64,000 bases of DNA from Gracilinema caldarium (lineage in GTDB: Bacteria > Spirochaetota > Spirochaetia > Treponematales > Breznakiellaceae), in the NCBI RefSeq assembly GCF_029265695.1, contig NZ_JAJUHW010000009.1, positions 1 through 64,000 on the forward strand, given 5' to 3'. Below, one piece after another: positions 1-64,000 of the stretch (positions within the stretch are counted from its first letter, which is position 1; every line of letters begins with the position of its first letter). Below the pieces are notes generated by a model. It was given only the letters and a program-made list of their open reading frames with translations, was not told the DNA's origin and did not search any database. Made by a program: the position numbers and the translations under genes.

Positions 1-1
1 G

Positions 2-844
2 GTAATACCCTTCTTTATGGGGACCTTTTACGCGTTTACCAACTGGTCAAGTTCTGCAAAACTTGACGGTGGATTCCGTATTGTCGGTTTTGAGAATTTT
101 ATTAAAAGTTTTCAGGATCCATCCTTCCTATATGCCTTTGGTATAACCTTTGTGTATACCATTTTGAATATGCTGTTCATCAATTTGGTCGCCTTCTCTT
201 TAGCCTTGCTTGTCACAAGCGAGCTGCGGTTTAAACACCTGTACCGGGTTGGTTTTTTTGTACCGAATCTTATCGGCGGTCTTATTCTTGGCTATATCTG
301 GCAGTTTATATTTAATAACGCAATCCCTTCTCTGGGGTCTCTGATTCCTTCGCTCAAATTTCTTGCAGATCCTAATAACTTAATGCTCGGAAAAAATACA
401 TCGGCCCTCATTGCCATGGTCATCGTAGGGACCTGGCAATATGCAGGGTACATAATGATGATATATATCGCGGCTATCGAAAACGTTCCTCAGGAACTGC
501 ATGAGGCTGCAAAGATAGATGGTGCTACGCCATGGATGAGGCTCAAGGCAATCACCATTCCTATGGCGGCTCAGGCCTTCACGGTGACCATGTTCCTCAC
601 TTTGGTTAACTCTTTTAAACAATTTGATGTGAATGTTTCGCTCACCTCTGGCGGCCCTTCTACCATGCTGTTCGGGAAACCAATTCTGGGAACTGAACTT
701 ATCGCCCTTAATATTTACAATACGGCCTTTATTTCTAACAACCTTGCCCAGGGCCAGGCCCGGGCTGTGGTGTTCTTCCTGGTACTGGCAATCATTTCGA
801 TTATCCAGGTGTATGTGAATAAAAAGAAGGAAATTGAATTATGA
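2..844 (+). CDS. Sugar ABC transporter permease, MalF type (5' end outside window)
   Basis: Inner-membrane subunit of a carbohydrate ABC importer. The reading frame is open to the first bases (it reads VIPFFMGTFYAFTNW), which is the usual end of the first membrane helix of this family, so the gene starts upstream of the window and the ATG at 17 is internal. Several hydrophobic helices follow. The cytoplasmic EAA loop, which docks on the ATPase, is seen as LHEAAKIDGA near base 500. The stop overlaps the next permease start as ATGA at 841, so the two are translationally coupled. No ATP-binding subunit is encoded here; in many bacteria such importers share one. The substrate is unknown; the amylosucrase downstream suggests sucrose or an alpha-glucoside (inference). 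Confidence 0.93.
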   Translation, partial: VIPFFMGTFYAFTNWSSSAKLDGGFRIVGFENFIKSFQDPSFLYAFGITFVYTILNMLFINLVAFSLALLVTSELRFKHLYRVGFFVPNLIGGLILGYIWQFIFNNAIPSLGSLIPSLKFLADPNNLMLGKNTSALIAMVIVGTWQYAGYIMMIYIAAIENVPQELHEAAKIDGATPWMRLKAITIPMAAQAFTVTMFLTLVNSFKQFDVNVSLTSGGPSTMLFGKPILGTELIALNIYNTAFISNNLAQGQARAVVFFLVLAIISIIQVYVNKKKEIEL

Positions 845-1698
845 ACAACCGAAGAATTGGAATATTTATTGCCGAACTCATAACGGCGGTTGCCTTTATA
901 CTCTTCATGTTTCCCTTTAATCTCGTAATTATCAACTCGGCCAAGACCGCCTTTGAGGTAACCCAGTATCCCCTTGCATGGCCAGACCGTTGGGGAAATC
1001 TGATCGACAATATTGTAAAAATATGGACCAGCGAAGCGGTGCGCTACCCCAGTTCTCTGGTAGCTTCTGCAATTGTTACAGCCCTATCACTGGTGCTCAT
1101 CAATCTGCTCTCTGCTCAAGCTGGTTGGGTCCTCGTTCGTACTAAAAACCTCGTCAGTAACATTATCTTTTTTATCTTTGTAGCAGCTATGGTTATTCCG
1201 TTCCAGATAGTTATGTTCCCCCTTTTAAGCTGGTTCAGGATGACAACGGTGGCGACGGGTATTCCGCTTTTACGGACCTATCAGGGTATTGTGCTTGCCT
1301 ATATTGGGTTCGGGGCGTCCCTGTCCATCTTTATGTTTCATGGGTTTATTAAGAGTATTCCACTGGAACTCGAAGAGGCTGCAACTATTGATGGGTGTCA
1401 CCGGGCTCAGATTTTCTATGAAATTATTTTCCCGATTTTAACCCCCATTCAGGCAACCGTGCTGGTGCTTAATGGTATATGGATCTGGAACGACTACCTG
1501 TTGCCCCTTTTGGTTCTTGGCAAAGGGAACGCTATTATGACCCTGCCTTTGGCGGTCTCCAACTTTGCAGGGGCCTTCGTAAAACAATGGGACCTGATTC
1601 TTACTGCAATTTTGCTTGCCATGATTCCGGTCATTGTTTTCTTCCTTTTTGCCCAGAAGTACATAGTAAAAGGAATGGTCGCTGGTTCTATAAAATAG
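841..1698 (+). CDS. Sugar ABC transporter permease, MalG type
   Basis: Second membrane subunit of the same carbohydrate importer, 285 residues, the normal size for the MalG/CUT1 group. It has an N-terminal helix (AELITAVAFILFMFPF) and further membrane segments. The EAA loop reads ELEEAATIDGCHRAQ and is the contact site for the ATPase. Its ATG overlaps the stop of the preceding permease by four bases. The amylosucrase gene starts 19 bp downstream, so importer and sugar enzyme are one operon. The substrate cannot be told from the permease sequence. Confidence 0.95.
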   Translation: MNNRRIGIFIAELITAVAFILFMFPFNLVIINSAKTAFEVTQYPLAWPDRWGNLIDNIVKIWTSEAVRYPSSLVASAIVTALSLVLINLLSAQAGWVLVRTKNLVSNIIFFIFVAAMVIPFQIVMFPLLSWFRMTTVATGIPLLRTYQGIVLAYIGFGASLSIFMFHGFIKSIPLELEEAATIDGCHRAQIFYEIIFPILTPIQATVLVLNGIWIWNDYLLPLLVLGKGNAIMTLPLAVSNFAGAFVKQWDLILTAILLAMIPVIVFFLFAQKYIVKGMVAGSIK

Positions 1699-1717
1699 CG
1701 GAGACAGGAAGTTTAAA

Positions 1718-3643
1718 ATGGAAAAATTATGGAAGGCCCTCTTTCTCCAGTGCCAGGAGCGGTGGGCCAGCCGTGGTTTAACAAGCCAGGCTGGCTGGGC
1801 TGAATTTAACGAACGGCTGGAAAAGGAATTTCAACGTTTTGCTGAACTATTGTGGCGCCTCTATGGGTCCCGGCCAGATTTTGCCTATCAAGTAGAGACC
1901 ATTATTGCAAATCTGTTCTTCGCCTATCAAAGCAGGAGCGACTATCTTAAAGAAAGGGACCGCCAATTTCCCCCAGAATCGGGCTGGTTCCTTTCCCAGG
2001 AACAGGTTGGAGCGGTGGCCTATGTGGACCGCTTTGCGGGCACCTTTGCTGGTCTCCGAGATCGGCTCCCCTACTTAAAGGAACTGGGCATTACCTACCT
2101 GCACCTCATGCCTTTTTTCCGGGCTCCCCAGCCGGAAAATGACGGGGGCTATGCGGTATCGAGTTATCGGGAGACCGATCCGAAGCTTGGTACCATGGAA
2201 GAGCTTTCCAAACTGGCCAGGGACTTTTCCGAAGAGGGGATTGCCCTGGTAGCAGACTTTATCTTTAACCACACCTCGGACGAACACGAATGGGCTCAGA
2301 GGGCTAAAGCGGGGGATAAAAAATACCAGGACTTTTATTGGCTTTTTTCTGACTATGGCGAAGCCCAAAAATACCAGGCATATCTCCGGGACATTTTCCC
2401 CGAAGTCCGCCGTGGGTCCTTTACCTTTAATGAAGAGCTGCAGAAATGGGTATGGACTACCTTTCATTCTTACCAGTGGGACCTTAATTACCGAAACCCT
2501 GAGGTCTTTAACGCCATGGTTCAGGAGATGCTCTTTCTCGCTAATGCGGGTATCTCCATCTTGAGGCTCGACGCCGTTGCCTTTACCTGGAAAAAGGAGG
2601 GCACCAATTGTGAAAACCTCGATGAGGCTCATGTGCTTATAAAAGCCTTTCAGGCGGCGAGCCGGCTTGCAGCCCCTTCGCTTTTGTTTAAATCGGAAGC
2701 AATTGTACATCCCGATGATATAGAAAAATATATTGATTTACGGGAGTGCCAGATATCCTACAACCCGCTTCTTATGGCAGAATTGTGGGAAGCCTCGGCT
2801 ACCAAAGAGGTCCGCCTCCTGGCCCATTCACTCAGGAAGCGGCACCATCTGCCCCAGGGCTGCGCCTGGGTCAACTACGTACGCTGCCATGATGACATTG
2901 GCTGGACCTTTGCCGACGAAGATGCGGCAGAACTGGGTATTAAAGGCAAGGATCACCGAGATTTCTTAAATGCCTTTTATATGGGCGAATTCCCCTGTTC
3001 ATTTAGCAGAGGAGTGAGCTTTCAATATAATCCCAGCACGGGGGACCGCAGGATCTGCGGTACTGCCGCATCACTTGCTGGCATAGAACAGGCCATGGAT
3101 GAGGGGACTGGAAAAGATCTGGATCGGGCCATTCGGAGACTGGTGTTACTCTATGGCATTGCATTTGCCGCAGGGGGTATACCGCTTATTTACCTCAGCG
3201 ACGAGGTTGCTGCGCTGAACCGCTACGAGTATGCGGAGGATCCCGCACAGGCAAAGGACAGCCGCTGGGTCCATCGGCCTCTGTGGTCGGAGGATGCCTT
3301 TAAGAAACGCCATGATCTTTCAACCGTAGAAGGCCGGGTCTTCACCGCCATGCAGCGGCTTGCCTCCCAGCGGAAAGCTTATCCCGTGTTTGGCACCCAG
3401 AGCCTTTCGGTGGCCGATTCAGGCCATCCTTCGGTACTGGTGTTTCATAAACAGGCCCCGGGACAGTTTCTTACGGTTATTGGTAACTTTGCTGAAGAGC
3501 CGGTAATACTGAGTTCAGAACGGATAAACAACCTGCTTGCGGCTCGAAATGGCCAGGATCTTTTGTCAGAACGGCTTATCTTAGCCCAGGAAGCACTTGA
3601 ACTTAAGGCCTGTGAACTGCTATGGATACTGAATCATGAATAA
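1718..3643 (+). CDS. Amylosucrase-type GH13 glucan-transferring enzyme
   Basis: Cytoplasmic enzyme of glycoside hydrolase family 13, subfamily 4. Amylosucrase splits sucrose and passes the glucose to a growing alpha-glucan, releasing fructose. Length (641 residues) matches the known enzymes (about 636). The family motifs are all visible: DFIFNHTSDEHEW near residue 178, the nucleophile Asp285 in RLDAVAF, the acid/base Glu327 in FKSEAIV, and the HDD pair at His391-Asp392 in YVRCHDDIGW. These sit one residue from their positions in Neisseria polysaccharea amylosucrase (Asp286, Glu328, Asp393), as I remember them. An aggaag ribosome site precedes the ATG. Neighbouring permeases and LacI regulator support a sucrose or related glucoside role. 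A sucrose hydrolase or isomerase of the same subfamily is possible. Confidence 0.85.
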   Translation: MEKLWKALFLQCQERWASRGLTSQAGWAEFNERLEKEFQRFAELLWRLYGSRPDFAYQVETIIANLFFAYQSRSDYLKERDRQFPPESGWFLSQEQVGAVAYVDRFAGTFAGLRDRLPYLKELGITYLHLMPFFRAPQPENDGGYAVSSYRETDPKLGTMEELSKLARDFSEEGIALVADFIFNHTSDEHEWAQRAKAGDKKYQDFYWLFSDYGEAQKYQAYLRDIFPEVRRGSFTFNEELQKWVWTTFHSYQWDLNYRNPEVFNAMVQEMLFLANAGISILRLDAVAFTWKKEGTNCENLDEAHVLIKAFQAASRLAAPSLLFKSEAIVHPDDIEKYIDLRECQISYNPLLMAELWEASATKEVRLLAHSLRKRHHLPQGCAWVNYVRCHDDIGWTFADEDAAELGIKGKDHRDFLNAFYMGEFPCSFSRGVSFQYNPSTGDRRICGTAASLAGIEQAMDEGTGKDLDRAIRRLVLLYGIAFAAGGIPLIYLSDEVAALNRYEYAEDPAQAKDSRWVHRPLWSEDAFKKRHDLSTVEGRVFTAMQRLASQRKAYPVFGTQSLSVADSGHPSVLVFHKQAPGQFLTVIGNFAEEPVILSSERINNLLAARNGQDLLSERLILAQEALELKACELLWILNHE

Positions 3644-4694
3644 ACAATCCAGGCGCATTACCATAAAGGATATTGCCGAAAAGGCGCAGGTTTCCAAAGC
3701 TACCGTATCCTTTGCATTTAATGCGCCTTGGAAAATTTCTGAAGAAACCCGAGCCCGGGTCATGCAGGTCGCGGAAGAGCTGGACTTTATTCCCGATCCC
3801 CTTGCAAGAACGCTGGCCACAAAACGGGTTGGCTCTATTGGGCTGCTCCTTCCGGATCCTATTCAGGAAGCCTTTAAGAACCCCTATATGTTCGAAGTAC
3901 TCCAGGGTATCGGTACGGTCTGTCATGGAGAGGATCTCTCCCTCACCATATTGCCCCCCGTTAAGGGGCTCCTCTCCCATACGGTCCGTACCGCATTGGT
4001 AGACGGTATCATTACTATCGGGATTGAGCCCGATAACGAAATACTATCTCTTATCAGAAAGCGGCAAATACCCTTTGTAACCGTAGACGGCGCAGGGCTT
4101 GTCGGTTCGGTGAATGTAGGCATCGATGATGAGGCTGCTGCTTTTGAGCTTATGTCCTATGTTCTAGAAATGGGACACCGGGATATCAGCATTATCAGTC
4201 TTAAAAACCTGCACCAGGTCTTAATCGATTCCCCCGACGGCATACGTTCCCGAATTATCGAGCTCCGGCTGCAGGGTGTGTACCGTGCCCTTGCTGAACG
4301 GGGAATCCCGAAGCAATCGGGACAAATACGGGTGTATCCCGTGGATGCCAGCGTGGAATCCACCGTTGAAGCGGTGACTCCTCTTTTGTCCGAAGCAAAT
4401 CGTCCCACGGCGATTGTATGCTTAAGCGATGTGGCTGCCCTGGGTGTCTATCAGGTCTGCCACGATCTTCATCTTTCTATTCCAAAGGATATATCCGTCG
4501 CTGGTTTTGACGGCATATTCTTCGGAAAGCTTCTTGAACCGGCCCTGACCACCCTAAGCCAGCCCGGATATGAAAAAGGGCAGGCTGCCGCGTCCCTGGT
4601 GGTTAACCTTATGCGGGGGCTGTCTGGACAAGACCTGGTCTTGCCGGTTGAGCTCCAAATAGGCGCTTCGGTAGCCCCTGTATCGCTTGATTAA
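3636..4694 (+). CDS. LacI-family transcriptional regulator
   Basis: DNA-binding sugar-responsive regulator of 352 residues. The N-terminal helix-turn-helix reads ITIKDIAEKAQVSKATVS, followed by the hinge region and a periplasmic-binding-protein-like effector domain (VGSIGLLLPD onward; the late AGFDG strand is typical). The start codon overlaps the end of the amylosucrase gene by eight bases, so it is the last gene of the sugar operon and probably controls it. Its operator should lie upstream of the operon and so outside the window. The ligand is likely the transported sugar or a product of it. Confidence 0.93.
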   Translation: MNKQSRRITIKDIAEKAQVSKATVSFAFNAPWKISEETRARVMQVAEELDFIPDPLARTLATKRVGSIGLLLPDPIQEAFKNPYMFEVLQGIGTVCHGEDLSLTILPPVKGLLSHTVRTALVDGIITIGIEPDNEILSLIRKRQIPFVTVDGAGLVGSVNVGIDDEAAAFELMSYVLEMGHRDISIISLKNLHQVLIDSPDGIRSRIIELRLQGVYRALAERGIPKQSGQIRVYPVDASVESTVEAVTPLLSEANRPTAIVCLSDVAALGVYQVCHDLHLSIPKDISVAGFDGIFFGKLLEPALTTLSQPGYEKGQAAASLVVNLMRGLSGQDLVLPVELQIGASVAPVSLD

Positions 4695-4724
4695 AGCTCC
4701 CATTTTGCCGATATCTGTAGTGAA

Positions 4725-6110
4725 ATGACTCAACTACTTAAGATTTTTGCTTTTTGCGTCCTTATACTCTGCGTCTCTATTACTCCCCTTGTTCATGCCG
4801 CAGCCTATAGCGCAGAAGACCGCCCCTATTCACGGATCAGCGACGATGCAGCCCTCAGGCGCAGCCTTATAGAATCCTATTTCACTCTTCCGGTTTCACA
4901 GCTGCTTAAAAAGCAGTCAGCCCGATTTACCTTGGATACGGGAGAACTGGTAGAAGTCCGGATAGAGAAGGGGGTCTCCGATGTCCTCGTTGTCCTTGCC
5001 CGCGAGCGGCAGGGGCTCTACCCCGGCTGGGTGCAAGGTTCCTGGATCCTCTACCGAAGCCTGAATGACGGATCCCCTAAAAAAATCCGCATTTATTTAC
5101 GGTCCGATCCCTATGTGTATGTAGAATTCCGTCCTGCCGGATCCAATAAAAGTGTTTTTGATGTGGTAGCCTACAGTGGTTATGTGGTTTATTCCCGGCC
5201 GGTTCCTTTGGCTTTTCAGAACCTTTATTCGTCTTCAACAAACCAGGTGCTCACAGCCCTGGGCAATGTATTTCCAAAAGAGTATTTTGATGTGGATCCC
5301 CGGATGTACGGGGACTTGCGTTTTTTTATTTCCCGTCTTAAAGCTTCTGTTCCCGCCTTATCCTATGCGGATGACGGCGCTTTGGACGAACAGGGCCGGC
5401 CGGTGTATATAGCCAGTTTGATGAACCAAAAGCAGCCCTGGGGCTTAAATTGCTCTGGTTTTGCAAAATGGGTTGTCGATGGACTCGTACGGCCCATGAC
5501 CGGAACCAGCCTCCCCATAGAGCCGCTTAAAACACCTATTGGCAACCGAGGTTCCAGTTTTACCGAACCGGTGGAAAGTAAACTGGATCCCTTTTTTGGC
5601 CTTGATTGGACACGAAATCTTGCCCTGGCGGTAAACCGTATACTGCGATCCCCCAGTTATACATCCTTGGATGAAATAGACATCGTCGATGTGCCGGTTT
5701 CTCAGCTTATCGTAAAAAGGGATAATAAAAGTCAAATTATTTCTTTCCCTGCATATATGAAGAACGCCGGTTTTAATATAGAAGGGCTTCCCTCAATAAT
5801 GTATAGTCTTGCGGTTCGTTATCCCTCATGGTTCTATCTTGTGTCTGTAAATACCGATAAAGCTGCGGTACTCAGACAATATCCAACAAATGCACCGCTT
5901 CCCTTTAGTGCAGGATCAGGGATACGCCGCCATTTTCATGTGGCAGTCCTCATTCCCTATTTTACCGAAGACGGGGTTTTTAAGGTCAGTGTCTTTGAGA
6001 GTGCAGCAGAGACGTCTTTCGATGCCTTTGTACGCCGTTATCCAGGATACCAGGTTCATTTAGTCCGCATCCCCTTCCAAGGTACCTTCGATCCTCCAGC
6101 AGTAAATTAG
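4725..6110 (+). CDS. Secreted protein with an NlpC/P60-like Cys/His pattern, function unknown
   Basis: Exported protein of 461 residues with a signal peptide (hydrophobic FAFCVLILCVSITPL, cleavage likely after VHAA). The central segment LNCSGFAKWVVDG resembles the catalytic Cys motif of NlpC/P60 peptidases (DCSGF), and a His follows much later in RRHFHVAVLIPYF, the order expected for a papain-like fold. No full family match is recognised, so peptidase activity is only a suggestion. It starts the run of envelope genes, 30 bp after lacI and 37 bp before the TPR gene. The ribosome site before ATG 4725 is weak. Confidence 0.75.
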   Translation: MTQLLKIFAFCVLILCVSITPLVHAAAYSAEDRPYSRISDDAALRRSLIESYFTLPVSQLLKKQSARFTLDTGELVEVRIEKGVSDVLVVLARERQGLYPGWVQGSWILYRSLNDGSPKKIRIYLRSDPYVYVEFRPAGSNKSVFDVVAYSGYVVYSRPVPLAFQNLYSSSTNQVLTALGNVFPKEYFDVDPRMYGDLRFFISRLKASVPALSYADDGALDEQGRPVYIASLMNQKQPWGLNCSGFAKWVVDGLVRPMTGTSLPIEPLKTPIGNRGSSFTEPVESKLDPFFGLDWTRNLALAVNRILRSPSYTSLDEIDIVDVPVSQLIVKRDNKSQIISFPAYMKNAGFNIEGLPSIMYSLAVRYPSWFYLVSVNTDKAAVLRQYPTNAPLPFSAGSGIRRHFHVAVLIPYFTEDGVFKVSVFESAAETSFDAFVRRYPGYQVHLVRIPFQGTFDPPAVN

Positions 6111-6147
6111 CTCACTTTGTAACTTTTTGGTGGGCGAGATATTGTTA

Positions 6148-9114
6148 ATGTATATGAAAGCATACGATAGACCTATTGTCGTTTTATTGGCAGCCCTTTT
6201 ATTTCTGATAAACGGCAGCCTTTATGCACAAAATTCCGACAGGGATTTATTTCTGGACGCGGAAGCCCGGTTCCAAAGTGGCAACTACGCTCTTGCTCTT
6301 GAACAATATGAGGAACTGATCCGTAAATGGCCCCAATCTTCTTATAATGCGGATGCACGGTTTAGAAAGGCAGTGATCCTTTACCGGATGGGGAAGACCC
6401 AAGAAGCATATCTTGCCTTTGAAACCATTGAACGCCGCTACCGATCTACCAAATTTCTTGATTATATACCTTTCTGGAAAGCACTTATTGAATATGACAG
6501 GGGTGATTACCGCAAAGCTTTCCAACGGCTGTCCGCTTTATCTAATAAAAAACTTGATGAATGGACGGCTCAACAGGTATTGCTTTACAAGGGAAAGTCT
6601 GCCCTCGCATTGGAAGACACTGACCAGGCTTTACAGGCCTTCGAATCCCTCTACCAGGAATTGGCACGGGTTCCCCTCCAGGCAGAAACTCAAGGGGCGG
6701 TGCTTATCTACCTTTCAGACCTATACAGCCGGCTAGGAAAACAAAAGGAGCAGAGTCAGCTCTGGGAGTCCCTTTCCAAAGACGCGTTACGGCAGGATAT
6801 TCGGGAGCCGCTCGCCCTTCGCGCTGCAGAAGCCTACCTGGCACTCCAGAACAATGATAAGGCTCTTCCCCTTTTGGAAAGTCTCAGCACGTCGTCTAAC
6901 CGCGAAATTGCCGGCAAGGCACTGCAGTATTTACTCAGCTACGAACAAAAAAGGGAAAATGATGCGGGGGTTGCTTCGGTCATCATTAAGGCGGAAAACC
7001 TCCTCCGAACCGATCCCCAAGCGCTGGCTTCCTTTTGGACAAAAGTAGGATCGGCTACTTTTTACGAAGGAAAACTGGAATTAGCCCGCTCATACCTGCT
7101 GAGAGCTCAGGTCATATTGGGTACCCGTGATATAGACCAGGATGTTCCCATATATCTGGCGGAAATAAGCTGGCGCCAAGGGGATGCTCAACAGGCTCTT
7201 AAAACGCTGTTGGATGCGGAACCTTTTATCAAGGGCGACAAGGCCCTGCTTCTGAGCAGGCTCCAGTGGTATGCCCTGCAGGGAGAGGATTGGGATAATG
7301 CGGTACTGTACGGGCAAACGGCACTGGTACAGGCTGAGCGGGAAAAACGGGATGACATAGCCGCTATGGTACGGGCTTATATTGCTTATGGTTTGTACCG
7401 GAAAGGCCAGTTTACAGAAGCCCTGGAAACTCTCGGTACCGATACGGTTCCTCCGGGCCCGAAGGACCTGGCAAAACGGCTCCAGAGCAGGCTGCTGCAG
7501 AAAACGGGTCAACCCCTTGCATCCCTGGAAAGTTATAATGTGCTTTTACAACAGGTGCCCAATAATCCTGAATTGGCGATTGAACGGATGAGCCTCCTTT
7601 TTGAAAAGGCCCAATATACGCAGGTTCTATCTTCAAGCCAGGAAATCGAATCAAAAACTGATCTATCGAAACTGAGCGTTCCCTACCGCTTTGGTTTTAT
7701 GTATATGAAAGGGATTGCCATGGCGCAGACTGCAAGCGCTCCTGAGGCCTACCGGGCCGCTGCGGAGCTGCTTGCTCGGGCCAGTGAGCTTGCCCCAGCG
7801 GGCGAAAGCGCCCTGCCCTGGGCAATGTATTATAGTGCTTGGGCTTTGTACCGTGCAGGGCGCTTTGCCGAAGCTGCCGCGCAGTTTAACTCTCTTGTGA
7901 GCCGTTTCCCGGCCCATGGCCAGACCTACGCTGCAGCCTACCTAGGCGCCTGGAGTTATGCCCGGCTGGGGCAATACGCCAATGGGGCCAGGCTGGCCCA
8001 ACGGGCAGCTGAATTAAACACTGCTCCCGACGCAGCGGCCCGGGCCCGGTATTTAGAAGGCCTGTTGCGGAGCCTGTCCGGAGACTGGTCTGGGGCCCTG
8101 AAAGCCATGGATCAGGCTGGAACAGCCCATCTATCCTATGCCGCACGGGCAGCCTTTGAAAAGGGAAACATTTATTTCCGTATGGGGAATATTCGCGAAG
8201 CCGATGCAGCTTTTGCTCTAGTGCAGCGCAATTTTGGCCAGGACCCCCTGGCTGAAGAAGCGGCTTACCGCCGGGGAGAGCTTTATTACGGTGCCAAACA
8301 GTGGAAAGAAGCCTTGGATAGGTTTGATGCCTACCGCAATACCTACCCCCGGGGTGCTAAGGTCGACGGGGCCCTGTATTTCAGTGGATCTATTCAGCAG
8401 GAACTAGACCAGCCGGATAGAGCCATACTGCTATGGGAACGCCTTTTGCGGGAATATTCCGCCAGTTCCTTTAGGCTCCCTGCGATGATTGCTCTGGAAA
8501 AAGCCTATTGGACAAAAAAGGACTGGGAAAGCGCCCTGCGGATTGCAACAAATGCCATTGTGGAGTTCGGCGAAGCGGCAAAGTCCTCCGGCCTTGAAGA
8601 AGAAGTAGCTATGCTGCGTTACCTCATTGCCGGAATGAGTGAGAAGGCTGCCCGGCTTCAAGTCCAGCTTGTTAAACAGCAGGGAGTAAGTACTCCTGGG
8701 GGCCGAAAAACAGCCCTCGAGCTTGCGCGGTACTATATTCTTGAAACCTCTCAGCGGGAAGCCGGAACTGTTCTGGCGGATCAAATAATTGCATACCGGG
8801 GAGAAGACCCTGGTTCCGCATCTGAGGCTTACTATCTTAAAGGTGAATATTTTGGCCTCCTAGAAGCCTGGGATAAGGCTCTCGCTGCGTACTTAGAGGC
8901 GGTAGAGCTTGCAGCAACACTCAAGCCAGAACAGATACGAAGCGGGCAAATCCGGCAGGACTTAATCCCCGAGTCTCTCTTTAAAGCCGCCCGCAGCACC
9001 CAGAGGCTTGGCAGGACTGAAGATGTCCGACAGCTTGTTGCAACCCTTACCAAGCAGTATCCGGCCTCTCCCTGGACGCGTCAGGCAGAGCGGCTTTTGG
9101 AGGCTAATCGATGA
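6148..9114 (+). CDS. Large TPR-repeat periplasmic protein
   Basis: Protein of about 989 residues made almost wholly of tetratricopeptide repeats. It has a signal peptide (VVLLAALLFLINGSLYAQ), then repeats of the type FQSGNYALALEQYEEL and FRMGNIREADAAF from residue 35 to the C-terminus. Several repeats are of the YbgF/BamD type (AEEAAYRRGELYYGAKQW), which serve protein-protein contacts in the envelope. The frame is open from a TTG at 6127, but ATG 6148 or 6154 gives a normal signal peptide and has a purine-rich stretch upstream. The stop overlaps the next ATG (ATGA at 9111). Its place before a barrel-like protein and ExbB/ExbD/TonB-like genes suggests a scaffold of an envelope-spanning, proton-driven complex (inference). 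Confidence 0.85.
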   Translation: MYMKAYDRPIVVLLAALLFLINGSLYAQNSDRDLFLDAEARFQSGNYALALEQYEELIRKWPQSSYNADARFRKAVILYRMGKTQEAYLAFETIERRYRSTKFLDYIPFWKALIEYDRGDYRKAFQRLSALSNKKLDEWTAQQVLLYKGKSALALEDTDQALQAFESLYQELARVPLQAETQGAVLIYLSDLYSRLGKQKEQSQLWESLSKDALRQDIREPLALRAAEAYLALQNNDKALPLLESLSTSSNREIAGKALQYLLSYEQKRENDAGVASVIIKAENLLRTDPQALASFWTKVGSATFYEGKLELARSYLLRAQVILGTRDIDQDVPIYLAEISWRQGDAQQALKTLLDAEPFIKGDKALLLSRLQWYALQGEDWDNAVLYGQTALVQAEREKRDDIAAMVRAYIAYGLYRKGQFTEALETLGTDTVPPGPKDLAKRLQSRLLQKTGQPLASLESYNVLLQQVPNNPELAIERMSLLFEKAQYTQVLSSSQEIESKTDLSKLSVPYRFGFMYMKGIAMAQTASAPEAYRAAAELLARASELAPAGESALPWAMYYSAWALYRAGRFAEAAAQFNSLVSRFPAHGQTYAAAYLGAWSYARLGQYANGARLAQRAAELNTAPDAAARARYLEGLLRSLSGDWSGALKAMDQAGTAHLSYAARAAFEKGNIYFRMGNIREADAAFALVQRNFGQDPLAEEAAYRRGELYYGAKQWKEALDRFDAYRNTYPRGAKVDGALYFSGSIQQELDQPDRAILLWERLLREYSASSFRLPAMIALEKAYWTKKDWESALRIATNAIVEFGEAAKSSGLEEEVAMLRYLIAGMSEKAARLQVQLVKQQGVSTPGGRKTALELARYYILETSQREAGTVLADQIIAYRGEDPGSASEAYYLKGEYFGLLEAWDKALAAYLEAVELAATLKPEQIRSGQIRQDLIPESLFKAARSTQRLGRTEDVRQLVATLTKQYPASPWTRQAERLLEANR

Positions 9115-10748
9115 AACGAATCATAGCTATATCTATCATTGTACTCTTTTTTAGTCCCCTCATGTTACTGGCCCAGCAAACAGAACAGGGCTCGCTTACG
9201 CTGCCGGATGTCGCCGAAGATGTCAGGGCTGTGGAAAACACCCCGGTGGCCGTCCCTGTACCGGATTTGCTCCCTATTCCTGTACCCGCTGCGGCTCCGC
9301 CGCTCCCCACGGAACAACCCATAACGATTCCCGAATCTGCCCTTTCCACCGCAGGCGCCCTTGATGCTCGTTCCCGGCAGCTATCCGATGACGCCTTTGG
9401 CAAAGCCATGGGGGAGGCCATGGTCGGTGCCTTTTTGTGGGACGGTGTTACCGCCCATCTTTCATTGTACAGGCCGGGAAGCGATCCTTCTTTCAGTATT
9501 ATTTTTTCCCATGAAACCCAGGACGGTTTTGCCTTTCATGAGCCTGGCTCTGGTTTTTCTCTGCGGAAAACCTCTTTACAGGGCAATTTCCGCGGAGGCA
9601 AGGACAATGCTCCGCGCTGGTCCATAAGCGCTGCCTTTGCTGACCAATTCAACGGTTTGCAGGGACAAAGTCAGGACTTTTCTGGCATTTCCCACCGGTA
9701 TCTTTCCTTTATTCCGGCCCTTCGTTTTCCCCTGGGTGCCTTTACGGTCTATTCCGAGCTAGAAGGTTCCAGCGCAGCCCTGTCTCTAGAGAGGGGCCAG
9801 AGTACGGTCAGCACCGATGTCCGCGCCCAGGAACTGGGAATACAGCCTTCTCTCGGCATTGAATGGGCTGGAAAGGTTATGAAGTTTAGCCTCGAAGGCC
9901 TTTATATCTTTTACGGGCTTATCAATAATCCATCCTCCGTAGCGGTTTCCGACAGGCTGGTGCAGCAAGGAGAACTCAGACTTGCATCGAGCTTTGACAT
10001 CTCTCCTGCTTTCCAGACCGGGGCATCCCTTGGTATTGGCACCAATAGTTCCCTTTTGTGGTATGTGCCTTTTTCCGTCTGGTTTGATGCGGGCCTTGGG
10101 GATGTACTCTCTGTGTCAGCAAAAGGCGGGCTAGAATCGGAGACCAGGTCCCTGCGGGAATTGTGGACCCTTAATCCTTATACGGATATAGGCCCGGTAC
10201 AAACAGCGGACACCCACTGGTTTGCCGGAGGGGTCATCAATCTGTATCCCTGGAAGGCTATTACCTTGCGTTTTTCCGCTGATTGGAAGTCCAGTTTTGG
10301 AGGGACAGGGCGGATATGGCCGCAGGAAGCTGCAGCAAGTGGCACGAGAGGCCTTTTTAGTTATGAAACCCGTTCATATAACTTGTTTAACACCAGTATC
10401 GAAGCACGGCACACGGGGCAGCAGGTAAACGCTGCGGTGGGACTCGCTTCCCAGTGGCTGGACAAATGGGACAAGCGGTCACAGGCATTTTATACTTCCC
10501 TTGAATATCATGATACCAATAACCGTTTCGGGGCAGCCGGATCTGCTCGCTTAGCCTTTGATGCTGCAGGTATAGATATTCCGACTTTAGATATGAGCGC
10601 CTATTTGCATCTTGGAAACGGAATCAGGCTCAATGCGGATGCCCAGGATATCTTTATGGCCTTTCGGGGACCGCAGGGCAGGATGATGTGGGAGCCCTAT
10701 CTGGAAACAGGATTCCAGGCTGGGCTGCGCCTCCAATTTACACTATAA
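9111..10748 (+). CDS. Probable outer-membrane beta-barrel protein, unknown function
   Basis: Exported protein of 545 residues. A signal peptide (IAISIIVLFFSPLMLLAQQ) is followed by a Pro/Val-rich linker (PVAVPVPDLLPIPVPAAAPP) and then a long region of alternating polar and hydrophobic residues with many aromatic and Gly residues. The chain ends in an aromatic-hydrophobic strand (GLRLQFTL), as outer-membrane barrels do. No named family is recognised. It is coupled to the TPR gene by a four-base overlap, and the ExbB-like gene follows 12 bp later, so it may be the outer-membrane partner of that energised system (inference). Confidence 0.7.
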   Translation: MKRIIAISIIVLFFSPLMLLAQQTEQGSLTLPDVAEDVRAVENTPVAVPVPDLLPIPVPAAAPPLPTEQPITIPESALSTAGALDARSRQLSDDAFGKAMGEAMVGAFLWDGVTAHLSLYRPGSDPSFSIIFSHETQDGFAFHEPGSGFSLRKTSLQGNFRGGKDNAPRWSISAAFADQFNGLQGQSQDFSGISHRYLSFIPALRFPLGAFTVYSELEGSSAALSLERGQSTVSTDVRAQELGIQPSLGIEWAGKVMKFSLEGLYIFYGLINNPSSVAVSDRLVQQGELRLASSFDISPAFQTGASLGIGTNSSLLWYVPFSVWFDAGLGDVLSVSAKGGLESETRSLRELWTLNPYTDIGPVQTADTHWFAGGVINLYPWKAITLRFSADWKSSFGGTGRIWPQEAAASGTRGLFSYETRSYNLFNTSIEARHTGQQVNAAVGLASQWLDKWDKRSQAFYTSLEYHDTNNRFGAAGSARLAFDAAGIDIPTLDMSAYLHLGNGIRLNADAQDIFMAFRGPQGRMMWEPYLETGFQAGLRLQFTL

Positions 10749-10760
10749 GAGGTAAGAGTG

Positions 10761-11378
10761 ATGCTGGACTTGTTTGTAAAAGGCGGACCTGTTATGTATG
10801 TTATCGCCCTCTGTGCCATGGGGGCGACTGTTATCATCGTCGAGCGTTTTCTCTTTTTTGCCTCCTTGGCAAAAAAACAGAAGGAACTATTGCCTAGACT
10901 GAGGCAGCTTCTTAAGGCCGGACAGTTTGAGCAGGCTGAGGCTCTCTGCAAATCTACTGATGCACCGCTGGCGCATCTTGCTGGCGCAGGCCTTGAACAT
11001 CGCAGTCTTGATGAACTTTCCATTAAAGAAGCGGTTCTAAATGCTGCAAACCGTCAGGTGCCCCGGGTGGAGCGGTACATCAGCGCCCTGGGAACTATTG
11101 CAAATATATCTACCCTGCTGGGTCTGCTCGGAACCGTTTCCGGCAATATCCGGGCCTTTGGCGTCCTTGCTGCATCGGGCGCCATGGGGAACCCGGCCCT
11201 TCTGGCTGGCGCGATTGCAGAGGCCCTCATTACTACCGCTGCGGGTCTTATCGTATCTATTCCGGCCACGGTGTTTTACAATTATTTTGTCAGCAAGGCA
11301 AATAGCATTATTGTGGATCTGGAAAGCACCGTCGGGGACCTGGTGCTGCTGTTGGTTGCTCGAAACGAGGGGAAATAG
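10761..11378 (+). CDS. exbB: MotA/TolQ/ExbB proton-channel family protein
   Basis: Inner-membrane proton channel subunit of 205 residues. The N-terminal helix (GGPVMYVIALCAMGATVIIVERFLFF) and the two later helices around ISTLLGLLGTVSGNIRAFG and ALITTAAGLIVSIPATVFYNYF are the signature of TolQ/ExbB. The conserved TLLGLLGTV and TTAAGLIVSIPA stretches line the ion path. A GTG at 10758 is in frame, but ATG 10761 with an agaggtaag ribosome site is preferred. It is followed two bases later by the ExbD-like gene and then a TonB-like gene, giving the complete energising set. Whether it is Tol-type or Ton-type cannot be settled here. Confidence 0.9.
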   Translation: MLDLFVKGGPVMYVIALCAMGATVIIVERFLFFASLAKKQKELLPRLRQLLKAGQFEQAEALCKSTDAPLAHLAGAGLEHRSLDELSIKEAVLNAANRQVPRVERYISALGTIANISTLLGLLGTVSGNIRAFGVLAASGAMGNPALLAGAIAEALITTAAGLIVSIPATVFYNYFVSKANSIIVDLESTVGDLVLLLVARNEGK

Positions 11379-11380
11379 CC

Positions 11381-11785
11381 ATGCAGTTTAAACGGCGGCT
11401 CAAGTCCAGATCGGTCGTTGACCTCGTTCCCATGATCGATGTGGTATTTCAGCTGATACTCTTTTTCCTTGTTTCTACCACCTTTGCCATATTGCCCGGC
11501 ATTACCCTGCAGCTGCCCGCTTCTAGTACCGCAGAACCCACCGCCATGACCCGGCTTACCGTGGCGGTTATCAATCGGGACGAGATTTACCTTAACAAGG
11601 ATCGGGTAACCCTTAAAGAACTGGAGGAACGGCTTACGAGGCTTTCCGCAGCCGAGCGGGCGGAAATAAAAAGCGTTACCCTGGAGGCGGATCGGAGTAT
11701 TTCCTACGGGCTTATCATTTCGGTGCTGGATGTGCTGCGGAAAAGCGGATTCCGGGGCATTAACCTGCATACCCTTGAGCAGTAA
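11381..11785 (+). CDS. exbD: ExbD/TolR family protein
   Basis: Partner of the proton channel, 134 residues. It has a short cytoplasmic N-terminus (RRLKSRSVVDLVPMIDVVFQL), one membrane helix with the essential Asp of the family (in PMIDVVFQLILFFLVSTTF), and a periplasmic domain ending in GLIISVLDVLRKSGFRGINLHT. All are standard for ExbD/TolR. It sits two bases after the ExbB-like gene. It couples the proton gradient to the TonB-like protein encoded next. Confidence 0.92.
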   Translation: MQFKRRLKSRSVVDLVPMIDVVFQLILFFLVSTTFAILPGITLQLPASSTAEPTAMTRLTVAVINRDEIYLNKDRVTLKELEERLTRLSAAERAEIKSVTLEADRSISYGLIISVLDVLRKSGFRGINLHTLEQ

Positions 11786-11803
11786 GCATTCCAGGACGGA
11801 ATC

Positions 11804-12805
11804 ATGACCTACGGAACAATAGAATACCGGGGAGATAAAAAACGCTTGGAACAGAGCCTTCTTATTTCATCCCTTTTTTGGCTCTTGTTTTTTGGCATTC
11901 TGGCTATTGTACCGATTCGTTCAACACCGCCTGCCGAACCGACCATGAATCCGGTCTATATTGAGCTCGCCGCTGCGAGAGAGCAGGAACCAGAACCGGT
12001 CCTAGAACCGGTGCGCGAGCCCTCAGAAGCAGCATCGCAAACATCGGCGTCCCAAACCGCGACATTGCAAGCTGCTACTGCCGCGGGGCCCCGGTCAGCA
12101 GTTACTCCTCAGGCAGCAGCACCTAAGGCTGCGCCCCAGGCAGCCGCGCCCACAGCTGCGGCGGCCGCCTCATCTGTATCTGGTCCTGCACCGCAAAGGT
12201 CTCCCGCTGCCCCCTCAAGGAGCAGTCCCTACCAGAGCCGGGGAGGTGAGGATCCTTTTGCGCCCCTTTCCGAAGCGGATCTTGCCGCAGCAACATCAGA
12301 TAATCAACCTTTGCCCGCCGCGCCTTCCCAAAGTCCCTCTGCAAGTTCAAGAAGTAGCGCTGCGGAAAACCAAAAAAGCACTGCAGGCTCTACCGATTCT
12401 CTTTCGGGGCGTATACAGAATGTAAGCGACACACTGGCTTCCCGGTCTCCCGCAGCAGCCGGTTCTGGCGGGAGCCAGGAAAGTGCGGCAGCCAGTACCT
12501 CAGGGAGCAAAGGCCCTGTCGGTGCCTTTGATTTTGGTGACGGGCCCAGGAGAAGGCTCCTCTCAGCACCCCAGCCGACTATCCCCGCCCGGCTCTTAGA
12601 AGGTCAGCCTTCACTGATTGAAACAACCGTCCGGTTCCGTATAGATAAGGGCGGGGCTGTCATCGCTCTTTCTATTCAGTTTGATCCGCCCCTGCCTCTG
12701 GATATTGCAGAATACCTAAAAACCTATGTTTTTTCCCGCTGGATCTTCTCTTCTTCAAATTCTGATGGACAGGTAAGATTCAAATATAGTATAAATACAC
12801 AGTGA
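11804..12805 (+). CDS. TonB/TolA-like energy-transducing protein
   Basis: Protein of 333 residues with a TonB-like layout: cytoplasmic N-terminus, one membrane helix (LLISSLFWLLFFGILAIVPI), a long low-complexity Ala/Ser/Pro linker (about residues 70-240, many Ala-Ala-Pro and Ser-Pro units), and a compact C-terminal domain (IETTVRFRIDKGGAVIALSI, then FSRWIFSSS) resembling the TonB C-terminal fold. The linker would span the periplasm. Position directly after ExbB and ExbD supports energy transfer to the outer membrane. The stop overlaps the GTG start of the next gene. A TolA-like role is the alternative. Confidence 0.83.
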   Translation: MTYGTIEYRGDKKRLEQSLLISSLFWLLFFGILAIVPIRSTPPAEPTMNPVYIELAAAREQEPEPVLEPVREPSEAASQTSASQTATLQAATAAGPRSAVTPQAAAPKAAPQAAAPTAAAAASSVSGPAPQRSPAAPSRSSPYQSRGGEDPFAPLSEADLAAATSDNQPLPAAPSQSPSASSRSSAAENQKSTAGSTDSLSGRIQNVSDTLASRSPAAAGSGGSQESAAASTSGSKGPVGAFDFGDGPRRRLLSAPQPTIPARLLEGQPSLIETTVRFRIDKGGAVIALSIQFDPPLPLDIAEYLKTYVFSRWIFSSSNSDGQVRFKYSINTQ

Positions 12806-13470
12806 GACAAGACTTAGACGCGGTTGCCTTCGATTTGGACGGCACCTTATATCCGAATTACCGCTTTTATATCCGTATTCTTCCCTTTATTATCCGGGAA
12901 CACCGGCTTCTTAGGGCCATGGGCGCCGCCCGGGATACCCTCAGATCAGCTGCCCAAGAGGGCCGGTTTTACGATATCCAAGCGCGGATTATGGCGGATA
13001 TTCTCAAAGATGATCCAGAGAAAATTTATACAAAAACAGAACAGCTCATCTACCGGGGCTGGGAACCCCTGTTTAAGAAGGTCCGTCTTTTTCCCCATGT
13101 TCACGAAACCTTAAGTGACTTTAAGTCTGAAGGCTTAAAGCTGGCGCTCCTCTCTGATTTCCCGCCCCTCAAAAAGCTTGAGTATCTAGGTCTTGCAGAC
13201 TATTGGGATGTGGTGCTCTGTTCCGAAGAGACGGGGCGGCTCAAACCGGACCCGCTGCCATTCATGGCCCTTTCTCAGTCCCTTAAAACAGCGCCGCAGC
13301 GCATCCTGTATGTGGGAAACAGCGTTGAATATGATATAAAGGGGGCAAAAAACGCCGGATTCAAGACCGCGCTTATCAGAAACCCCTGGTCTCATATTCC
13401 CCGAAATATTCCCGAAGCAGATTTTATTTTCAAAGACTATCGCCAATTACGCCGTTATGTGTTAAGTTAG
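12802..13470 (+). CDS. HAD-family hydrolase
   Basis: Cytoplasmic phosphatase-like enzyme of 222 residues. HAD motif I is AFDLDGTLY near residue 8 with the nucleophile Asp, motif II is ALLSDFPPLKK, motif III is the Lys in GRLKPDPLPF, and motif IV is VGNSVEYDIKGAKNAG. This is the phosphoglycolate phosphatase/haloacid dehalogenase layout; the substrate cannot be told. The start is GTG at 12802, overlapping the stop of the TonB-like gene by four bases. It may be in the operon for co-expression only. Confidence 0.9.
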   Translation: MRQDLDAVAFDLDGTLYPNYRFYIRILPFIIREHRLLRAMGAARDTLRSAAQEGRFYDIQARIMADILKDDPEKIYTKTEQLIYRGWEPLFKKVRLFPHVHETLSDFKSEGLKLALLSDFPPLKKLEYLGLADYWDVVLCSEETGRLKPDPLPFMALSQSLKTAPQRILYVGNSVEYDIKGAKNAGFKTALIRNPWSHIPRNIPEADFIFKDYRQLRRYVLS

Positions 13471-13477
13471 TAAGCAA

Positions 13478-16400
13478 ATGATATTCACTGCAGGCAACCT
13501 TATAACCCTGGGCATTGTACTGATTGCCCTGGTATTATTCCGACAATTGGATAAAAATAATCGTTCCCTCGACAAGGTCCGTAAATACGGTGATAAGCTT
13601 AAAGAAGACCTGGCAGCCTTTGTTGCTGAACGGGAAGCGGCTGTCAAGGACTATGCGGTCGAACTGGATGTCCAGCAGAAGGCAGCTAAGGAGCTCCTTA
13701 AGCGGCTTGTTATCACAGAAGAGGACCTGGCGGCCAAGGCAGCGGCGGTCACTAAAATTGATGAACGAATCTCGGCCTATGACGCATCTTTGGAAGAATT
13801 GATGCGCATGACCGCCCTGGTACAGGAAAACCTTAACCGGATAAAAGAAGAGTCTCCCTTTACCGAGACGGTCCTGAAACGTGTTGTGGAGGCTAAAAAC
13901 CAGCTGCAGGGGCTGGAGAAGCATCTGTCGGATATAGAAACGACCTTTGAGCGTCAAAATGCCCAGGCTTTGGAACGGGCAGAAGAAGAGGTGCTCGCTG
14001 CCATTCGTTCTACCGTTTCGGATCTGCAGGCAACTGCAGAGACCATAGAACGGAGGGTAGAAGAGCATCGGGATGCGATTGTGGCGGTCGAAAAACAACG
14101 AAAAGAAACCCTGCATCAAGATCTCGCTCAGGTGCAGGCTGTCCTAAAGGATGCTCTCGAAAAGGCCCGCAGCGAAGCGGACAAGCTGGAAGATGCGGCT
14201 TTTGTAAGACTTAAGGAACAGGCGGTAGAACGGGCCCGAAAGTTTCAAGCCACGGTGGAAGAGCGGCTCCTTCAGTTCCAGGACGCAACCAAGGCCAAGG
14301 TGCTCGAAGTTCAGGGGCTTGTTAAAGCCTTTAAAGATGAATGGAAACAAGACGCGGCAGATCTGGAAGCAAAACAGAGGGCTTACAAAGAAGAATGGAA
14401 AAAGGATGTGGGCGAACTAAACAGTCTTGCCAAGTCCCAGAAAGAAGAGTGGAAAAAGGATTTGGCCGAAGCCCTTGCGGAAGCAAAGGCAATCCAGGAA
14501 AAAATTACTCAGCAAACCGATCAGGCCGCAGCGGACCTGCAGAAAAAGATTACCGATATTGCGTCCCAAACCGATGCAGGCCTTAAGGCTTTGAGCCAGA
14601 CCATGCAGCAAAAACTGAAGGACCTTGAGCAGAAGGTGCTGGAAACAGAGACTAAAACAATAGAGTCTGTAGATGGCCGGCTTAAAGAGTACAGCGCTGC
14701 CCAGGCGGTTCAGTTCCAGCGGCTTGAGAACGCTGCGGACGAAGTCAGCCGTCTCGAAGCCGAACTGCGTTCATATATGAACGAAACGGAACAGCGGGTA
14801 TTGCAGGCCTTTGCCCTGTTTGAAAAAGAAAGCGAAAACCGCCGAAACACCGTGCTTGCTTCCTTTGCCGAAACGGTGCAGCAGCTTAAAAAAGAAATGG
14901 CCGATCTCGAAAACGAACTCAGTGCCCTCAAGACCAGGGCATACGAAAACGTATCGGAAAAACTCAAACTCTTCGAGGACGATTTCTTTGCGGACCTTGC
15001 AAAACGGAGCGAAGAAATCGACAGCAGGCTTGCGGAATGGAAGTCCGCCATGGACAGCCAGCTGCTCCGCCTCGAAGAAGCGGGCCGCAACGAGCGGGAG
15101 CAGCTTGAACAGACCTATACAGAACTCTTTAAGACAAAACTTGCCGAGCAGAGCGAACGGTTCAGTTCGGATCTGGAACGGCTCAAGATTCAGACCGGTG
15201 CATTCGAAGAGGGTATCCGGGAGCAAATGGAACAGGCCGATCAGTCCTTGCAGGCCTTTAAGGAACAGCTTTCCAAGGATCTGGAAGAAGCCAGGAATGC
15301 CGCAGCGGCGGCCACCAAGGCGGAAATCGGCCGTCATGCCCTGGCTATGGCAGAGCTGCTTAAAAAGGACCAGCGGGAGCTCGAGACGGCCCTTAAAAAT
15401 CTCACCGATCAGGTGGAAAGCCGGGGACAGGAAATTACCGATTTGGTGGAAAGCCAGCGGAAAAGCCTGGAAACCTGGCAGGCCCGCTTTACCCAGCAGC
15501 TGCGGGAAACGGAAAGCGCCTTGGAAGAAACCCGGAAGCGGGGCAGGGATCTGGCCGCAGAAAGCGACGAACGGCTTGCCGCGACAAGGACTGCCATTCA
15601 GGAAGCCCATCAGGATGCGGAAAACTTCCGGAACGAACTGTTTACCCGGACCGAAGAACAGGCCAAGAATCTGGATATGGCCATCAAAGAGGCGGATCGC
15701 CGTATCAAGGAATTTATTGCCCAGACCAAGCTGTTCGAAAAAACCGAGGAGCTGAAGACCGCTCTGGAGCGGAAGATCGAAGACCTGCGCTCCGACCTGG
15801 ACAGTTTGGATCAGCGGCGCAGCGAGGCCGCCGAACTGGAAGCCCAATTTATCAAAATTAAACGTCTTGAAGATGAGGTAAACGCCAAAATGACCCGGTT
15901 CCTCTCCGAGCGGCACCGGATCGAAGTTATGGAAGCTGACTTTAAGCGGCTCATACAGACCGCCCAGGCAGTGGATGAAAAGCTTGTTCAGGTAACCGCC
16001 TCTGACGATACATTGCAAGCCCTGCAAGCCCAGCTGAGGCGCCTCGAGGACGCAGTTAAAGATGGGGAAGAAAAATACCAGAGGCTTGAGCGGAAAAATC
16101 AAATTCTTGATGCTACTAATGACGGCATAGACAGGAATTTCCAAGCTCTGCAGAATATGGAGACCGCTCTTAAACGGTATAACGAAGAATTACAGAAACT
16201 CCAGCAATCCCTGGAAAGCATAAAACCCGCTATCGATACCCTTTCTAAAGACCGGGACCGGGCTCTAGAAGCGGCCGAAAAGGTCTCCGATGTGGACAAG
16301 TTTATGGCCGAACTGGAAGAACGGATTGCCCAGATGCAGAAAGCCCGTGAATGGCTTGCGCGGACAGAAACCCGGCTCGAAGAACTGTCCAAACAGGCCC

Positions 16401-16606
16401 AGGAGCAGGTTAAAATTATGGGAACCCTCCTTAAGGAGGAGGGAAAGAAGGGCCTGTCCAAAGACCGGGGCGCTCCTCCCATAGGAGTGCGGGAAACGGT
16501 CGTAAAGCTGGCCCATCAGGGCTGGACCGTGGATGAGATTGCCCGGACGGTAAAAATTTCAAAGGGCGAAGTAGAGCTGATTTTGGAAGTTTCTCCTAAA
16601 GGTTAA
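13478..16606 (+). CDS. SpiroCoCo-type giant coiled-coil protein
   Basis: Membrane-anchored protein of 1042 residues. One N-terminal helix (LITLGIVLIALVLFRQL) is followed by about 950 residues rich in Glu, Lys, Gln, Ala and Leu with heptad spacing and no Cys or Pro-rich breaks, so it is a nearly continuous coiled coil. The last 40 residues (GVRETVVKLAHQGWTVDEIA, then RTVKISKGEVELIL) form a small helix-turn-helix-like module. I recognise this layout as the spirochaete-specific SpiroCoCo family; the role is unknown, with cell shape or a periplasmic or cytoplasmic filament as suggestions. It starts seven bases after the HAD gene and ends two bases from the convergent nth gene. Confidence 0.88.
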   Translation: MIFTAGNLITLGIVLIALVLFRQLDKNNRSLDKVRKYGDKLKEDLAAFVAEREAAVKDYAVELDVQQKAAKELLKRLVITEEDLAAKAAAVTKIDERISAYDASLEELMRMTALVQENLNRIKEESPFTETVLKRVVEAKNQLQGLEKHLSDIETTFERQNAQALERAEEEVLAAIRSTVSDLQATAETIERRVEEHRDAIVAVEKQRKETLHQDLAQVQAVLKDALEKARSEADKLEDAAFVRLKEQAVERARKFQATVEERLLQFQDATKAKVLEVQGLVKAFKDEWKQDAADLEAKQRAYKEEWKKDVGELNSLAKSQKEEWKKDLAEALAEAKAIQEKITQQTDQAAADLQKKITDIASQTDAGLKALSQTMQQKLKDLEQKVLETETKTIESVDGRLKEYSAAQAVQFQRLENAADEVSRLEAELRSYMNETEQRVLQAFALFEKESENRRNTVLASFAETVQQLKKEMADLENELSALKTRAYENVSEKLKLFEDDFFADLAKRSEEIDSRLAEWKSAMDSQLLRLEEAGRNEREQLEQTYTELFKTKLAEQSERFSSDLERLKIQTGAFEEGIREQMEQADQSLQAFKEQLSKDLEEARNAAAAATKAEIGRHALAMAELLKKDQRELETALKNLTDQVESRGQEITDLVESQRKSLETWQARFTQQLRETESALEETRKRGRDLAAESDERLAATRTAIQEAHQDAENFRNELFTRTEEQAKNLDMAIKEADRRIKEFIAQTKLFEKTEELKTALERKIEDLRSDLDSLDQRRSEAAELEAQFIKIKRLEDEVNAKMTRFLSERHRIEVMEADFKRLIQTAQAVDEKLVQVTASDDTLQALQAQLRRLEDAVKDGEEKYQRLERKNQILDATNDGIDRNFQALQNMETALKRYNEELQKLQQSLESIKPAIDTLSKDRDRALEAAEKVSDVDKFMAELEERIAQMQKAREWLARTETRLEELSKQAQEQVKIMGTLLKEEGKKGLSKDRGAPPIGVRETVVKLAHQGWTVDEIARTVKISKGEVELILEVSPKG

Positions 16607-16608
16607 TA

Positions 16609-17343
16609 TCAGCGGTTTTTGCTAACCCCCCGGCGCAGGCAATAGGCTGCCAGGGGACAGCGGGAACAGAAGGGACTCTGGGGCCGGCAGACATGCTGGC
16701 CAAAGGAAACTAAAAGCCAGTTGATAGGTCGCCAATACTTGAGCGGCAGCTGGTCCCGGAGCGCTGTTTCAGTCTCTTCCGGTGTTTTAGTATCGACCCA
16801 GCCTGCACGGTTACAAATCCGGTGTACATGGATATCTACACAGATCGCATCCTTACCGAAGCCCTCGGACAAGACAAGGTTTGCGGTCTTTCTGCCTATG
16901 CCGGGTAAGGCCAGGAGTGCCTCAATGGTGTCCGGCACCCTTCCTTCATAGTGCCGAATCAGAATATCCGCAATTTTAAGCAGGTTCGCTGCCTTTGTTC
17001 GGTAGAATCCAGCGGGGTATATGAGGCGGGCAATTTCTTCTTGTTCAAGGTCCAGCAGGGCTTCCGGTGTTGGCGCATGGGCAAGAAGTCGCCGAGAGCT
17101 CGCCAGGGTTACTTCGTCCTTGGTCCTGAGGCTTATCAGGGTGGAAACTAATACAATCCAGGCCTGAGATGGAGACTTTTCAGCATCTCGCTCCTGCTTT
17201 GTATCTTTGTTACTCTTGCCTGCGGCCGCCTCCAGTGCAAGGGTGCTGACGGAGGGGAGTTCTGTTCCTGAACTTCGTAGCTGTGCGTGCCACTCCTGGA
17301 GTATGGCAAAGATTGCATCCCAGTAAATGTCAGTGTTGGACAT
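16609..17343 (-). CDS. nth: Endonuclease III, DNA glycosylase/AP lyase
   Basis: Base-excision repair enzyme that removes oxidised pyrimidines and cuts the abasic site. The helix-hairpin-helix reads LLALPGIGRKTANLV with the catalytic Lys, the catalytic Asp follows in ICVDIHVHRICNRAGW, and the iron-sulfur ligands are spaced C-X6-C-X2-C-X5-C in the C-terminal CRPQSPFCSRCPLAAYC. At 244 residues it is slightly longer than usual because of an insert near residues 35-55 (EAAAGKSNKDTKQERDAEKS). Its start overlaps the end of ispF by 14 bases, so it is the last gene of the oppA-carD-ispD-ispF-nth unit. Confidence 0.95.
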   Translation of the reverse strand: MSNTDIYWDAIFAILQEWHAQLRSSGTELPSVSTLALEAAAGKSNKDTKQERDAEKSPSQAWIVLVSTLISLRTKDEVTLASSRRLLAHAPTPEALLDLEQEEIARLIYPAGFYRTKAANLLKIADILIRHYEGRVPDTIEALLALPGIGRKTANLVLSEGFGKDAICVDIHVHRICNRAGWVDTKTPEETETALRDQLPLKYWRPINWLLVSFGQHVCRPQSPFCSRCPLAAYCLRRGVSKNR

Positions 17344-17812
17344 GTTCGAGCAGGCAGACCGCCAGAGCTTCTACGGCCATACCAGCGCCGATAGCATCGA
17401 TCCGTTCGTTGGTTTTACCCTTTATAAAAATACGGTCCGCAGGGATTTGCAGGGCCCCCGCAAGAGAATCCCTGATAGCCTGCCTGAAGGGGAGCAGCTT
17501 CGGACTTTCACAGGTAATGACACAGTCTATGTTGATGATCTTCCAGCCCTTCTGGTATACCTGTTCGGCCGATTGTTTAAGGAGTTCCAACGAATAGGCG
17601 TCTTTCCATTGGGGGCTGCTGGGGGGGAAAAATTCGCCGATATCTCCAAGGCCAGCAGCGCCTAAAAGGGCGTCTATAATTGCATGGCACAGTACATCCC
17701 CATCGGAGTGTCCCAATTCTCCCTTTTCGGCCGGAATAGTCACCCCGCCGAGAATAAAAGGCCGGCCTTCTACAAGACGGTGCAGATCCTTGCCTAAGCC
17801 GATACGAATCAT
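17330..17812 (-). CDS. ispF: 2-C-methyl-D-erythritol 2,4-cyclodiphosphate synthase
   Basis: Fifth enzyme of the non-mevalonate isoprenoid pathway. Length (160 residues) is normal. Metal-binding residues are in the N-terminal GLGKDLHRL (Asp and His), and the conserved HSDGDVLCHAIIDALLGAAG and GDIGEFFPPS follow. The C-terminal KGKTNERIDAIGAGMAVEA is typical. It overlaps ispD by four bases; in some treponemes the two are fused, but here they are separate. Confidence 0.97.
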   Translation of the reverse strand: MIRIGLGKDLHRLVEGRPFILGGVTIPAEKGELGHSDGDVLCHAIIDALLGAAGLGDIGEFFPPSSPQWKDAYSLELLKQSAEQVYQKGWKIINIDCVITCESPKLLPFRQAIRDSLAGALQIPADRIFIKGKTNERIDAIGAGMAVEALAVCLLEHVQH

Positions 17813-18534
17813 GGTAAATCCTCCGGAAAGGTTATTTTTTTATTTTTCATGTCCCCCTGTATAGTATACACCGGACCAATAAATTGTCCCCATACTTCCG
17901 CGTCGTCGGTAAATTCCCTTCCCGTTTCCAGTTCTATCTGAGCGGCCTTTTCATGGGCCGCAAGTATATCGGTAAAAGCAAATGCCTGAGGTGTCTGGGC
18001 TGTCACGATACGAGTTCTTTTAAGATGCCTGGTAATAAACCCCTGTTCATCCAGTTCCTTGGGGGTCTCCACAAGGCCCATAACGGGAATAACAGCCCTG
18101 TGTTCCTGCACCTTATGAATTATATGCTGGATCAATGCTGGCTGTACCCAGGGGCGGGCTCCGTCATGAATCAGAACATAATCAACATGGTATGCGGAAA
18201 GCAAAGCTAAGGCATGATGCACGCTGGCACGGCGGGTGTTGGAGCCGGGAATAAAGAGTATTTTTGGTTTTTTTACTATGTGTGCGGGAAAAGCTGGTAA
18301 AACGGCTCTTGCGGCAGCTTCGCCGGTTTCACTGTTATTTGGAACGGTTATGACGATTAGATCTATTTCGGAACAGGCTGCGAAGGCAAGAACTGTGGAC
18401 CCAAGGACGGAAAGGGGCTTGCCCGCACTGTCGTATATACCATCCCCTAAGGGACGGTATTCCTTTTTAAGGCCACCCATGCGGGTAGAAGCCCCTGCGG
18501 CGGTAATTACTGCCGCAATGGTTCTGCCCTCCAT
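17809..18534 (-). CDS. ispD: 2-C-methyl-D-erythritol 4-phosphate cytidylyltransferase
   Basis: Third enzyme of the non-mevalonate isoprenoid pathway; it joins CMP to methylerythritol phosphate. The nucleotide-binding loop AVITAAGASTRMGGLKKEY is at the N-terminus, HDGARPWVQPALI in the middle, and the conserved AQTPQAFAFTDILAAHEKA near residue 180. Length (241 residues) is typical. Its stop overlaps ispF and its start lies three bases after the carD stop, so the genes are co-transcribed. Confidence 0.96.
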   Translation of the reverse strand: MEGRTIAAVITAAGASTRMGGLKKEYRPLGDGIYDSAGKPLSVLGSTVLAFAACSEIDLIVITVPNNSETGEAAARAVLPAFPAHIVKKPKILFIPGSNTRRASVHHALALLSAYHVDYVLIHDGARPWVQPALIQHIIHKVQEHRAVIPVMGLVETPKELDEQGFITRHLKRTRIVTAQTPQAFAFTDILAAHEKAAQIELETGREFTDDAEVWGQFIGPVYTIQGDMKNKKITFPEDLP

Positions 18535-18537
18535 GGT

Positions 18538-19038
18538 TTAGTTGGCTTCGAGCTTGGCAAAAATGAGGGCTTCCACTTCCTCTTTGTTTTTACCAAGGGA
18601 AAAGCTGATTTCATCTTCCAGAAGCTTTAAGGCTGAATCGTAGAGCTTCCGTTCTAGTATAGGCAGCTCTTTTATTTTGCTGCGGTGGTAAAGGGACCGC
18701 ACAATAGTTGCAATATCGATGACGCTGCCCTTTTTAAGAAGGTCCAGATTCATCTGGTATCGCAGTTTCCAATCTGAAGGAATGGGTTCAAAGGTTTCCC
18801 CAATAAGATCCAAAGCCCGCTGGGCTTCTTCCTGGGGAACAATGGCCCGGATACCGAGTTCTTCGGCCTTTATCGTGGGAACCATGACGGTCATGTCCGA
18901 CACTTCCAGATAGATAACATAATAGGGAACCGTCTGATCCTTGAATTTTTTATCCTGGATTGCAACTATTTTGCCGACGCCCTGACTAGGATAGACCACT
19001 TTCTGGTCAATTTGAAAGGTAGTGAACTGTTCGCTCAT
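18538..19038 (-). CDS. carD: CarD-family RNA polymerase-binding regulator
   Basis: Small transcription factor (166 residues) that binds the RNA polymerase beta subunit and steadies promoter complexes. The N-terminal Tudor-like domain reads QIDQKVVYPSQGVGKIVAIQ, and the helical C-terminal domain ends with FSLGKNKEEVEALIFAKLE. The frame is open to 19170, but the ATG at 19038 (MSEQFTTF) is the family start; the longer version would overlap the upstream oppA-like gene. The stop is three bases before ispD. Linkage of carD to ispD/ispF is shared with other treponemes. Confidence 0.93.
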   Translation of the reverse strand: MSEQFTTFQIDQKVVYPSQGVGKIVAIQDKKFKDQTVPYYVIYLEVSDMTVMVPTIKAEELGIRAIVPQEEAQRALDLIGETFEPIPSDWKLRYQMNLDLLKKGSVIDIATIVRSLYHRSKIKELPILERKLYDSALKLLEDEISFSLGKNKEEVEALIFAKLEAN

Positions 19039-19051
19039 TATGCTATATATA

Positions 19052-20797
19052 TCATAAATTATTCTTTTGGTGAATAGGTCCCCATGCAACCCCTGGCAGC
19101 GCCCGGAAAGCTGCATAGGACAGGTACTTAAAGGGATGAATATCCAGCGGATTGGGGTACCACCCGTCAATTTCGTTCATGTCAATAATATTTAGTGCCG
19201 GTGTATAGGCGATGGGAAGCACGGTGCCGCCCTGTAACAGCTGTTCCTCCGCTTTGGAAAGGGTTTGCCAGCGCTGTTCCCCCGCTTCCTGCATGGACTG
19301 ATTGATGAGCGCTTCGTATACCGGATCGTTAAGCCGGGCATCATTCAGATTGGAGTCCCAGCGCCACATTTGCAGGAATGTGTAGGGATCTGCAAAGTCT
19401 CCTATCCATGTGGAAGATCCAACCACATAATCGTCCTTTTTGAGATCCTCAATATAAGAATCATAGGGGGTTACCTTTATTTCTACCGATATCCCAAGAA
19501 TATCTTCCCATGCATTGCCCATAAGGCTCGCAATCCGATATGCTTCTTTGGACTGGCTTATTTTTATAACCAGGGTCGGGATCCCTGCGCCGTTGGGATA
19601 TCCCGCTTCTTCAAGCAGGCTTTTAGCCTTTTCTATGTTGGTTTCCGCAAGGCCCTTGGGCTTAGGATAGCCCGGTATAGGATAGATGAGCGTATCGGCC
19701 GGGAGATAATAACCCTGCCGGATGGTTTCCCAGGGCAAGGCAAGGCTCAGGGCCTGCCGCACCTTGCTGTCTGTCCAGGGTGCACGGGAAGATCGAATAT
19801 AAAAATAATAGGTGGCAAACATTGCATTGATCACAATGCCGCTCCTGTCCTGAATGGCTTCCAGATCCACATCGCCGGCTATCCACCGGGCTTCTCCAGA
19901 GTTCCAAAGGCTTGCCGCTTCCTGACCGTCCTGGGCAAAACGGATGGTGATTTTTTTAATTTTTACCCGTTTTGCGTCCCAATATAGTTCGTTTTTAGCC
20001 AGTACGAGTTGGTTGTCCTTTTGTTCCAGAAGATAATAGGGGCCATTTGAAAGAGGAGCCTGCTTTGACCAGTCAGTTATAGAAAGCATAGTCGGGTGAA
20101 TAGGGCTAAAAGAGTGGTGGCAGAGCATGCTCGGGAAAAAGGCTGCGGGGGCGTTTAAGCGCACCACGAGGGTTTTAGAATCGGGACATTCAATGCCCAC
20201 CTGTTTTGGATCCCGCATCTGGCCCGTACGGTATTCCCGAGCGCCCGCAATAATATCGAACAGAGACGAATAGGGGGTGTTGCCTGCCGGATCTATGAGG
20301 GAAAGCCATGCATCCCTAAAATGTTCGGATTTAAGGCTGTCGCCGTTCCAATAGCGGGCATTGCTGCGCAGGGTAAAGGTCCAGGTTTTCTTATCCTCCG
20401 ATAATTTCCAAGATTCCGCAGCTGCAGGAATCGGTTCCAAGGTTAGGGGATTGTAAGAAAAAAGACCCTCATAAAGGCCGGTGAAAAGCTGCGCTTCAGA
20501 GGCTAAAAAAGATTTTCGGGGATCCAGTTGGAGGGAGCTTGATGAGAATACGATGGTCAGCTCTTCCCTGTTCGCCGGATCGGGCCTGCTCTGAGCTAAG
20601 GGAGCCGGATCCTGTTCTGGATTTGTTTCCTCTCCAATGGATGGCTGTTCTGCAATTTCGGCATCCTTGGATGGGGCTGGGCTTTCAGAATTTTCTGGAG
20701 CTGATGCTGGGGCGAGAAGTCCGCTCTGGTTAGAAACACAGGCAGAGGCTAATAGAATAATATATGCGGTTACATAAACATACCGGGTACGTTTCAT
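19052..20797 (-). CDS. OppA-like peptide-binding lipoprotein
   Basis: Substrate-binding protein of the peptide/nickel ABC family (SBP_bac_5), 581 residues. It starts with a lipoprotein signal (AYIILLASAC, Cys near residue 20), then a disordered Ser/Pro/Glu-rich stretch to about residue 70, and then the family fold (FTGLYEGLFSYNPLTLEPIP, later LSNGPYYL). A TTG at 20800 precedes the ATG at 20797; aaggag lies eight bases upstream of the ATG. No permease or ATPase is nearby. Instead carD begins 13 bases downstream, so this orphan binding protein leads the carD-isp-nth operon. Confidence 0.9.
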   Translation of the reverse strand: MKRTRYVYVTAYIILLASACVSNQSGLLAPASAPENSESPAPSKDAEIAEQPSIGEETNPEQDPAPLAQSRPDPANREELTIVFSSSSLQLDPRKSFLASEAQLFTGLYEGLFSYNPLTLEPIPAAAESWKLSEDKKTWTFTLRSNARYWNGDSLKSEHFRDAWLSLIDPAGNTPYSSLFDIIAGAREYRTGQMRDPKQVGIECPDSKTLVVRLNAPAAFFPSMLCHHSFSPIHPTMLSITDWSKQAPLSNGPYYLLEQKDNQLVLAKNELYWDAKRVKIKKITIRFAQDGQEAASLWNSGEARWIAGDVDLEAIQDRSGIVINAMFATYYFYIRSSRAPWTDSKVRQALSLALPWETIRQGYYLPADTLIYPIPGYPKPKGLAETNIEKAKSLLEEAGYPNGAGIPTLVIKISQSKEAYRIASLMGNAWEDILGISVEIKVTPYDSYIEDLKKDDYVVGSSTWIGDFADPYTFLQMWRWDSNLNDARLNDPVYEALINQSMQEAGEQRWQTLSKAEEQLLQGGTVLPIAYTPALNIIDMNEIDGWYPNPLDIHPFKYLSYAAFRALPGVAWGPIHQKNNL

Positions 20798-20820
20798 CAA
20801 TATAGCTCCTTAATAGTCTT

Positions 20821-22260
20821 TTACACCACATCCTGGATGCCGAGTTTTTTTAGTTGTTCCTGCTCTTCCTTTTGGGCTATGTATTCGTGGCGCTTCTGGT
20901 TTGCCTTGACTATGGCATTTTTAATAGCAGAAATTTCAGGTTTAATGCCCCGGACTTTTTCTCGATTTTCTTTGGAAATCTCGGTCTTAAAGAACTCGTC
21001 TAGGGCAGAAAGGACCCGGTGGAAACGCTGCAATTCCTCTATGTTTTTAGAAAGGATGGACAGAAGCTGTTCTTCTGAAGCATTTTCCATTTTAGTCATT
21101 ACACTCGAGCTGCGGCTGCTGAGGGATGCAAAATACCGGGACTTTTTGTCCAATTCCAGCCTAAACTCTCCAAAATTGAGTTTTTCCGATTTGGTAGTCC
21201 CAAGAACCGGATCCAGGTATTCAATGTCATAGAAGACTTCTTCCAAGTCTTTGTTCAGCATCTTAAGAATAATTTGCCGAACCTTTTGCCAAAATCCGTT
21301 TTGCTCGCTGTCAAGGAGCAGTTTGTTGTCATCGAGCTTATTGATTGTATCTGTGAGGATGTAAGACAGGTTTCCCAGACCTTTCAGCGCATCCACAAGC
21401 ACAGGACGAAAAGAAACGACGGCAGTCTTTTTAGTTTGGGTTTCTTCTGGTATGGAAAGCCGCTTGATGAGGTCGTTTTTAAGCCCCTCTCCTTCGGCGC
21501 TGTAGTTTTCTTTGAGCAGCTCTTCGAATAATTCAGGATAAAAAGGCCGGTCCGACATGGATTCGGCAAATTTGCGCTTTACCAGCTGCAAGGTTTCATC
21601 TTTTTTCATGAATACCGTATTGCGGTCCAATTCAAGGGCATCAAAAAATCGGAGGCGGGCTTCCAGTTTGTAATTTTGCCGGTGAAAGTCAGTAATGTCC
21701 TTAAGGATTTTTACGATAGTCTTGGTGGACGCTTCGAGCCGCTGGAGGGAGTCGACGATGAGTCCTGTCCCAAGCTGGTCATTGCCGCCCTTGGCCATAT
21801 TGACGATTTCTGCCAGGGCTCGGGTGTTGATATGCTGGGAGTTAACGGTGAACTGAAGCCAGTTAAAGTATTTAACCAATCCCGCAACCCGTTTGATCCG
21901 TTCCAGGGTTAGGAAATCTACACTGAATTGATAAAAGGTGATGAGAAAATCGAGCTGGCTGTCAAAATTGGAAAGCCGTATGCTCATCTGCTCCATCCGT
22001 TCGCTTTCGGTAAAAGGAGCTTCGCTGGGAATTTCCAGTTCTCCGATTTTGATATCGTTTTTGTAGGGGTCCTCTTGGACCAGGCCCTTCCGTAATAAAA
22101 GCTGGTACAGGCTGCCGAATGCTGCTTTAAAGAGGTTAAATTCATTCTTTAGCTGGGGCAGCAGATTGCGATCCATCCAGAGCTTTCGTTTTTCCAGAGC
22201 CTCTGCGAGATCGTTTTGAAACTGGAGTGCATCTTTCATTACTAAATAAGTATGCCCCAT
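20821..22260 (-). CDS. Conserved helical cytoplasmic protein, function unknown
   Basis: Protein of 479 residues, rich in Leu, Lys and Glu and predicted almost all helical, with no signal peptide, membrane segment or catalytic motif that I recognise. The C-terminus (EISAIKNAIVKANQKRHEY) looks like a coiled coil. An in-frame ATG at 22239 is a possible alternative start; neither has a strong ribosome site. It lies 24 bp upstream of the OppA-like gene on the same strand and may share its transcript. It is probably specific to treponemes; a cytoskeletal or scaffolding role would be a guess. Confidence 0.7.
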   Translation of the reverse strand: MGHTYLVMKDALQFQNDLAEALEKRKLWMDRNLLPQLKNEFNLFKAAFGSLYQLLLRKGLVQEDPYKNDIKIGELEIPSEAPFTESERMEQMSIRLSNFDSQLDFLITFYQFSVDFLTLERIKRVAGLVKYFNWLQFTVNSQHINTRALAEIVNMAKGGNDQLGTGLIVDSLQRLEASTKTIVKILKDITDFHRQNYKLEARLRFFDALELDRNTVFMKKDETLQLVKRKFAESMSDRPFYPELFEELLKENYSAEGEGLKNDLIKRLSIPEETQTKKTAVVSFRPVLVDALKGLGNLSYILTDTINKLDDNKLLLDSEQNGFWQKVRQIILKMLNKDLEEVFYDIEYLDPVLGTTKSEKLNFGEFRLELDKKSRYFASLSSRSSSVMTKMENASEEQLLSILSKNIEELQRFHRVLSALDEFFKTEISKENREKVRGIKPEISAIKNAIVKANQKRHEYIAQKEEQEQLKKLGIQDVV

Positions 22261-22299
22261 TTTCTCTATTAAAGCAATCCGCAGAGGGGCAACTGTAAT

Positions 22300-23094
22300 T
22301 TGGCTATGAAAAGCGCCTCAGTCCTCTTCTTATCATTGGTAATAATAATAGTGTCATCCTGCAATATGGACTCTGTTGCAGCCGGATTAGATACCGTTGA
22401 TATTGTATTTGAACTGCCTCCAGTGCCCGAGTCTTGGTGCATAGTTTTGGGCCCTCCCTGCTGGTTACTGGAATGGGCCGCTCAGGATGGTAGCAAGGTT
22501 GCTGTAACTGTTCCAAAGGACACAAACCAGGTCTCAGTGAGGTTAAACATTCATCAATATGAAGCTTTTTGGGGATGGCCCTATTGGCCAGAGTACGGCA
22601 TAGTTCCATACCGCGCCCGGCCTGCAGGAGCCCTGGTTCCGCTGGATATAAAAGACAGGCACTGCAGGCTTACCTGGTTTGGAGGTGTGGAGGCGGCTTT
22701 TTTTAGCTTGCTGCGCCAAAGTCTCGGAGACCCGCGTTATGGACCAGAATATTTTAACTGGCCCCGGTTCCGTTCCCTCTTTCATGAAGCAGCCCTCCCT
22801 GAAGAGGTCCTGGCAGACCCGTGGTGTGTGGATTGGCTTACCGTGGCTAAAAAAACAAAGGCCAGCGGGTTTGACAGGCGGCGGCTTGTGCCTATGCTTG
22901 AGCGGCCAATTATGATTCGCTTCAAGCCCCCGGGCCCCTGGGTCTCTGGTTCGCCCTTTGGAGCTCAGGTGCTGTTCTCTGACCTTTATGAACCGCAAAA
23001 TATATTGATAAATGCAGGGGCTACGGTGGATACCTTTTTATCAACCCATGGTATAATAGCCTATTCGTGGGATGGGGCTGCCTATTTTCCCTAA
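22300..23094 (+). CDS. Putative lipoprotein, function unknown
   Basis: Predicted lipoprotein of 264 residues. The signal is ASVLFLSLVIIIVSSC, with the lipobox SSC giving a lipid-modified Cys near residue 21. The mature part is rich in Trp, Pro and aromatic residues (YEAFWGWPYWPEYGIVPY), suggesting a beta-sandwich, but no family is recognised. The frame begins at TTG 22300, which has gagggg ten bases upstream; ATG 22306 is the alternative. It is divergent from the helical protein gene and followed by two more secreted proteins. Confidence 0.65.
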   Translation: MAMKSASVLFLSLVIIIVSSCNMDSVAAGLDTVDIVFELPPVPESWCIVLGPPCWLLEWAAQDGSKVAVTVPKDTNQVSVRLNIHQYEAFWGWPYWPEYGIVPYRARPAGALVPLDIKDRHCRLTWFGGVEAAFFSLLRQSLGDPRYGPEYFNWPRFRSLFHEAALPEEVLADPWCVDWLTVAKKTKASGFDRRRLVPMLERPIMIRFKPPGPWVSGSPFGAQVLFSDLYEPQNILINAGATVDTFLSTHGIIAYSWDGAAYFP

Positions 23095-23116
23095 TCATAT
23101 TAGTACGGAGTACTCC

Positions 23117-24454
23117 ATGGCTGTACTGCAGCGCTGCTTGTATGTCCTGCCGATACTGTTTCTGGTATTAGGCTGTTCAAAAAAAAATATCGAAACAAGG
23201 GAAACAAAAAGCGTTCGGCCCGAACCGTTTCGCCTTTTTACCTATAAGCAAGGGCAAGACTCTCAGGACTCTAACCAAGGCCAATGGTATGAAATCTCTC
23301 CTGGGCATCTTAATCCGATTAAAGATCCCGCCAATTCCCAGGTGGTCCCCTATGCTCCCTGGACCGCAGCGCGCCGTATAGTGGGCTTTGTGGCAAGAAG
23401 CTCTAACGCTTTTGCAGGACTAAACAGGGAAGGTTTTCTTGTGTTCGAAGAAACCCCAGCGGGAGATCTGGCCCTGTATAAGATTGATGGCGGCGCCTTT
23501 GTAGAGCCCTATTGTGCTCTGGCGCTTATGCTGGTTCCCTCTGCTGAGTTGGGAACCGCTCAAAATCTTGGACAGTCTTTGTCTGCCGGATCTGTGCCGG
23601 CTCTGCTGGTTGCCCGGGATCCTTATTTTGGTGATCTCTTGAACGGCAGCGGTACTACTGCTGGCTCCGGTGTTTCATCCCCTTCGGTTCCGGAGAACCC
23701 TTTTGTTTATCTTGATTGGGCCGATTTCTCACCCCAGGCCAAATTGCCGCAGGCAATACGGCCGCAGGCCGTACGGCCTGCAGCCTTTGGCATAGGGCTG
23801 GCCAATGTAGAAGCCCTGACCAGGTCCAGTGACGGCCGATGGTATATGAAGGTTGCCCAGTCGAACGCTACTGCGCGTGCAGCTACGGCAGATTCTGTTT
23901 CGCCGGGCACTGCCTCGGCAAGTCTTGTCTCGCCGGCTGCTGCTTCGGCAGGCTCAGAAAGCTCAAAGTTTTATTATGCAGCTCCGGCTTTGAACAAGGA
24001 AGCGACACGGATCAGCCGGGGAGACTATCAGAATGCGCTCTATCCGCAGCCCTTTGGAAATATGCCTCGGGCTGTACAGACACTCATGAGAGCCTTTAGC
24101 GATTCCCAAAGAAAAAAACATTACCCGGTCTTGCAGCTCCTTAAAAAAGACAGTTATGGGCTGGAGACATTTGTGGCAGATCCGGAGACTAAAAATACAG
24201 TTCCCCTCTCCGGCGGAGAAACAGAAATTGTAAAATTTTTAGGCTATGCGGATTCTGAAAAGGCCCTCGTAATACTTCCCGATGGCCGGGGTGTTATACG
24301 GCGATCTAAGATAGAGGCCTTCGAGCTCCCCTCGTTGCCTGAGGGCTTTGCCTATACCGGAGTAGTACTAATTAACCGTTGGTTGATTGCAAGCTGGGAA
24401 GAACAGGAAAGCTTTGCAGTCGGGGCTGCGGGTTTTCTTGTTTTACCGCTGTAA
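23117..24454 (+). CDS. Putative lipoprotein, function unknown
   Basis: Predicted lipoprotein of 445 residues. The frame is open from 23072, but ATG 23117, with ggag seven bases upstream, gives a clean lipoprotein signal (YVLPILFLVLGCSKK). A low-complexity Ala/Ser/Gln stretch lies around residues 205-300, including tandem PQA(I/V)RP units. No known domain is recognised. It follows the previous lipoprotein gene after 22 bp and is 30 bp before a barrel-like gene, so the three probably form one envelope operon. Confidence 0.7.
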   Translation: MAVLQRCLYVLPILFLVLGCSKKNIETRETKSVRPEPFRLFTYKQGQDSQDSNQGQWYEISPGHLNPIKDPANSQVVPYAPWTAARRIVGFVARSSNAFAGLNREGFLVFEETPAGDLALYKIDGGAFVEPYCALALMLVPSAELGTAQNLGQSLSAGSVPALLVARDPYFGDLLNGSGTTAGSGVSSPSVPENPFVYLDWADFSPQAKLPQAIRPQAVRPAAFGIGLANVEALTRSSDGRWYMKVAQSNATARAATADSVSPGTASASLVSPAAASAGSESSKFYYAAPALNKEATRISRGDYQNALYPQPFGNMPRAVQTLMRAFSDSQRKKHYPVLQLLKKDSYGLETFVADPETKNTVPLSGGETEIVKFLGYADSEKALVILPDGRGVIRRSKIEAFELPSLPEGFAYTGVVLINRWLIASWEEQESFAVGAAGFLVLPL

Positions 24455-24484
24455 TTCGCTCCAGGAGTGGGCTATACTGAAGGT

Positions 24485-25192
24485 ATGAACGGAACATATA
24501 AACGCCTGTCCCCTTGCTATACAGGGATAGGTTTTTTTCTAACCCTGTCACTGTTCCTTCTGTGGGGGAGACTTCCTGTTCTCCATGCTGCGGATATAAA
24601 CTGGTCGGTAAAGGGCTCGATATTTTTTATTCCTGAAGACAACGGCTTAGAAGGGGATCCTATGCCGGTGCTTCCCATGCCGGGATTCAGCGCTGAGTTT
24701 TCCTTGCCCTATAACCTCTCTCTCGGCACTGCCTATGATTTATACGCCACCTATTACGGATACAGTTCTACCCTTGGTAGGGCTGTTCCGGTTGCTATAG
24801 AAAACCGGTCCACCTTCGTACTCGGTAACCTCCTTTCGTTCTATGCTTCCTATGTAATGAACATTCCGGCCCTGACAGCCTCTGGGCTCAGGCTTAGGTT
24901 TTCCAGCGGATTCAGTGTGGATGCCCGGCTTTGCCTTATCGCAGATGGCCTCGAAGGCGCTGATCTGGAAGACGCCGCAGCCCAAACCGCGCAAGTTACT
25001 AGCTATTTCTGGTCTCATGGCCGTTGGTTCTTTCCCTTTACCGGCTTTGGAATCGATTTTGTAAAGCTGGGAAACACCTGGATCGGTGTGGAAGGAAGGG
25101 TTTGGTATCCCCTGTATCGCACATGGTCAGGGGATACGGCACCAGCCGCAGAAGGCTGGCGCGTCGCTGCAGGGCTGAGGGTTTCGTTTTAG
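24485..25192 (+). CDS. Putative outer-membrane protein, function unknown
   Basis: Exported protein of 235 residues. The signal region (YTGIGFFLTLSLFLLWGRL) ends at VLHAADINW, and the mature part alternates hydrophobic and polar residues with many Tyr, Trp and Gly, ending in AAGLRVSF, a typical C-terminal barrel strand. The frame opens at GTG 24467, but the aggag there touches that codon, so ATG 24485 is preferred. A TATACT hexamer lies six bases before the ATG. The gene ends overlapping the convergent glutaredoxin gene by four bases. Confidence 0.68.
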   Translation: MNGTYKRLSPCYTGIGFFLTLSLFLLWGRLPVLHAADINWSVKGSIFFIPEDNGLEGDPMPVLPMPGFSAEFSLPYNLSLGTAYDLYATYYGYSSTLGRAVPVAIENRSTFVLGNLLSFYASYVMNIPALTASGLRLRFSSGFSVDARLCLIADGLEGADLEDAAAQTAQVTSYFWSHGRWFFPFTGFGIDFVKLGNTWIGVEGRVWYPLYRTWSGDTAPAAEGWRVAAGLRVSF

Positions 25193-25419
25193 CGGTTTAA
25201 GGCCCGGTCGATTTCGGCCTTATTAAAGCCGATAATTATCTTTCCGTTGATGTCTACCACGGGGACTCCCATCTGACCGGACTTGCGGACCATTTCCTCT
25301 GCCCGCCGCTGGTCCCGGCCCACATCAAAATCGGTAAAGGGAACGCCTTTTTGGCGCAGATAGTTTTTTACCATAGTGCAGTAGGGACAACTCTGTGTGG
25401 AATATACGTTAACAGCCAT
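25189..25419 (-). CDS. Glutaredoxin-like thiol-disulfide protein
   Basis: Small redox protein of 76 residues with a thioredoxin fold. The active site is Cys-Pro-Tyr-Cys at residues 11-14 (STQSCPYCTMVK), the cis-Pro segment is GQMGVPVVDING, and GFNKAEIDRAL closes the fold, as in NrdH/GrxC-type proteins. A strong aaggagg ribosome site precedes the ATG. It stands alone between convergent and same-strand neighbours. It may serve ribonucleotide reductase or general thiol repair. Confidence 0.93.
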   Translation of the reverse strand: MAVNVYSTQSCPYCTMVKNYLRQKGVPFTDFDVGRDQRRAEEMVRKSGQMGVPVVDINGKIIIGFNKAEIDRALNR

Positions 25420-25533
25420 ATCAATCCTCCTTGAATGCTCTTAAATTGCAATTCTTATACATATAAAATATAATATATATAAAAAATAGTCAAGGGGAAT
25501 CGAAACGACAAGATTGAAATAGCCAACCAGATT

Positions 25534-27444
25534 TTAGCTTTCTTCCGCGTATCGTTTGGCGGTCATGATGAGGACCGCGATGTCACCTTGCCGCACCCCG
25601 TTAATGCGGCTCGCTTGACCTATGGTGAGGGGCCTTATTTTCATGAGTTTTTCTTTGGCTTCTGCGGAAAGACCCAAAATTGTCTTGTAATCTAAATCCG
25701 GCGGCAGTTTCATGGCCTCCATTTTCGCGGTCCTGGCAGCTGCCCGCCGTTCCTTTTCGATGTATCCTGCGTACTTAATGTCCAGGCTAACTCGCTCTAC
25801 CCATTCCCGGGGATACCGGTCCAGTTCGGGGGCAAAGATCTTAATGTGCTCAAGTTGAACCTGGGAATTAGTGAGGGCCCGTTCCAAAGATTCGCCGATA
25901 TGGGGAGTAAGGACTGGATCCAGATTGATGAAATTCTCCTGGTTCTGCCCGATCTCCCCGCTCTGGTTAGGCGGAGCAGGCGGTGCGGAACTGACTTTCC
26001 GGGAACGGAGGAGCTCCGTAATCTCATCCAAAGTTTGCACCTTTTTCTGGAACCGTTCCCAGCGCTGGTCATCAACAAGGCCCAGGGCCCGACCGCGGGG
26101 GGTGAGACGGGAGTCTGCCGTATCGTGGCGGAGCATGAGCCGGTGTTCGGCCCGGCTGGTGAACATACGGTAGGGTTCCTTGGTGCCCAGGGTCGTGAGG
26201 TCATCTATCAAGACGCCGATATAGGCTTCGGAGCGTTCAAGGATGAGGGGCTCCTTGCCAAGGATTTTCATGGCCGCGTTAATGCCCGCCACGATACCCT
26301 GGGCCGCCGCTTCCTCGTAGCCTGAGCTGCCGTTGGTTTGTCCTGCCACAAAGAGGCCCGAAAGCCGCTTGGATTCCAAAGAGGGGTAGAGGTCCTGGGG
26401 ATCCAGGTAATCGTATTCCACCGCGTAGGCGGGACGGACTACCCGGGCCTCTTCCAGGCCGGGGAGGCTATGGATAAAGGCTACCTGTACATCTTCGGGG
26501 AGGGAACTGGAAGCGCCGTTCAGGTACATTTCATTGGTTTCGAGGCTTTCTGGCTCAATAAAAATATGGTGCCGCTCCCGGTCGGGAAAGCGAACCACCT
26601 TGTCTTCCAGTGAGGGACAGTACCGGGGGCCCACACCGACTATTTTGCCGCCGTAGAGGGGAGACCGGTGTATGTTCCTTTGGATGATCTCGTGGGTTTT
26701 TTCGGTAGTGTAGGTTATCCAGCAGGGAACCGAGGGCCGGCTCAGGCGGCTGTCTGCTTCGATATCAAAGGTAAAGGGCAGGGCTTCTTCGCCGTCCTGC
26801 CGTTCGAGCCGACTATAATCAATGGTTTCCCCGGCGATGCGGGCGGGGGTTCCGGTCTTAAGACGCCCCACCGGAAAACCCCGGCGGCGCAGGCTGGTGC
26901 CGAGCCCGATGGCTGCCCCTTCGCCGAGGCGGCCCATGGGCGCGTCGTATTCGCCGATAAAAATCTTACCTTCCATAAAGGTACCGGTGGCGAGGATGGC
27001 GGCCCGGCAGCCGATCCGGTGCCCCCGTTCGGTCACCACCCCTTCGAGCCGCTGGCCGTCTTCTGACACGATAAGGTCTACCACGGTGTCCATGAACACA
27101 TGAAGGTTCTTTTGCCCTTCGACGGCTGACCGGGCCGCCGCCTGATACAGCCACTTATCCGCCTGGGCACGGGGCGCCTGCACCGCGGGCCCCCGGGAGC
27201 GGTTCAGTACCCGGTACTGGATCAGGGTCGCATCGATCAGTTTGGCCATCTGGCCGCCCAAGGCGTCTACCTCACGGACCAGGTTTCCCTTGGAAAGCCC
27301 GCCGATGGCGGGGTTGCAGGAAAGGGCCCCGATTTTATCGGGATTCTGGGTAATAAGAAGTGTTTTAAGTCCAAGGCGGGCCCCCGCCAGGGATGCTTCT
27401 ATTCCCGCGTGTCCTCCGCCTACCACGATAATGTCGTAATCCAT
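25534..27444 (-). CDS. mnmG: tRNA uridine-5-carboxymethylaminomethyl modification enzyme MnmG
   Basis: FAD-dependent half of the MnmE-MnmG complex, which modifies the wobble uridine of certain tRNAs. The N-terminal FAD-binding loop is [12 protein letters not shown], followed by [20 protein letters not shown]. The conserved [29 protein letters not shown] and [20 protein letters not shown] stretches are present. At 636 residues it is full length. It lies nine bases downstream of mnmE on the same strand, so the two are co-transcribed. Confidence 0.98.
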
Positions 27445-27453
27445 AGTGTGATC

Positions 27454-28965
27454 CTATTTGCCGACACAGAAGCGGCTGAACATGGTTTCTAGTATTTCTG
27501 CGGTGGATACTTCGCCGGTAATTTCTCCCAGGGCTTCCACCGCTTCCCGAAGTTCCGGGGCGATAAGATCCAGCGGGGCGCGCTGGTCCGCCAGAGTCAG
27601 GGCTTCTTTCAGGGCTTCTATAGCCCGGTCCACCAGGGCTTTCTGCCGTTCCGAAGCAATGCCGACGACCGCTTTACTTTGACTGCCTGCTGGGGGCGCC
27701 GAATCTGATCCGCCGCTCAGGGCTTCTTTCATGGCATGGGCAAGCTCTGGTATGCCGATCCCTGTCTTGGCACTTACAGGCAGCACCATGGGTAAGCGAA
27801 TTGGCTCTGTTTCGGGAAGGGGCCTGATATGAGGGGCCACATCGGCCTTGTTCCAGACCACAAGGAGGGGAGCCGCATCCCGGCCTTCCCACAGTTCGCT
27901 CCGGCGGTATTCATCAAGAAGCTGTAGGTCTTCCGATTCAAAGCCCCGGCTGCCGTCTACAATATAGAGAATAAGGTCCGCGCTCTGCACAATGCTTTTA
28001 CTGCGTTCTACTCCGATTTGTTCAATCGGATCTTCTGCGCGGCGCAGGCCCGCCGTATCTACAAGCCGGACCGGAATGCCCTCCAGGGATATCCAGGCCT
28101 CTATATAGTCCCGGGTCGTACCGGGGATATCTGTTACAATAGATCGTTCTTCTTTTAAAAGCCGGTTAAAGAGGCTCGATTTGCCCGCATTAGGACGCCC
28201 CGCAATGGCCACCAAAGCCCCGTCCCGGTAGAGTTTTTCGATCCGGTAGGACGCTGCAAGTCTTTCCAGGGTTTCCAAGGCCTCTTCTACCCGTTTTCGG
28301 TCCGGCAGGATTCCCGCTGCTTCCGCGGCAGGGAGGGGAATCTGATCCGGGTTTTGGCAATCCAGTGCGAGGCCGTCTTCCGCGATAGCCGATACACCGT
28401 CATCCTCTGAATAATCTAAAAAGAGTTCTGTGGCAGCCAGGGCTTGAACAAGGTCTTCTTTTATAGCCCGGATTTCTGCTTCCAGGGCGCCTGAAAGCCG
28501 GTCCAGGGCATGGCGGCGGCTTTCGTCGGTTTTTGCTTCTATCAACTCTACAACCGATTCGGAACGGGTGAGGTCGATTTTACCGTTCATAAAGGCCCGG
28601 AAGGTGAACTCGCCGGGCAGGGCCTGGCGGAAGCCCGCATCAAGGAGGCATTGCAGCACCGAACGGGCGGTGGCAATGCCGCCGTGGCAGGATATGTCAA
28701 CGGCATCTTCGCCGGTGTAGCTCCGGGGGGCGCGAAACACCGAAACTAACACTTCATCAACCTTTTCGCCCCCTTTGTTCACTATCCAGCCATGGACTAT
28801 GGTGTTGCCCGGAGCTTCTGAAAGCTTTTTTGGCCGGGAAAAGCAGGCTGCCACAAGGTCAATGCAGCCGGGACCGGAACTGCGAATGACCGCGAGGGCG
28901 CTTTCTGCCAGGGGAGTTGCATGGGCTGCAATGGGATCGTTGCTGCCGTAGGATGGACGAATCAT
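27454..28965 (-). CDS. mnmE: tRNA modification GTPase MnmE
   Basis: GTPase partner of MnmG, 503 residues. The N-terminal folate-binding domain (residues 1-130, with FRAPRSYTGEDAVDISCHGG) is followed by a helical domain and an inserted G domain: G1 GRPNAGKSSLFN, G2/G3 TDIPGTTRDYI and DTAGLR, G4 NKAD. The C-terminus ends FCVGK, holding the conserved Cys of the family. A 20-residue insert around SALSGGSDSAPPAGSQSKAV lies near residue 420. It is the first gene of the mnmE-mnmG unit. Confidence 0.98.
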   Translation of the reverse strand: MIRPSYGSNDPIAAHATPLAESALAVIRSSGPGCIDLVAACFSRPKKLSEAPGNTIVHGWIVNKGGEKVDEVLVSVFRAPRSYTGEDAVDISCHGGIATARSVLQCLLDAGFRQALPGEFTFRAFMNGKIDLTRSESVVELIEAKTDESRRHALDRLSGALEAEIRAIKEDLVQALAATELFLDYSEDDGVSAIAEDGLALDCQNPDQIPLPAAEAAGILPDRKRVEEALETLERLAASYRIEKLYRDGALVAIAGRPNAGKSSLFNRLLKEERSIVTDIPGTTRDYIEAWISLEGIPVRLVDTAGLRRAEDPIEQIGVERSKSIVQSADLILYIVDGSRGFESEDLQLLDEYRRSELWEGRDAAPLLVVWNKADVAPHIRPLPETEPIRLPMVLPVSAKTGIGIPELAHAMKEALSGGSDSAPPAGSQSKAVVGIASERQKALVDRAIEALKEALTLADQRAPLDLIAPELREAVEALGEITGEVSTAEILETMFSRFCVGK

Positions 28966-29013
28966 AGGTATCTTGGGAGCATAGCGAAAATCCTATGAAA
29001 AAACAAGCCGAGC

Positions 29014-29041
29014 TTGACGAACGAAATTGACGCGGTATACT
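29014..29041 (+). promoter_or_regulatory. Sigma-70-type promoter of the CsgG-like gene
   Basis: TTGACG (29014-29019), a 16-base spacer, and TATACT (29036-29041). The predicted start point near 29048 gives a leader of about 37 bases carrying the GAGGAGGA ribosome site for ATG 29085. A second TTGACG-like hexamer inside the spacer is too close to the -10 to act. Confidence 0.6.
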
Positions 29042-29084
29042 TCAAGCAAAGATGAAATTATGGAGACCCCATGAGGAGGATACT

Positions 29085-30446
29085 ATGGGAAAATTGCGTA
29101 CAATAGTGCTCGCGCTTTTGGCCTTGCTGATTGCGGCGGGGACCGTAACGGCCCAGCAGGCTGAAATAAGCAAAAAACAGGATGTGGCAGTTTTTGCCCT
29201 GGGTTATTATGGGTATAATATTCCGCTTGAGGTCCTGGCCAATGTGGACGCGGAAATACAGGGCGTGTTTGTTAATTTAGGCCGCTTTAACGTACTGGGC
29301 CAAACCGAGCGGTTCTCGTCCAAGGACGTGCAGGATTTCATCAACCTGATTCAGACCGCTAAGCAAAACAACACGCCGCTTCCGGATGAGGTTAAATTCG
29401 GCGATGTGCAGCTGACCGAAGGGCTCCTTAAAAAACTCTACGGCGCCTTCGTGGTGGTAATTCCTACCATCGTGGACTTTAAGGTCGAAAAGCCTAATAA
29501 CGAATATCAGGCCCGGATTAAAACGTCGGTGGCCTTTCTGAACGTAGCCGAAGGTACCACCATTGGCATGGCAAACATTGAAACCACGGGAACCTCTAAG
29601 GAGACCCAGACCAAGGCTGTGGCGGATGCCATAAACGCCATTCCGGTGCAGCTTACCTACGAGGTCCGGAAAATCCCCGCCTTTACCCTGCGGACCCAGG
29701 TACTACAGGCCAACGCCTTTGAAGTAAAAATGCAGTTCGGCACCGACATGGGCGTTATGGTGGGGGATGAATATGTGGTGGTTAAGCGCAGCACCATCGG
29801 CGGCCTCGTGGACGAGCGGGAAGACGGCCTCCTGGTGATAAAGGATGTGGGGCCCCAGATCAGCACCGCCGCGGTCCGCTACGCCGGTCCTACCCTTAAG
29901 GAAGGGGCCCAGCTGCGGGAAGTACCCCGGCTCGGTGTGGATGTGGAGCCCTACCTCTACTACCTCACCTATTTTAACAATGTCTATGGCTGGGATCTGG
30001 GGACTACCAATCTTACCCCCACCAAGGGGGCCCTGGCCATCGGCGCTAAGGCTGCGGTGAGCCGCGGCTTCTATGATGTGCGGCCAATCGTTGGTGTGCA
30101 GATCAACTTTGATACCGCCCTGTGGCTCCCGGTGATCGCCTATGCGGGTGTGGAGTACAACATATACCTCCGCCGCCTCGCCCTGACCGGTACTGCGGCC
30201 TTTGCCGGCGCAAGCAACGCCATTGTGCGGATTCTGGAAGAAAATTATTCTACAAGCGATGACCCCTGGTTTACCCATTACGGTATTAAGCTCAATGTGG
30301 GGGTAAGCTACCTTATCAGCCGGGATATGCGGATCTTTGCGAACGGTGGCATGGATTACCTCTTTGGTGTGGCAGGCAGTGTCGGCGGTCCATTCCAGAG
30401 CTACGGCGGCTACGGAATCGCCGCGGGAATCGCCTTTAAGTTGTAA
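29085..30446 (+). CDS. Secreted protein with CsgG-like domain and barrel-like C-terminus
   Basis: Exported protein of 453 residues. The signal peptide is TIVLALLALLIAAGTVTAQQ. Residues 25-200 (DVAVFALGYYGYNIP, then FVNLGRFNVLGQTERF and VVVIPTIVDFKVEKP) resemble the CsgG/FlgT-like fold of envelope assembly proteins. Residues 290-453 have alternating, Gly/Tyr-rich strands (GALAIGAKAAVSRGFYDVRP) ending AAGIAFKL, as in barrel proteins. ATG 29085 has GAGGAGGA five bases upstream; the longer frame from ATG 29052 lacks a signal peptide. A good terminator follows. Function unknown; a lone envelope protein by position. Confidence 0.72.
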   Translation: MGKLRTIVLALLALLIAAGTVTAQQAEISKKQDVAVFALGYYGYNIPLEVLANVDAEIQGVFVNLGRFNVLGQTERFSSKDVQDFINLIQTAKQNNTPLPDEVKFGDVQLTEGLLKKLYGAFVVVIPTIVDFKVEKPNNEYQARIKTSVAFLNVAEGTTIGMANIETTGTSKETQTKAVADAINAIPVQLTYEVRKIPAFTLRTQVLQANAFEVKMQFGTDMGVMVGDEYVVVKRSTIGGLVDEREDGLLVIKDVGPQISTAAVRYAGPTLKEGAQLREVPRLGVDVEPYLYYLTYFNNVYGWDLGTTNLTPTKGALAIGAKAAVSRGFYDVRPIVGVQINFDTALWLPVIAYAGVEYNIYLRRLALTGTAAFAGASNAIVRILEENYSTSDDPWFTHYGIKLNVGVSYLISRDMRIFANGGMDYLFGVAGSVGGPFQSYGGYGIAAGIAFKL

Positions 30447-30466
30447 TTAATACACGTTGATGAAGG

Positions 30467-30499
30467 GCTGTCCGGTCTTGTGCCGGGCAGCTTTTTTTT
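30467..30499 (+). terminator. Rho-independent terminator after the CsgG-like gene
   Basis: Nine-base-pair stem (30467-30475 with 30483-30491, one G-U pair), seven-base loop, then eight T residues (30492-30499). It lies 20 bases after the stop of the upstream gene and separates it from galU. It also shows that the longer frame starting at 30457 is not the real galU start. Confidence 0.88.
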
Positions 30500-30579
30500 G
30501 TGCTTTTATGTGTGTAGGATACGGCCTTGTTGTGACTGGCCGGGCTAAGACCTCTTGCTGGGAAAGGAGCTTATCAAGC

Positions 30580-30608
30580 TTGCATAGACTGGCGGGGCTT
30601 GCTACTAT
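30580..30608 (+). promoter_or_regulatory. Promoter placing the galU start point at its start codon
   Basis: TTGCAT (30580-30585), 17 bases, TACTAT (30603-30608). The expected start point, about seven bases on, is 30615, one base before the galU ATG at 30616. No ribosome-binding sequence is present before that ATG. The sequence therefore suggests a leaderless or nearly leaderless message. Confidence 0.45.
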
Positions 30609-30615
30609 ACCCTGC

Positions 30616-31461
30616 ATGAAAGGAATTATTGTTGCCGCGGGCTACGGCACCCGCTTTTTGCCTGTTACCAAGACCATTCCTAAGGAAATGTTACCGGTGG
30701 TCAACGTGCCGTCTATCGCCTTTATTGTTGATGAATTTGTAAAGTCCGGTATCGAGGACATCATTATTATCAGTTCCCGCCGTAAAAAGGTGCTGGAAGA
30801 CTATTTTGACCGGGAGATAGAGCTTGAATCGGTCTTTGAAAAGGAAGGCAAATTAGACCGGCTTGAGCGGATCCAGCCGCCGGCCAACGTCCGTTTTGCC
30901 TTTGTCCGCCAGCAGCGAATGCTTGGTACGGGCCACGCCCTTTTACAGGTTAAGGGCCTTGTGGGTAACGATGCCTGTGTGGTGGCCTATCCTGACGACC
31001 TCCATTTAGGGGAACCGCCACTGGCTTCCCAGCTTATTGCCGCCTGGCGGGAAACGGGCTGCTCGGTCATGGCCAGCGTGTACGAACCGGGAGATGTAAG
31101 CCGCTACGGAGTTCTGGATATTGCCGCCGACGGCAAGCATGTCCGGGCCATTGTAGAAAAACCCAGCCGGGGCACCGAACCGAGCCATGAGGTCTCCATT
31201 GGCCGCTACCTTTATACGCCTGAGTTCTTTAACTATCTGGAAGAGGGCTGGCAGCGCCATGAGGGGGGCGAATACTACCATATTTACGCCCTCAACAAGC
31301 TTATGAACGAAGGCAAGGTGGTGTACCGCCGCCTTTCGGGCCAGCGGCTTGATACGGGCGAGCCGGAGGGCTACCTGGACGCAATTTTGCGCTATGCCGA
31401 CACGGTCCCCTCGCTCCGCAAGGTCCTGGATGCCTATATGGCCGAACGAAGGGGAAACTAA
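30616..31461 (+). CDS. galU: UTP-glucose-1-phosphate uridylyltransferase
   Basis: Makes UDP-glucose from UTP and glucose-1-phosphate, 281 residues, normal for GalU. The nucleotide loop IIVAAGYGTRFLPVTKTIPKE is at the N-terminus, with FVRQQRMLGTGHALL, VAYPDDLHLGEPPLA and the later IVEKPSRG typical of the family. The frame is open from 30457, but the first 53 codons lie over a terminator and a promoter and do not match the family, so ATG 30616 is chosen. It ends 20 bases before the promoter of the caspase-like gene. Confidence 0.95.
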   Translation: MKGIIVAAGYGTRFLPVTKTIPKEMLPVVNVPSIAFIVDEFVKSGIEDIIIISSRRKKVLEDYFDREIELESVFEKEGKLDRLERIQPPANVRFAFVRQQRMLGTGHALLQVKGLVGNDACVVAYPDDLHLGEPPLASQLIAAWRETGCSVMASVYEPGDVSRYGVLDIAADGKHVRAIVEKPSRGTEPSHEVSIGRYLYTPEFFNYLEEGWQRHEGGEYYHIYALNKLMNEGKVVYRRLSGQRLDTGEPEGYLDAILRYADTVPSLRKVLDAYMAERRGN

Positions 31462-31481
31462 GCGGTTTGAAACTGGTTTAA

Positions 31482-31511
31482 TTGACAGTTCTTTTTGGTC
31501 CTTATTATACT
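31482..31511 (+). promoter_or_regulatory. Sigma-70 promoter of the caspase/FGE gene
   Basis: Perfect TTGACA (31482-31487), 18-base spacer, TATACT (31506-31511), just after galU. Transcription would start near 31518 and give a leader of about 30 bases before the ATG at 31548 that opens the signal peptide. This supports a gene start at 31548 and not at the GTG at 31736. Confidence 0.7.
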
Positions 31512-31547
31512 CAATTTAAAACTACAATAATAATATTGAGGCTCCGT

Positions 31548-31706
31548 ATGCCTAGACAAAAAGGACTACTCATAAATCGATTTTTTTCGATTTTATATCT
31601 TGCCCTTGCGCTCAGTGTTCCGTCTTTGGCCAGAACACAGGGGCAAGCGGGACAAGCAAAGGAACCGGGACGACGGCCCCTACTACCACCGCTCCCGCGA
31701 CTGTAG
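31548..31706 (+). pseudogene. Signal-peptide start of the caspase/FGE gene, out of frame
   Basis: An ATG at 31548, placed correctly behind the promoter, opens a typical signal peptide (hydrophobic FFSILYLALALSVPSLA). This frame ends at 31706 in unrelated Pro/Leu/Arg codons. One frame over, the DNA from about 31640 reads a Gly/Thr/Ala/Pro linker (GTGTTAPTTTAPATVATPA) that runs straight into the caspase domain. One additional G in the run GGGG at 31640-31643 would join signal peptide, linker and caspase. So this is the true 5' end of the following gene, split by a one-base difference: mutation, switching tract or sequencing error. Confidence 0.75.
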
Positions 31707-31735
31707 CGACCCCCGCGACGACCCCGGGGCGCCGG

Positions 31736-34420
31736 GTGGCCCTGGTGATAGGCAACGGGGCCTATAAGGATAACCCCCTCCGTAACCCCACCAACGATGC
31801 GGACGACGTGTCGAAGGTCCTTAAGGACGCAGGCTTTGAGGTTACGGTTGTTAAAGATGCGGACCAGACCACCTTTGAAAAGGCGGTAAAGGATTTTTCA
31901 AGCCGACTTTCCGGGGCGGATACGGGGCTCTTTTACTACGCAGGCCACGGGGTACAGATTGAGGGGGTAAACTACCTTATCCCGGTGAGTCCCCGGCTTG
32001 ACAATGTGGCGGATGTAAAGCTCCGGGCCATGGCGGTGGACAGTGTCGTGGCCCGTATGGAACAGAGCGGCATAAAGACCGCCTTGGTGTTCCTGGATAG
32101 CTGCCGGGACAATCCCTTCCCTGGCGCTTCGCGCTCAACGAATAGGGGCCTTGCGGTGGTGCCCACACCTAAGACACGGAACAGCCTTATCGCCTACGCC
32201 ACAGCCCCGGGGGAGGTGGCGGCGGATGGGACGGGGCGCAACGGGGTCTTTTCTGCGGCCTTTATCGCCCAGGTGGCTATTCCCGGCCAGGAGCTTTCGG
32301 AGCTTATGCGGAAGGTGAGCGCCGATGTTGCGGCCGCTACGGGGGGTAAACAGAACCCCCGGGTCGACTTTGGTATGCAGGAGCCCTTTTGGTTTATAAG
32401 CCCCGATGAGATGGCTTTCCGGGCCGAGGCAGCCCTTAAGGCGAACCAGGAAGAAATAGCCCGGCTCGAAAAGGAGCTTGCCGAGCGGCAGGCAAGGATA
32501 AACGCGACCCGGGACGCCCAGGCCAAGCAGGCCCTGGAGGTGGAGCAGCAGCGCCAGGCGGCCCTGGCGGCGGCAAAAAAGCTAGAGACAGAGGGGCTCG
32601 CCCGGGAAGCGGAACGGCAGCGGAAACTTGCCGAGGAGGCAAACCGGGCTGCGGCGGAGCGGGCTGCGCTTGCTGCAGAGCAGGCCAAGCAGCAGGCGGT
32701 TTTAGCATCTATTGCGTCTTCCCGGCGGGCGGAGCTAGAAAAACTTGCCCGGGATGCGGAAAGCGACAACCCCGACGTGCTTATCGAGACCATTGAGCGG
32801 CTTGATAGGGTGCTTGCCGATGTGGCTAAGGAATACGCAAGTACCTGGAAGAGCATCGAGGCAAAGCTCCGGGAGGGCTACACGCCCCGGTTTGTGGCCC
32901 TTTCGGCTGCTAAGCCGGAGCTTTGGGAGACCGATGCGGAGTTTAGCGCCCGCATCAAAAAGGAAAGGACAAGCCTTGAGCGGGAGATGGAACAGGCCGT
33001 AGCTTCCCGCAAGGCGGAGCTTGAGGCGGAGCAAGTAAAGCAGACTGCTGCAATGCGTAAACAGTACGAAGACGCCCTGGCCCTCCTGGCTCGCAAAACC
33101 TGGGTGCTCCAGAGGCAGTCGGTGGGTTTACAAATCGGCGAGTTTGACCGGAATGAGCGCACCTGGCCCTTTACGGTAAGCTCTTTTGATCCAACTATTC
33201 CAATGGAGCCTCGCACCTTTGTTGTGAATCTTGCGAGTGCGCCTGATGTGCGGAAGGCGATTGTGGACCTGGACACGGCGGTCAAGGCTGGGGCCCTGGC
33301 GGGGCGCATTGAATGGGCCTTGAGGCGGAACCGGGACAAGGGCTGGTACGAGCTTGTGATACGGCGGGTATCGGTGGAAAACCTAACCACGAGCGCGACC
33401 GTCGCCGCATGGCAGGGGGAAGTTACAACTGCCTATTTTACTCCCGGAAAGCGCCAGAGCCCCAGCCTTGCCCGGGCTACGCTCAGGCTCACAAGCCCAG
33501 ATGCTGGGGGCCGCCTGTACCGGGATGGGGTAGACATGGGCCCCCTCCCCATAAGCCTAAGCTTACCAGCAGGTCCCTACGGGCTTGAAATTCGCTGGAG
33601 CGACAGAACAACGAGCATTTCCGGAGCTTTAGAAATCGGTGCAAATGTCTCGCGGAGTGTTGTAAAACCTTTACCCCTCATGCTCCCCGTCGCTGGCGGA
33701 AGTTTCGAAATGGGTTCAAATAATGAAGAAAACGATGAGCGCCCGGTCCACCGAGTAACGGTATCCTCCTTTTTTATGTCCGCCACGGAGGTAACCCAGG
33801 CCCAGTACAAGGAGGTGATGGGGATAAACCCAAGTAATTTTACAGGCGGAAGCGATGTCCCCATGCGGCCGGTAGAAAATGTGAGCTGGTATGACGCGGT
33901 TCTTTTTTGCAATAAGCTCAGTCAGAAGGAAGGCTATGAACCGGCCTACTATAGCGATGCAGATTATAAAAAGGTGTATACCGGGGGAGACGCGGTGTAC
34001 TGGAAGCGGAGCGCTAACGGCTATCGGCTCCCCACGGAGGCGGAATGGGAGTACGCGGCCCGGGGCGGCGCTCTGAGTAGGGGTTATCCCTATGCGGGGA
34101 GCGCCGCTGTCGATGAGGTTGCGTGGTATAGTAGTAATTCACGAAGCACCCGCCCCGTGGGAACCAAAAAGCCCAATAAACTAGGGCTCTATGATATGTC
34201 GGGGAATGTCTGGGAGTGGTGCTGGGACTGGTATGGGGGTTATGGCGCGGGCTCTGTAACGAATCCCGCGGGCCCGAGTTCTGGCACGAGCCGGGTTCTT
34301 CAGGGTGGAGGCTGGGGCTACGACGCGTCGGGCACGCGGGTCGCTGACCGGAGCAATAGTAGCCCGTCTATCAGCTACTACAACAGCGGGTTCCGGCTTG
34401 TTCGCCCCCAGTCCGAGTAG
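31736..34420 (+). CDS. Caspase-like (C14) protein with PEGA-like and FGE-sulfatase-fold domains
   Basis: Multidomain protein, 894 residues counted from GTG 31736. Residues 1-230 are a caspase-like peptidase with the catalytic pair His71 (FYYAGHGVQ) and Cys123 (FLDSCRDNPF). Residues 240-330 and 420-450 are Ala/Glu-rich coiled coil. Residues 580-640 (GRLYRDGVDMGPLPISLSLP) look like a PEGA surface-binding module. Residues 645-894 form a formylglycine-enzyme-type C-lectin fold (GGSFEMGSNNEENDERPVHR, YRLPTEAEWEYAARGG, GNVWEWCWDWYG) without the catalytic Cys pair, so probably a binding domain. The start is uncertain: no ribosome site precedes the GTG, and a signal peptide lies upstream out of frame. 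See the findings for the C-terminal variable-region pattern. Confidence 0.85.
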   Translation: MALVIGNGAYKDNPLRNPTNDADDVSKVLKDAGFEVTVVKDADQTTFEKAVKDFSSRLSGADTGLFYYAGHGVQIEGVNYLIPVSPRLDNVADVKLRAMAVDSVVARMEQSGIKTALVFLDSCRDNPFPGASRSTNRGLAVVPTPKTRNSLIAYATAPGEVAADGTGRNGVFSAAFIAQVAIPGQELSELMRKVSADVAAATGGKQNPRVDFGMQEPFWFISPDEMAFRAEAALKANQEEIARLEKELAERQARINATRDAQAKQALEVEQQRQAALAAAKKLETEGLAREAERQRKLAEEANRAAAERAALAAEQAKQQAVLASIASSRRAELEKLARDAESDNPDVLIETIERLDRVLADVAKEYASTWKSIEAKLREGYTPRFVALSAAKPELWETDAEFSARIKKERTSLEREMEQAVASRKAELEAEQVKQTAAMRKQYEDALALLARKTWVLQRQSVGLQIGEFDRNERTWPFTVSSFDPTIPMEPRTFVVNLASAPDVRKAIVDLDTAVKAGALAGRIEWALRRNRDKGWYELVIRRVSVENLTTSATVAAWQGEVTTAYFTPGKRQSPSLARATLRLTSPDAGGRLYRDGVDMGPLPISLSLPAGPYGLEIRWSDRTTSISGALEIGANVSRSVVKPLPLMLPVAGGSFEMGSNNEENDERPVHRVTVSSFFMSATEVTQAQYKEVMGINPSNFTGGSDVPMRPVENVSWYDAVLFCNKLSQKEGYEPAYYSDADYKKVYTGGDAVYWKRSANGYRLPTEAEWEYAARGGALSRGYPYAGSAAVDEVAWYSSNSRSTRPVGTKKPNKLGLYDMSGNVWEWCWDWYGGYGAGSVTNPAGPSSGTSRVLQGGGWGYDASGTRVADRSNSSPSISYYNSGFRLVRPQSE
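34295..34405 (+). other. Candidate variable region of a diversity-generating retroelement target
   Basis: The last 35 codons of the FGE-fold domain. The framework (GGGWGYDASGTRVADRSNSS through NSGFRLVR) matches the place where DGR variable regions end in FGE-fold proteins. Many exposed positions are NNC codons reachable from AAC by changes at A only (GGC, TAC, GAC, AGC, ATC, TAC, TAC, AAC, AGC), as adenine-directed mutagenesis would leave. No template repeat or reverse transcriptase is in the window, so this is a pattern-based inference. Confidence 0.4.
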
Positions 34421-34431
34421 GGCAGGCGGCC

Positions 34432-34445
34432 GCCCCGTGCGGGGC
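34432..34445. repeat. GC-rich hairpin just after the candidate variable region
   Basis: GCCCC (34432-34436), four-base loop GTGC, GGGGC (34441-34445), 11 bases after the stop of the FGE-fold gene. DGR target genes often carry a short hairpin or cruciform just downstream of the variable region that helps retrohoming. No T tract follows, so it is not a normal terminator. The stem is short, so the link is tentative. Confidence 0.4.
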
Positions 34446-34515
34446 AGTTATGATGCGCCGGGGTGCGCGGGCCTGCTTGTGCCGCACAAGAGCAACCGCG
34501 GCTTGTCAACTTAAC

Positions 34516-35868
34516 TCAATTGTTCAATTGTTCAAAGCCCTTCTTGAGTACCTGGACCATCATTTCATGGTCCAGGGTCCCTGCGGTTTCGCGGATGGAA
34601 TGCATGGATAAGAGGGGGGCTCCCACATCGACGGTTTTAATGCCCGTAAAGGCTGCAGAGAGGGGTCCGATGGTGGTCCCCGGGGTAATATCGGCCCGGC
34701 TCATGAATTTTTGGCAGGGGACACCTGCCGCATCGCAGTAGAGCCGGAAACGGGCCTCCGCTTCGCCATCGGTGGCATAGCGCAGGTTGGCGTTCACCTT
34801 AAGGGCTGGCCCTCCGTTCAGGACCGGCGCAAAACTTTCATCAAACTTTTCGGGGTATGAACCGTGGTAGGCCTGGGCAACATCCACCGAGATTGAGAAC
34901 GATGCGGCCAGGGCCCGGTACAGGTCCTCGGCGTTTTTATCCAAAAGGGCAGAAATCCTGCCCAGTATGTCCCGCAGAAAAGCCGAATCGGCCCCCTCGG
35001 GCGAAAGGGACCCAATTTCTTCATGGTTAAAAAAACATGCCACCTGGGTATGCCCGGCGCTCTGTGCGGCCAGGAAGGCTTCCAGGATTGCGTGGCAGCC
35101 TAATAGATTATCCAGGCGGTAGGCGTTAATAAGTTCGCCCAGGGGGCCGAAGCGTACCGGGCCCTGGGCATCGACAAAATACAGGTCCGAACCCAAAATT
35201 GCATCAGCGGGAACGCCAAGCTGGGCAGTCACGCGATGCAAAAGGTCTGCGGCAAGAGCTTCTGCCGCTCCGCTGTCTAGTGCTATTTTCCCTGCCTCTG
35301 GGGCCGCGCTTCCCGAAGCGGAAAGCAGCACCGGCAGGTGGTTCTGGGCATTGTATTCAAATCCCTTATTGAGGTCCCGGTTTAGGTGGATAGCCAGATT
35401 TGGGACTACTCCGATGGGCTCCGTACTGTGTATAAGGCGGCTTTCCGCTTTTCCGTCCTGATTTTTTATGAACACCCTTCCTGCCAGCGCCAGGGGGCGG
35501 TCGAGCCAGGTGGATATAATGGGGCTCCCATAGAGCTCTACCGCAGCCCGTTCCATGCCCTTGCCGGTGAGGCTCTTTTCGAGCCGGGCCTTGAGTCCGG
35601 GGCTGTCCGTATGGGCTCCGGCTACCATAAAGCCCGCCTCCGCAGGCCTCTTGAGGCCGCATCGGAAGGCAATGAGAGACCCCTCTGCTCGGATAACATA
35701 ATAAATCTGCCCGCTTTTAAGCTGCCAGGGCTGCCGTTCATCAAGCTGAATAGCTCCCTGGGCATTCAGGGCCTTCGCTATCGTTTGTGCCCCATGATAG
35801 GCCGTAGGCGAATCCTTTATAAACTGGATAAGATGTGCAATAAGGCCGCTTTGCAGTTCATCAATCAT
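34516..35868 (-). CDS. apeB: M18-family aminopeptidase (aspartyl aminopeptidase type)
   Basis: Cytoplasmic zinc aminopeptidase of 450 residues that removes acidic N-terminal residues in characterised relatives. Metal ligands are in GAHTDSPGLK, ACFFNHEEIGS and the late SMHSIRETAG. The conserved GVVPNLAIHLNR and DVAQAYHGSYPEKFD are also present. Its start codon overlaps the end of the HD-GYP gene by eight bases, so it is probably translated from the same message. The gene converges on the caspase/FGE gene. Confidence 0.94.
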   Translation of the reverse strand: MIDELQSGLIAHLIQFIKDSPTAYHGAQTIAKALNAQGAIQLDERQPWQLKSGQIYYVIRAEGSLIAFRCGLKRPAEAGFMVAGAHTDSPGLKARLEKSLTGKGMERAAVELYGSPIISTWLDRPLALAGRVFIKNQDGKAESRLIHSTEPIGVVPNLAIHLNRDLNKGFEYNAQNHLPVLLSASGSAAPEAGKIALDSGAAEALAADLLHRVTAQLGVPADAILGSDLYFVDAQGPVRFGPLGELINAYRLDNLLGCHAILEAFLAAQSAGHTQVACFFNHEEIGSLSPEGADSAFLRDILGRISALLDKNAEDLYRALAASFSISVDVAQAYHGSYPEKFDESFAPVLNGGPALKVNANLRYATDGEAEARFRLYCDAAGVPCQKFMSRADITPGTTIGPLSAAFTGIKTVDVGAPLLSMHSIRETAGTLDHEMMVQVLKKGFEQLNN

Positions 35869-37147
35869 AATGAATATCCTCTAACTGTCGTTCTATATTA
35901 AGAAATACCTTAACTAATACTGGATCAAACTGGGTCCCGCTGCAGCGTTTGATTTCTGCCACCGCTTCCTGATGGCTCTGGGGAATGTTGTAGGAACGGG
36001 GAGCCCTCATGGCATCATAGGCATCTGCGATAGCCACAATACGGGCGGGGAGGGGAATACGGGAGCCCGAAAGCCCTATTGGGTACCCTGAACCGTCCCA
36101 ACGTTCGTGATGATAGAGGCATATGTTGTATGGAATCATGAGAAAATCAATATAACGCGAAAAGGTAGGATCATTCTGGAAAAGGATAATGATTTTTTTT
36201 ATATACGCCGCGCCTGCAACTGTGTGACTCTGCACTTTTTTGAATTCTGCTTCTGAAAGCTCGTTTCCCTTGCCGATCAGTTCCTTAGAAACATGCACCT
36301 TGCCGATATCGTGCAGCAATGATGTATAGGCTATGTCCTTGAGGTACTGAAAGGTCTCGTAGGGAGCGTTTTTAAGCAATTTGAGCCGGTATATTTCTTC
36401 TATCATGCAGGTTGTGATAGTTCTGATGTTTTGAAGATGCCGAGATGTTTCCCGGTTATGCTCTTCTACCAGGGAACAGACCAGGGACACTAAAAGAATT
36501 TTGTGGGCTTCGATGGTTTTCTGCGCCTGAAGCAAACGAAGATTTGTTGCCGATAGGGTTTCGATAATTAAATCGGTCTTTTGGTAATACAAGAGTTCAA
36601 TGTCGGGACTAATGTCCCTCACAGAGAGGAGATACAAGAAGAGTTTTTTCCGGTGGTTAAAGACCCGTTTCCCGCTTATCCCTAGATGCAGGAACGAGTG
36701 GAGATGAATGGGATCTTCGGCCTGGTTTTGTTCGGGATTTTGAGTTTTGTCTTCCAGTTCTTTGAGCAGGATAGGAAAATGGAAATCCTTAATGATCTGA
36801 TCTTTCGTATCTGTAAAATTGCGGGGGAGAAATTTTTCAAAGAGTAGATCAATATAAATTGATGAGGTGAACTCATCCTTGGTCATTTCAATGGCTTTTA
36901 ATAACTTAGGCGAAACGTGAATTACCCTTTTCCGGTGGTCCACAATAAGCGGGTATTTTTCTTTAATGGTGATTTCCAGAATAGATTTTGCCTGGTTAGT
37001 GGTTTTTTTGATAACGCTGTTATGATAGTGTTGGAGTTTTAAATAGTTATTATACAGGCGGCGGTTAACCCTGCCGGCTTTCTGGGCATAGGCCGCCACC
37101 TTTTTGTATTTTGCGAGCAGCAAGTTGTATTGGGAAAGTATATTCAT
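35861..37147 (-). CDS. HD-GYP domain protein, probable cyclic-di-GMP phosphodiesterase
   Basis: Signalling protein of 428 residues. Residues 1-200 contain a basic N-terminus and a PAS-like segment (YPLIVDHRKRVIHVSPKLLK). The C-terminal HD-GYP domain has the HD pair in LLHDIGKVHVSKELIGKG, the later metal His residues in QSHTVAGAAYI and YHHERWDGSGYPIGLSG, and ARIVAIADAYDAMRA. The GYP loop is intact, so breakdown of cyclic-di-GMP is likely. No membrane segment is evident. It is followed without a gap by the aminopeptidase and preceded by the PAP2 gene 21 bases upstream. Confidence 0.9.
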   Translation of the reverse strand: MNILSQYNLLLAKYKKVAAYAQKAGRVNRRLYNNYLKLQHYHNSVIKKTTNQAKSILEITIKEKYPLIVDHRKRVIHVSPKLLKAIEMTKDEFTSSIYIDLLFEKFLPRNFTDTKDQIIKDFHFPILLKELEDKTQNPEQNQAEDPIHLHSFLHLGISGKRVFNHRKKLFLYLLSVRDISPDIELLYYQKTDLIIETLSATNLRLLQAQKTIEAHKILLVSLVCSLVEEHNRETSRHLQNIRTITTCMIEEIYRLKLLKNAPYETFQYLKDIAYTSLLHDIGKVHVSKELIGKGNELSEAEFKKVQSHTVAGAAYIKKIIILFQNDPTFSRYIDFLMIPYNICLYHHERWDGSGYPIGLSGSRIPLPARIVAIADAYDAMRAPRSYNIPQSHQEAVAEIKRCSGTQFDPVLVKVFLNIERQLEDIHYD

Positions 37148-37168
37148 AATGGCTGCCCTGGAAACAGC

Positions 37169-38089
37169 TTACTCTTCTACCGCGATTTCCCGGGATCCAG
37201 CGAGTTTCAGTTTCAGAAACAGCCAGGGAGCACCGGCGGAAACCCAGGCCCCCAGAATTGCATAACGGCTGAAGCGGCCCAGGGCATACCAGGGAGACCC
37301 TTCCGGGGGAAATACCATTTTAAGTCCCCCATAGATAATGACGGCGCCGATTATGCCCAGTATATAGCGGGCCAAAAGAACGAGGAATCCAGGCCGCTTC
37401 CCGCTGGCAGTGCGTGATGCCGAAAATGTAAACCATTCGGCCATAAAAATATAGCCAACGGACATACCGAAAAATACGCCGCCCATGCTGGTGTCTTCCG
37501 GGTTAAGGCCATTCATAACAAAGGCAATGAGGGCTACCACAAGAATACGGAAGCGAATATTAAGGGACAAAAAGAGTTTTTCTATACTGGAGGCCCCAAA
37601 GTAGTAGACCAAGAGTACAAGACCTGCCAGCAGCCAGCCTGCAAACACATCGGTAGGGAAATGAACCCCCAGGTATATTCTGCTAAAACTAATGAGGAGG
37701 GGCAGGACGATCGCCAGGACAAGGCCCCAGGGCTGGCGTATCCAGCCGCCAATAATACCCCACAGGGTAACTGAGCCTTGGGCATGCCCCGAGGGAATAC
37801 CGTAGGAGTTTTCAACATCAAGGCCTACCGAGGGATCCAGTGCATAGGGGCGGGGCTGCCGCAGCAGGTTCTTAACGGTGCTGTTCAACCAGGCAGAAAG
37901 GAGCACTGCTGTCCCCAGCCGGATTCCTCGTTTTTCATCAATACACCAGAAAATAAAAGGAAGGATCGCCAAATAGGCAAATTCGGCTCCAAGGCTGGTA
38001 ATGGTTTTCATGATTACCGTCATAGCCGGAGATTCAATCTGCTGAACAAATCGAATTACATCTAATCCCCATTGATACACATTTTCCAT
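37169..38089 (-). CDS. PAP2-family membrane phosphatase
   Basis: Integral membrane phosphatase of 306 residues, with about six or more helices. The three catalytic motifs are in order: KNLLRQPRP, SYGIPSGHAQGS and SRIYLGVHFPTDVFAGW, with the nucleophile His in the last. Such enzymes hydrolyse undecaprenyl diphosphate or phosphatidic acid. A long C-terminal membrane extension (WFTFSASRTASGKRPGF onward) is present. It leads a minus-strand unit with HD-GYP and apeB. It is divergent from cysK. Confidence 0.9.
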   Translation of the reverse strand: MENVYQWGLDVIRFVQQIESPAMTVIMKTITSLGAEFAYLAILPFIFWCIDEKRGIRLGTAVLLSAWLNSTVKNLLRQPRPYALDPSVGLDVENSYGIPSGHAQGSVTLWGIIGGWIRQPWGLVLAIVLPLLISFSRIYLGVHFPTDVFAGWLLAGLVLLVYYFGASSIEKLFLSLNIRFRILVVALIAFVMNGLNPEDTSMGGVFFGMSVGYIFMAEWFTFSASRTASGKRPGFLVLLARYILGIIGAVIIYGGLKMVFPPEGSPWYALGRFSRYAILGAWVSAGAPWLFLKLKLAGSREIAVEE

Positions 38090-38194
38090 AGTTCTACCCT
38101 CTGTTGCTGAGATGTACAGCCTTTGAAATGGGCTCCACTATAATTAAAATGGAAAATGCGAATATTACAAGGCTCATGGGGCATAAAAATATTG

Positions 38195-38226
38195 TTGACA
38201 ATAATAGTAATAAATAGTATTACTAT
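38195..38226 (+). promoter_or_regulatory. cysK promoter with palindromic operator
   Basis: TTGACA (38195-38200), 17 bases, then a -10 at TATTAC (38218-38223). A perfect inverted repeat, ATAGTAATA (38204-38212) and TATTACTAT (38218-38226) with five bases between, covers the spacer and the -10. A bound dimer would block polymerase. The Rrf2 regulator encoded two genes on is the natural candidate to bind it. Confidence 0.65.
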
Positions 38227-38252
38227 AACTATACTAGTCTTTGGAGGAGCCC

Positions 38253-39188
38253 ATGGCAAAGATAGCTGCTAAAATGACGGATCTTATCGGCAATACCCCC
38301 TTATTGGAACTGGGGAATTACGCTTCCCAGGAGGGTCTTAAGGCCCAGCTTGTGGCAAAGCTAGAATCCTTTAATCCCCTGTCCTGTGTTAAGGATCGAA
38401 TTGGCTATGCCATGATCGCCGATGCGGAGGAGCGGGGGCTCCTGAAAAAGGATACGGTGTTGATAGAACCTACAAGTGGCAACACGGGTATAGCCTTAGC
38501 TTTTGTCGCGGCCTCCCGGGGCTACCGGCTCATTTTGACCATGCCGGAAACCATGAGCATCGAGCGGCGGGCCCTCCTTAAGATGCTGGGGGCCGAACTG
38601 GTGCTGACCCCCGGACCAGAAGGCATGAAAGGGGCCATCGCCAAGGCGGAAGAACTGCACAAGTCTATGCCCAATAGCCTTATTCTGCAGCAATTCAGCA
38701 ATCCTGCAAATCCAGCAATCCACCGGAAAACCACCGCTCGGGAAATCCTGGCCGATACGGACGGAGACCTGGCGGTTTTTGTGGCCGGTGTCGGTACAGG
38801 AGGGACCATCACCGGCGTTGGGGAAGTGCTTAAGCAGCATAATCGGGCAATTAAAATTGTTGCGGTTGAGCCTGCCGATTCACCGGTCCTTTCAGGAGGC
38901 AAGCCGGGGCCTCACAAGATCCAGGGCCTCGGAGCCGGTTTTGTCCCCGAGGTGCTGAACCGCTCCATAATAGATGAAATCATCCAGGTAAAGACCGAAG
39001 AGGCGGTGGGGACAGCCCGGAAATTGGCCCGAACCGAGGGTGTCTTGGTGGGTATTTCAAGCGGCGCAGCGGCCTTTGCGGCGACCCAGGTGGCAAAGCG
39101 GGCTGAATATGCGGGGAAACGGGTGGTGGTGCTGCTTCCGGACACCGGGGAGCGGTATCTTTCCACTGTTCTGTTCCAAGACCTATAG
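38253..39188 (+). CDS. cysK: Cysteine synthase A (O-acetylserine sulfhydrylase)
   Basis: PLP enzyme that makes cysteine from O-acetylserine and sulfide, 311 residues. The PLP lysine is Lys47 in LSCVKDRIG. The substrate loop [14 protein letters not shown] and the phosphate loop [13 protein letters not shown] are normal, and the end [11 protein letters not shown] is typical of CysK. ATG 38253 with ggaggag upstream is chosen; the frame also opens at TTG 38241. The Rrf2 gene follows 15 bases after the stop, suggesting a cysK-regulator operon under control of the palindrome upstream. Confidence 0.96.
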
Positions 39189-39203
39189 CTGGTATTAAGC
39201 CTC

Positions 39204-39638
39204 ATGAAGCTTTCATCCCGTACCCAATTTGGTCTTAAAATACTGTGCTACCTGGCGCTTCGATATGGGGCCGAGCCGGTTCAGGCTGCGGAGCTTGCCA
39301 GGGTAACGGGGACCACGGAAAAATATATCGGGCAAATTATGCTGACCCTCCGGGCTTCTCCGCTTGTCCTTGCAAGCCGGGGCGTCCAGGGGGGCTACTA
39401 TCTCTCCCGTTCTCCTGAGGAAATCAACCTCTTCGAGGCCCTGGCTGCCCTCGAAGGGGAACTCCTTCAGATGGAAGCCCTTTCAGGCTCCGCTTCTTTA
39501 GAGGTGCTTTCCAATGCTCTTAAGACCCTGCAGGGTCTTGTTGCAGGAAGGCTTGAAACAACGCTTAAAGGGCTAACCCTCCAGGATCTTGTCCAGGAGG
39601 GGCAGCACTATGCGGGCTACGGTGACTGGGTTATTTAG
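39204..39638 (+). CDS. Rrf2-family transcriptional regulator, CymR-like
   Basis: Regulator of 144 residues with an N-terminal winged helix (KLSSRTQFGLKILCYLALRYG, then LARVTGTTEKYIGQIMLTL and SRGVQGGYYLSR). The three clustered Cys residues that hold the iron-sulfur cluster in IscR are absent; the only Cys is residue 15. That fits the CymR type, which senses cysteine status by complex with CysK. Encoded directly after cysK, it probably represses the operon through the 38204-38226 palindrome (inference). Confidence 0.9.
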   Translation: MKLSSRTQFGLKILCYLALRYGAEPVQAAELARVTGTTEKYIGQIMLTLRASPLVLASRGVQGGYYLSRSPEEINLFEALAALEGELLQMEALSGSASLEVLSNALKTLQGLVAGRLETTLKGLTLQDLVQEGQHYAGYGDWVI

Positions 39639-39643
39639 CGCTT

Positions 39644-40420
39644 TTATGCAATAAGCATAAAAAAGCCCGTGGCAAGAAGCACGAGAAAAATAATTTTACC
39701 AAAGAGAATTTCATCAACCTTATGGTGAATCTTTTCCCCGATAAAAATGCCCGCTGCGAGAAAGGGGAGCATCCCTGCGGTTCCGCTCAAAATTGGGGCT
39801 GTAAAAACGCCAGATCGGATGTAATTGATAAGCAGCACCGTGTTGAGCGTGGTCCAGAGCAGGCAGAGGGTTGCGCGGAAACTTCCCTTGTCGGGGAGCG
39901 TTTTAGAAGCGTAAAGCACCACCAAGGGGCCCCCTGAAGCAAAGGCGCCGTGTACCATGCCGCCTGCGAAGAGGAGCAGGTAGTAAGTAATACGGCTCCG
40001 GAGCCTTTTCCCAAGGGCTCCTTCCGGGGCAGCGGGGCAGTTTTCGTTTTCCTGGTTTGGCCGAGTAAAGCGGCGGTAGACCTGCCAGCCAGCGCTGGCG
40101 ATGATAAAGAGGGCTAAAAGTTTTTTAAGAAGCCGCGGATCAAAGCTCTTAAAGGCCATGATGCCAAAGGGAAGGCCGAGCCCCACAAAAAAAACAATGA
40201 CAAAAAATTCCTTAAAATTGATGAACTTCCATTTGGTTATGACAATATAGAGGGCCAGTATCCATGCCAGGGTTGCAAGTATGGGCACACCGGTTTTGAC
40301 CCCCACGAGGGTGGTAACAAAGGGCAGGGCGAGGACCGTGCAGCCAAAGCCGGTGATCGCTTCCAGGGCATGGGTGATAAGTACCGTAAGGCCCACCAGG
40401 GCAAACACGAGGGGGCTCAT
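39644..40420 (-). CDS. TauE/SafE-family exporter, candidate sulfonate exporter
   Basis: Membrane protein of 258 residues with about eight helices, of the TauE/SafE family. The signature ITGFGCTVLALPFVTTLVG is in the first repeat and MVHGAFASGGPLVVLYASK in the second. Family members export sulfite, sulfoacetate, isethionate or other C2-C3 sulfonates. It is the last gene of the transketolase operon, overlapping the dehydrogenase gene by four bases. In sulfo-transketolase gene sets such an exporter removes the end product, so isethionate is the likely cargo here (inference). Confidence 0.9.
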   Translation of the reverse strand: MSPLVFALVGLTVLITHALEAITGFGCTVLALPFVTTLVGVKTGVPILATLAWILALYIVITKWKFINFKEFFVIVFFVGLGLPFGIMAFKSFDPRLLKKLLALFIIASAGWQVYRRFTRPNQENENCPAAPEGALGKRLRSRITYYLLLFAGGMVHGAFASGGPLVVLYASKTLPDKGSFRATLCLLWTTLNTVLLINYIRSGVFTAPILSGTAGMLPFLAAGIFIGEKIHHKVDEILFGKIIFLVLLATGFFMLIA

Positions 40421-41745
40421 GAAAGCTTCTCCCGTACAAGCTGCCGCACCAGGTCCTGAGTACAGGGCACGGGGTTGTTTTTAAGCTTAAAATCGCTCTG
40501 AGCCTTATCAAAGAGAGCTGCCACCGCTTCCCGATCCACCGAACCATCTGGCCCTGCGGCGCCTGTAAAGCCGGGAATGTCTGAGAACCGATCCGGGAGG
40601 CCCATAAGGTATTTAAGCTCCACAAGCCGGTCCCTGAGATATTGGATATACGCTTCGTCGCTTAATCGAGATGTGGGGCTCTCCGGCCGGCCGCCAGCGT
40701 TTGCTTCTTGGTGCGCTTCTTGGTATACCCGTTTAGCCAGGATGAGGAATTTTCCCCGTACCGCCGGATCTCCCATGTTGAGGTCAAAAATGTTCTGGGT
40801 AAAAAAAGCGCAGGCTGCACCATGGCTCAGGTGCCATTCTTCTGAAAGAATAAAAGACAGGGCATGGATCGCGGCGGTGCCGGTTTTGTTAAATGCAATG
40901 CCCGCCAGGGTGGCTGCCCGCTGCAGGTCAGCCAAAGCGGACGCTTCTTTTGATGCCGGCGCTGCTCCTGTGCCGCCTCCCGCTTCCGGCTGTGGCCGCT
41001 CCTTATGTCTCTCCCGCTCCGCTTCCCGTGCCACACTGGCCCGCCAGGCCGGTTCCAGGCTTGCAAGCACCGCCGCGGAGGCTTCGAGAGCGAGCCGGTC
41101 CGACAGGGCGGTGGCATTTTTGTTCCAGAGGGTTTCCAGCGCGTGGGTTAAGGCATCGTAGCCCGTGGCGGCCACGAGGGGGGGCGGCAGGTCAGCCACG
41201 AGGTCAGGCGAAAGGATGGCGGCCTCCGCCTGGAGGACCGGGCTGTTCAGGGTGTACTTCCTGCCAGACCGGGCGGTGTATACCCCGAAGCGGGTAACCT
41301 CCGAACCTGTGCCGGTGGTGGTTGGTATAAGGATCAGCGGCACCTTCCGTTCCTGGGGTTTAAGGGGCGCTTCGGGGCCCAGGTATTCATCCAGATCGCC
41401 AGGGCTGTCCAGCAGCATGGCCACCGCCTTGGCCGAATCCAGGGTGGATCCGCCCCCAATACCGATGACCGCAGCGGGCCGCTCCCGCCGGGCCTTGGCC
41501 GCCATATCCATAATGTCAGCGCTGGTGGGGTTCGGGACCACCTGGTCCAGAATCTGGAGTTTCCAAAGCCGGTTTAAGTCGGCCAAGGCCCGGTCCCGCA
41601 GCGGGAAGGGCCGCGGATCTACGATACAAAGCACCGGTTCAGAACCGGCGCTCGCAGTACAGTAAACCAGGGCCTCATCCAGCCCTTCGGCGGAAAAACA
41701 AGGGGTCTCAATAATCTTTGTCGGGGAAGCAATGGCGCCTATCAT
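40417..41745 (-). CDS. Iron-containing alcohol dehydrogenase, candidate sulfoacetaldehyde reductase
   Basis: Group III metal-dependent alcohol dehydrogenase, 442 residues. The nucleotide loop is IGIGGGSTLDSAKAVAM, then TTTGTGSEVTRFGV; metal ligands lie in TGYDALTHALE, AAIHALSFIL and LSHGAACAFF. A low-complexity insert of about 30 residues (about 235-265, rich in Ala, Glu, Arg, Gly) splits the helical domain and is unusual. The gene overlaps its neighbours by four bases on each side. In the operon with split transketolase, RpiB-like protein and sulfonate exporter, reduction of sulfoacetaldehyde to isethionate is the best guess; other aldehydes are possible. Confidence 0.85.
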   Translation of the reverse strand: MIGAIASPTKIIETPCFSAEGLDEALVYCTASAGSEPVLCIVDPRPFPLRDRALADLNRLWKLQILDQVVPNPTSADIMDMAAKARRERPAAVIGIGGGSTLDSAKAVAMLLDSPGDLDEYLGPEAPLKPQERKVPLILIPTTTGTGSEVTRFGVYTARSGRKYTLNSPVLQAEAAILSPDLVADLPPPLVAATGYDALTHALETLWNKNATALSDRLALEASAAVLASLEPAWRASVAREAERERHKERPQPEAGGGTGAAPASKEASALADLQRAATLAGIAFNKTGTAAIHALSFILSEEWHLSHGAACAFFTQNIFDLNMGDPAVRGKFLILAKRVYQEAHQEANAGGRPESPTSRLSDEAYIQYLRDRLVELKYLMGLPDRFSDIPGFTGAAGPDGSVDREAVAALFDKAQSDFKLKNNPVPCTQDLVRQLVREKLS

Positions 41746-42230
41746 TTAAAGTTTTCTTCCTCCAGAGCCACTACCTGGTTAAAAGCGTTGGTAAGGAAGT
41801 CCTTTTTAAATTCCATTTTCTGGGTAAAGGACATGGAAAGCCAGGCATCCACGATCTGGCAGCCCAGGAATGGCGCCGTAATCCAGCCCCCCATGGTCAG
41901 GACGTTTGCATTATTGATAATCTTTGCCCGCTCTCCGGAAAAAATATCCACCGCCACCGCAGCATAAACACCCTTGTGCTTGTTTGCCACAATAGCCATA
42001 CCCTGGCCGGTGCCGCAGATGAGGATACCTTTTTGGGCCTCCCCCCGCTGGATTGCCTTGGCAACCTTGGGGGCCTGGATAAAGTAGGGTTCAGGCTTGT
42101 CAGCGCTCATGATGCCATAATCAATAAGGTGAATCTCCGGATGGTTTTCTGTAAGGTGCTTTACGATTTCCCGGGCAAGGGGAAATCCTGAAAGATCGCT
42201 TGCAAGGGCCAGGGTAATTTTCTCATTCAT
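41742..42230 (-). CDS. RpiB/LacAB-like isomerase with altered phosphate site
   Basis: Sugar isomerase of 162 residues in the ribose-5-phosphate isomerase B family. The catalytic Cys72 is kept (ILICGTGQGMAIVANK), as are Asp12 (ASDLSGF) and the Asn-Ala-Asn segment (IINNANVLTMGG). The His after the first Asp, the His of the HNDAN motif (Ile105 here) and the Arg/His residues that grip the substrate phosphate are missing; the usual GGRH-X2-R end is replaced by FTQKMEFKKD. The substrate therefore probably carries no phosphate. A sulfonated tetrose (4-deoxy-4-sulfoerythrose) fits the operon. aaggag precedes the ATG. Confidence 0.8.
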   Translation of the reverse strand: MNEKITLALASDLSGFPLAREIVKHLTENHPEIHLIDYGIMSADKPEPYFIQAPKVAKAIQRGEAQKGILICGTGQGMAIVANKHKGVYAAVAVDIFSGERAKIINNANVLTMGGWITAPFLGCQIVDAWLSMSFTQKMEFKKDFLTNAFNQVVALEEENFK

Positions 42231-42290
42231 AGTAGGTACTCCTTATCCATATTGATGATCCATATTGATGAACGGATCCTGCCGTTCTTT

Positions 42291-43232
42291 CTATTTAAGT
42301 AGTTCTGCCGCTGCCTCGGCGATGGAAGCGCTATCCAGTTTATAGTGGGTTTTAAGCCACTGCTCGGTCCCGACCTGACCGAACTCGTCCCGAATGCCAA
42401 CACGGGCAAAGGGGAGGCTGATCCGGTATTCGGCCATGAGCTCCGCCACCGCGCTCCCCAGGGCGCCGTGAATCTGGTGGTTTTCGCAGCTCAGCACTGC
42501 CTGGGCGCCTTTCATCGCCGATAGCAGGCCATCCTTGTCCAGGGGCTTTAATGTCAGGGTGTCGATAACCGTGGCTGAAATTCCACGGCCTTCGAGGATT
42601 TTGGCAGCCTCAAGGGCCTCGTTCACCATAATGCCTCCCAGGGCGATAATCAGAATGGAGCCCGGACCTCCCTGGCGCAGTACCTTACTTTTCCCGATAC
42701 GGAAAGGCGCGTTCTCCGGGTACAGGGCCGGCAGGGGCTTACGGTAGAGCCGGAGGTAGATTGGAGTATCAAGATCAAGCAGCTGGGGCAGCAGGGCTGC
42801 CAGGGAGACCGGATCCGAAGGCTCCACAATGGTGAGGCCCGGTATGAGCCGCATGGTTCCCAGGTCCTCAAAGGGCATGTGGGTGCCGCCGTTAAAGGCG
42901 GCGGAAATCCCCGGATCTGTCCCAACTAACTTTACCGGCAGCTTTGCATAGGAGACGGAAATAAAAAACTGATCAAAGACGCGGCGGCTTGCAAAGCAGC
43001 CGAAAGTTTGGGCTACCGGAATTTTTCCCATGCTTGCAAGGCCCGCGGCAACTCCGATCATATTGGCCTCCGACACCCCCACGTTGATGTGCCGCTCAGG
43101 AAAGGTCTGGGCAAAGGATGCCGTGGCGCCGGCCTTACCCAGGTCTGCATCAATAAGAACAATCCGCTCATCCTTTCGCGCAGATTCGACAAGCGTATTA
43201 ATAAAAACGGTGCGCATTTCTTTTGTGTCCAT
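42291..43232 (-). CDS. Transketolase, C-terminal half
   Basis: Split-type transketolase subunit with the pyrimidine-binding and C-terminal domains, 313 residues. Seen are VLIDADLGKAGATASFA, HINVGVSEANMIGVAAGLA (with the Glu that activates the cofactor), FNGGTHMPFEDLGTMR, and the C-terminal domain from ILIIALGG to the end. It is coupled to the N-terminal half by a one-base overlap, with aggaggg before the ATG. Split transketolases are used in several pathways. The adjacent RpiB-like, dehydrogenase and sulfonate-exporter genes point to transfer on 6-deoxy-6-sulfofructose (inference). Confidence 0.93.
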   Translation of the reverse strand: MDTKEMRTVFINTLVESARKDERIVLIDADLGKAGATASFAQTFPERHINVGVSEANMIGVAAGLASMGKIPVAQTFGCFASRRVFDQFFISVSYAKLPVKLVGTDPGISAAFNGGTHMPFEDLGTMRLIPGLTIVEPSDPVSLAALLPQLLDLDTPIYLRLYRKPLPALYPENAPFRIGKSKVLRQGGPGSILIIALGGIMVNEALEAAKILEGRGISATVIDTLTLKPLDKDGLLSAMKGAQAVLSCENHQIHGALGSAVAELMAEYRISLPFARVGIRDEFGQVGTEQWLKTHYKLDSASIAEAAAELLK

Positions 43233-44143
43233 TACTTTCCCTCCTGGCTTGTCACGGCCTGAGCGTCCTTGTTTTGCAGCCCTTGCGGTCCGTGTGGTGT
43301 TTCAAGGGCTGCGAAGTCCGAAATGGCTGTGAGGGCTGCCAGGGCGGCTTCCATCTGTTCTTTGCTCACATTCATGTTGTGATTTCCCAGGTTTCCCTCG
43401 GCAAAGCTGCATCCCTTGCCTTTGATGGTATCGAGGATAATCATGGTGGGCTGGTCTCTGCCGATCTTAGCCAGTGTGATGGCCGCATCCAAGGCATCCA
43501 CATTGTGGCCATCGACCCGGAGCACCCGCCAGCCAAAACTCCGCCATTTGCCTTCTATATCCCCCAGGTCGAGGATGTCCGCCGTATAACCGTCTATTTG
43601 CATTTTGTTGTAATCCGTAAACACAATGAGCCGGTCTAGTTTGTTGTGGGCCGCAAAAAGGGCAGCCTCCCAATTCTGGCCTTCGTCGCTTTCGCCGTCG
43701 CCGATAATGGCAAAGGTATAGGCATCGATATGGTCCATCCGGTTACCGTAGGCAATGCCGCAGGCGGCGGAAAGGCCCTGGCCGAGGGACCCTGTGGTCA
43801 TGTCCACGCCGGGGGTTTTCGTGCGGTCGCAGTGGCTTGGAAGGCGGGTCCCGCCCTGATTCAGTGTTAAGAGCCAGTCCAGGGGAAAGAAGCCCCTCAG
43901 CGCGAGGGCTGCATAGAGGGCGGGTCCCGCATGGCCCTTAGAAAGGACAAGCCGGTCCCGTTCCCGCCAGGTGGGATTTGCTGGATCATGCTTCAAATGC
44001 CCGCTGTACAAAACAGCCAGCACTTCTACGATTGACATGGCACCGCCAATATGACCGACCCCCAGTGTCCCAATAGACTTAATTGTATGGTAGCGGATGT
44101 TCCGAGCAAAGGCTTCCAGATCCCGCCGTTCCTCATGTGTCAT
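43232..44143 (-). CDS. Transketolase, N-terminal half
   Basis: Thiamine-diphosphate-binding subunit of the split transketolase, 303 residues. The cofactor motif GDGESDEGQNWEAALFA with the later Asn of TDYNK is at about residues 150-180. SIGTLGVGHIGGAMSIVEVL, SKGHAGPALYAAL and DMTTGSLGQGLSAACG are conserved. It is the first gene of the operon, with ggag eight bases before its ATG. The ROK-type operator lies 38 bases upstream of the start. With the next gene it would form the working alpha2-beta2 enzyme. Confidence 0.94.
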   Translation of the reverse strand: MTHEERRDLEAFARNIRYHTIKSIGTLGVGHIGGAMSIVEVLAVLYSGHLKHDPANPTWRERDRLVLSKGHAGPALYAALALRGFFPLDWLLTLNQGGTRLPSHCDRTKTPGVDMTTGSLGQGLSAACGIAYGNRMDHIDAYTFAIIGDGESDEGQNWEAALFAAHNKLDRLIVFTDYNKMQIDGYTADILDLGDIEGKWRSFGWRVLRVDGHNVDALDAAITLAKIGRDQPTMIILDTIKGKGCSFAEGNLGNHNMNVSKEQMEAALAALTAISDFAALETPHGPQGLQNKDAQAVTSQEGK

Positions 44144-44180
44144 ATAGGTACTCCAATGATATGCTATGTTCGCTTTTCAA

Positions 44181-44202
44181 TTACTTACAGTAAGTAAGTA
44201 AA
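44181..44202 (-). promoter_or_regulatory. Operator A of the ROK regulon, transketolase operon
   Basis: Contains a perfect 17-base palindrome TTACTTAC-A-GTAAGTAA (44181-44197). Read on the minus strand, the 22-base site aligns with sites at 49613, 60174 and 45881. Its first hexamer (TTTACT) could act as -10, although no good -35 lies 17 bases before it. It lies 38 bases before the transketolase start, so binding would block the operon. Confidence 0.8.
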
Positions 44203-44240
44203 AGTAGCCTATCATCGCTTGGTGAGTTTGTAAAGAGCCA

Positions 44241-44287
44241 ACTTAAAAACTGCGATTGCTTGCGGTTGCAAAGCGACTATTGACCGG
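44241..44287. repeat. Partial copy of a dispersed hairpin repeat
   Basis: The stretch with CTGCGATT, GCGGTTGC, GCGACT and TGACCGG resembles the left and extreme right parts of the longer elements at 45727 and 54986, in the same order, with the middle missing. It lies in the leader of tcdA. Called by eye; the match is short. Confidence 0.35.
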
Positions 44288-44315
44288 ACGCTGCTTTTTC
44301 CCTAGCATCGGCCCC

Positions 44316-45038
44316 ATGGGTGAACAGTTTGTACGCACCGAATTGATTTTAGGCTCCGATGCACTAGAACTTTTATCAAAATGCCGTGTCGCCATATTCG
44401 GCCTCGGCGGGGTAGGCAGCATGGCCGCAGAGGCCTTAGCACGATCAGGCATCGGCTCCTTTCTCTTAGTTGACTGTGATGCCGTTTCCATAACGAACCT
44501 TAACCGGCAAGTGCTGGCCCTATATTCTACTATTAGTAAGCCGAAAGTGGAGGTCATGCGGGAACGAATCCTCGATATCAATCCCGCCGCCCAGGTGGAA
44601 ATACGGCATGAACAGTATACAGCCGAAAACGGCGCTTCCTTTTTTGATATAAAGCCCGACTATGTGGTCGACGCCATCGATATGGTAAGCGCCAAGCTCG
44701 ATCTTATTCAGCGTACCCAGACGCTGGGCATCCCAATTATCAGCTCCATGGGGACCGGCAATAAGCTCGATCCCTCACGGCTCGAAGTGGCTGATATCTA
44801 CGAAACCAGTGTATGTCCTCTGGCCCGGGTTATGCGGAGGGAACTTAAAAAACGGGGAGTCAAGACCCTCCGGGTAGTTTATTCCCGGGAGATGCCGGCA
44901 CAGCTTGCAAACGGAGAGCGGGCCTTTACCGAATCTGGCACTCCAGGCCGGCACCTTCCAGGCAGCACCGCCTTTGTGCCCCCTGCTGCAGGCCTCCTCA
45001 TGGCCTCCTGGGTTGTCCGGGACCTTGTATCTCGGTAA
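44316..45038 (+). CDS. tcdA: tRNA threonylcarbamoyladenosine dehydratase (ThiF/E1-like)
   Basis: ATP-dependent enzyme that cyclises the t6A base of tRNAs, 240 residues. The E1-type nucleotide loop is VAIFGLGGVGSMAAEALARSG, followed by DCDAVSITNLNRQ and the adenylation region. SSMGTGNKLDPSRLEVADI and the Cys of TSVCPLARVMRRELKKRG are typical of TcdA/CsdL and not of ThiF or MoeB, since no partner sulfur carrier is nearby. ATG 44316 is preferred to TTG 44256, which lies in repeat sequence. It is a single gene divergent from the transketolase operon. Confidence 0.93.
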   Translation: MGEQFVRTELILGSDALELLSKCRVAIFGLGGVGSMAAEALARSGIGSFLLVDCDAVSITNLNRQVLALYSTISKPKVEVMRERILDINPAAQVEIRHEQYTAENGASFFDIKPDYVVDAIDMVSAKLDLIQRTQTLGIPIISSMGTGNKLDPSRLEVADIYETSVCPLARVMRRELKKRGVKTLRVVYSREMPAQLANGERAFTESGTPGRHLPGSTAFVPPAAGLLMASWVVRDLVSR

Positions 45039-45050
45039 AGGTTTGGTAGC

Positions 45051-45368
45051 TCATATGCCTGTAATTAAAAAATCTATGGCAGAAAGTATATCCTGTCGAT
45101 ATGATATGCACTCCCCGATTGATGAACCTAACTGTGATACGGGGACACCTGCCATCTGTTGTGTCAAAAGTATAAACTCTTTATTGTTAATAAAAATTAT
45201 TGGATTTAAATTTTTTATGATGCCTTTTTCAAATATCTCTTTACTTGCCAGCGGAATAACTATTCTAGTTTCCAGGTCAGATAAGATTGATGACTGTACA
45301 TCAAGTAAATAAGGGTATATTTTTTTGGACGTTTCATTCAAATTTGCATATATATGATACTGGGACAT
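45051..45368 (-). CDS. ccdB: CcdB-type toxin
   Basis: Toxin of 105 residues of the CcdB family, which poisons DNA gyrase. It aligns along its length with E. coli CcdB: LLDVQSSILSDLETRIVIPLA, then MAGVPVSQLG, YRQDILSAIDFL and a final Gly-Ile. In CcdB the last three residues Trp-Gly-Ile are needed for gyrase killing; here they are Thr-Gly-Ile, so gyrase poisoning may be weak or lost (inference). Its ATG shares one base with the antitoxin stop. The pair is clearly AT-richer than its neighbours, suggesting transfer. Confidence 0.88.
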   Translation of the reverse strand: MSQYHIYANLNETSKKIYPYLLDVQSSILSDLETRIVIPLASKEIFEKGIIKNLNPIIFINNKEFILLTQQMAGVPVSQLGSSIGECISYRQDILSAIDFLITGI

Positions 45369-45613
45369 TAAAAGGTCCTCATTTCATCACTAAATAAACC
45401 ATACTTTTCAAGTGCAGAATTATAATAGGCTATAGCTTCTTTGTTTTCTTCTTTCCAACGCTCTCTTTTTTTTTCTTTTAGGGCCTCCGCGAGAGCGGAT
45501 TCAAGTATTGCGGATATGTTAATTTTGTATTCCTTTGCTTGTTTTAATAAATCGCTATTAACGGTGAGGTTTGTTGGTTTTTTGGGTGCATGAATGTTAT
45601 ACGTTAAAGACAT
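45368..45613 (-). CDS. ccdA: CcdA-type antitoxin
   Basis: Antitoxin of 81 residues. The N-terminal part (TNLTVNSDLLKQAKEYKINI) fits the ribbon-helix-helix DNA-binding fold of CcdA, and the C-terminal ERWKEENKEAIAYYNSALEK with the final FSDEMRTF matches the toxin-binding tail. The frame opens at 45655, but ATG 45613 with ggag upstream matches the family. Overlap with ccdB is one base (TAATG). It would bind its own promoter region, where a palindrome TATGCGCATA (45647-45656) is present. Confidence 0.9.
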   Translation of the reverse strand: MSLTYNIHAPKKPTNLTVNSDLLKQAKEYKINISAILESALAEALKEKKRERWKEENKEAIAYYNSALEKYGLFSDEMRTF

Positions 45614-45646
45614 TGCAAACTCCCTTGGCTCTAGATGTATATAATA

Positions 45647-45656
45647 TATGCGCATA
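45647..45656 (-). promoter_or_regulatory. Possible ccdAB operator palindrome
   Basis: Perfect 10-base palindrome TATGCGCATA set in a very AT-rich stretch with several TATAAT-like hexamers, 34 bases upstream of the ccdA start. Ribbon-helix-helix antitoxins bind such short palindromes. The site is short and could be chance. Confidence 0.3.
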
Positions 45657-45692
45657 ATATATATATGTCAATGAAATTGGCTTATATAAGAG

Positions 45693-45725
45693 GTTCTTTC
45701 AAAACTCAGGAAGTTTTGAAAGAAC
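45693..45725. repeat. Perfect 14-bp hairpin
   Basis: Arms 45693-45706 and 45712-45725 pair perfectly with a five-base loop (cagga). No T tract follows on either strand, so it is not a simple terminator. It stands directly left of the nested hairpins of repeat R1 between ccdA and the ROK gene. Confidence 0.7.
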
Positions 45726-45726
45726 T

Positions 45727-45839
45727 ACCTTGAAGTTTGCGATTTATCGCGACGGTTGCATGTTTTTTATATGAAATAGCATGCAACCGCAAGCAATCGC
45801 AAAGCCAATTGCAAAAGTGACCGACTTTTGCAATTGGCT
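45727..45839. repeat. Dispersed hairpin repeat, copy R1
   Basis: Highly structured non-coding element. A 9-bp outer stem (45736-45744 with 45795-45803) encloses a 10-bp stem (45753-45762 with 45780-45789), and a separate perfect 15-bp stem (45804-45818 with 45824-45838, loop gaccg) follows. A second copy with the same order of blocks is at 54986-55115, and the right end recurs at 63614. It ends about 40 bases before the ROK operator, so it forms most of that gene's upstream region. Confidence 0.65.
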
Positions 45840-45880
45840 AGAAGGCTGTACTTTTTGCGAAAAGAGATTTACTATAGGCT

Positions 45881-45902
45881 TATACTTATTTACTGGAAGT
45901 AA
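45881..45902 (+). promoter_or_regulatory. Operator D of the ROK regulon, upstream of its own gene
   Basis: Matches the 22-base consensus of the other three sites at 19 positions, including the inner dyad TTACT-GGA-AGTAA. It starts with TATACT (45881-45886), a good -10, and ends two bases before the ATG of the ROK gene. This implies autoregulation and a very short leader. Confidence 0.65.
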
Positions 45903-45904
45903 CT

Positions 45905-47125
45905 ATGAGTGGAGTTCCCTTACGAAGCGCCGACATTCGGGAGCGCAATGCCAAAATTATACTCGCCCTGGTCCAAAGCCGCAAGTATATCTCCCAGTCG
46001 GAAGTGGTGGCCTTAACGGGATTACGGGCTCCTACGGTATTCCGTATTTTTACCGAACTAGAAAAAGAGGGTCTTATCCGGCCTGTGCAAGCCGAAGATT
46101 CCCGGCCCTTGGCTCAAAATCGCAAGGACCCAAACAGCTCATCTTCCCTCGTCGGTGAAGAAAAAAAAGGACGAAAACCCCAGTATTTCGAAGTAGTTCC
46201 CGATGCCTTGTACAGCATTGGCATTGATTTCTGGTCCCGTTCGGCTACCCTCGCGGTAAGCGATTTTTCAGGAGAGATCCGTTTTATTGATGAACTTGAA
46301 TTCCCCGATCCTTTGGATGCAGACACCCTTGTTACGGCCCTTCAGACGCTCATAAAACGGGCCCTTAAAAAGAGTGGTATCGATGCGTCGCGGCTCCTGG
46401 GCTTTGGCATTGGCGCCCCGGGCCGCATAGACCTGGAAAAGGGTCTCATCCTCTCTTATCCGCGGATCGCCAAACTTGCCAATTTTCCCCTGGTTTCGGT
46501 TTTGCAGAAACGTTATGACGTTCCTGTCTATATGCATAACAACGCAAGCCTTGCCGCACTGGCAGAATTAAAGTACGGCGCGGCCCGGGGCGCCAAAAGC
46601 CTCTTTGCATTCCTCGTCCGTTCGGGAGTCGGCGGCGCCTACCTGGAAGGTTCCCAACCCTTTACGGTGCTCGGGAAAACAGCCCTGGAAGTAGGACACC
46701 TTTCCTTTAATTGCGAGGGCCCCCACTGTACCTGTGGCGGTCAGGGCTGCCTAGAAGCCTATATTGCCGAGGATGCGGTGCTTCCCTTTATCCGCCGGGT
46801 ATACCCGATAGAGTCTCTTTCCGAACTGGACAAGCTTATTGATTCGGAAATAGGTCCAAAAATCCGCTCAGCCCTGGAAGAGCCCCTGCACATCTTTGAA
46901 CTCGCGGTCCGTAACATTCATACCCTTTTTTCTCCCGAACGGTACCTTATCATCAGCCGATTCTCCGGTTATGCCCGGCTTTTACAGGAGGAACTAAATC
47001 GGCGCCTGGTGGACCTCTGTCAGGGATCGGACCAGGCCATTACAATTGTGGCCGATGTGTATGATTCCCACCGGATTGGCCGGGGGGCCACCGATTTAGT
47101 AATCGAACAGTTTCTAAAACCCTGA
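45905..47125 (+). CDS. ROK-family repressor, likely regulator of the sulfoquinovose regulon
   Basis: Regulator of 406 residues. The N-terminal winged helix (IILALVQSRKYISQSEVVAL, then GLRAPTVFRIFTELEKEGLI) is followed by the ROK sugar-binding domain: IGIDFWSRSATLAVSDFSG, GFGIGAPGRID, and the zinc motif GHLSFNCEGPHCTCGGQGCLE. Its own leader and the leaders of the transketolase, ABC and GH31 operons carry the same operator. Known sulfoquinovose regulators in other bacteria belong to other families (DeoR-type CsqR in E. coli), so a ROK member would be a different solution. The inducer would be sulfoquinovose or an early intermediate (inference). Confidence 0.9.
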   Translation: MSGVPLRSADIRERNAKIILALVQSRKYISQSEVVALTGLRAPTVFRIFTELEKEGLIRPVQAEDSRPLAQNRKDPNSSSSLVGEEKKGRKPQYFEVVPDALYSIGIDFWSRSATLAVSDFSGEIRFIDELEFPDPLDADTLVTALQTLIKRALKKSGIDASRLLGFGIGAPGRIDLEKGLILSYPRIAKLANFPLVSVLQKRYDVPVYMHNNASLAALAELKYGAARGAKSLFAFLVRSGVGGAYLEGSQPFTVLGKTALEVGHLSFNCEGPHCTCGGQGCLEAYIAEDAVLPFIRRVYPIESLSELDKLIDSEIGPKIRSALEEPLHIFELAVRNIHTLFSPERYLIISRFSGYARLLQEELNRRLVDLCQGSDQAITIVADVYDSHRIGRGATDLVIEQFLKP

Positions 47126-47133
47126 TACCCATC

Positions 47134-47161
47134 TTGTTCCCTTTTCTGTTCCTGTTATACT
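47134..47161 (+). promoter_or_regulatory. Possible promoter of the YD-like repeat protein gene
   Basis: TTGTTC (47134-47139), 16 bases, TATACT (47156-47161), starting a few bases after the ROK stop codon. The start point would be near 47168, giving a leader of about 35 bases with the aaaggga ribosome site. The -35 is only a partial match. Confidence 0.45.
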
Positions 47162-47202
47162 GACCGCTGGGTGTTAGAATCTAATTCATAAAGGGACAAT
47201 CG

Positions 47203-49527
47203 ATGAACAGAAAAGTATGGGGTTTGATGTGCTTATTATGGCTTATTGTAACTGCTTTTCCTGCCGCAGAGACAAGCCCGGAATTAGCTGCCTATCTTCA
47301 GCAAAGTATAGAAATGTGGGATAAGGTGGTTCCTTGGTTCAGCTTGGGATCTGTCCCTGTCACGTCGAATTTCGATGCTGAAACGCTCGTAACCGAGCTG
47401 TCTAAGGATATTACTGAGGCTGGCCGATATAAGGAATTCGAATACCTCTTTAACTATTACAAAGAAAATAAAAACAAAGGAAATTTGGTATGCCGCATTA
47501 TAGAAGCTCGGCCCCCCAGCCCCGGTTTTTGGCCTGCCAGGATCGATGACACTCAGTCTGCCCTGGTTATTAACGCCGCCGATCTTGAATATCTAGCCAA
47601 AGAACCGGCTTTGCTCAAAGCTTCATTTCTTAGAGCCGTTGCCGCTCTCTACTATCTGAAAGAAGCTGCATTCCCTACATTGTACTTTAACGGCAGAAAT
47701 GTCTTATACGAATTTTCTGCCCTTATGACAGGAAACTTCGTTGAATCTATCTACTTAAATGAAATAGTTTTCTTTAATAACAATTCACCCATTGCAAATA
47801 ATTGGCATACTTGGCTTATTGATTCTGCTAAAAACGACAATTTTGTTAGTATTGCGCGCAATCTGTATGGCTTTTCCATGAACTACGCCTATCATTTTCT
47901 TTCAATTCTTAGCAAACTTTCTTCCTACCAACAGATCATGAGCATGCTCAATACGATGAATGATATACCTGTGGATTTGGTGGATAATATAAAAAAGGGC
48001 TTATTTACCCGCTTTGCTTTGACTCCAAAACAGGTAGAAGACGGCATCATTGCACGGACCATCCTGATGACAGATCCGTGGATATTATTGGTTATCAGCC
48101 GGGTAATACCGCCGAATAACAAGGAAATTCAAAATTTGGTTAATAGTACCTATAAAACAATGGATCTTGTTCGGAGCTATTATAAACATTTGGAGCCGCC
48201 ACTTCTCGATCACCGCCAGGCACAGCTTGATTGCAATGCATTCTGGGCTCCCGAACCGTCAATGCTCAGTTATACGGAGCCAGCTAAAATAGAAAAAGGG
48301 ACTGCCGCAGCGCTTTCTGTGCCAGGGGCGGTCAAAACGATCTGGTATCGTGAATGCGATTCCTTTGCCGGTAACCAATATAGGGGCTATATTCCGTTAC
48401 CTGAGCAAGAGGCCCTTGCAACGGCGGCATACCGGTTTTCATACGGCGCTGATGGATCCCTTATGGCTGTTGAGTATTTTAATAAAGGGCATCTGCAGGT
48501 GGGCTATGCCCTGCAGGATGCTGCACGAATTATCATTATTCGAGAAGGCAGAACAGAAATATGGCGGTGGGAGGATGCATCGGGACGTTTAGTCTCCAAT
48601 GACAGCGGTTTTGCCCTCATGAAAGTAGAAACCTTACAAGGGTCTGAAGATGAACAAGCAAAAGGTCTCCGCAGGCTTACCTTTACGTTCTATGACCGGG
48701 ATGGCAGAAGGGTGTTTCATTCTTCTGGTGCCTGGAGTATAGAGCGAAGGATTTCACCCCAGGGATTCGAAGATTCTTATTATGATGACCGAGGCCAGTT
48801 AAGCGAAAATTATTTTGGCTATGCAAAAGTCTGGTATTCCGAGACAGCCGGTACTGCTATGGGGAGTAAAAATCGTATAAACCGGTACGAGTATCGCTAT
48901 TTTGATAAGGACGGGAATCCGGCATGTTCCCAATTTTTGGGTGTCCATGGAACTCTGGAACAGCATACCGAGAATGGCTCTAATTATAGTGTCGAAATAT
49001 CATATATAAATGCACAAGTCCAGCCCAGTAAAATTTTTGACAATAGCTGGATGCAAAGAAAAAAGTTCGGAAAAGACCTATTTGTCTATGAAAACCTCGA
49101 TCGTGAGGGTAAACCCATCGTGTCTCTGTTTGGGTATGCATCGATACAGAGTACTATTGTAAATGGCATGATTGTGGCGGATGCCTTTTACGATGCTGCC
49201 GGAAAAGCGGTGAACAGTCTTGCGGGCTATCATAAACGAAAAATGTCCTATACTGACCGCGGGGATATTGCGGAGCTATCCTATTTTGACGCACGAAATA
49301 AGCCGGTGCTTGGCATGGATGGCATCCACCGCCAGGTGTACAAATATGATAAAAATGGATATTTAGAAGAACTGTTTTTTTATGGTCCCGACGGCAAGCT
49401 CATTAATGATTATTCCGGTGCTGCTCATATACGGTGGTATAAGGACGAACTTGGCCGTACCTATGCTGTGGACGCCTGGGATTCGGCGGGTAACAGGCTC
49501 AGCAGCGGTGCGGGCAAGGATATTTAA
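47203..49527 (+). CDS. Secreted repeat protein with YD-like units, function unknown
   Basis: Exported protein of 774 residues. The signal peptide is GLMCLLWLIVTAFPAAET. Residues 30-380 form a helical region without a known domain. From about residue 410 there are irregular units of 40-55 residues of the type YFDKDGNPACSQFLGVHG and FYDAAGKAVNSLAGYHKRKM: a Tyr/Phe-Asp-X2-Gly turn, a small Gly-Tyr strand, then another Tyr strand. They recall Rhs/YD or MORN-like sugar- or surface-binding repeats but match neither exactly. It lies between the ROK gene and the ABC operon, with its own terminator. No ROK operator precedes it. Confidence 0.7.
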   Translation: MNRKVWGLMCLLWLIVTAFPAAETSPELAAYLQQSIEMWDKVVPWFSLGSVPVTSNFDAETLVTELSKDITEAGRYKEFEYLFNYYKENKNKGNLVCRIIEARPPSPGFWPARIDDTQSALVINAADLEYLAKEPALLKASFLRAVAALYYLKEAAFPTLYFNGRNVLYEFSALMTGNFVESIYLNEIVFFNNNSPIANNWHTWLIDSAKNDNFVSIARNLYGFSMNYAYHFLSILSKLSSYQQIMSMLNTMNDIPVDLVDNIKKGLFTRFALTPKQVEDGIIARTILMTDPWILLVISRVIPPNNKEIQNLVNSTYKTMDLVRSYYKHLEPPLLDHRQAQLDCNAFWAPEPSMLSYTEPAKIEKGTAAALSVPGAVKTIWYRECDSFAGNQYRGYIPLPEQEALATAAYRFSYGADGSLMAVEYFNKGHLQVGYALQDAARIIIIREGRTEIWRWEDASGRLVSNDSGFALMKVETLQGSEDEQAKGLRRLTFTFYDRDGRRVFHSSGAWSIERRISPQGFEDSYYDDRGQLSENYFGYAKVWYSETAGTAMGSKNRINRYEYRYFDKDGNPACSQFLGVHGTLEQHTENGSNYSVEISYINAQVQPSKIFDNSWMQRKKFGKDLFVYENLDREGKPIVSLFGYASIQSTIVNGMIVADAFYDAAGKAVNSLAGYHKRKMSYTDRGDIAELSYFDARNKPVLGMDGIHRQVYKYDKNGYLEELFFYGPDGKLINDYSGAAHIRWYKDELGRTYAVDAWDSAGNRLSSGAGKDI

Positions 49528-49553
49528 TAGATTGATGAACTGTAACAAAGGCA

Positions 49554-49588
49554 GGCTGCCCGGATAAACCGCCGGGCGGCCTTTTTTT
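49554..49588 (+). terminator. Rho-independent terminator after the repeat-protein gene
   Basis: Ten-base-pair stem (49554-49563 with 49572-49581, one G-U pair), eight-base loop, seven T residues (49582-49588). It ends one base before the -35 of the next operon, cleanly separating the repeat-protein gene from the ABC transporter unit. Confidence 0.9.
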
Positions 49589-49589
49589 A

Positions 49590-49634
49590 TTGACAGCTAG
49601 CCATATCCGTGTTTTACTTACTTAGTGAAAGTAA
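49590..49634 (+). promoter_or_regulatory. Promoter and operator B of the ABC importer operon
   Basis: TTGACA (49590-49595), 17 bases, TTTACT (49613-49618). The 22-base ROK operator (49613-49634, core TTACTTAGTGAAAGTAA at 49618-49634) starts with that -10 hexamer. A repressor here would stop transcription. The same arrangement, with the same 17-base spacing, is found upstream of the GH31 operon. Confidence 0.8.
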
Positions 49635-49650
49635 TCAAAGGAGGTTCGGT

Positions 49651-50916
49651 ATGAAACGAACGGTAGGAATCATAGGCATCCTTTTGCTGGCTGTTTCTTT
49701 CTTTGCCATGGCAGAGGGACAGAAAGACTCGAGTTCCAAGGAAGTGGTGCTTAAGTGGCCTTGCATCTGGGTCGGCAAGGATTCCAAGGCCGCAGAAGTG
49801 GAAAAACTGGTTAACGAATTTAATGCGGCTAATGCGGGCAAGATCCGGGTTGAAATTGAACCCCAGCCTGACTACGATGGCTATGAACAGAAAATTCGAA
49901 CATCCATTGCCGCGGGGGTAGTACCTGATATATTCACCCTCAAACTTAATCCAACCACCGCAGAATATTATAAGTCTGACCTGCTCATGGATTTTTCTAA
50001 AGAAATTAGCGGTGACTGGAAAGCATCTTTTAAGTCCGGTACCCTGGAACAGGCCACCATCAACGGTGTGATGAAATCTATCCCCTATGAAATAGCCATT
50101 ACTCCCATCTGGTATAACGAAGCGCTCCTTAAAAAAGCAGGGGTAAGCTATCCTAAGACGGTGGATGAAATGTGGGCTGCCTTTGATAAATTAAAGGCTG
50201 CTGGCATTACTCCCGCAAGCCAGATGACCGGCGGTACCAATGCCTGGACCAGCATGCTCTGGTTCTCCCATTTTGCAGCCTCCCTCGGCGGCCCAAAAGT
50301 GTGGGATAAGCCCCTGACTGATCCTGTCTTTGTTAAAGCCGCGGCTCTTCTTAAAAAAATGTACGAAAATGGCTATACCACTGCCGATGCGGTGGGCGGC
50401 GATGCGGGTGTCTCCGGCGGTCACTTTCTGGCTGGCCGGACAGCCCTGTTTTCCAACGGCCCCTGGTATATCGGCAGGGTGAAAAAAGAAGCCCCCGAAG
50501 TTTTTGCGAATACAAAGGTCGCCCCCGCCCCTGCGGCAGGGCCTAACAAGAACGCTATGATCGGTTTCCTTCAGGCGAATATTGCCGCGGGCAACACCAA
50601 GGATCCGGCTAAAAAAGCCGCCCAGATTGCCTTTCTTAAGTGGATGACCAAACCGGAAAACGTAAAGCGGATTGCCCTTTCATCCGGTGCCATGTTCGCC
50701 GTATCCTTTAATCTCACCGATGCGGATGCGGTGGATCCCCTCATGAAGCAGTTCTACGAACTATCAAATTCATCATCCTTTAATGTGATGCATTTGGAAG
50801 GTGCCCGGGGGGCCGAGGTGGTTGCCGAGTTCGGTCAGCAGCTTGCAAAAATGGCTCTGGGCCAGGCTACTCCCGAAGAATTCATGAAAGCCGTCGCTGC
50901 AAAGGAGAAACGGTAA
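49651..50916 (+). CDS. Sugar ABC transporter substrate-binding protein
   Basis: Extracytoplasmic sugar-binding protein of the CUT1 group (SBP_bac_1), 421 residues. The signal peptide is TVGIIGILLLAVSFFAMAEG. The mature fold includes EFNAANAGKIRVEIEPQPDY, AGVVPDIFTLKLNP, PYEIAITPIWYNEALLKKAG and FLAGRTALFSNGPWYIG. ATG 49651 with aaaggaggt is chosen; the frame opens earlier inside the operator. It is the first gene of a ROK-controlled operon, so sulfoquinovose or its glycosides (such as sulfoquinovosyl glycerol) are candidate ligands by co-regulation. Confidence 0.93.
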   Translation: MKRTVGIIGILLLAVSFFAMAEGQKDSSSKEVVLKWPCIWVGKDSKAAEVEKLVNEFNAANAGKIRVEIEPQPDYDGYEQKIRTSIAAGVVPDIFTLKLNPTTAEYYKSDLLMDFSKEISGDWKASFKSGTLEQATINGVMKSIPYEIAITPIWYNEALLKKAGVSYPKTVDEMWAAFDKLKAAGITPASQMTGGTNAWTSMLWFSHFAASLGGPKVWDKPLTDPVFVKAAALLKKMYENGYTTADAVGGDAGVSGGHFLAGRTALFSNGPWYIGRVKKEAPEVFANTKVAPAPAAGPNKNAMIGFLQANIAAGNTKDPAKKAAQIAFLKWMTKPENVKRIALSSGAMFAVSFNLTDADAVDPLMKQFYELSNSSSFNVMHLEGARGAEVVAEFGQQLAKMALGQATPEEFMKAVAAKEKR

Positions 50917-50917
50917 T

Positions 50918-51814
50918 ATGAGACGGGGCGGGAGCGGTCCTTCAGGCCGCAACGGACTGGGAATAGTGGTTTTTCTCGCTCCCGTCCTGGTCTTGTATGC
51001 TGCCTTTTTTATCTACCCCTTGTTTTTTATCGGATTTACCAGTTTGATGGAATGGAACGGCATTTCATCAGCCCGTTTTGTGGGCTTAGAAAACTATGGC
51101 CGCCTCTTTTCCGATGCGACCTTTAAGCTGGGAATCCGAAACAACTTTATCTGGGCCTTTGCCTCAGGGTTCATTCAAATTCCCCTGGCAACCCTGGTGG
51201 CCCTCATTTTGGCCCGCAAGGTCCGCTTCTGGAAGTTCCTGCGGACCCTTTATTTCCTTCCTAACGTTATTTCTGCGGTAGCCCTGGCAATGCTCTGGAA
51301 GGCCATTTATAACCCCTCTTATGGGCTCCTCAACGGGCTCTTAGCCCTTGCGGGCCTGGGGCCCCACAACTGGCTCGGCGATACGGCTACCGCATTGCCC
51401 GCGGTGATTACCCAATCGGTGCTGTACATCGGCTACTTTATGATCATCATTCTCGCCGCCATTACCACTATCCCAGACAGTCTTTATGAGGCAGCGGAGA
51501 TCGACGGGGCTTCAGTCATTCAACAGACCTTTAAAATTACGATTCCCATGATTACGGGGACCCTGGTCACGAGCATTACCCTGGCCATGGCCTACGGGAT
51601 GCGGCATTTCGAAGCTACCTTTCTGATGACCGGAGGAGGGCCAGCCTATGCGACCACCACCATGGGTATCCAGCTTTACAATAAAATGGACGCCTTCCGC
51701 TATGGCGAAGCGAGCGCTATTGGTGCAATTTTAATACTTCTTGGCACGGTGCTTATTGTGGCCATCCGGGCACTTCTCTCTAAAAATGATCCCATGTCGG
51801 AGGCTGCTCAATGA
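50918..51814 (+). CDS. Sugar ABC transporter permease, MalF/UgpA type
   Basis: First membrane subunit of the importer, 298 residues. The N-terminal helix LGIVVFLAPVLVLYAAFFIY is followed by five more helices. The EAA loop reads DSLYEAAEIDGASVIQQTFK. It begins one base after the binding-protein stop, with ggag before the ATG, and overlaps the next permease by four bases. No ATPase gene is in the operon. Confidence 0.95.
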   Translation: MRRGGSGPSGRNGLGIVVFLAPVLVLYAAFFIYPLFFIGFTSLMEWNGISSARFVGLENYGRLFSDATFKLGIRNNFIWAFASGFIQIPLATLVALILARKVRFWKFLRTLYFLPNVISAVALAMLWKAIYNPSYGLLNGLLALAGLGPHNWLGDTATALPAVITQSVLYIGYFMIIILAAITTIPDSLYEAAEIDGASVIQQTFKITIPMITGTLVTSITLAMAYGMRHFEATFLMTGGGPAYATTTMGIQLYNKMDAFRYGEASAIGAILILLGTVLIVAIRALLSKNDPMSEAAQ

Positions 51815-52704
51815 AGGCCTTGCAAACACATCACAGTTCTGAAGAACAGAGCATCAGGAACTCTCAGGTTCTTACAATGATCGGTACTGCCCTCGGCAAG
51901 GCTGGCGTTATCCTTGTTCTGGTTTTTTTCTTTCTTATCGCAGCCTTTCCGCTTATTTGGCTTTTTATCTCTTCTCTTAAAACAAACCTGGAACTCCAGG
52001 TTTCGCCCTTTACCCTGCCAAAGGTTCCGCAATGGGGCAACTACGGCAACGCTCTTAAAATGGCAAACCTGCCGGCTTTGTTTCTCCACTCAATCTATGT
52101 AGCCTTCGGGGCGGTGTTCCTGAACCTTTTTGTGACGAGTCTTGCGGGCTTTGTGCTTTCCCGGGAACAGTTCCGGGGCAGGGATGCGATCCATACCGTG
52201 CTTACCGCAGGAGTTCTGGTTCCCATCATCTCCTTTATGGTGCCCTATTTTACCCTCATTACCAAAGCAAGGCTCTACGACAACCTCTTAGCCCTCATCA
52301 TCGTGTATAGTTCCATCAACATACCCGTATCCATGTTCCTGGTAACCGCCTTTATGCGCTCCATTCCAAAAGAAATGGAAGAAGCTGCGGTGATCGATGG
52401 CTGCTCAATTTTGCAGCGTTATACCAAGATTGTGCTGCCCCTGGCCCAGACAGGCCTTGTGACCGCCGGAACCTTCTGTTTTATCTATGCCTGGAACGAG
52501 TTTATTATGGCCCTGCTTCTCACCAGTTCATCTTCAAGCCGGACATTGCAGCTGGGTATCCGCTTTTTTACAAGCCAATTCGTGACGGATTATACCTCCA
52601 TGTATGCCGCCATTATGATATCGATCATTCCGAGCATCGCCCTCTATACGATGCTCCACAACCGAATTATTTCTGGACTGACCGCCGGAGCGGTCAAAGG
52701 ATAG
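51811..52704 (+). CDS. Sugar ABC transporter permease, MalG/UgpE type
   Basis: Second membrane subunit, 297 residues, of the same importer. Its N-terminal helix is VILVLVFFFLIAAFPLIWLF. The EAA loop is KEMEEAAVIDGCSILQRYTK. It overlaps the first permease (ATGA) and is seven bases before the FucI-like gene. As in the importer at the left end of the window, the ATPase must come from elsewhere in the genome. Confidence 0.95.
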   Translation: MKALQTHHSSEEQSIRNSQVLTMIGTALGKAGVILVLVFFFLIAAFPLIWLFISSLKTNLELQVSPFTLPKVPQWGNYGNALKMANLPALFLHSIYVAFGAVFLNLFVTSLAGFVLSREQFRGRDAIHTVLTAGVLVPIISFMVPYFTLITKARLYDNLLALIIVYSSINIPVSMFLVTAFMRSIPKEMEEAAVIDGCSILQRYTKIVLPLAQTGLVTAGTFCFIYAWNEFIMALLLTSSSSSRTLQLGIRFFTSQFVTDYTSMYAAIMISIIPSIALYTMLHNRIISGLTAGAVKG

Positions 52705-52711
52705 TAGTACC

Positions 52712-54028
52712 ATGAAACAACATATTACTCTCGGTGTGGTCTGCCTCGCGCGGAAGACCTATGACTGGAAAGCAGCGGGGGAAATCTGGAAACAGCTCAG
52801 GCAGGAGCTTGCAAAGCTGGAAGCGGTTACCCTTGTGGCCCCCGAAGAATTAATTATAGAAGTGGAAGATGCCGAGGCAGCTGCGGCCCTTTTAGCGGAA
52901 AAACGGGTTGATGCGGTGGCAATCATTTCCGGCACCTTCCATTTGGGGCATTTGGCGCTTTTAATCGCCAAACAGGTAAAAAAGCCCATACTGCTCTGGG
53001 CCCTGCCGGAACTGCCCTACGACGGCGGTAAAATCAGGCTCAATTCGGTCTGCGGTGCGAACCTCAATGCGTCGAACCTGTACAAGGGCGGCATCCGGAA
53101 TTACCGGGTCGTGGTCCGGCCCGATATGGACCAGGACTGGCTCGATGCTATCCGGGTCCGCGTGGCCCTTTCGACCGCCCGGGTAGGTATTATCGGGTAC
53201 CGGGCCCACGGCTTCTTTAATCTGAGCACCGCAGACCTGGCTCTTTATAACCAGCTGGGAGTGCTGGTCGATCATTTTGAGCTGGATGAGGTGTTTAGTT
53301 ATCCGGTGCCAGATAAAGAAGTCGCCCGGCGAAAGTCCCAGCTGCAGGGTCTATTTGATGTCTCAGGCATTAGCGATACCCAACTTGATAAGGTGGCGGC
53401 CCTGTCAGCAAAACTCGACGCGTTCCTTACTGCAAAGCGGCTTACGGCCCTGGCTATACGGTGCTGGCCCGAATTTGCCGCCACCTATGGTATTAGCCCC
53501 TGTGCGGCCATGAGTCTCCTCCAGGCTGAGGACCGTATCCTCGCCTGCGAGGGAGATGTGGAGGGGGCCCTTTCCATGCTGGCCCACCGGGCTGTGGGGG
53601 CCGAGACGCCCTTCCTCTTTGATTTTTCTCAGATAGACCTGGAACAGAATTTTGCCCTCTTTTGGCACTGTGGGGTGGCCCCCTGCAACCTGTGGGACGG
53701 TCGCTGTGTACGTTCTTTGGATACCTATTTTGCAGGGGGCAAGGGCGTTACTGCCGACTTTGTGTTGAAAAGCGGGGACCTCTCCATACTGAGGCTCGAT
53801 ACCTGTGACGGCAAATTCCGTATGCTTCTGGATACCGCCCGGGCGGTCCCCATGGATAAGCTCCTTAAAGGGACCTACATGAAGGTCGTTTTTGACCGCA
53901 ATGTAGCAGATGTGCTTGCCACGGTGGTGAACAACGGCATCGCCCACCATGCATCGGTGGTATACGGCACCTTTGTGAAACCCTTTGAAATTTTAGCCCA
54001 CATCGAAGGCTGGGAAATAGTGCGATAA
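52712..54028 (+). CDS. L-fucose/L-arabinose isomerase-family protein
   Basis: Sugar isomerase-like protein of 438 residues. The N-terminal domain (ITLGVVCLARKTYDW, VDAVAIISGTFHLGHLALLI) and the C-terminal domain (ACEGDVEGALSMLAHRAVG with acidic metal ligands, LFWHCGVAPCNL with a metal His) follow the FucI layout, though it is shorter than classical FucI (about 590). It closes the ROK-controlled ABC operon. FucI/AraA-like enzymes act as sulfoquinovose isomerase in one reported sulfoglycolytic route, as I recall, so it may turn sulfoquinovose or a related aldose into its ketose. A second candidate isomerase is encoded at 57285. Confidence 0.8.
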   Translation: MKQHITLGVVCLARKTYDWKAAGEIWKQLRQELAKLEAVTLVAPEELIIEVEDAEAAAALLAEKRVDAVAIISGTFHLGHLALLIAKQVKKPILLWALPELPYDGGKIRLNSVCGANLNASNLYKGGIRNYRVVVRPDMDQDWLDAIRVRVALSTARVGIIGYRAHGFFNLSTADLALYNQLGVLVDHFELDEVFSYPVPDKEVARRKSQLQGLFDVSGISDTQLDKVAALSAKLDAFLTAKRLTALAIRCWPEFAATYGISPCAAMSLLQAEDRILACEGDVEGALSMLAHRAVGAETPFLFDFSQIDLEQNFALFWHCGVAPCNLWDGRCVRSLDTYFAGGKGVTADFVLKSGDLSILRLDTCDGKFRMLLDTARAVPMDKLLKGTYMKVVFDRNVADVLATVVNNGIAHHASVVYGTFVKPFEILAHIEGWEIVR

Positions 54029-54068
54029 TTTTTCGTTTTTTCTCCAACCGGCGCTCATTTTTTACGTA

Positions 54069-54074
54069 TATACT
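54069..54074 (+). promoter_or_regulatory. Candidate -10 element of the sigma-factor gene
   Basis: TATACT ends five bases before the ATG at 54080. No clear -35 lies 16-18 bases upstream and no ribosome site separates it from the ATG, so the message could be leaderless. Weak evidence alone. Confidence 0.3.
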
Positions 54075-54079
54075 AGTGT

Positions 54080-54625
54080 ATGAAAAACGTGCTAGATAGA
54101 GCGCCTATTCGAACACCGGAAGCGGTCTGGAACAGCTATTATGGCCGCATATGTGTGTATCTTCGGTCCTTTGCTGCCTTAAACTATGAAGACCGGGAAG
54201 AAATCGCCGCAGATACATTGTACAAGGTCTGGCAGAATAGGGCCAAGGTTTTGGACGGCCAGGACTGCAGGGCCTGGGTTTTTACCATTGCCCGCCGTAC
54301 CGCCATTGATAGGCTGCGCAAAAGCTCATCCCATGATGTTAAAAAAGATGGGGCCTTATCCGCAGAATTGGATATGATGCCGGATCTAAAAAATGTTAAG
54401 CCCGAACATCAACTTATAAAAAATGAAGAACTAGAATTTATTCAGACCTTTCTAAAAGACTTATCTGACCCAGATCGGGAACTGGCCTACCTGTTTTATT
54501 ACGAAGAGCTGCCCATAGAAGAGCTGGCTCGTATTTTCAGTCTACCAAAAGGCACGATTAAATGGCGGCTCCATGCTATTCGCAAAAAACTTGCGCGGAG
54601 GTGGCAAGATGAATTCGGCATATAA
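54080..54625 (+). CDS. RNA polymerase sigma factor, ECF type
   Basis: Sigma factor of 181 residues with regions 2 and 4 only. Region 2 is DREEIAADTLYKVWQNRAKV, then GQDCRAWVFTIARRTAIDRL; region 4 is LSDPDRELAYLFYYEELPIE, then ELARIFSLPKGTIKWRLHAI, a helix-turn-helix for the -35. It starts 51 bases after the FucI-like gene. The next gene overlaps it by 17 bases and encodes a small one-helix membrane protein, the usual place of an anti-sigma factor. The genes it controls are unknown. Confidence 0.92.
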   Translation: MKNVLDRAPIRTPEAVWNSYYGRICVYLRSFAALNYEDREEIAADTLYKVWQNRAKVLDGQDCRAWVFTIARRTAIDRLRKSSSHDVKKDGALSAELDMMPDLKNVKPEHQLIKNEELEFIQTFLKDLSDPDRELAYLFYYEELPIEELARIFSLPKGTIKWRLHAIRKKLARRWQDEFGI

Positions 54626-54992
54626 CAACAAAGCGGAAGAGGCGCTCAAGGCCTATTTTTGTCAGGCTGTACAGGATGCATCTCAAGCGGCTCCACCGCA
54701 TATGTTATTAGATACTATTTCCATGCACAAGGAGGTGAAAGACCAAGGAAAGAAATCAACGGCAGTCCTCGAAGGGGCACTGCAGGCCCTTTTAGCGGTA
54801 GCCGCTTCGCTTCTTATCGTTTACTGGACCGGCAATACTTCCTCAGGAGCCCTTGCCCAACAATTACGGGATGAAGGAGAGTTCCAGAGGGTCCATGAAA
54901 TGTTTTCTGAACTATCACAGGAGCTGGATCATGGATTGACGTTCATCATAGAAAACAACAGATCTCAGCGGCGGATAGAAATGAGACCTTGA
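54609..54992 (+). CDS. Small one-helix membrane protein, probable anti-sigma factor
   Basis: Protein of 127 residues with an N-terminal cytoplasmic part, a single membrane helix (LQALLAVAASLLIVYWTG) and a short outer tail. The start at 54609 has GGAGGTGG upstream; a longer frame from 54573 lacks this. It overlaps the ECF sigma gene by 17 bases. The short N-terminal part lacks the zinc HXXXCXXC motif of common anti-sigma domains, so the role rests on position and topology only. Confidence 0.6.
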   Translation: MNSAYNNKAEEALKAYFCQAVQDASQAAPPHMLLDTISMHKEVKDQGKKSTAVLEGALQALLAVAASLLIVYWTGNTSSGALAQQLRDEGEFQRVHEMFSELSQELDHGLTFIIENNRSQRRIEMRP

Positions 54993-55115
54993 AAGCTGCG
55001 ATTAGGCGCAGCGGTTACGCGCGACTGCATGTGGCTGCACAATCGTGTACAGCCGCGCGCAATTGCAAAGCCAATTTCAAAACGCGAAGCGTTGTGACCG
55101 ACTTTTGAAATTGAC
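54986..55115. repeat. Dispersed hairpin repeat, copy R2
   Basis: Shares with R1 at 45727, in the same order, the blocks ACCTTGAA, TGCGATT, CGGTT, GCAAAGCCAATT, CAAAA and TGACCGACTTTTG. The right part pairs as an 11-bp stem (CAATTTCAAAA with TTTTGAAATTG) around a small AACGC-GAA-GCGTT hairpin. Its left end overlaps the last codons of the small membrane protein gene. Confidence 0.65.
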
Positions 55116-55142
55116 TCAATTTTTATTTTTTAGGAGCGGAGT

Positions 55143-55601
55143 ATGAATATAATTCGGTATCTGGTTGGTTTAATCGTATTTTTTACGATCCTATCCTTCT
55201 GCGTATGGGGGAGCGGAGGCAACCTTTGGATTTTTTTGGATGTGCTATCATTCATCATTGTCGGTTTGGGAACCTTGGCGTTGCTGCGAACCGGCTGGAC
55301 CTTCCGCGAAATGGGCAAGGCCTTTGCTCTGGCCTTTGCAGATAAGGCCGGAACAGATGAGTTGGCCTGGGCTGACGCGTTTTTTACCGCCATGGGCCGG
55401 TATTTTACCATGTCAGGACTCGGCGGATTCTTTTTGGGCATCATTATCATGTTGAAATACCTGGCAGATAAATCCATGATTGGGCCGAACCTGGCGGTTG
55501 CCCTTCTTTCGGTGCTGTATGCTCTCTTATTTCAGCTTATCATCGTTATTCCCATGAGAGCGTTGCTGCAGAAAAAATTGAGCGCTTCTAGAGCAGATTG
55601 A
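55143..55601 (+). CDS. Four-helix membrane protein, function unknown
   Basis: Integral membrane protein of 152 residues with about four helices (YLVGLIVFFTILSFCVWG, FLDVLSFIIVGLGTLALL, GGFFLGIIIMLKYLA, VALLSVLYALLFQLIIVIP). The segment FLDVLSFIIVGLGTLALL resembles the start of MotA-type channels, but the protein lacks the rest of that family. aggagcgg precedes the ATG. It follows repeat R2 and may be transcribed with the sigma genes. Confidence 0.7.
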   Translation: MNIIRYLVGLIVFFTILSFCVWGSGGNLWIFLDVLSFIIVGLGTLALLRTGWTFREMGKAFALAFADKAGTDELAWADAFFTAMGRYFTMSGLGGFFLGIIIMLKYLADKSMIGPNLAVALLSVLYALLFQLIIVIPMRALLQKKLSASRAD

Positions 55602-55640
55602 TGAATTATAGCGGAAACTTGGCCAATCTGTGATTGCCTG

Positions 55641-55799
55641 GAGCCGCGCGCAACCGCACAGCCACGCGCACAACCTTGCACAGCCGCACAGCTGCGCGCA
55701 ACCGCACAGCTGCGCGTACAACCTTGCACAGCCGCGCGCACAACCTTGCACAGCCGCGCGCACAACCTTGCACAGCCGCACAGCTGCGTGCACAGCCGA
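55641..55799. repeat. Tandem repeat array (22-bp unit with variants)
   Basis: GC-rich array between two convergent genes. A 22-base unit beginning CAACCTTGCACAGCCG recurs at 55671, 55719, 55741 and 55763; the two at 55719 and 55741 are identical. The remaining sequence is made of related CACAGCTGCGCG and CGCGCAACCG pieces. The array ends at the stop of the GPH transporter gene. Frames reading through it give only Cys/Ala/Arg repeats and are not taken as genes. Confidence 0.85.
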
Positions 55800-57248
55800 C
55801 TATCCTGTTATTTTTTTAAGTTTCATCCCTTCCAGCTCGGTGCAGGAAAAATCTTGGCCGAGCCGGTTTGCCTCCAGAGCCTTCCGCATAAGGGCAAAGG
55901 TTTGTGGGGTTATCGGGTAGCGAATGGCCAGTATGGTTCCAAGGCCGACAAAGACAAGGGGCCCGAACACAAAAATGAGTCTAATCCCCTCAATTGCGGC
56001 GGATGACTGCTGTGCTGCCCCAGCGCTGTAGCCGATTCCCTGCAGCAAAAGCCCAAAGACCCACAGCGTAAAGGCCTGGACTAGCTTACGGCACAGGGTA
56101 AACACGCCGGCCACACTGCCTGCCCGTTCAATATGGTTCGTGAGTTCATCCGCATCGGAAGACTCTGGCAGCATAGCCCAGGGCATGGCTACCACCGGAG
56201 ACAGCCCCAAGCCGAGTATGGCTGAGGCGATAATCAGCAGTATGGCAGGACTTTCGGGCCTTAAGGTAATTAAGAACAGGGCTACAAGAAATACGATTCC
56301 CGCTCCGACAGCGTAGGACCTTCCCTTGCCGATCCGGTTTGCCAGCATAATATGGAGCGGCAGGGAAATGAGCTGGGCAATCAGCATGGACCCAAGACAA
56401 AGGTTGTAGATGCTGCCCCGGCCGATGTAGTAGGTAACAAAATAGACAAAGGAAGCGGAAAGTATATCCAGGGCAGTGTACCCCAAGAGATACATGCCGA
56501 TATGGAGCCTGAATGAACGGCAGGCAAGGAGACTTTTAAGATCCTTAAAGGACTGGAGGAGCCCTGCGGTATTTTGAGCCCCATTTCGTCCCTTTCCCCC
56601 TGGAGCATCGGGCACAGGTTCTTCCCAGGTCCCCAGGAACACAACAATCCAGGGGAGGGCGTAGAGTATACCAAAAAGAAGGCCTACTAAAAAAAAGCCC
56701 TGGGACGGATTATCCCGATACAGGTTTTTTACTAAAAAGCCTGGGATGGTTCCTGCAATCAAGGCAGAAAGCTGAGAAAAGAGCATCCGCGCACCGGAAA
56801 GCCGGGCCCGTTCCTTGTAGTCGCCGCTCATTTCCGCCGGCAGCGAAGAATAGGGTACCATCACTATGGTATAGACAGTGCAGAATACAATGTAGCTCGC
56901 CAGGTAATACACAAAGGTTGTTACTTGGCTCGGAAACCGAAGGTTTATCCAAAGCATCCAAAAACTGACAAAGACCGGAACTATGCCGGCAAGAAAATAA
57001 ACTCGGCGCCTTCCAAAACGGCTCTTCGTTCGATCCGATAAAAGCCCCATGAGCGGGTCCGATACTGCGTCCCACACTTTGCCGACAAAAACTGCCAGGC
57101 CCGCAAGAAACGGCGAAAGGCCAACCACATCGGTAAGGAAATATATAAAAAGTGTTGATATAATTAAAAAGGAACCTCCGCCGTACAGGTCCCCCAACCC
57201 ATAGGATATCAGAGCCCCTGCGCCAATTCGCCTTTTTTGTTCCGCCAT
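55800..57248 (-). CDS. GPH-family sugar:cation symporter, candidate sulfoquinovose importer
   Basis: Major facilitator of the glycoside-pentoside-hexuronide family, 482 residues, about 12 helices. Family marks are ISYGLGDLYGGGSFLIIS, VGKVWDAVSDPLMGLLSDRT and KSRFGRRRVYFLAG. The E. coli sulfoquinovose importers YihO and YihP are also GPH members. It is the third gene of the GH31 operon, 36 bases after the DUF4867-like gene and with aggaggg before its ATG. Sulfoquinovose or its glycoside is the likely cargo. Confidence 0.92.
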   Translation of the reverse strand: MAEQKRRIGAGALISYGLGDLYGGGSFLIISTLFIYFLTDVVGLSPFLAGLAVFVGKVWDAVSDPLMGLLSDRTKSRFGRRRVYFLAGIVPVFVSFWMLWINLRFPSQVTTFVYYLASYIVFCTVYTIVMVPYSSLPAEMSGDYKERARLSGARMLFSQLSALIAGTIPGFLVKNLYRDNPSQGFFLVGLLFGILYALPWIVVFLGTWEEPVPDAPGGKGRNGAQNTAGLLQSFKDLKSLLACRSFRLHIGMYLLGYTALDILSASFVYFVTYYIGRGSIYNLCLGSMLIAQLISLPLHIMLANRIGKGRSYAVGAGIVFLVALFLITLRPESPAILLIIASAILGLGLSPVVAMPWAMLPESSDADELTNHIERAGSVAGVFTLCRKLVQAFTLWVFGLLLQGIGYSAGAAQQSSAAIEGIRLIFVFGPLVFVGLGTILAIRYPITPQTFALMRKALEANRLGQDFSCTELEGMKLKKITG

Positions 57249-57284
57249 GTGTATCCCTCCTTTTTTACGGCTTTATTTAAGACT

Positions 57285-57968
57285 TCATTGATACAGAACC
57301 TTTATGTTCTTCCCCCGAATGCCCGGATAGGCACCTTTTTGTATCAGGACTGTCCGTTCCGGGTGGGCAAGAAGCCACTTGTTTTTCATGAAAAGACAAC
57401 AGTCTTCGGCACCGAGCCCGCGCTGTGCCATGGTTTCTTCAGACAAGGGAGTATTGGTTCCCCTTGGCAGGATGATGAGAGTCTTAAAGCCCGAGTCAGA
57501 GAGCCGGCAGGGAGAAAAGTGGAGTGTCCGGGGATATAGTTCAATACAGTCACCCGCTTTAAGGTAGAGGGCTTGTACATTGTCTGCATCGTACATCCAC
57601 GGTTCATCAATATCTTCCCACTTCCCCAGGAGCAGCACCTGATCGGTCAAGGCTATAAGGATCTCAGGGGACTTATGGTACTCAAGGCCGTTCAAGGTCA
57701 TATTGGGACCTGCCACATAACCAACTTGAACATCCATGTCGCCGAATACCAGGTTGTACAATTCCTTGCCGGGCAGGGCTTCCAATTCTGGTACCGAAGG
57801 GATGTACCGGTTTTCTGTAAGATGAGCAGGAATAAGCGGAGGAGCTTCAGAAAGCAGCATATTGATGAACGGGTGCCGGTGTTGTGCGCCGTATACCCCA
57901 AAGGCCCGCTCTTCCGGAGTGATGATACTGAGCTCAGGGTTCAGGGCCTGTAGGTCTTCTTTGTTCAT
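57285..57968 (-). CDS. DUF4867-like cupin protein, candidate sulfoquinovose isomerase
   Basis: Protein of 227 residues with a cupin-type core. Probable metal ligands are in LEYHKSPEILIALTDQVLLL (His and Glu) and in YPRTLHFSPCRL (His). The N-terminal KEDLQALNPELSIITPEERA and the late FMKNKWLLAHPE fit DUF4867. Members of this family are the sulfoquinovose isomerases of sulfo-transaldolase gene sets, as I recall; they turn sulfoquinovose into 6-deoxy-6-sulfofructose. Its place between the sulfoquinovosidase-like and importer genes agrees. It starts 15 bases after the GH31 stop. Confidence 0.8.
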   Translation of the reverse strand: MNKEDLQALNPELSIITPEERAFGVYGAQHRHPFINMLLSEAPPLIPAHLTENRYIPSVPELEALPGKELYNLVFGDMDVQVGYVAGPNMTLNGLEYHKSPEILIALTDQVLLLGKWEDIDEPWMYDADNVQALYLKAGDCIELYPRTLHFSPCRLSDSGFKTLIILPRGTNTPLSEETMAQRGLGAEDCCLFMKNKWLLAHPERTVLIQKGAYPGIRGKNIKVLYQ

Positions 57969-57983
57969 GGGTGTCTATCCTTG

Positions 57984-60158
57984 TTACTGTGTTTTCTGTA
58001 CCGTGATGGCATAGTCAGCGCTGGTGGGGCGGCTTTCGTAATAGGAAGTGCAGTTTTTTGCCGCATCCACAAAAAGACCTTCCCAGGGGGAGCCGGCGCG
58101 GCAAAAGACCGGCGGCTCACCGAGATAAGCCCTGACGGTGCATTCTGTTCCGGATGGAGCGGGACTTTTATAGACCGCGCCGCTCCACAGGTGCCGCCAG
58201 ATGCCCGGCGGCAGATGGAGATGCCGTTCATTGCAGAGCGATTCCAGCACCGGGGCCACAAGGAGATCGGGGCCCAGAAGGTACTGGTCCTTAATATGCC
58301 AGGCCACGGGGTCCTCCTCATAATGGAGCAGGAGGGGCCGCATGACCGGAATGCCCTTTGATGCGTTTTCTTCCGAAAGGTGCCTCTGGTAGGGCAGTAG
58401 TTCGCGGTGAAAGTGCCCCATGCGGGCAAGTTGAGCCAGGGTTTCTTTATCGCTATCGAATTGCCAGTTGTCCCGCGGCCTGTTACCTTCGTGGCCCCGC
58501 ATAACCGGCGTTAGGGCTGCAAACTCCGCCCAGCGCATAAAGAGCTCCTTCGTGCGCTTCATTCCAAAGAGAGTGGTGTAACCGCCGATGTCGCTGTGAT
58601 GCAGCCCGTGGCCCGACATAGCGAGGGACAGGGCCGCCGGAATCACTGAGGGGAGTCCGTCATCTTCGGACCAGTCAACATTTTGGTCTCCGGCCCACAT
58701 GAGTGGGCACCATTTCTGGGAGCCCGGTCCGCCGGCCCGCATAAAGTAGACAATGTGCCCCCGTGCTTCCGGGTGTTCGCTGTACCACTCCTGTACCGCC
58801 TCTCTGTTACAGCGGGCCCAGAGGGCTGGCCATTCATTGTGTGCCAGTTCAGCGGACCGGCCCGAATACAGCACCGTATCAGTCGGAAGGTATTCTCCAA
58901 AGTCGGCCATCCATCCTGAAAGTCCAAGGTCGAGTAAGTTTTGCTTAATTATTTCTTTATACCAGGAGTAAGCAGCAGGATTTGTAAAATCGATGATTCC
59001 AGCATCAAACTCCCCAAAATCAACAAGGTATAGATGGCCTTCGCTGTTTTTAGCAAGGAAATCCCGGCGTACCGCTTCTTCGTATAATGCATGGTCTTTA
59101 AGCACATAGGGGTTGATGTACCCCAGGAAGCGGACGCCCTGGTCGCGCCACCTTTTAATAGCCTGGTCCAAATTCGGGTACCGTTCCCGGTCCCACTCCC
59201 AGTTCCAGCGGAGTCGCTGGCCAAAACGGGTAATGCGTATTCCTTCCCAATCCTGAGCCCAGATTCCTGCTACCGGGACGCCCGCATTGCGGGCTGTGTT
59301 CAGTTTTTGTTCGCATGTTTCGGTACCGCCCTGAATTCCTAGGATAATCCCCTCCATTACCCAGTCTGGGAGCTCTTCCTGGCGGCCAAAAAAGGCTGAC
59401 TGGTCCTGTATTGTTTCCAGCATGCTCTTCCTGCTGCCGATAATGATGCGGGAGGGCAGGTCCCAGAAATACAATTCATGGTGGTCTGGCAGGGTAAAAT
59501 CAAAAACTGAATAGGCAGGACAATCGGCAAAATACCAAAGTCGTCGGGAGCTTACAAAACTTGTCTGGGGAAAAAAGGTCCAGTAATAATCCCCGCCCGC
59601 CCCTTCAGCCACATCGGCCAGCCAGGTGACATAGGATTTTTTGTTTCGTCCCACCCCCTGTTCGCTGGTCCAGAGCGGGAATGAACGGCCCCGCAGGTTA
59701 AAATAGCTGAATTGTTCGCCGCAGCCGTACACCAATTCTTCCTGTTGTGCGGAGAAATGAAAGCGCCAGCGGTTCGGTTTTCCCCGTTTGCTATGCTTTC
59801 CCTGTAGAGCTGCCCCGACGCTGCTCTGGTCCGAAAAGGAGAGCTCTAGCCGCCCATTTTGAACCAATGCTGTTAAGACCATTCTGTACTGAGTACCCTG
59901 GCCCACATCACGGGAAAAGCGGATGACGAGCCGGCCTGTGTCAGATTCTAGTATTTCCCAGTCCGTAAGGCCTGCAAGTTCCTTTACATGTTCAGTGATA
60001 TGGAAATTTCCCCGGAACATCCGGTATTTGCCTGTGCCGCTGCCCGCATATACAAAGGGTTCGGCCCATGAATGGCTTATAATTTTTTTGCCGTCAAAAT
60101 TTATTTCAAATGATTCGGTATCGGATATGAGCTCTAAAAGGGAAGATTCAGGGGTCAT
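57984..60158 (-). CDS. GH31 sulfoquinovosidase-like enzyme
   Basis: Glycosidase of about 724 residues that would free sulfoquinovose from its glycosides. Counting from ATG 60158, the nucleophile is Asp419 (WMADFGEYLP) and the acid/base Asp491 (WAGDQNVDW). The residues that hold the sulfonate in E. coli YihQ (Gln288, Arg301, Trp304, nucleophile Asp405) are matched by Gln302, Arg315, Trp318 and Asp419, a constant offset of 14; the SDIGGYTTL Tyr is also kept. Ordinary alpha-glucosidases lack this Gln/Arg/Trp set. ATG 60158 has ggag six bases upstream; ATG 60170 touches the operator. First gene of the operon. Confidence 0.9.
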   Translation of the reverse strand: MTPESSLLELISDTESFEINFDGKKIISHSWAEPFVYAGSGTGKYRMFRGNFHITEHVKELAGLTDWEILESDTGRLVIRFSRDVGQGTQYRMVLTALVQNGRLELSFSDQSSVGAALQGKHSKRGKPNRWRFHFSAQQEELVYGCGEQFSYFNLRGRSFPLWTSEQGVGRNKKSYVTWLADVAEGAGGDYYWTFFPQTSFVSSRRLWYFADCPAYSVFDFTLPDHHELYFWDLPSRIIIGSRKSMLETIQDQSAFFGRQEELPDWVMEGIILGIQGGTETCEQKLNTARNAGVPVAGIWAQDWEGIRITRFGQRLRWNWEWDRERYPNLDQAIKRWRDQGVRFLGYINPYVLKDHALYEEAVRRDFLAKNSEGHLYLVDFGEFDAGIIDFTNPAAYSWYKEIIKQNLLDLGLSGWMADFGEYLPTDTVLYSGRSAELAHNEWPALWARCNREAVQEWYSEHPEARGHIVYFMRAGGPGSQKWCPLMWAGDQNVDWSEDDGLPSVIPAALSLAMSGHGLHHSDIGGYTTLFGMKRTKELFMRWAEFAALTPVMRGHEGNRPRDNWQFDSDKETLAQLARMGHFHRELLPYQRHLSEENASKGIPVMRPLLLHYEEDPVAWHIKDQYLLGPDLLVAPVLESLCNERHLHLPPGIWRHLWSGAVYKSPAPSGTECTVRAYLGEPPVFCRAGSPWEGLFVDAAKNCTSYYESRPTSADYAITVQKTQ

Positions 60159-60173
60159 TAACATCTCCATGAT

Positions 60174-60218
60174 TTACTTACACTAAGTAAGTAAATCATG
60201 GTTTCCCGGACCCGTCAA
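60174..60218 (-). promoter_or_regulatory. Promoter and operator C of the GH31 operon
   Basis: On the minus strand: TTGACG (60218-60213), 17 bases, TTTACT (60195-60190). The ROK operator occupies 60174-60195 and lies within a perfect 11-bp inverted repeat, GATTTACTTAC (60171-60181) with GTAAGTAAATC (60187-60197). The -35 overlaps the stop codon of the upstream gene. Spacing and overlap are the same as at operator B. Confidence 0.82.
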
Positions 60219-62389
60219 TCAATTTTTGTGGATATAAATAAAAGTGCAGGACCCGCGGTGAGCCTGGTCTCTGGAAGGGGAATCTCGTCGTAGCGGCCTA
60301 TATTGTTCCAATAGGTATACCCATAGTTGCCAGCATTTTGGACACCCAAAAGCTGCCTGAGTACATATTCGCTGTTGTAGTATTTTCGGTCATAAGAGAC
60401 ATTCATGTAAAAGGCCTGCATATAGGGCCGGATTACAGCTTGGTTGCGTGCTATGGACATTGCCCGGAGGGTACCTAAGTAATATATTCGGTAAGGCCGC
60501 AGTTCCGGTGGGTTGTTTGCCAGAAAATTTTGTTCAAAATGACTCGGATAGTACATGGGACAGATTACATCAACATAGCGGGAGAGCACTTCCACTTCCT
60601 GGCCGGTGCGGGCCCCGGTTCGATACCATCCGTTAGCCCCGTAAATGTCAATGGAAATCGGGGCATCCACATTCTTACGCACATAGCGCAAAAAGGAAAG
60701 TATGGCGCTTTCCATGTCCATGCCCGCATCCCGCCACCGGAAGCTTGCCTGGGGCAGGTTGATGCCATCGGTGGGAAAGCGGATATAATCAAATTGAATT
60801 TCATCAAATCCGCGGTTATGCAATTCTTTGGCTATATTGGTGATATATGCCCAGACTTCTTCCGAATAGGGATCCACCCATTTTTCGTCGTATTCAGTCC
60901 GGGTGCCGTCAGTGTTTTCGTAATACCCCTGCCAGGGACCGTTGGTAGCCGAATCCCAAACGGCGTATTTACCTCCTTCCTTCTTGTATAATTCTGGATC
61001 CTTAAAAACCACAAGCCGTGCCACAAGGTATGCTCCATGGGCTTTCATGGTGGGTACAAAGGTTTCAAGGTCCACAGGATTAAAGACCCTGCCTTTTGCC
61101 GCAATTTCCGGATTTTTGGGAACAAACCGGAGCCTGCCGTAGTCGTCTTTCATGTCAATAACGACCATATTGAGCTTTTTTGTATCTAAGATCTGGACGT
61201 ACCGGCCAAGGCTTTTTTGGTCTAAGCCATGGTTAACGGGCATATAAAAACCTTCACGATTTAATGCCCTCTGAAGATAGGGCTTCTCTGCTGCTACATT
61301 AAAGGGTTCCTGCAAAAGCCAAAGTTCGGAAAGACTAAGTTGAGCGGTCCCGGAATTATCAGAATTTGGTGAAGCCATAAAAGCCGCTGCGTTAAGTTTA
61401 CCTTCTACCAGCGATTCAGCCCGTTTCATTGTCACTGTTAGAAGGTCGGTAGTTATATCTTGCCGGTTTGATTTGATTTCAGTGCCATTTTTATCAGTAA
61501 GAGGAACGCTTGCAAGCCCTCCCTGTTGTGCGTAAAGAATAATATTTCCCAGACGCTGGAGTCCGTCCTGGGCTTTAAATTCATGTTTGCCCTTATAAAG
61601 GAGATTGAACCGTTTCGCATCCCAATCGAGTTCATAGAGCCGTTCCCGGAAGCTCTGGAGGGCAAAAATTCGATTTGAGCCTGATATGGTATCCACGAGA
61701 ATGTCCGAGACTTCATCGGGATTTTCGGTGGTCTCATGTAGTTCCAGTCCCTGGTTCAGGGATATCCACTTTTGGCTTGCACCTGAACCGGAAGAGCCCA
61801 AGGGCAAGGCAAAGACCCCATATATGCCATGGGTTGCAAACACAACAGCGCTGTTGTTCAGGTTTGCCGCCGCTACGGCCTTTAATCCATTGGTTTTTGC
61901 GGGGGGCATACCAAGGTTTTTCCATGAGAGGCCCCCATCCCGGGACAAATAGACGCCATCCTTGGTGGCAGTAACCAGCATGGAAGGATCAGATGGGTTA
62001 TATTCAAGGTCTTTCAGGTCCTGGATCTGCCGTACAAATTGCTTTTTGCCTTCCGCAATCTCCTTGAGTACCTTGACTGGCAAACCCTGGTTGCGTTCTT
62101 CCCAATTAGTGAGGTCCTTAGAAAATAAAATGCCCTTATCGGTCAGCAGATAATATCCCTGGGGGTGGACTAGAATTTTTTTAACCATCCCACCGGTCCA
62201 TAGCGAGACCGCAGCTGTATTTTCTTCAACCCGAAATAGGCCCTTCGTTGTTCCCACAAGTACGCTCTGAAATGGTTTTAGATCCCGGGCTGCAACAAGC
62301 TTTTGACTTGACTGTGCGGGAAGCAGCAAGCCTGCGGAAATAAGAAGAAATATAATCAAAATATTTTGATGAAAGGATTTCTTGTTCAT
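60215..62389 (-). CDS. Secreted propeller plus DUF4015-like glycosidase-fold protein
   Basis: Exported protein of 724 residues. After a signal peptide (NILIIFLLISAGLLLPAQ), residues 30-300 hold BNR/sialidase-type propeller units (VLVGTTKGLFRVEEN, VTATKDGVYLSRDGGLSWKN). Residues 370-700 form a TIM-barrel domain of the DUF4015 putative glycoside hydrolase type: NMVVIDMKDDYGRLRFVPKN, RGFDEIQFDYIRFPTDG, SIDIYGANGWYRTG and YVDVICPMYYPSHF. Substrate unknown. taagg precedes the ATG. The ROK operator of the next operon lies at its 3' end, and no such operator precedes this gene. Confidence 0.85.
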   Translation of the reverse strand: MNKKSFHQNILIIFLLISAGLLLPAQSSQKLVAARDLKPFQSVLVGTTKGLFRVEENTAAVSLWTGGMVKKILVHPQGYYLLTDKGILFSKDLTNWEERNQGLPVKVLKEIAEGKKQFVRQIQDLKDLEYNPSDPSMLVTATKDGVYLSRDGGLSWKNLGMPPAKTNGLKAVAAANLNNSAVVFATHGIYGVFALPLGSSGSGASQKWISLNQGLELHETTENPDEVSDILVDTISGSNRIFALQSFRERLYELDWDAKRFNLLYKGKHEFKAQDGLQRLGNIILYAQQGGLASVPLTDKNGTEIKSNRQDITTDLLTVTMKRAESLVEGKLNAAAFMASPNSDNSGTAQLSLSELWLLQEPFNVAAEKPYLQRALNREGFYMPVNHGLDQKSLGRYVQILDTKKLNMVVIDMKDDYGRLRFVPKNPEIAAKGRVFNPVDLETFVPTMKAHGAYLVARLVVFKDPELYKKEGGKYAVWDSATNGPWQGYYENTDGTRTEYDEKWVDPYSEEVWAYITNIAKELHNRGFDEIQFDYIRFPTDGINLPQASFRWRDAGMDMESAILSFLRYVRKNVDAPISIDIYGANGWYRTGARTGQEVEVLSRYVDVICPMYYPSHFEQNFLANNPPELRPYRIYYLGTLRAMSIARNQAVIRPYMQAFYMNVSYDRKYYNSEYVLRQLLGVQNAGNYGYTYWNNIGRYDEIPLPETRLTAGPALLFISTKID

Positions 62390-62434
62390 AACCTTACCAT
62401 ATCTAAAAACTTTATTTTTGTGTAGCGTGCTGCC

Positions 62435-62463
62435 TGTACAAACCGTATTTCGGCTTTTATACT
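62435..62463 (+). promoter_or_regulatory. Promoter of the phosphofructokinase gene
   Basis: TGTACA (62435-62440), 17 bases, TATACT (62458-62463). The start point would be near 62470, just before the gaggagg ribosome site at 62474-62480. The -35 matches the consensus at four of six bases. Confidence 0.5.
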
Positions 62464-62485
62464 GATACCAGTAGAGGAGGCTTAT

Positions 62486-63592
62486 GTGGGAGAGCGAAGT
62501 AAAAGCGTTACAAAAACCATCGGGATTCTAACCTCCGGCGGAGATTGCCCCGGCTTGAATGCTGCAATACGCGGCGTGTGCCGGGCTGCCTACGACCGTT
62601 ACAATATGAGTATTATTGGTATTGCCAACGGATACCGGGGGCTCATTGACGGGGATGCCCGCCTCCTAAAGCCTGAAGATTTTTCTGGTATTCTCACCCG
62701 GGGTGGGACCATTTTAGGGACCAGCAGAGAAAAGCCCTTTAAGTCTCGGAACGGCGAATACGACGCTGATGTGGGCCAAGATAAGGTTGAGATAATCAAA
62801 GAAAACTATAGAAAGCTGAACCTTGATTGCCTTGTGGTTCTTGGCGGCAATGGTACCAATACCACCGGATACCTGCTCTCACAGGAAGGGCTTAATGTCA
62901 TAGGTCTTCCGAAAACCATTGATAACGACATCGTCGGTACCGATATGACCTTTGGATTCCATTCCGCAGTCTCTATTGCCACCGAGGCCATAGACCGGCT
63001 CCATTCTACCGCCCACAGCCACAACCGAGTTATGGTGATAGAACTCATGGGCCACAAGGCCGGCTGGCTGGCCCTCTATGCGGGTGTTGCGGGGGGCGGA
63101 GATATTATCCTTTTACCGGAAATCCCCTACGATATCGATGCGATTGGCCGGCATCTTCTTAAGCGGGCCCGGGATGGCAAAAGTTTCTCTATCGTGGTTG
63201 TGGCTGAGGGCGCATTATCGGTAGAAGAAGCCAAGATGGACAAAAAGGAACGGAAAAAATACCGCGAAAAGACCGCAAAGCCTTCTATTGGGTACCGGGT
63301 AGCCCGGGAAATCGAAGCAGAAACGGGAATGGAAACCAGGGTCACCGTTTTGGGTTATCTCCAGCGGGGCGGTATCCCCAGCGCATGGGACCGGGTTCTG
63401 GCAACGACCTTTGGCACCGCCGCGGCGGAACTCCTTGCCCGGGGTGAATATGGCAAAATGGTCTGTCTCAAGGGTAACGAAGTTGGATCGGTGGATCTCA
63501 GCGAGCCCGCGGGGCGCATAAAAACAGTACCCGAAGACCATTATATGCTGGATACGGCCCGCTCTGTCGGTACCTGTCTTGGTAATGAATAG
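62486..63592 (+). CDS. pfkA: 6-phosphofructokinase
   Basis: Glycolytic enzyme of 368 residues that phosphorylates fructose-6-phosphate. The phosphate loop GILTSGGDCPGLNAAIRG and the catalytic PKTIDNDIVGTDMTFG are normal. The phosphoryl-donor motif is GGNG: Asn122 stands where most PFKs have the Mg-binding Asp, while Gly123 (ATP type) and Lys143 are present. Gly with Lys at these two sites occurs in ATP-using enzymes of the mixed group, so ATP is more likely than pyrophosphate. GTG 62486 is the start, five bases after gaggagg; an ATG two bases upstream is out of frame and ends early. Confidence 0.92.
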   Translation: MGERSKSVTKTIGILTSGGDCPGLNAAIRGVCRAAYDRYNMSIIGIANGYRGLIDGDARLLKPEDFSGILTRGGTILGTSREKPFKSRNGEYDADVGQDKVEIIKENYRKLNLDCLVVLGGNGTNTTGYLLSQEGLNVIGLPKTIDNDIVGTDMTFGFHSAVSIATEAIDRLHSTAHSHNRVMVIELMGHKAGWLALYAGVAGGGDIILLPEIPYDIDAIGRHLLKRARDGKSFSIVVVAEGALSVEEAKMDKKERKKYREKTAKPSIGYRVAREIEAETGMETRVTVLGYLQRGGIPSAWDRVLATTFGTAAAELLARGEYGKMVCLKGNEVGSVDLSEPAGRIKTVPEDHYMLDTARSVGTCLGNE

Positions 63593-63613
63593 GTTGGGAT
63601 GTTTTTCTAAAAA

Positions 63614-63633
63614 TGACCGACTTTTGAAAATAG
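63614..63633. repeat. Right-end fragment of the dispersed hairpin repeat
   Basis: TGACCGACTTTTGAAAATAG matches the right end of copies R1 and R2. Only this block is present here, between the pfkA stop and the convergent kinase gene. Confidence 0.4.
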
Positions 63634-63634
63634 C

Positions 63635-64000
63635 TCAGAGGGGAAAAGAAGCGGAGAAATAGTACCCTGTGCCATTTTCAGTTTCCGGTTTGCTCAGTAA
63701 AATGCCTCCAACCTTTTGCACTAAACCGCAAATAATGTCCTGGCCTTCTCCTCGGGTTTTATGCTCCGATACATAGGGTGCTTTGAGCTCTTTGACTATT
63801 TCCCTATCTTCCAAGCGAGAGTCATCGAACTCCTGGTACGTAAAAATAAGGGTATTATTAACTTGTTTTAGGTTGATATGTATTTCAGGAAATGTGGCGC
63901 TGCAATGTTTGAGCGTGTTTGTAACAAGTTCGTTTTCAATCAGCGCAATCGTTGTGGCTATGTCCTTGGATATCACCAGGGATTCATCAACCTCTAATGA
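63635..64000 (-). CDS. C-terminal end of a sensor histidine kinase (5' part outside window)
   Basis: ATP-binding end of a histidine kinase. The frame is open to the window edge, where it reads SLEVDESLVISKDIATTIAL, then the N-box IENELVTNTLKHCS. The weak G1/G2 region (EFDDSRLEDRE, later HKTRGEGQDIICGLVQKVGG) and the final NGTGYYFSASFPL fit HisKA_2/HWE-type kinases. The GTG at 63976 is internal. The sensor part and any partner regulator lie beyond the window. The G-box region seems degenerate compared with typical kinases. Confidence 0.8.
   Translation of the reverse strand, partial: SLEVDESLVISKDIATTIALIENELVTNTLKHCSATFPEIHINLKQVNNTLIFTYQEFDDSRLEDREIVKELKAPYVSEHKTRGEGQDIICGLVQKVGGILLSKPETENGTGYYFSASFPL

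Follow-up and report, generated by a model that had tools for sequence, protein, structure and literature searches.

A caspase gene with a TvpA-type, variable-region-like 3' end in a spirochaete, probably an orphan target of diversity-generating retroelements

The locus described here raises the question of whether a spirochaete caspase gene ends in a segment once rewritten by a diversity-generating retroelement (DGR), and whether it could still be rewritten in its present genome. The gene lies in a stretch of 64,000 nucleotides (the window) that is part of contig 24 of a 3.04 Mb assembly in 88 contigs, 95.3% complete (G000). It was compared with three congeners (n=3; G001, G002 and G003), of which G001 is a single contig of 3.24 Mb (3,239,340-bp), and with 200 genomes of the same bacterial family that were surveyed for reverse transcriptase (RT) and template peptide. 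We favor the reading, at a probability of roughly 0.6, that this is an orphan, horizontally acquired variable-protein gene of the TvpA kind fused to a caspase and not demonstrably retargetable in this genome. The coding sequence and its domains were as follows:

31736..34420, + strand: caspase-FGE coding sequence, first standard start GTG 31736, 894 aa; the frame is open from 31556
31736..32371, + strand: Peptidase_C14 (caspase) domain, residues 1-212, including H71 and C123
32402..33106, + strand: long helical region, probably coiled-coil, residues 223-457 (AlphaFold2 model, modest confidence)
33476..33592, + strand: PEGA-like stretch below the Pfam cut-off
33674..34405, + strand: FGE / C-type-lectin domain of the TvpA type, residues 647-890

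By its sequence, the window protein carries a caspase-like protease domain (Pfam PF00656, 8e-39), as the original prediction had proposed, naming His71 and Cys123. Both residues (numbered from GTG 31736), which form the His-Cys dyad of C14 peptidases, were invariant across 24 aligned caspase-family proteins including 22 caspase-FGE proteins, and the nearest solved structure of this part was the MALT1 paracaspase. The AlphaFold2 model was usable for the caspase and the helical region and of low confidence at the variable end. A PEGA domain, which had also been proposed, did not hold up, since the corresponding stretch scored 17.1 bits and thus remained under Pfam's cut-off of 20.8. Among solved structures, the FGE part (Pfam PF03781, 6e-55) came closest to TvpA, the DGR variable protein of Treponema denticola (PDB 2Y3C, 1.9e-45, residues 653-889), while formylglycine-generating enzymes matched at only 3.6e-20. 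Judged by sequence, this is a C-type-lectin/FGE domain nearest to TvpA with a variable C-terminal segment. The only cysteines of the protein are 123, 725 and 829, and because all three lie outside the C-terminal segment, which has zero, the catalytic cysteine pair of formylglycine-generating enzymes is absent there, as expected for the predicted FGE-type C-lectin fold devoid of these residues. Another FGE-domain gene of the same genome (G000:C6:6948-7808) contains one in-frame TAG that was read through, and its end is not variable-region-like.

Closer examination of the last 35 codons centered on 11 positions that are AAC or AAT codons in the DGR templates of relatives (template-Asn positions) and on the elements that follow them:

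34280..34405, + strand: 3' end resembling a variable region, NNC/NNT at 11/11 template-Asn positions, GGGW shared with confirmed variable regions
34388..34411, + strand: 3' constant element resembling an IMH (mutagenic homing start), GGGTTCCGGCTTGTTCGCCCCCAG, 23/24 to G089
34432..34445, + strand: weak hairpin GCCCC[GTGC]GGGGC 3' of the stop, 5-bp stem with GTGC loop

The window codons at the template-Asn positions are GGC, TAC, GGC, GAC, AGC, AAT, AGT, ATC, TAC, TAC and AAC, all derivable from AAC or AAT, with nine ending as NNC. The excess of NNC codons noted earlier was confirmed at these sites (9/11 vs 7/24 elsewhere in the segment, p 0.005) but was weak over all 35 codons (16/35 vs a background of 33.5%, p 0.09); we therefore discarded the overall excess as evidence and regard only its placement at template-Asn sites as informative. 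Because a complete 11/11 set has a 16% chance given the amino acids of the window, even though the unconditional chance is about 0.001, this signature is supportive and short of decisive. Every one of the confirmed variable regions scored 11/11, and a conserved FGE gene found in the congeners scored 7-9. Pairwise identity among the 22 caspase-FGE proteins averaged 0.146 at the 11 sites, compared with 0.696 for the intervening framework and 0.624 for the remainder of the FGE domain; the respective values for seven copies of the conserved FGE gene were 0.95 at the same sites and 0.83 in the framework. In addition, the window has GGGW where the family has GGSW, corresponding to the AGC-to-GGC (A-to-G) change of four confirmed targets. 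The similarity of the window C-terminus to a DGR variable region, which had been predicted from the framework of the last 35 codons, is thus supported by TvpA as the nearest solved structure, by hypervariability at the template-Asn sites and by their uniform NNC/NNT third positions.

The element GGGTTCCGGCTTGTTCGCCCCCAG shared 23/24 bases with a template and confirmed DGR target of G089. Its FRLVRPQ codons are identical to those of this confirmed target in another genus, for which the chance among synonymous codons is 7e-4 in this one comparison, uncorrected for how many sequences were compared. The homing-site match extends through CAG and then departs from the GTTCTGC of most confirmed targets. 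At non-A positions, identity to the best known template was 0.72, which overlaps the range of ordinary FGE genes (up to 0.756), and close similarity of the window end to a known template was consequently rejected. Phage DGR targets are followed by a GC-rich hairpin with a 7-10 bp stem and a 4-nt GRNA loop (Guo et al., PMC3240598). No such structure was found downstream of the window gene: the short hairpin that the original prediction had likened to those of DGR targets does exist, but it has a 5-bp stem and GTGC loop, the region folds no better than shuffles (z -0.8), and it was rejected as evidence. A clear hairpin is also missing from several confirmed targets of the family. The non-A identity of 0.72, the 16% chance of the 11/11 signature, the short hairpin and the end of the homing match after CAG all count against the orphan-target reading.

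A rival explanation is ordinary divergence within the FGE family, in which normal mutation and selection for different ligands shaped the C-terminus and a DGR never acted on the window gene. The framework GG-W...R...P...GFR is a property of the whole superfamily, the Pfam FGE model runs through the final position of the segment, the best ordinary FGE genes come at least as close to known templates as the window end does, and no template was found in the genome (see below). On the other hand, the variation is confined to codons that read AAC/AAT in templates, and copies of the genus's conserved FGE gene are 95% identical at these sites. A confirmed target shares the codons of the 3' constant stretch, and sister caspase-FGE genes are proven targets as detailed in the following paragraph. 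We consider ordinary divergence unlikely on balance, with about one chance in four left to it.

Within the same bacterial family, sequence comparison identified caspase-FGE genes as genuine DGR targets, both in cis and across contigs. A related RT was detected in 52/200 genomes and a template-peptide match in 131/200, along with many FGE genes with variable-region-like ends. The example in cis (G176) is a caspase-FGE gene with a signal peptide; downstream of it come an HRDC gene and then the RT, and all differences between its variable region and the template (19/19) fall at template A. An HRDC accessory gene also overlaps the RT in T. denticola (PMC4891356). In G119, the template is located on contig 94 (L189:2186) and the caspase-FGE variable region on contig 143 (L289:3430) of the same genome, with 13/13 differences at template A and non-A differences at 0/109 positions (chance 4e-10). 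Since template and target sit on different contigs here, targeting from a distance does occur in the family. G053 exhibited more cross-contig template-target matches, which were less pure. The 11/11 signature was present in 15/17 of the caspase-FGE genes sampled vs 44/83 other FGE genes (p 0.006), although some of these 83 are truncated at locus ends and may hide a caspase. Viral contigs contained only distant relatives (<=45% identity).

Many caspase-domain genes per genome, several of them in tandem, were observed in G079, G034, G177 and G182; one contig (G079:C22, L279) contained at least five. G167 harbored 33 variable-region-like FGE matches, and the RT search listed no hit there.

Comparison with the congeners placed the window gene in a one-gene insertion that also contains a promoter. 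The elements upstream of the coding sequence and the insertion itself were as follows:

31469..34488 (about), no strand: one-gene insertion of ~3.0 kb (BLAST synteny and junction alignment)
31482..31511, + strand: sigma-70-like promoter TTGACA-18-TATACT within the inserted segment, 11/12 matches
31548..31706, + strand: short ORF with a signal-peptide-like N-terminus (MPRQKGLLINRFFSILYLALALSVPSLA), out of the caspase frame (ORF reading and comparison with relatives)

The segment is missing from the syntenic galU / M18-aminopeptidase interval of G003, the flanks of which are about 95% identical, as well as from that of G002; in both, galU adjoins the aminopeptidase gene with no caspase gene between them. 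G001 lacks the window gene as well, and because three congener genomes are without it, a gain in this genome appears more likely than parallel loss, though their lack of the gene could stem from loss instead. Neither long inverted or direct repeats nor a recombinase were found at the insertion ends, and with only an 8-bp match there, transposon-like ends or a target duplication were rejected.

The upstream region does not match the proposed secreted protein starting at 31548. ATG 31548 is preceded by the promoter and a plausible purine-rich ribosome site, but its frame stops at 31704, and the signal peptide it encodes is out of frame with the caspase. In full-length relatives, the signal peptide directly precedes the first caspase strand in one frame; no signal peptide in frame with the caspase was found in this assembly, where the signal-peptide ORF uses another frame. 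We placed the frame change between about 31632 and 31703, and it reflects either an assembly error or a real change within 31632-31703. Programmed slippage joining the signal peptide to the caspase was rejected, as the overlap has no slippery heptamer in the zero frame. Because the two ORFs differ in frame, the term secreted rests on the signal peptides of relatives, by analogy with which the window protein would be secreted as well.

Taken at face value, the broken upstream frame suggests that the gene may not be expressed as a secreted protein, and it could denote a decaying gene, that is a recently broken acquisition in which the frame change leaves the caspase cut off from its promoter, start codon and signal peptide. 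The good promoter and purine-rich stretch in front of a frame that ends so early, the overlap lacking a slippery heptamer and the single frame shared by signal peptide and caspase in relatives would all fit such decay. However, no stop interrupts the remaining 894 codons and the catalytic residues are all in place, a single indel in a draft assembly may simply be erroneous, and GTG 31736 could start a cytosolic form. Decay of the gene is accordingly a doubtful proposition, which we put on a level with ordinary divergence.

Neither RT nor template repeat lies within the 64,000 nucleotides of the window, in agreement with the original prediction, and extending the search to the genome did not reveal a DGR that serves this gene. 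A near copy of the variable region beside a DGR RT, expected if the predicted retargeting were at work, was sought across the genome; no template was found, and the single RT serves a prophage. Both a degenerate pattern (3 mismatches, both halves) and a template-peptide search of the 95.3% complete assembly returned the gene itself only. The only RT of G000 is located on contig 74 and belongs to a prophage DGR with Avd (NF033474), template, Mtd-like target and RT, in which 11/11 template-target differences are at A. Contig 74 represents a Mu-like prophage with transposase, tape measure and major head genes (G000:C74, loci L003, L009, L011 and L012), and its DGR is complete and of the BPP-1 type. 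This DGR was rejected as a source of the window variable region, its template being unrelated. The three congeners, including the single-contig G001, had neither an RT match nor a template-peptide match. The suggestion of retargeting from a distance therefore stands in so far as cross-contig targeting occurs in a relative (G119), but an active DGR acting on the window gene is unsupported, with no template found and the only RT in a prophage DGR. That the gene is an active target, still rewritten remotely by a template and a second RT hidden in the ~5% missing from the 88-contig assembly, is improbable: cross-contig targeting in G119, the incomplete assembly and the pure NNC/NNT third positions of the variable codons would allow for it, but the insertion brought the target gene alone, an RT is missing from every congener including the 3.24 Mb single-contig genome, and the hairpin and homing-site end deviate from confirmed targets.

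According to the orphan-target reading, which we prefer, the C-terminus would have been diversified by adenine-directed mutagenic homing in an ancestral lineage, and we infer such past diversification for this exact window gene. The gene would then have entered the genome without the retroelement, which would leave its binding site fixed today; arrival of the target by itself would account for the lack of a template in the genome. When intact, the protein would expose its C-type-lectin domain to the periplasm or the exterior, and the variable residues would determine which ligand this domain binds. Ligand binding might, via the helical linker, bring caspase domains together or activate them, and the caspase domain could then cut a nearby protein as its putative substrate. 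By analogy with other caspase-DGR and conflict systems, for which such a division has been proposed (PMC7517822, PMC10907252), recognition most likely falls to the lectin domain and output to the caspase. Secretion in the relatives suggests periplasmic or extracellular ligands instead of intracellular ones.

Several known systems share parts of this architecture. Like the window gene, TvpA and its paralogues in T. denticola (PDB 2Y3C; PMC4891356) have an FGE/C-type-lectin domain with a C-terminal variable segment. T. denticola isolates without the DGR core of RT and template keep their target genes, and remote targets exist (PMC4891356). The T. denticola targets are FGE-domain proteins and mostly lipoproteins (PMC4891356), whereas the domain in the window follows a caspase and a long helical linker. 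Cyanobacterial orthocaspase variable proteins, which include remote targets, likewise carry a caspase-like peptidase ahead of a DGR-diversified C-type-lectin domain, but are mostly predicted to be cytosolic (PMC7517822), unlike the spirochaete proteins with their signal peptides. Ternary/STAND conflict systems similarly combine an FGE-type diversified sensor with caspase-like or other effectors (PMC7159879, PMC10907252, PMC8195603); these consist of several genes, include NTPases and adaptors and operate inside the cell, whereas the window gene is a stand-alone insertion. The metacaspase-FGE-sulfatase architecture has the same domain pair as the window gene, and the part of its description considered here lists the caspase-FGE pair in 33/671 prokaryotic sequences in 2012 and treats the FGE domain as a modifying enzyme with no DGR link (PMC3501461). 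The BPP-1-type phage DGR (Mtd, Avd, TR, RT) is present in the same genome on the contig 74 prophage, with template and target unrelated in sequence to the window gene. In the open-access literature searched, outside of which most subscription papers fall, we found no specific earlier report of caspase targets of DGRs in spirochaetes.

The combination of a caspase with a DGR-diversified binding domain was known before from cyanobacteria, in mostly cytosolic form, and the relatives analyzed here add spirochaete versions with signal peptides, including a cross-contig template-target match without a mismatch outside adenines. The window gene contributes a clean target without a retroelement, with the corresponding site empty in a congener of 95% identity, and it can therefore be asked whether specificities made by DGRs spread as frozen single genes. 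We tentatively propose, as an idea somewhat less probable than not, that this spirochaete family maintains secreted caspase receptors as a repertoire, with binding sites rewritten by DGRs in cis and remotely, and that single receptor genes also move between genomes without the retroelement as frozen specificities. If true, this would constitute a bacterial analogue of a receptor-gene repertoire whose output is an extracellular protease.

Follow-up and report, generated by a model that had tools for sequence, protein, structure and literature searches.

Gene content of the locus

The locus lies in a 64,000-nucleotide stretch of a Gracilinema genome, which we call the window. All genes named in the initial annotation are present between positions 39644 and 60170, on the strands it gave (Table 1). 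A minus-strand operon (44143 to 39644) encodes two halves of a transketolase (TK), an RpiB-family protein, an iron-dependent alcohol dehydrogenase and a TauE-type exporter. This operon had been described as overlapping, which is true of the neighbors that share 1 to 4 bases and fails 5′ of the RpiB-family gene, where there is a 60-base gap. A plus-strand block (45905 to 54028) encodes a ROK protein, a 774-aa protein, a solute-binding protein, two permeases and a FucI-type isomerase. Because a terminator-like hairpin (49553–49582) separates the 774-aa gene from the solute-binding protein gene, this block probably comprises two transcription units. A further minus-strand block (60170 to 55800) contains the GH31, DUF4867 and GPH symporter genes. 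Promoter-like matches are no more numerous in the region (19) than in shuffled sequences (18.6), hence we placed no promoters.

Table 1. Positions of genes and operator-like sites in the window
Feature	Position	Strand	Matches and remarks
SqwE, predicted TauE/SafE-type sulfonate exporter, 258 aa	39644..40420	-	PF01925 76 bits
SqwF, predicted sulfoacetaldehyde reductase (iron ADH family), 442 aa	40417..41745	-	PF00465 + PF25137
SqwI, RpiB family	41742..42230	-	PF02502
sqw transketolase C-half, 313 aa	42291..43232	-	PF02779 + PF02780
sqw transketolase N-half (TPP-binding), 303 aa	43232..44143	-	PF00456 194 bits
Operator-like palindrome before sqw operon	44181..44201	.	exact TTACTTACASTAAGTAAGTAA; 0 expected by shuffling
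Operator-like palindrome just before ROK gene	45882..45902	.	3 mismatches
ROK-family transcription regulator, proposed sulfosugar repressor	45905..47125	+	PF00480, MarR-type/winged HTH matches
774-aa protein, apparent signal peptide (by eye)	47203..49527	+	no family match
Operator-like palindrome before ABC importer and isomerase operon	49614..49634	.	1 mismatch
ABC solute-binding protein	49651..50916	+	PF13416/PF01547
ABC importer permease 1	50918..51814	+	PF00528
ABC importer permease 2	51811..52704	+	PF00528
Predicted sulfoquinovose to 6-deoxy-6-sulfofructose isomerase, divergent FucI/SftI type	52712..54028	+	NCBIfam SftI
GPH-type cation symporter	55800..57248	-	PF13347 271 bits; NCBIfam gph 249 over cut-off 231
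SqvB/SftX, DUF4867, proposed sulfoquinovose ring opener	57285..57968	-	PF16161 213 bits over 28.7
YihQ sulfoquinovosidase (GH31), predicted	57984..60170	-	NCBIfam PRK10426 910 bits, cut-off 553
Operator-like palindrome before yihQ	60174..60194	.	exact match

On the complete G. caldarium chromosome the cluster genes all recur, and their relative order is unchanged. There, about 15 kb separates a ThiF gene from the sqw genes, and the sigma-factor and MotA-like genes found here at 54080–55601 are absent from the cluster. The yihQ and isomerase genes are present in all four genomes of the genus. In one relative, G129, yihQ contains an in-frame TAG, which we count against the pathway reading.

The 774-aa protein has no match in Pfam, NCBIfam or PDB, and an AlphaFold2 model built from two sequences gave no usable structure (mean pLDDT 32). 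It occurs in two of the 58 family genomes drawn, both of the genus Gracilinema, and also in the genus relative G115. It is 38% identical to its G. caldarium counterpart, compared with 67–94% for the other cluster genes. Among the genomes examined, it thus appears to be a fast-evolving protein seen only in Gracilinema.

Predicted enzymes and transporters

The GH31 protein aligns with E. coli YihQ (5aed, E 5.6e-243), and all seven residues checked are conserved; the initial annotation had likewise noted sulfoquinovosidase residues. We take D405 to be the nucleophile, D472 the acid/base, and Q262, Q288, R301, W304 and Y508 the sulfonate site.

For the isomerase, the SftI equivalog is the sole NCBIfam match (208.6 bits over residues 10–425 of 438, cut-off 700). 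Since a PDB sequence search gave no match, we compared it by fold: the model (pLDDT 93) has the fold of arabinose/fucose isomerases, with TM scores up to 0.87. E280, D304 and H413 are invariant in 27 of 27 rows, and 22 homologs, 56–67% identical, sit in other sqw loci.

The solute-binding protein starts better at ATG 49651, preceded by AAAGGAGG, than at GTG 49609. A Pfam scan of cluster proteins revealed no ABC ATPase; a gene for a UgpC-type ATPase (487 bits, cut-off 432) lies in another part of the genome. The presence of both importer types had been proposed as new. It is not unique: three of the 42 related loci of at least 17 kb (best 80 of 269 relatives) match both the solute-binding protein and the GPH symporter (L084, L122 and L123; GPH 58%, 43% and 43% identical).

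Families, PDB matches and a tree of the N-half all indicate a split TPP-dependent transketolase distinct from the housekeeping enzyme, a 654-aa full-length protein encoded elsewhere in the genome. The best PDB match of the N-half is the split-chain transketolase 6yak, and the C-half matches 6yaj/6yak. The N-half groups with sqw-adjacent transketolases, apart from other split transketolases (SH-aLRT 99), and the genome's own transketolase falls outside this group. The tree is a quick one: 34 of its 84 inner branches are unresolved, and a check flags long rows, the genome's own transketolase among them. Eight split transketolases, 61–68% identical, are located away from SqwI yet fall inside the sqw group. 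Of the related split transketolases away from sqw loci, one belongs to an operon for an RbsB-type importer and another adjoins an RbsB-type binding protein. The transketolase by itself is not diagnostic of the sulfo-transketolase (sulfo-TK) pathway.

SqwI is encoded beside the transketolase. In the order, 33 of 194 genomes (its own included) carry it at 70% identity or more and the next matches reach at most 47%, a gap that marks a sharply bounded ortholog group as judged by identity. We found no second RpiB-family gene in the genome, which has an RpiA elsewhere. SqwI passes the cut-off of the RpiB/LacAB subfamily TIGR00689 (109 over 88), so models alone would call it a sugar-phosphate isomerase; against the NCBIfam D-erythrulose-4-phosphate isomerase it reaches 99 bits, under the cut-off of 240. 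In all 81 rows of its alignment H10 is replaced by L, H99 by I or V, and C66 is retained, whereas control rows keep H at positions 10 and 99 in 13 and 14 of 20 cases. We take one of the lost histidines, in what we assume is classical RpiB numbering, to be the ring-opening residue. Its loss would fit a substrate that is unable to form a furanose ring.

We assign the dehydrogenase as SqwF by family, by position in the operon and by a shared signature. It keeps D197, H201, H294 and H308 and has F298 in common with all 26 other SqwF proteins; of its same-genome paralogs one (L211) aligned usefully, L210 was left out and L213 is unaligned over the motif. Its score against the SarD sulfoacetaldehyde reductase model is 132.5 (cut-off 700), and its best NCBIfam match is another enzyme, PsrA (149.3, cut-off 423.7). 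Outside the genus it is only 34–49% identical to other SqwF. SqwF also follows SqwI in all three genus relatives, and SqwE is next in both of those with a long enough contig. In other sqw loci, too, an SqwE-type gene is found near SqwF.

Related loci

We surveyed 80 named SqwI loci (the best 80 of 269 relatives), with counts from tblastn matches, and 20 control loci drawn from 59 lower-identity SqwI matches. A transketolase half directly precedes SqwI in 72 of the 75 loci (best 80 of 269) with at least 1.2 kb upstream. Among the 68 loci with at least 1.5 kb downstream (again from the best 80 of 269), 28 have SqwF, 31 have the SqwD/KL branch, nine have neither and none has both. Ten of the 42 loci of at least 17 kb (best 80 of 269) have no YihQ, SftI or SqvB match. 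The 20 control loci contain no YihQ, SqvB, SftI, SqwF or transketolase N-half; they gave one C-half, one SqwD and two permease-pair matches.

At the SqwF position, related loci can carry an acylating sulfoacetaldehyde dehydrogenase-like gene and CoA-ligase subunits. These dehydrogenase-like genes score 512–527 bits with NF047625, under the cut-off of 600, in all three loci scanned.

Four Chloroflexota sulfo-TK loci have an aldehyde:ferredoxin oxidoreductase and no SqwF. They point to a possible third route for sulfoacetaldehyde disposal.

A shared operator-like site

The operator-like palindrome TTACTTACASTAAGTAAGTAA precedes all four transcription units that we propose. At up to three mismatches it has five matches at four places in the 3.04-Mb genome, all in the cluster; a looser pattern finds one match outside it. 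In the genus relatives, all matches adjoin cluster genes (4/4 in G012, 4/4 in G115 and 3/3 in G129). The site before yihQ is in the same place in all three, and that before the ABC importer operon is conserved in four genus genomes. Two of the relatives, G012 and G115, also have the site before the ROK gene; the third, G129, has a palindrome beside ThiF at the contig end, on a contig without ROK.

Elsewhere, 48 of the 80 sqw loci (best 80 of 269) contain 81 palindrome sites, 74 of them where a cluster gene begins, compared with a mean of 0.67 and a maximum of 3 for 60 permuted patterns. The 20 control loci have none. Against a general role, 34 of the 66 loci that allow the test (best 80 of 269) lack the palindrome upstream of the transketolase at up to four mismatches. 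Its presence before each unit, and its recurrence in relatives and in other sulfo-TK loci, argue that the units form one regulon.

The site just before its gene suggests that the ROK protein may regulate itself. From position, we would guess that this protein binds the palindrome and represses. We consider it fairly probable that a 21-base operator, TTACTTACANTAAGTAAGTAA, unites the cluster in one regulon. This operator would mark sulfo-TK genes throughout Spirochaetota, irrespective of the product they lead to, and be read by the ROK protein as a sulfosugar-responsive repressor. In the literature we found no account of a shared DNA switch that joins sulfo-TK gene groups.

Discussion

The cluster very probably forms a single sulfoquinovose (SQ) regulon that encodes the reductive sulfo-TK pathway from SQ to isethionate. 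Our computations cover the families of the genes, the ortholog group of SqwI, signatures of active sites, the conservation of the clustering and the site that the units share; the earlier pathway assignment is well supported. We infer every reaction and product from the published pathway. SQ-glycerol or SQ would enter through the GPH symporter, the ABC importer, which would be energized by an ATPase from another locus, or both. YihQ would release SQ, the DUF4867 protein would probably speed ring opening, and the FucI-fold isomerase would convert SQ to 6-deoxy-6-sulfofructose. From this the split transketolase would transfer two carbons to glyceraldehyde-3-phosphate; the remaining 4-deoxy-4-sulfoerythrose would be isomerized to the ketose by SqwI. 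After a second transketolase round the yield would be two xylulose-5-phosphate and one sulfoacetaldehyde, which SqwF would reduce to isethionate for export by SqwE. Until sulfosugar is present, the ROK repressor would hold all units off at the operator.

One could also argue for a different substrate, such as a sugar of the tetrose or apiose type, broken down by the same reaction logic and without a sulfonate. Tetrose and pentose-phosphate routes, too, employ split transketolases and RpiB-type isomerases, two related split transketolases outside sqw loci lie near RbsB-type genes, SqwI has its sub-cut-off D-erythrulose-4-phosphate isomerase match, and loss of H99 suits a tetrose phosphate as well. 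We nevertheless regard this as very unlikely, for the following reasons. First, YihQ with all seven checked residues, DUF4867 and a TauE exporter accompany these genes. Second, related loci have sulfoacetaldehyde dehydrogenase-like and CoA-ligase genes where SqwF stands here. Third, we recognized no sugar kinase in the set of cluster proteins scanned; the ROK protein contains an HTH and the phosphofructokinase gene (from 62486) lies outside the cluster.

We also considered that phosphofructokinase gene (62486–63592) as a sulfofructose kinase of the sulfo-EMP2 pathway. We rejected this reading: with 402 bits against PRK03202 (cut-off 253) the protein looks like an ordinary 6-phosphofructokinase, and no SqiA-type aldolase family was found among 20 window proteins scanned with Pfam.

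That the sulfo-TK pathway ends in sulfoacetate instead of isethionate is similarly improbable. The SqwD/KL branch is as common among the surveyed loci as noted above, and oxidative clusters occur in the host's order (L041, L044 and L047). Here, however, SqwF and SqwE follow directly 3′ of SqwI, an arrangement kept in the genus relatives, SqwF carries the shared signature, both branches never occur in one locus (0/68, best 80 of 269), and a Pfam scan of 20 window proteins revealed neither SqwD nor SqwKL.

It is less probable still that neighboring operons are regulated independently and do not all serve SQ. The units lie on different strands, and in G. caldarium there is the 15-kb separation; against this, the same palindrome stands before each unit and nowhere else in the genome at up to three mismatches. 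Least likely of all is that the split transketolase and the RpiB-like protein are ordinary pentose-phosphate enzymes with unrelated GH31 and importer neighbors: both belong to pentose-phosphate families and no other RpiB-family gene was found, but a full-length transketolase and RpiA are encoded elsewhere, the N-half and the RpiB-like protein with its altered active site group apart from pentose-phosphate enzymes, the dehydrogenase has the SqwF signature of other loci, and one operator is common to all units. The grouping test that the initial annotation had set for its pathway assignment leaves that assignment standing, with the N-half representing the transketolase.

The initial annotation knew of no description of sulfo-TK in spirochaetes. 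Such descriptions exist. Spirochaetes appear under both sulfo-TK variants in a 2026 review, which cites Liu 2021 and Chu 2023 (PMC12890257). A 2026 paper reports that rumen microcosms form isethionate, that a Sphaerochaetaceae genome transcribes sulfo-TK and that 11.8% of 246 Sphaerochaetaceae genomes encode it (PMC13219744). That genome, Neosphaerochaeta fermentans MAG SQrumen3, is like ours a spirochaete with an isethionate-forming pathway, transcribed in microcosms making isethionate from SQ; it differs in belonging to another family and in also encoding SqgA (PMC13219744). The words Gracilinema and Breznak- are absent from the main text of that paper. The pathway is hence already known in other spirochaetes, and the genus Gracilinema is an added host.

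Every enzymatic step of the reductive set of Clostridium sp. MSTE9 (SqwGH, SqwI, SqwF, SqwE, SqvB, SqvD and YihQ; PMC9594981, PMC11659671, PMC12890257), has a counterpart here, compared by family and context only. Unlike in MSTE9, the isomerase is of a divergent FucI/SftI subfamily, there is a ROK regulator with an operator-like site, and the genes form separate units on both strands with both ABC and GPH transporters. The oxidative variant (SqwD, SqwKL; Acholeplasma and Spirochaetes according to the review, PMC12890257) shares the core SqwGH and SqwI and differs in converting sulfoacetaldehyde to sulfoacetate. In three oxidative loci scanned, a DASS-type transporter gene is next.

Sulfoquinovose is a plant and cyanobacterial sulfosugar, and sulfolipid should be plentiful in a cyanobacterial mat. 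The Gracilinema type strain, which is cultured and sequenced, comes from a hot-spring cyanobacterial mat (PMC3739177). A complete gene set for a predicted isethionate-forming sulfosugar pathway is now placed in Gracilinema, a free-living spirochaete. Because the type strain is cultured, the pathway can be tested in a pure spirochaete culture instead of a rumen microcosm. The shared operator provides a defined regulatory hypothesis and a means to seek missing regulon members. If true, it would allow sulfosugar genes to be recognized without homology, among them the one for the apparently secreted 774-aa protein, which follows the regulator gene.

Results

Judged by its sequences, the cluster is correctly assigned to sulfo-transketolase (sulfo-TK) sulfoglycolysis of sulfoquinovose, which confirms the initial annotation. 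Every gene it listed is present in the window, and its coordinates hold for all of them except the ABC solute-binding protein (SBP), for which there is a better start codon (see table). The window, contig C24, belongs to a 95% complete genome of 3.04 Mb in 88 contigs. Spirochaeta caldaria DSM 7334 is now Gracilinema caldarium, of the family Breznakiellaceae and order Treponematales; the complete genome G012 (3,239,340 bases) is placed in the window's genus.

A role of the cluster enzymes in the pentose-phosphate pathway can be ruled out on three grounds. First, the genome encodes a separate 654-aa transketolase elsewhere, and RpiA as well. Second, of 194 genomes from the order, 33 (the window's own included) contain a match of at least 70% identity to SqwI, the RpiB-like isomerase, and the next matches reach at most 47%. 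Third, in a quick tree of 88 transketolase N-halves, the window's row, 68 sqw-adjacent rows and eight other split transketolases form one group (SH-aLRT 99), outside of which lie 11 other rows, including the genome's own transketolase. Hence, both the RpiB-like protein and the N-half stand apart from pentose-phosphate enzymes.

The eight split transketolases (L214-L221; 61-68% identical to the window's N-half) are nested in the sqw group despite lying away from SqwI, so a transketolase alone is no proof of sulfo-TK. They may serve a sugar route other than that of the sqw loci, and at least two stand beside RbsB-type importer genes: L219 is inside an RbsB-type importer operon and L220 adjoins an RbsB-type binding protein. 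The remaining scanned contexts gave no clue to their role.

Coordinates of individual features
Feature	Source	Position	Remark
SBP start (better ATG)	window	49651	
774-aa protein	window	47203-49527	behind the ROK gene
GC-rich tandem-like short repeats (CGCACAGCTGCGCGCAACC...)	window	55600-55800	between MotA-like and GPH symporter genes
yihQ of a genus relative	G129 (L171)	C111:7143-9281	one in-frame TAG
Chloroflexota sulfo-TK locus	L086	10639-15486	
Chloroflexota sulfo-TK locus	L118	10489-15536	

The SqwI alignment was scanned against named genomes, and the best 80 of 269 relatives were kept, a sample that leans to close relatives. These loci are mostly from Spirochaetota, including L066 and L067 of the window's genus, with six from Chloroflexota, two from Verrucomicrobiota, one from Clostridiales and three from records whose title says no more than "bacterium". 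A transketolase half directly precedes SqwI in 72 of the 75 loci with at least 1.2 kb upstream (the other five are too short). Where at least 1.5 kb lies downstream (n = 68), 28 loci carry the sulfoacetaldehyde reductase SqwF, 31 carry SqwD and/or SqwKL of the oxidative branch, none carries both and nine carry neither. Among the 31 is L089, where the SqwD match lies on the opposite strand and an aldehyde:ferredoxin oxidoreductase is closer. Oxidative clusters also occur in the window's order; for three of their dehydrogenases that were scanned, the acylating sulfoacetaldehyde dehydrogenase model (cut-off 600) gives 512-527 bits. Of the 42 loci of at least 17 kb, 28 have a match to the sulfoquinovosidase YihQ (only 25-34% identical in Chloroflexota), 26 to the isomerase and 23 to DUF4867; all three are missing in 10. 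Among 20 control loci, taken from 59 lower-identity SqwI matches (34-40% identical), we found no YihQ, DUF4867, isomerase, SqwF or transketolase N-half, and one C-half, one SqwD-like match and two permease pairs.

Several individual loci deserve mention. Breznakiella homolactica RmG30 (L107) and Sphaerochaeta halotolerans 4-11 (L108) have reductive clusters with YihQ, isomerase and DUF4867 matches. Two Verrucomicrobiota MAGs (L127, L130) hold the reductive core of split transketolase SqwGH, SqwI and SqwF, in L127 with the exporter SqwE. Five spirochaete loci (L094, L114, L122, L123, L135) have neither SqwF nor SqwD/KL close by; SqwI is followed by an MFS transporter gene in L094.

In four of the six Chloroflexota loci (L086, L118, L102, L089; L085 and L110 end too soon), downstream of SqwGH and SqwI come a GH31 and an aldehyde:ferredoxin oxidoreductase, the oxidoreductases of the latter three loci being 58-60% identical to that of L086. 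In L086 a TauE exporter comes next; L102 and L118 have SqwE-like matches, and SqwF was found in none of the four. It is possible that the oxidoreductase provides a third fate of sulfoacetaldehyde, oxidation to sulfoacetate with ferredoxin. No open-licence paper linking sulfoacetaldehyde with an aldehyde:ferredoxin oxidoreductase was found.

In SqwI, the positions of three E. coli RpiB residues are changed in all 81 rows: His10 to Leu, His99 to Ile or Val and Arg110 to Trp. Cys66 is retained in all 81. Control RpiB-like proteins (n = 20) keep His10 in 13, His99 in 14 and Arg110 in 16. In RpiB, His99 opens the furanose ring. Since 4-deoxy-4-sulfoerythrose has no O4 for ring closure, the loss of His99 fits the proposed substrate; a tetrose 4-phosphate would fit too. 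The four presumed metal ligands of SqwF are retained, and Phe occupies the second-shell His position of classical iron alcohol dehydrogenases, in the window and 26 of 26 other rows; His stands there in the one paralog that could be compared (L211). The window's YihQ retains seven of seven residues checked. Its isomerase scores below the NCBIfam SftI cut-off, as do eight others scanned (128-377 bits). The predicted isomerase model (pLDDT 93) resembles arabinose/fucose isomerases (TM 0.78-0.87 over the query), and all 27 aligned rows share E280, D304 and H413.

On reading the intergenic stretches we noticed a common palindrome before sqw and yihQ. With up to three mismatches, TTACTTACASTAAGTAAGTAA has five matches at four places in the window (0 expected by shuffling), the only ones in the whole genome. 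The first place lies ahead of the sqw operon, the second immediately ahead of the ROK start codon, the third ahead of the SBP start codon and the last ahead of yihQ. In G. caldarium and the genus relative G115, matches occur solely at the same four positions (4/4 each). In G129 there are three; the third adjoins ThiF at the end of a contig, with ROK out of view. When reversed, the pattern matched 0 times in G000 (the window's genome), once in G012, 0 times in G115 and twice in G129. With a looser pattern, the window's genome gained one match beyond the cluster (G000:C34) and G. caldarium also gained one, numbers that do not exceed those of its control.

Across the 80 loci, up to four mismatches yield 81 non-overlapping sites in 48 loci; 60 permuted patterns averaged 0.67 matches (maximum 3), and the 20 control loci have no site. 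Of these sites, 74 lie at starts of cluster genes (transketolase 32, isomerase 18, SBP 13, ROK 8, YihQ 2, SqwD 1). A site precedes just 32 of the 66 transketolase genes that could be tested, so the remainder must be under other regulators or have sites that have diverged. Among the 48 loci with sites, 38 contain ROK-like genes, versus 17 of the 32 without, and the former count, together with the gene's position, suggests the ROK protein as the putative reader of the palindrome.

The 774-aa protein is seen in the window's genus only and evolves much faster than its neighbours; by eye, it seems to carry a signal peptide, and its C-terminal half looks repeat-like.

Discussion

Liu 2021 and Chu 2023 are cited by others for sulfo-TK in Spirochaetes. 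The initial annotation's belief that a description in spirochaetes was lacking is mistaken, as two papers already in print place the pathway there (PMC12890257; likewise PMC13219744). In the open-licence literature, we found nothing joining sulfoquinovose with a ROK-family regulator or with Breznakiella, and no title on this operator among the 10 matches listed of 285. The sole match there for sulfoglycolysis and Treponema concerns, by its title, the vaginal and anal microbiome.

The new contributions are modest. They comprise the genus Gracilinema as a carrier of the pathway's genes, the residue signatures of SqwI and SqwF, a regulon defined by an operator-like palindrome, and the side leads.
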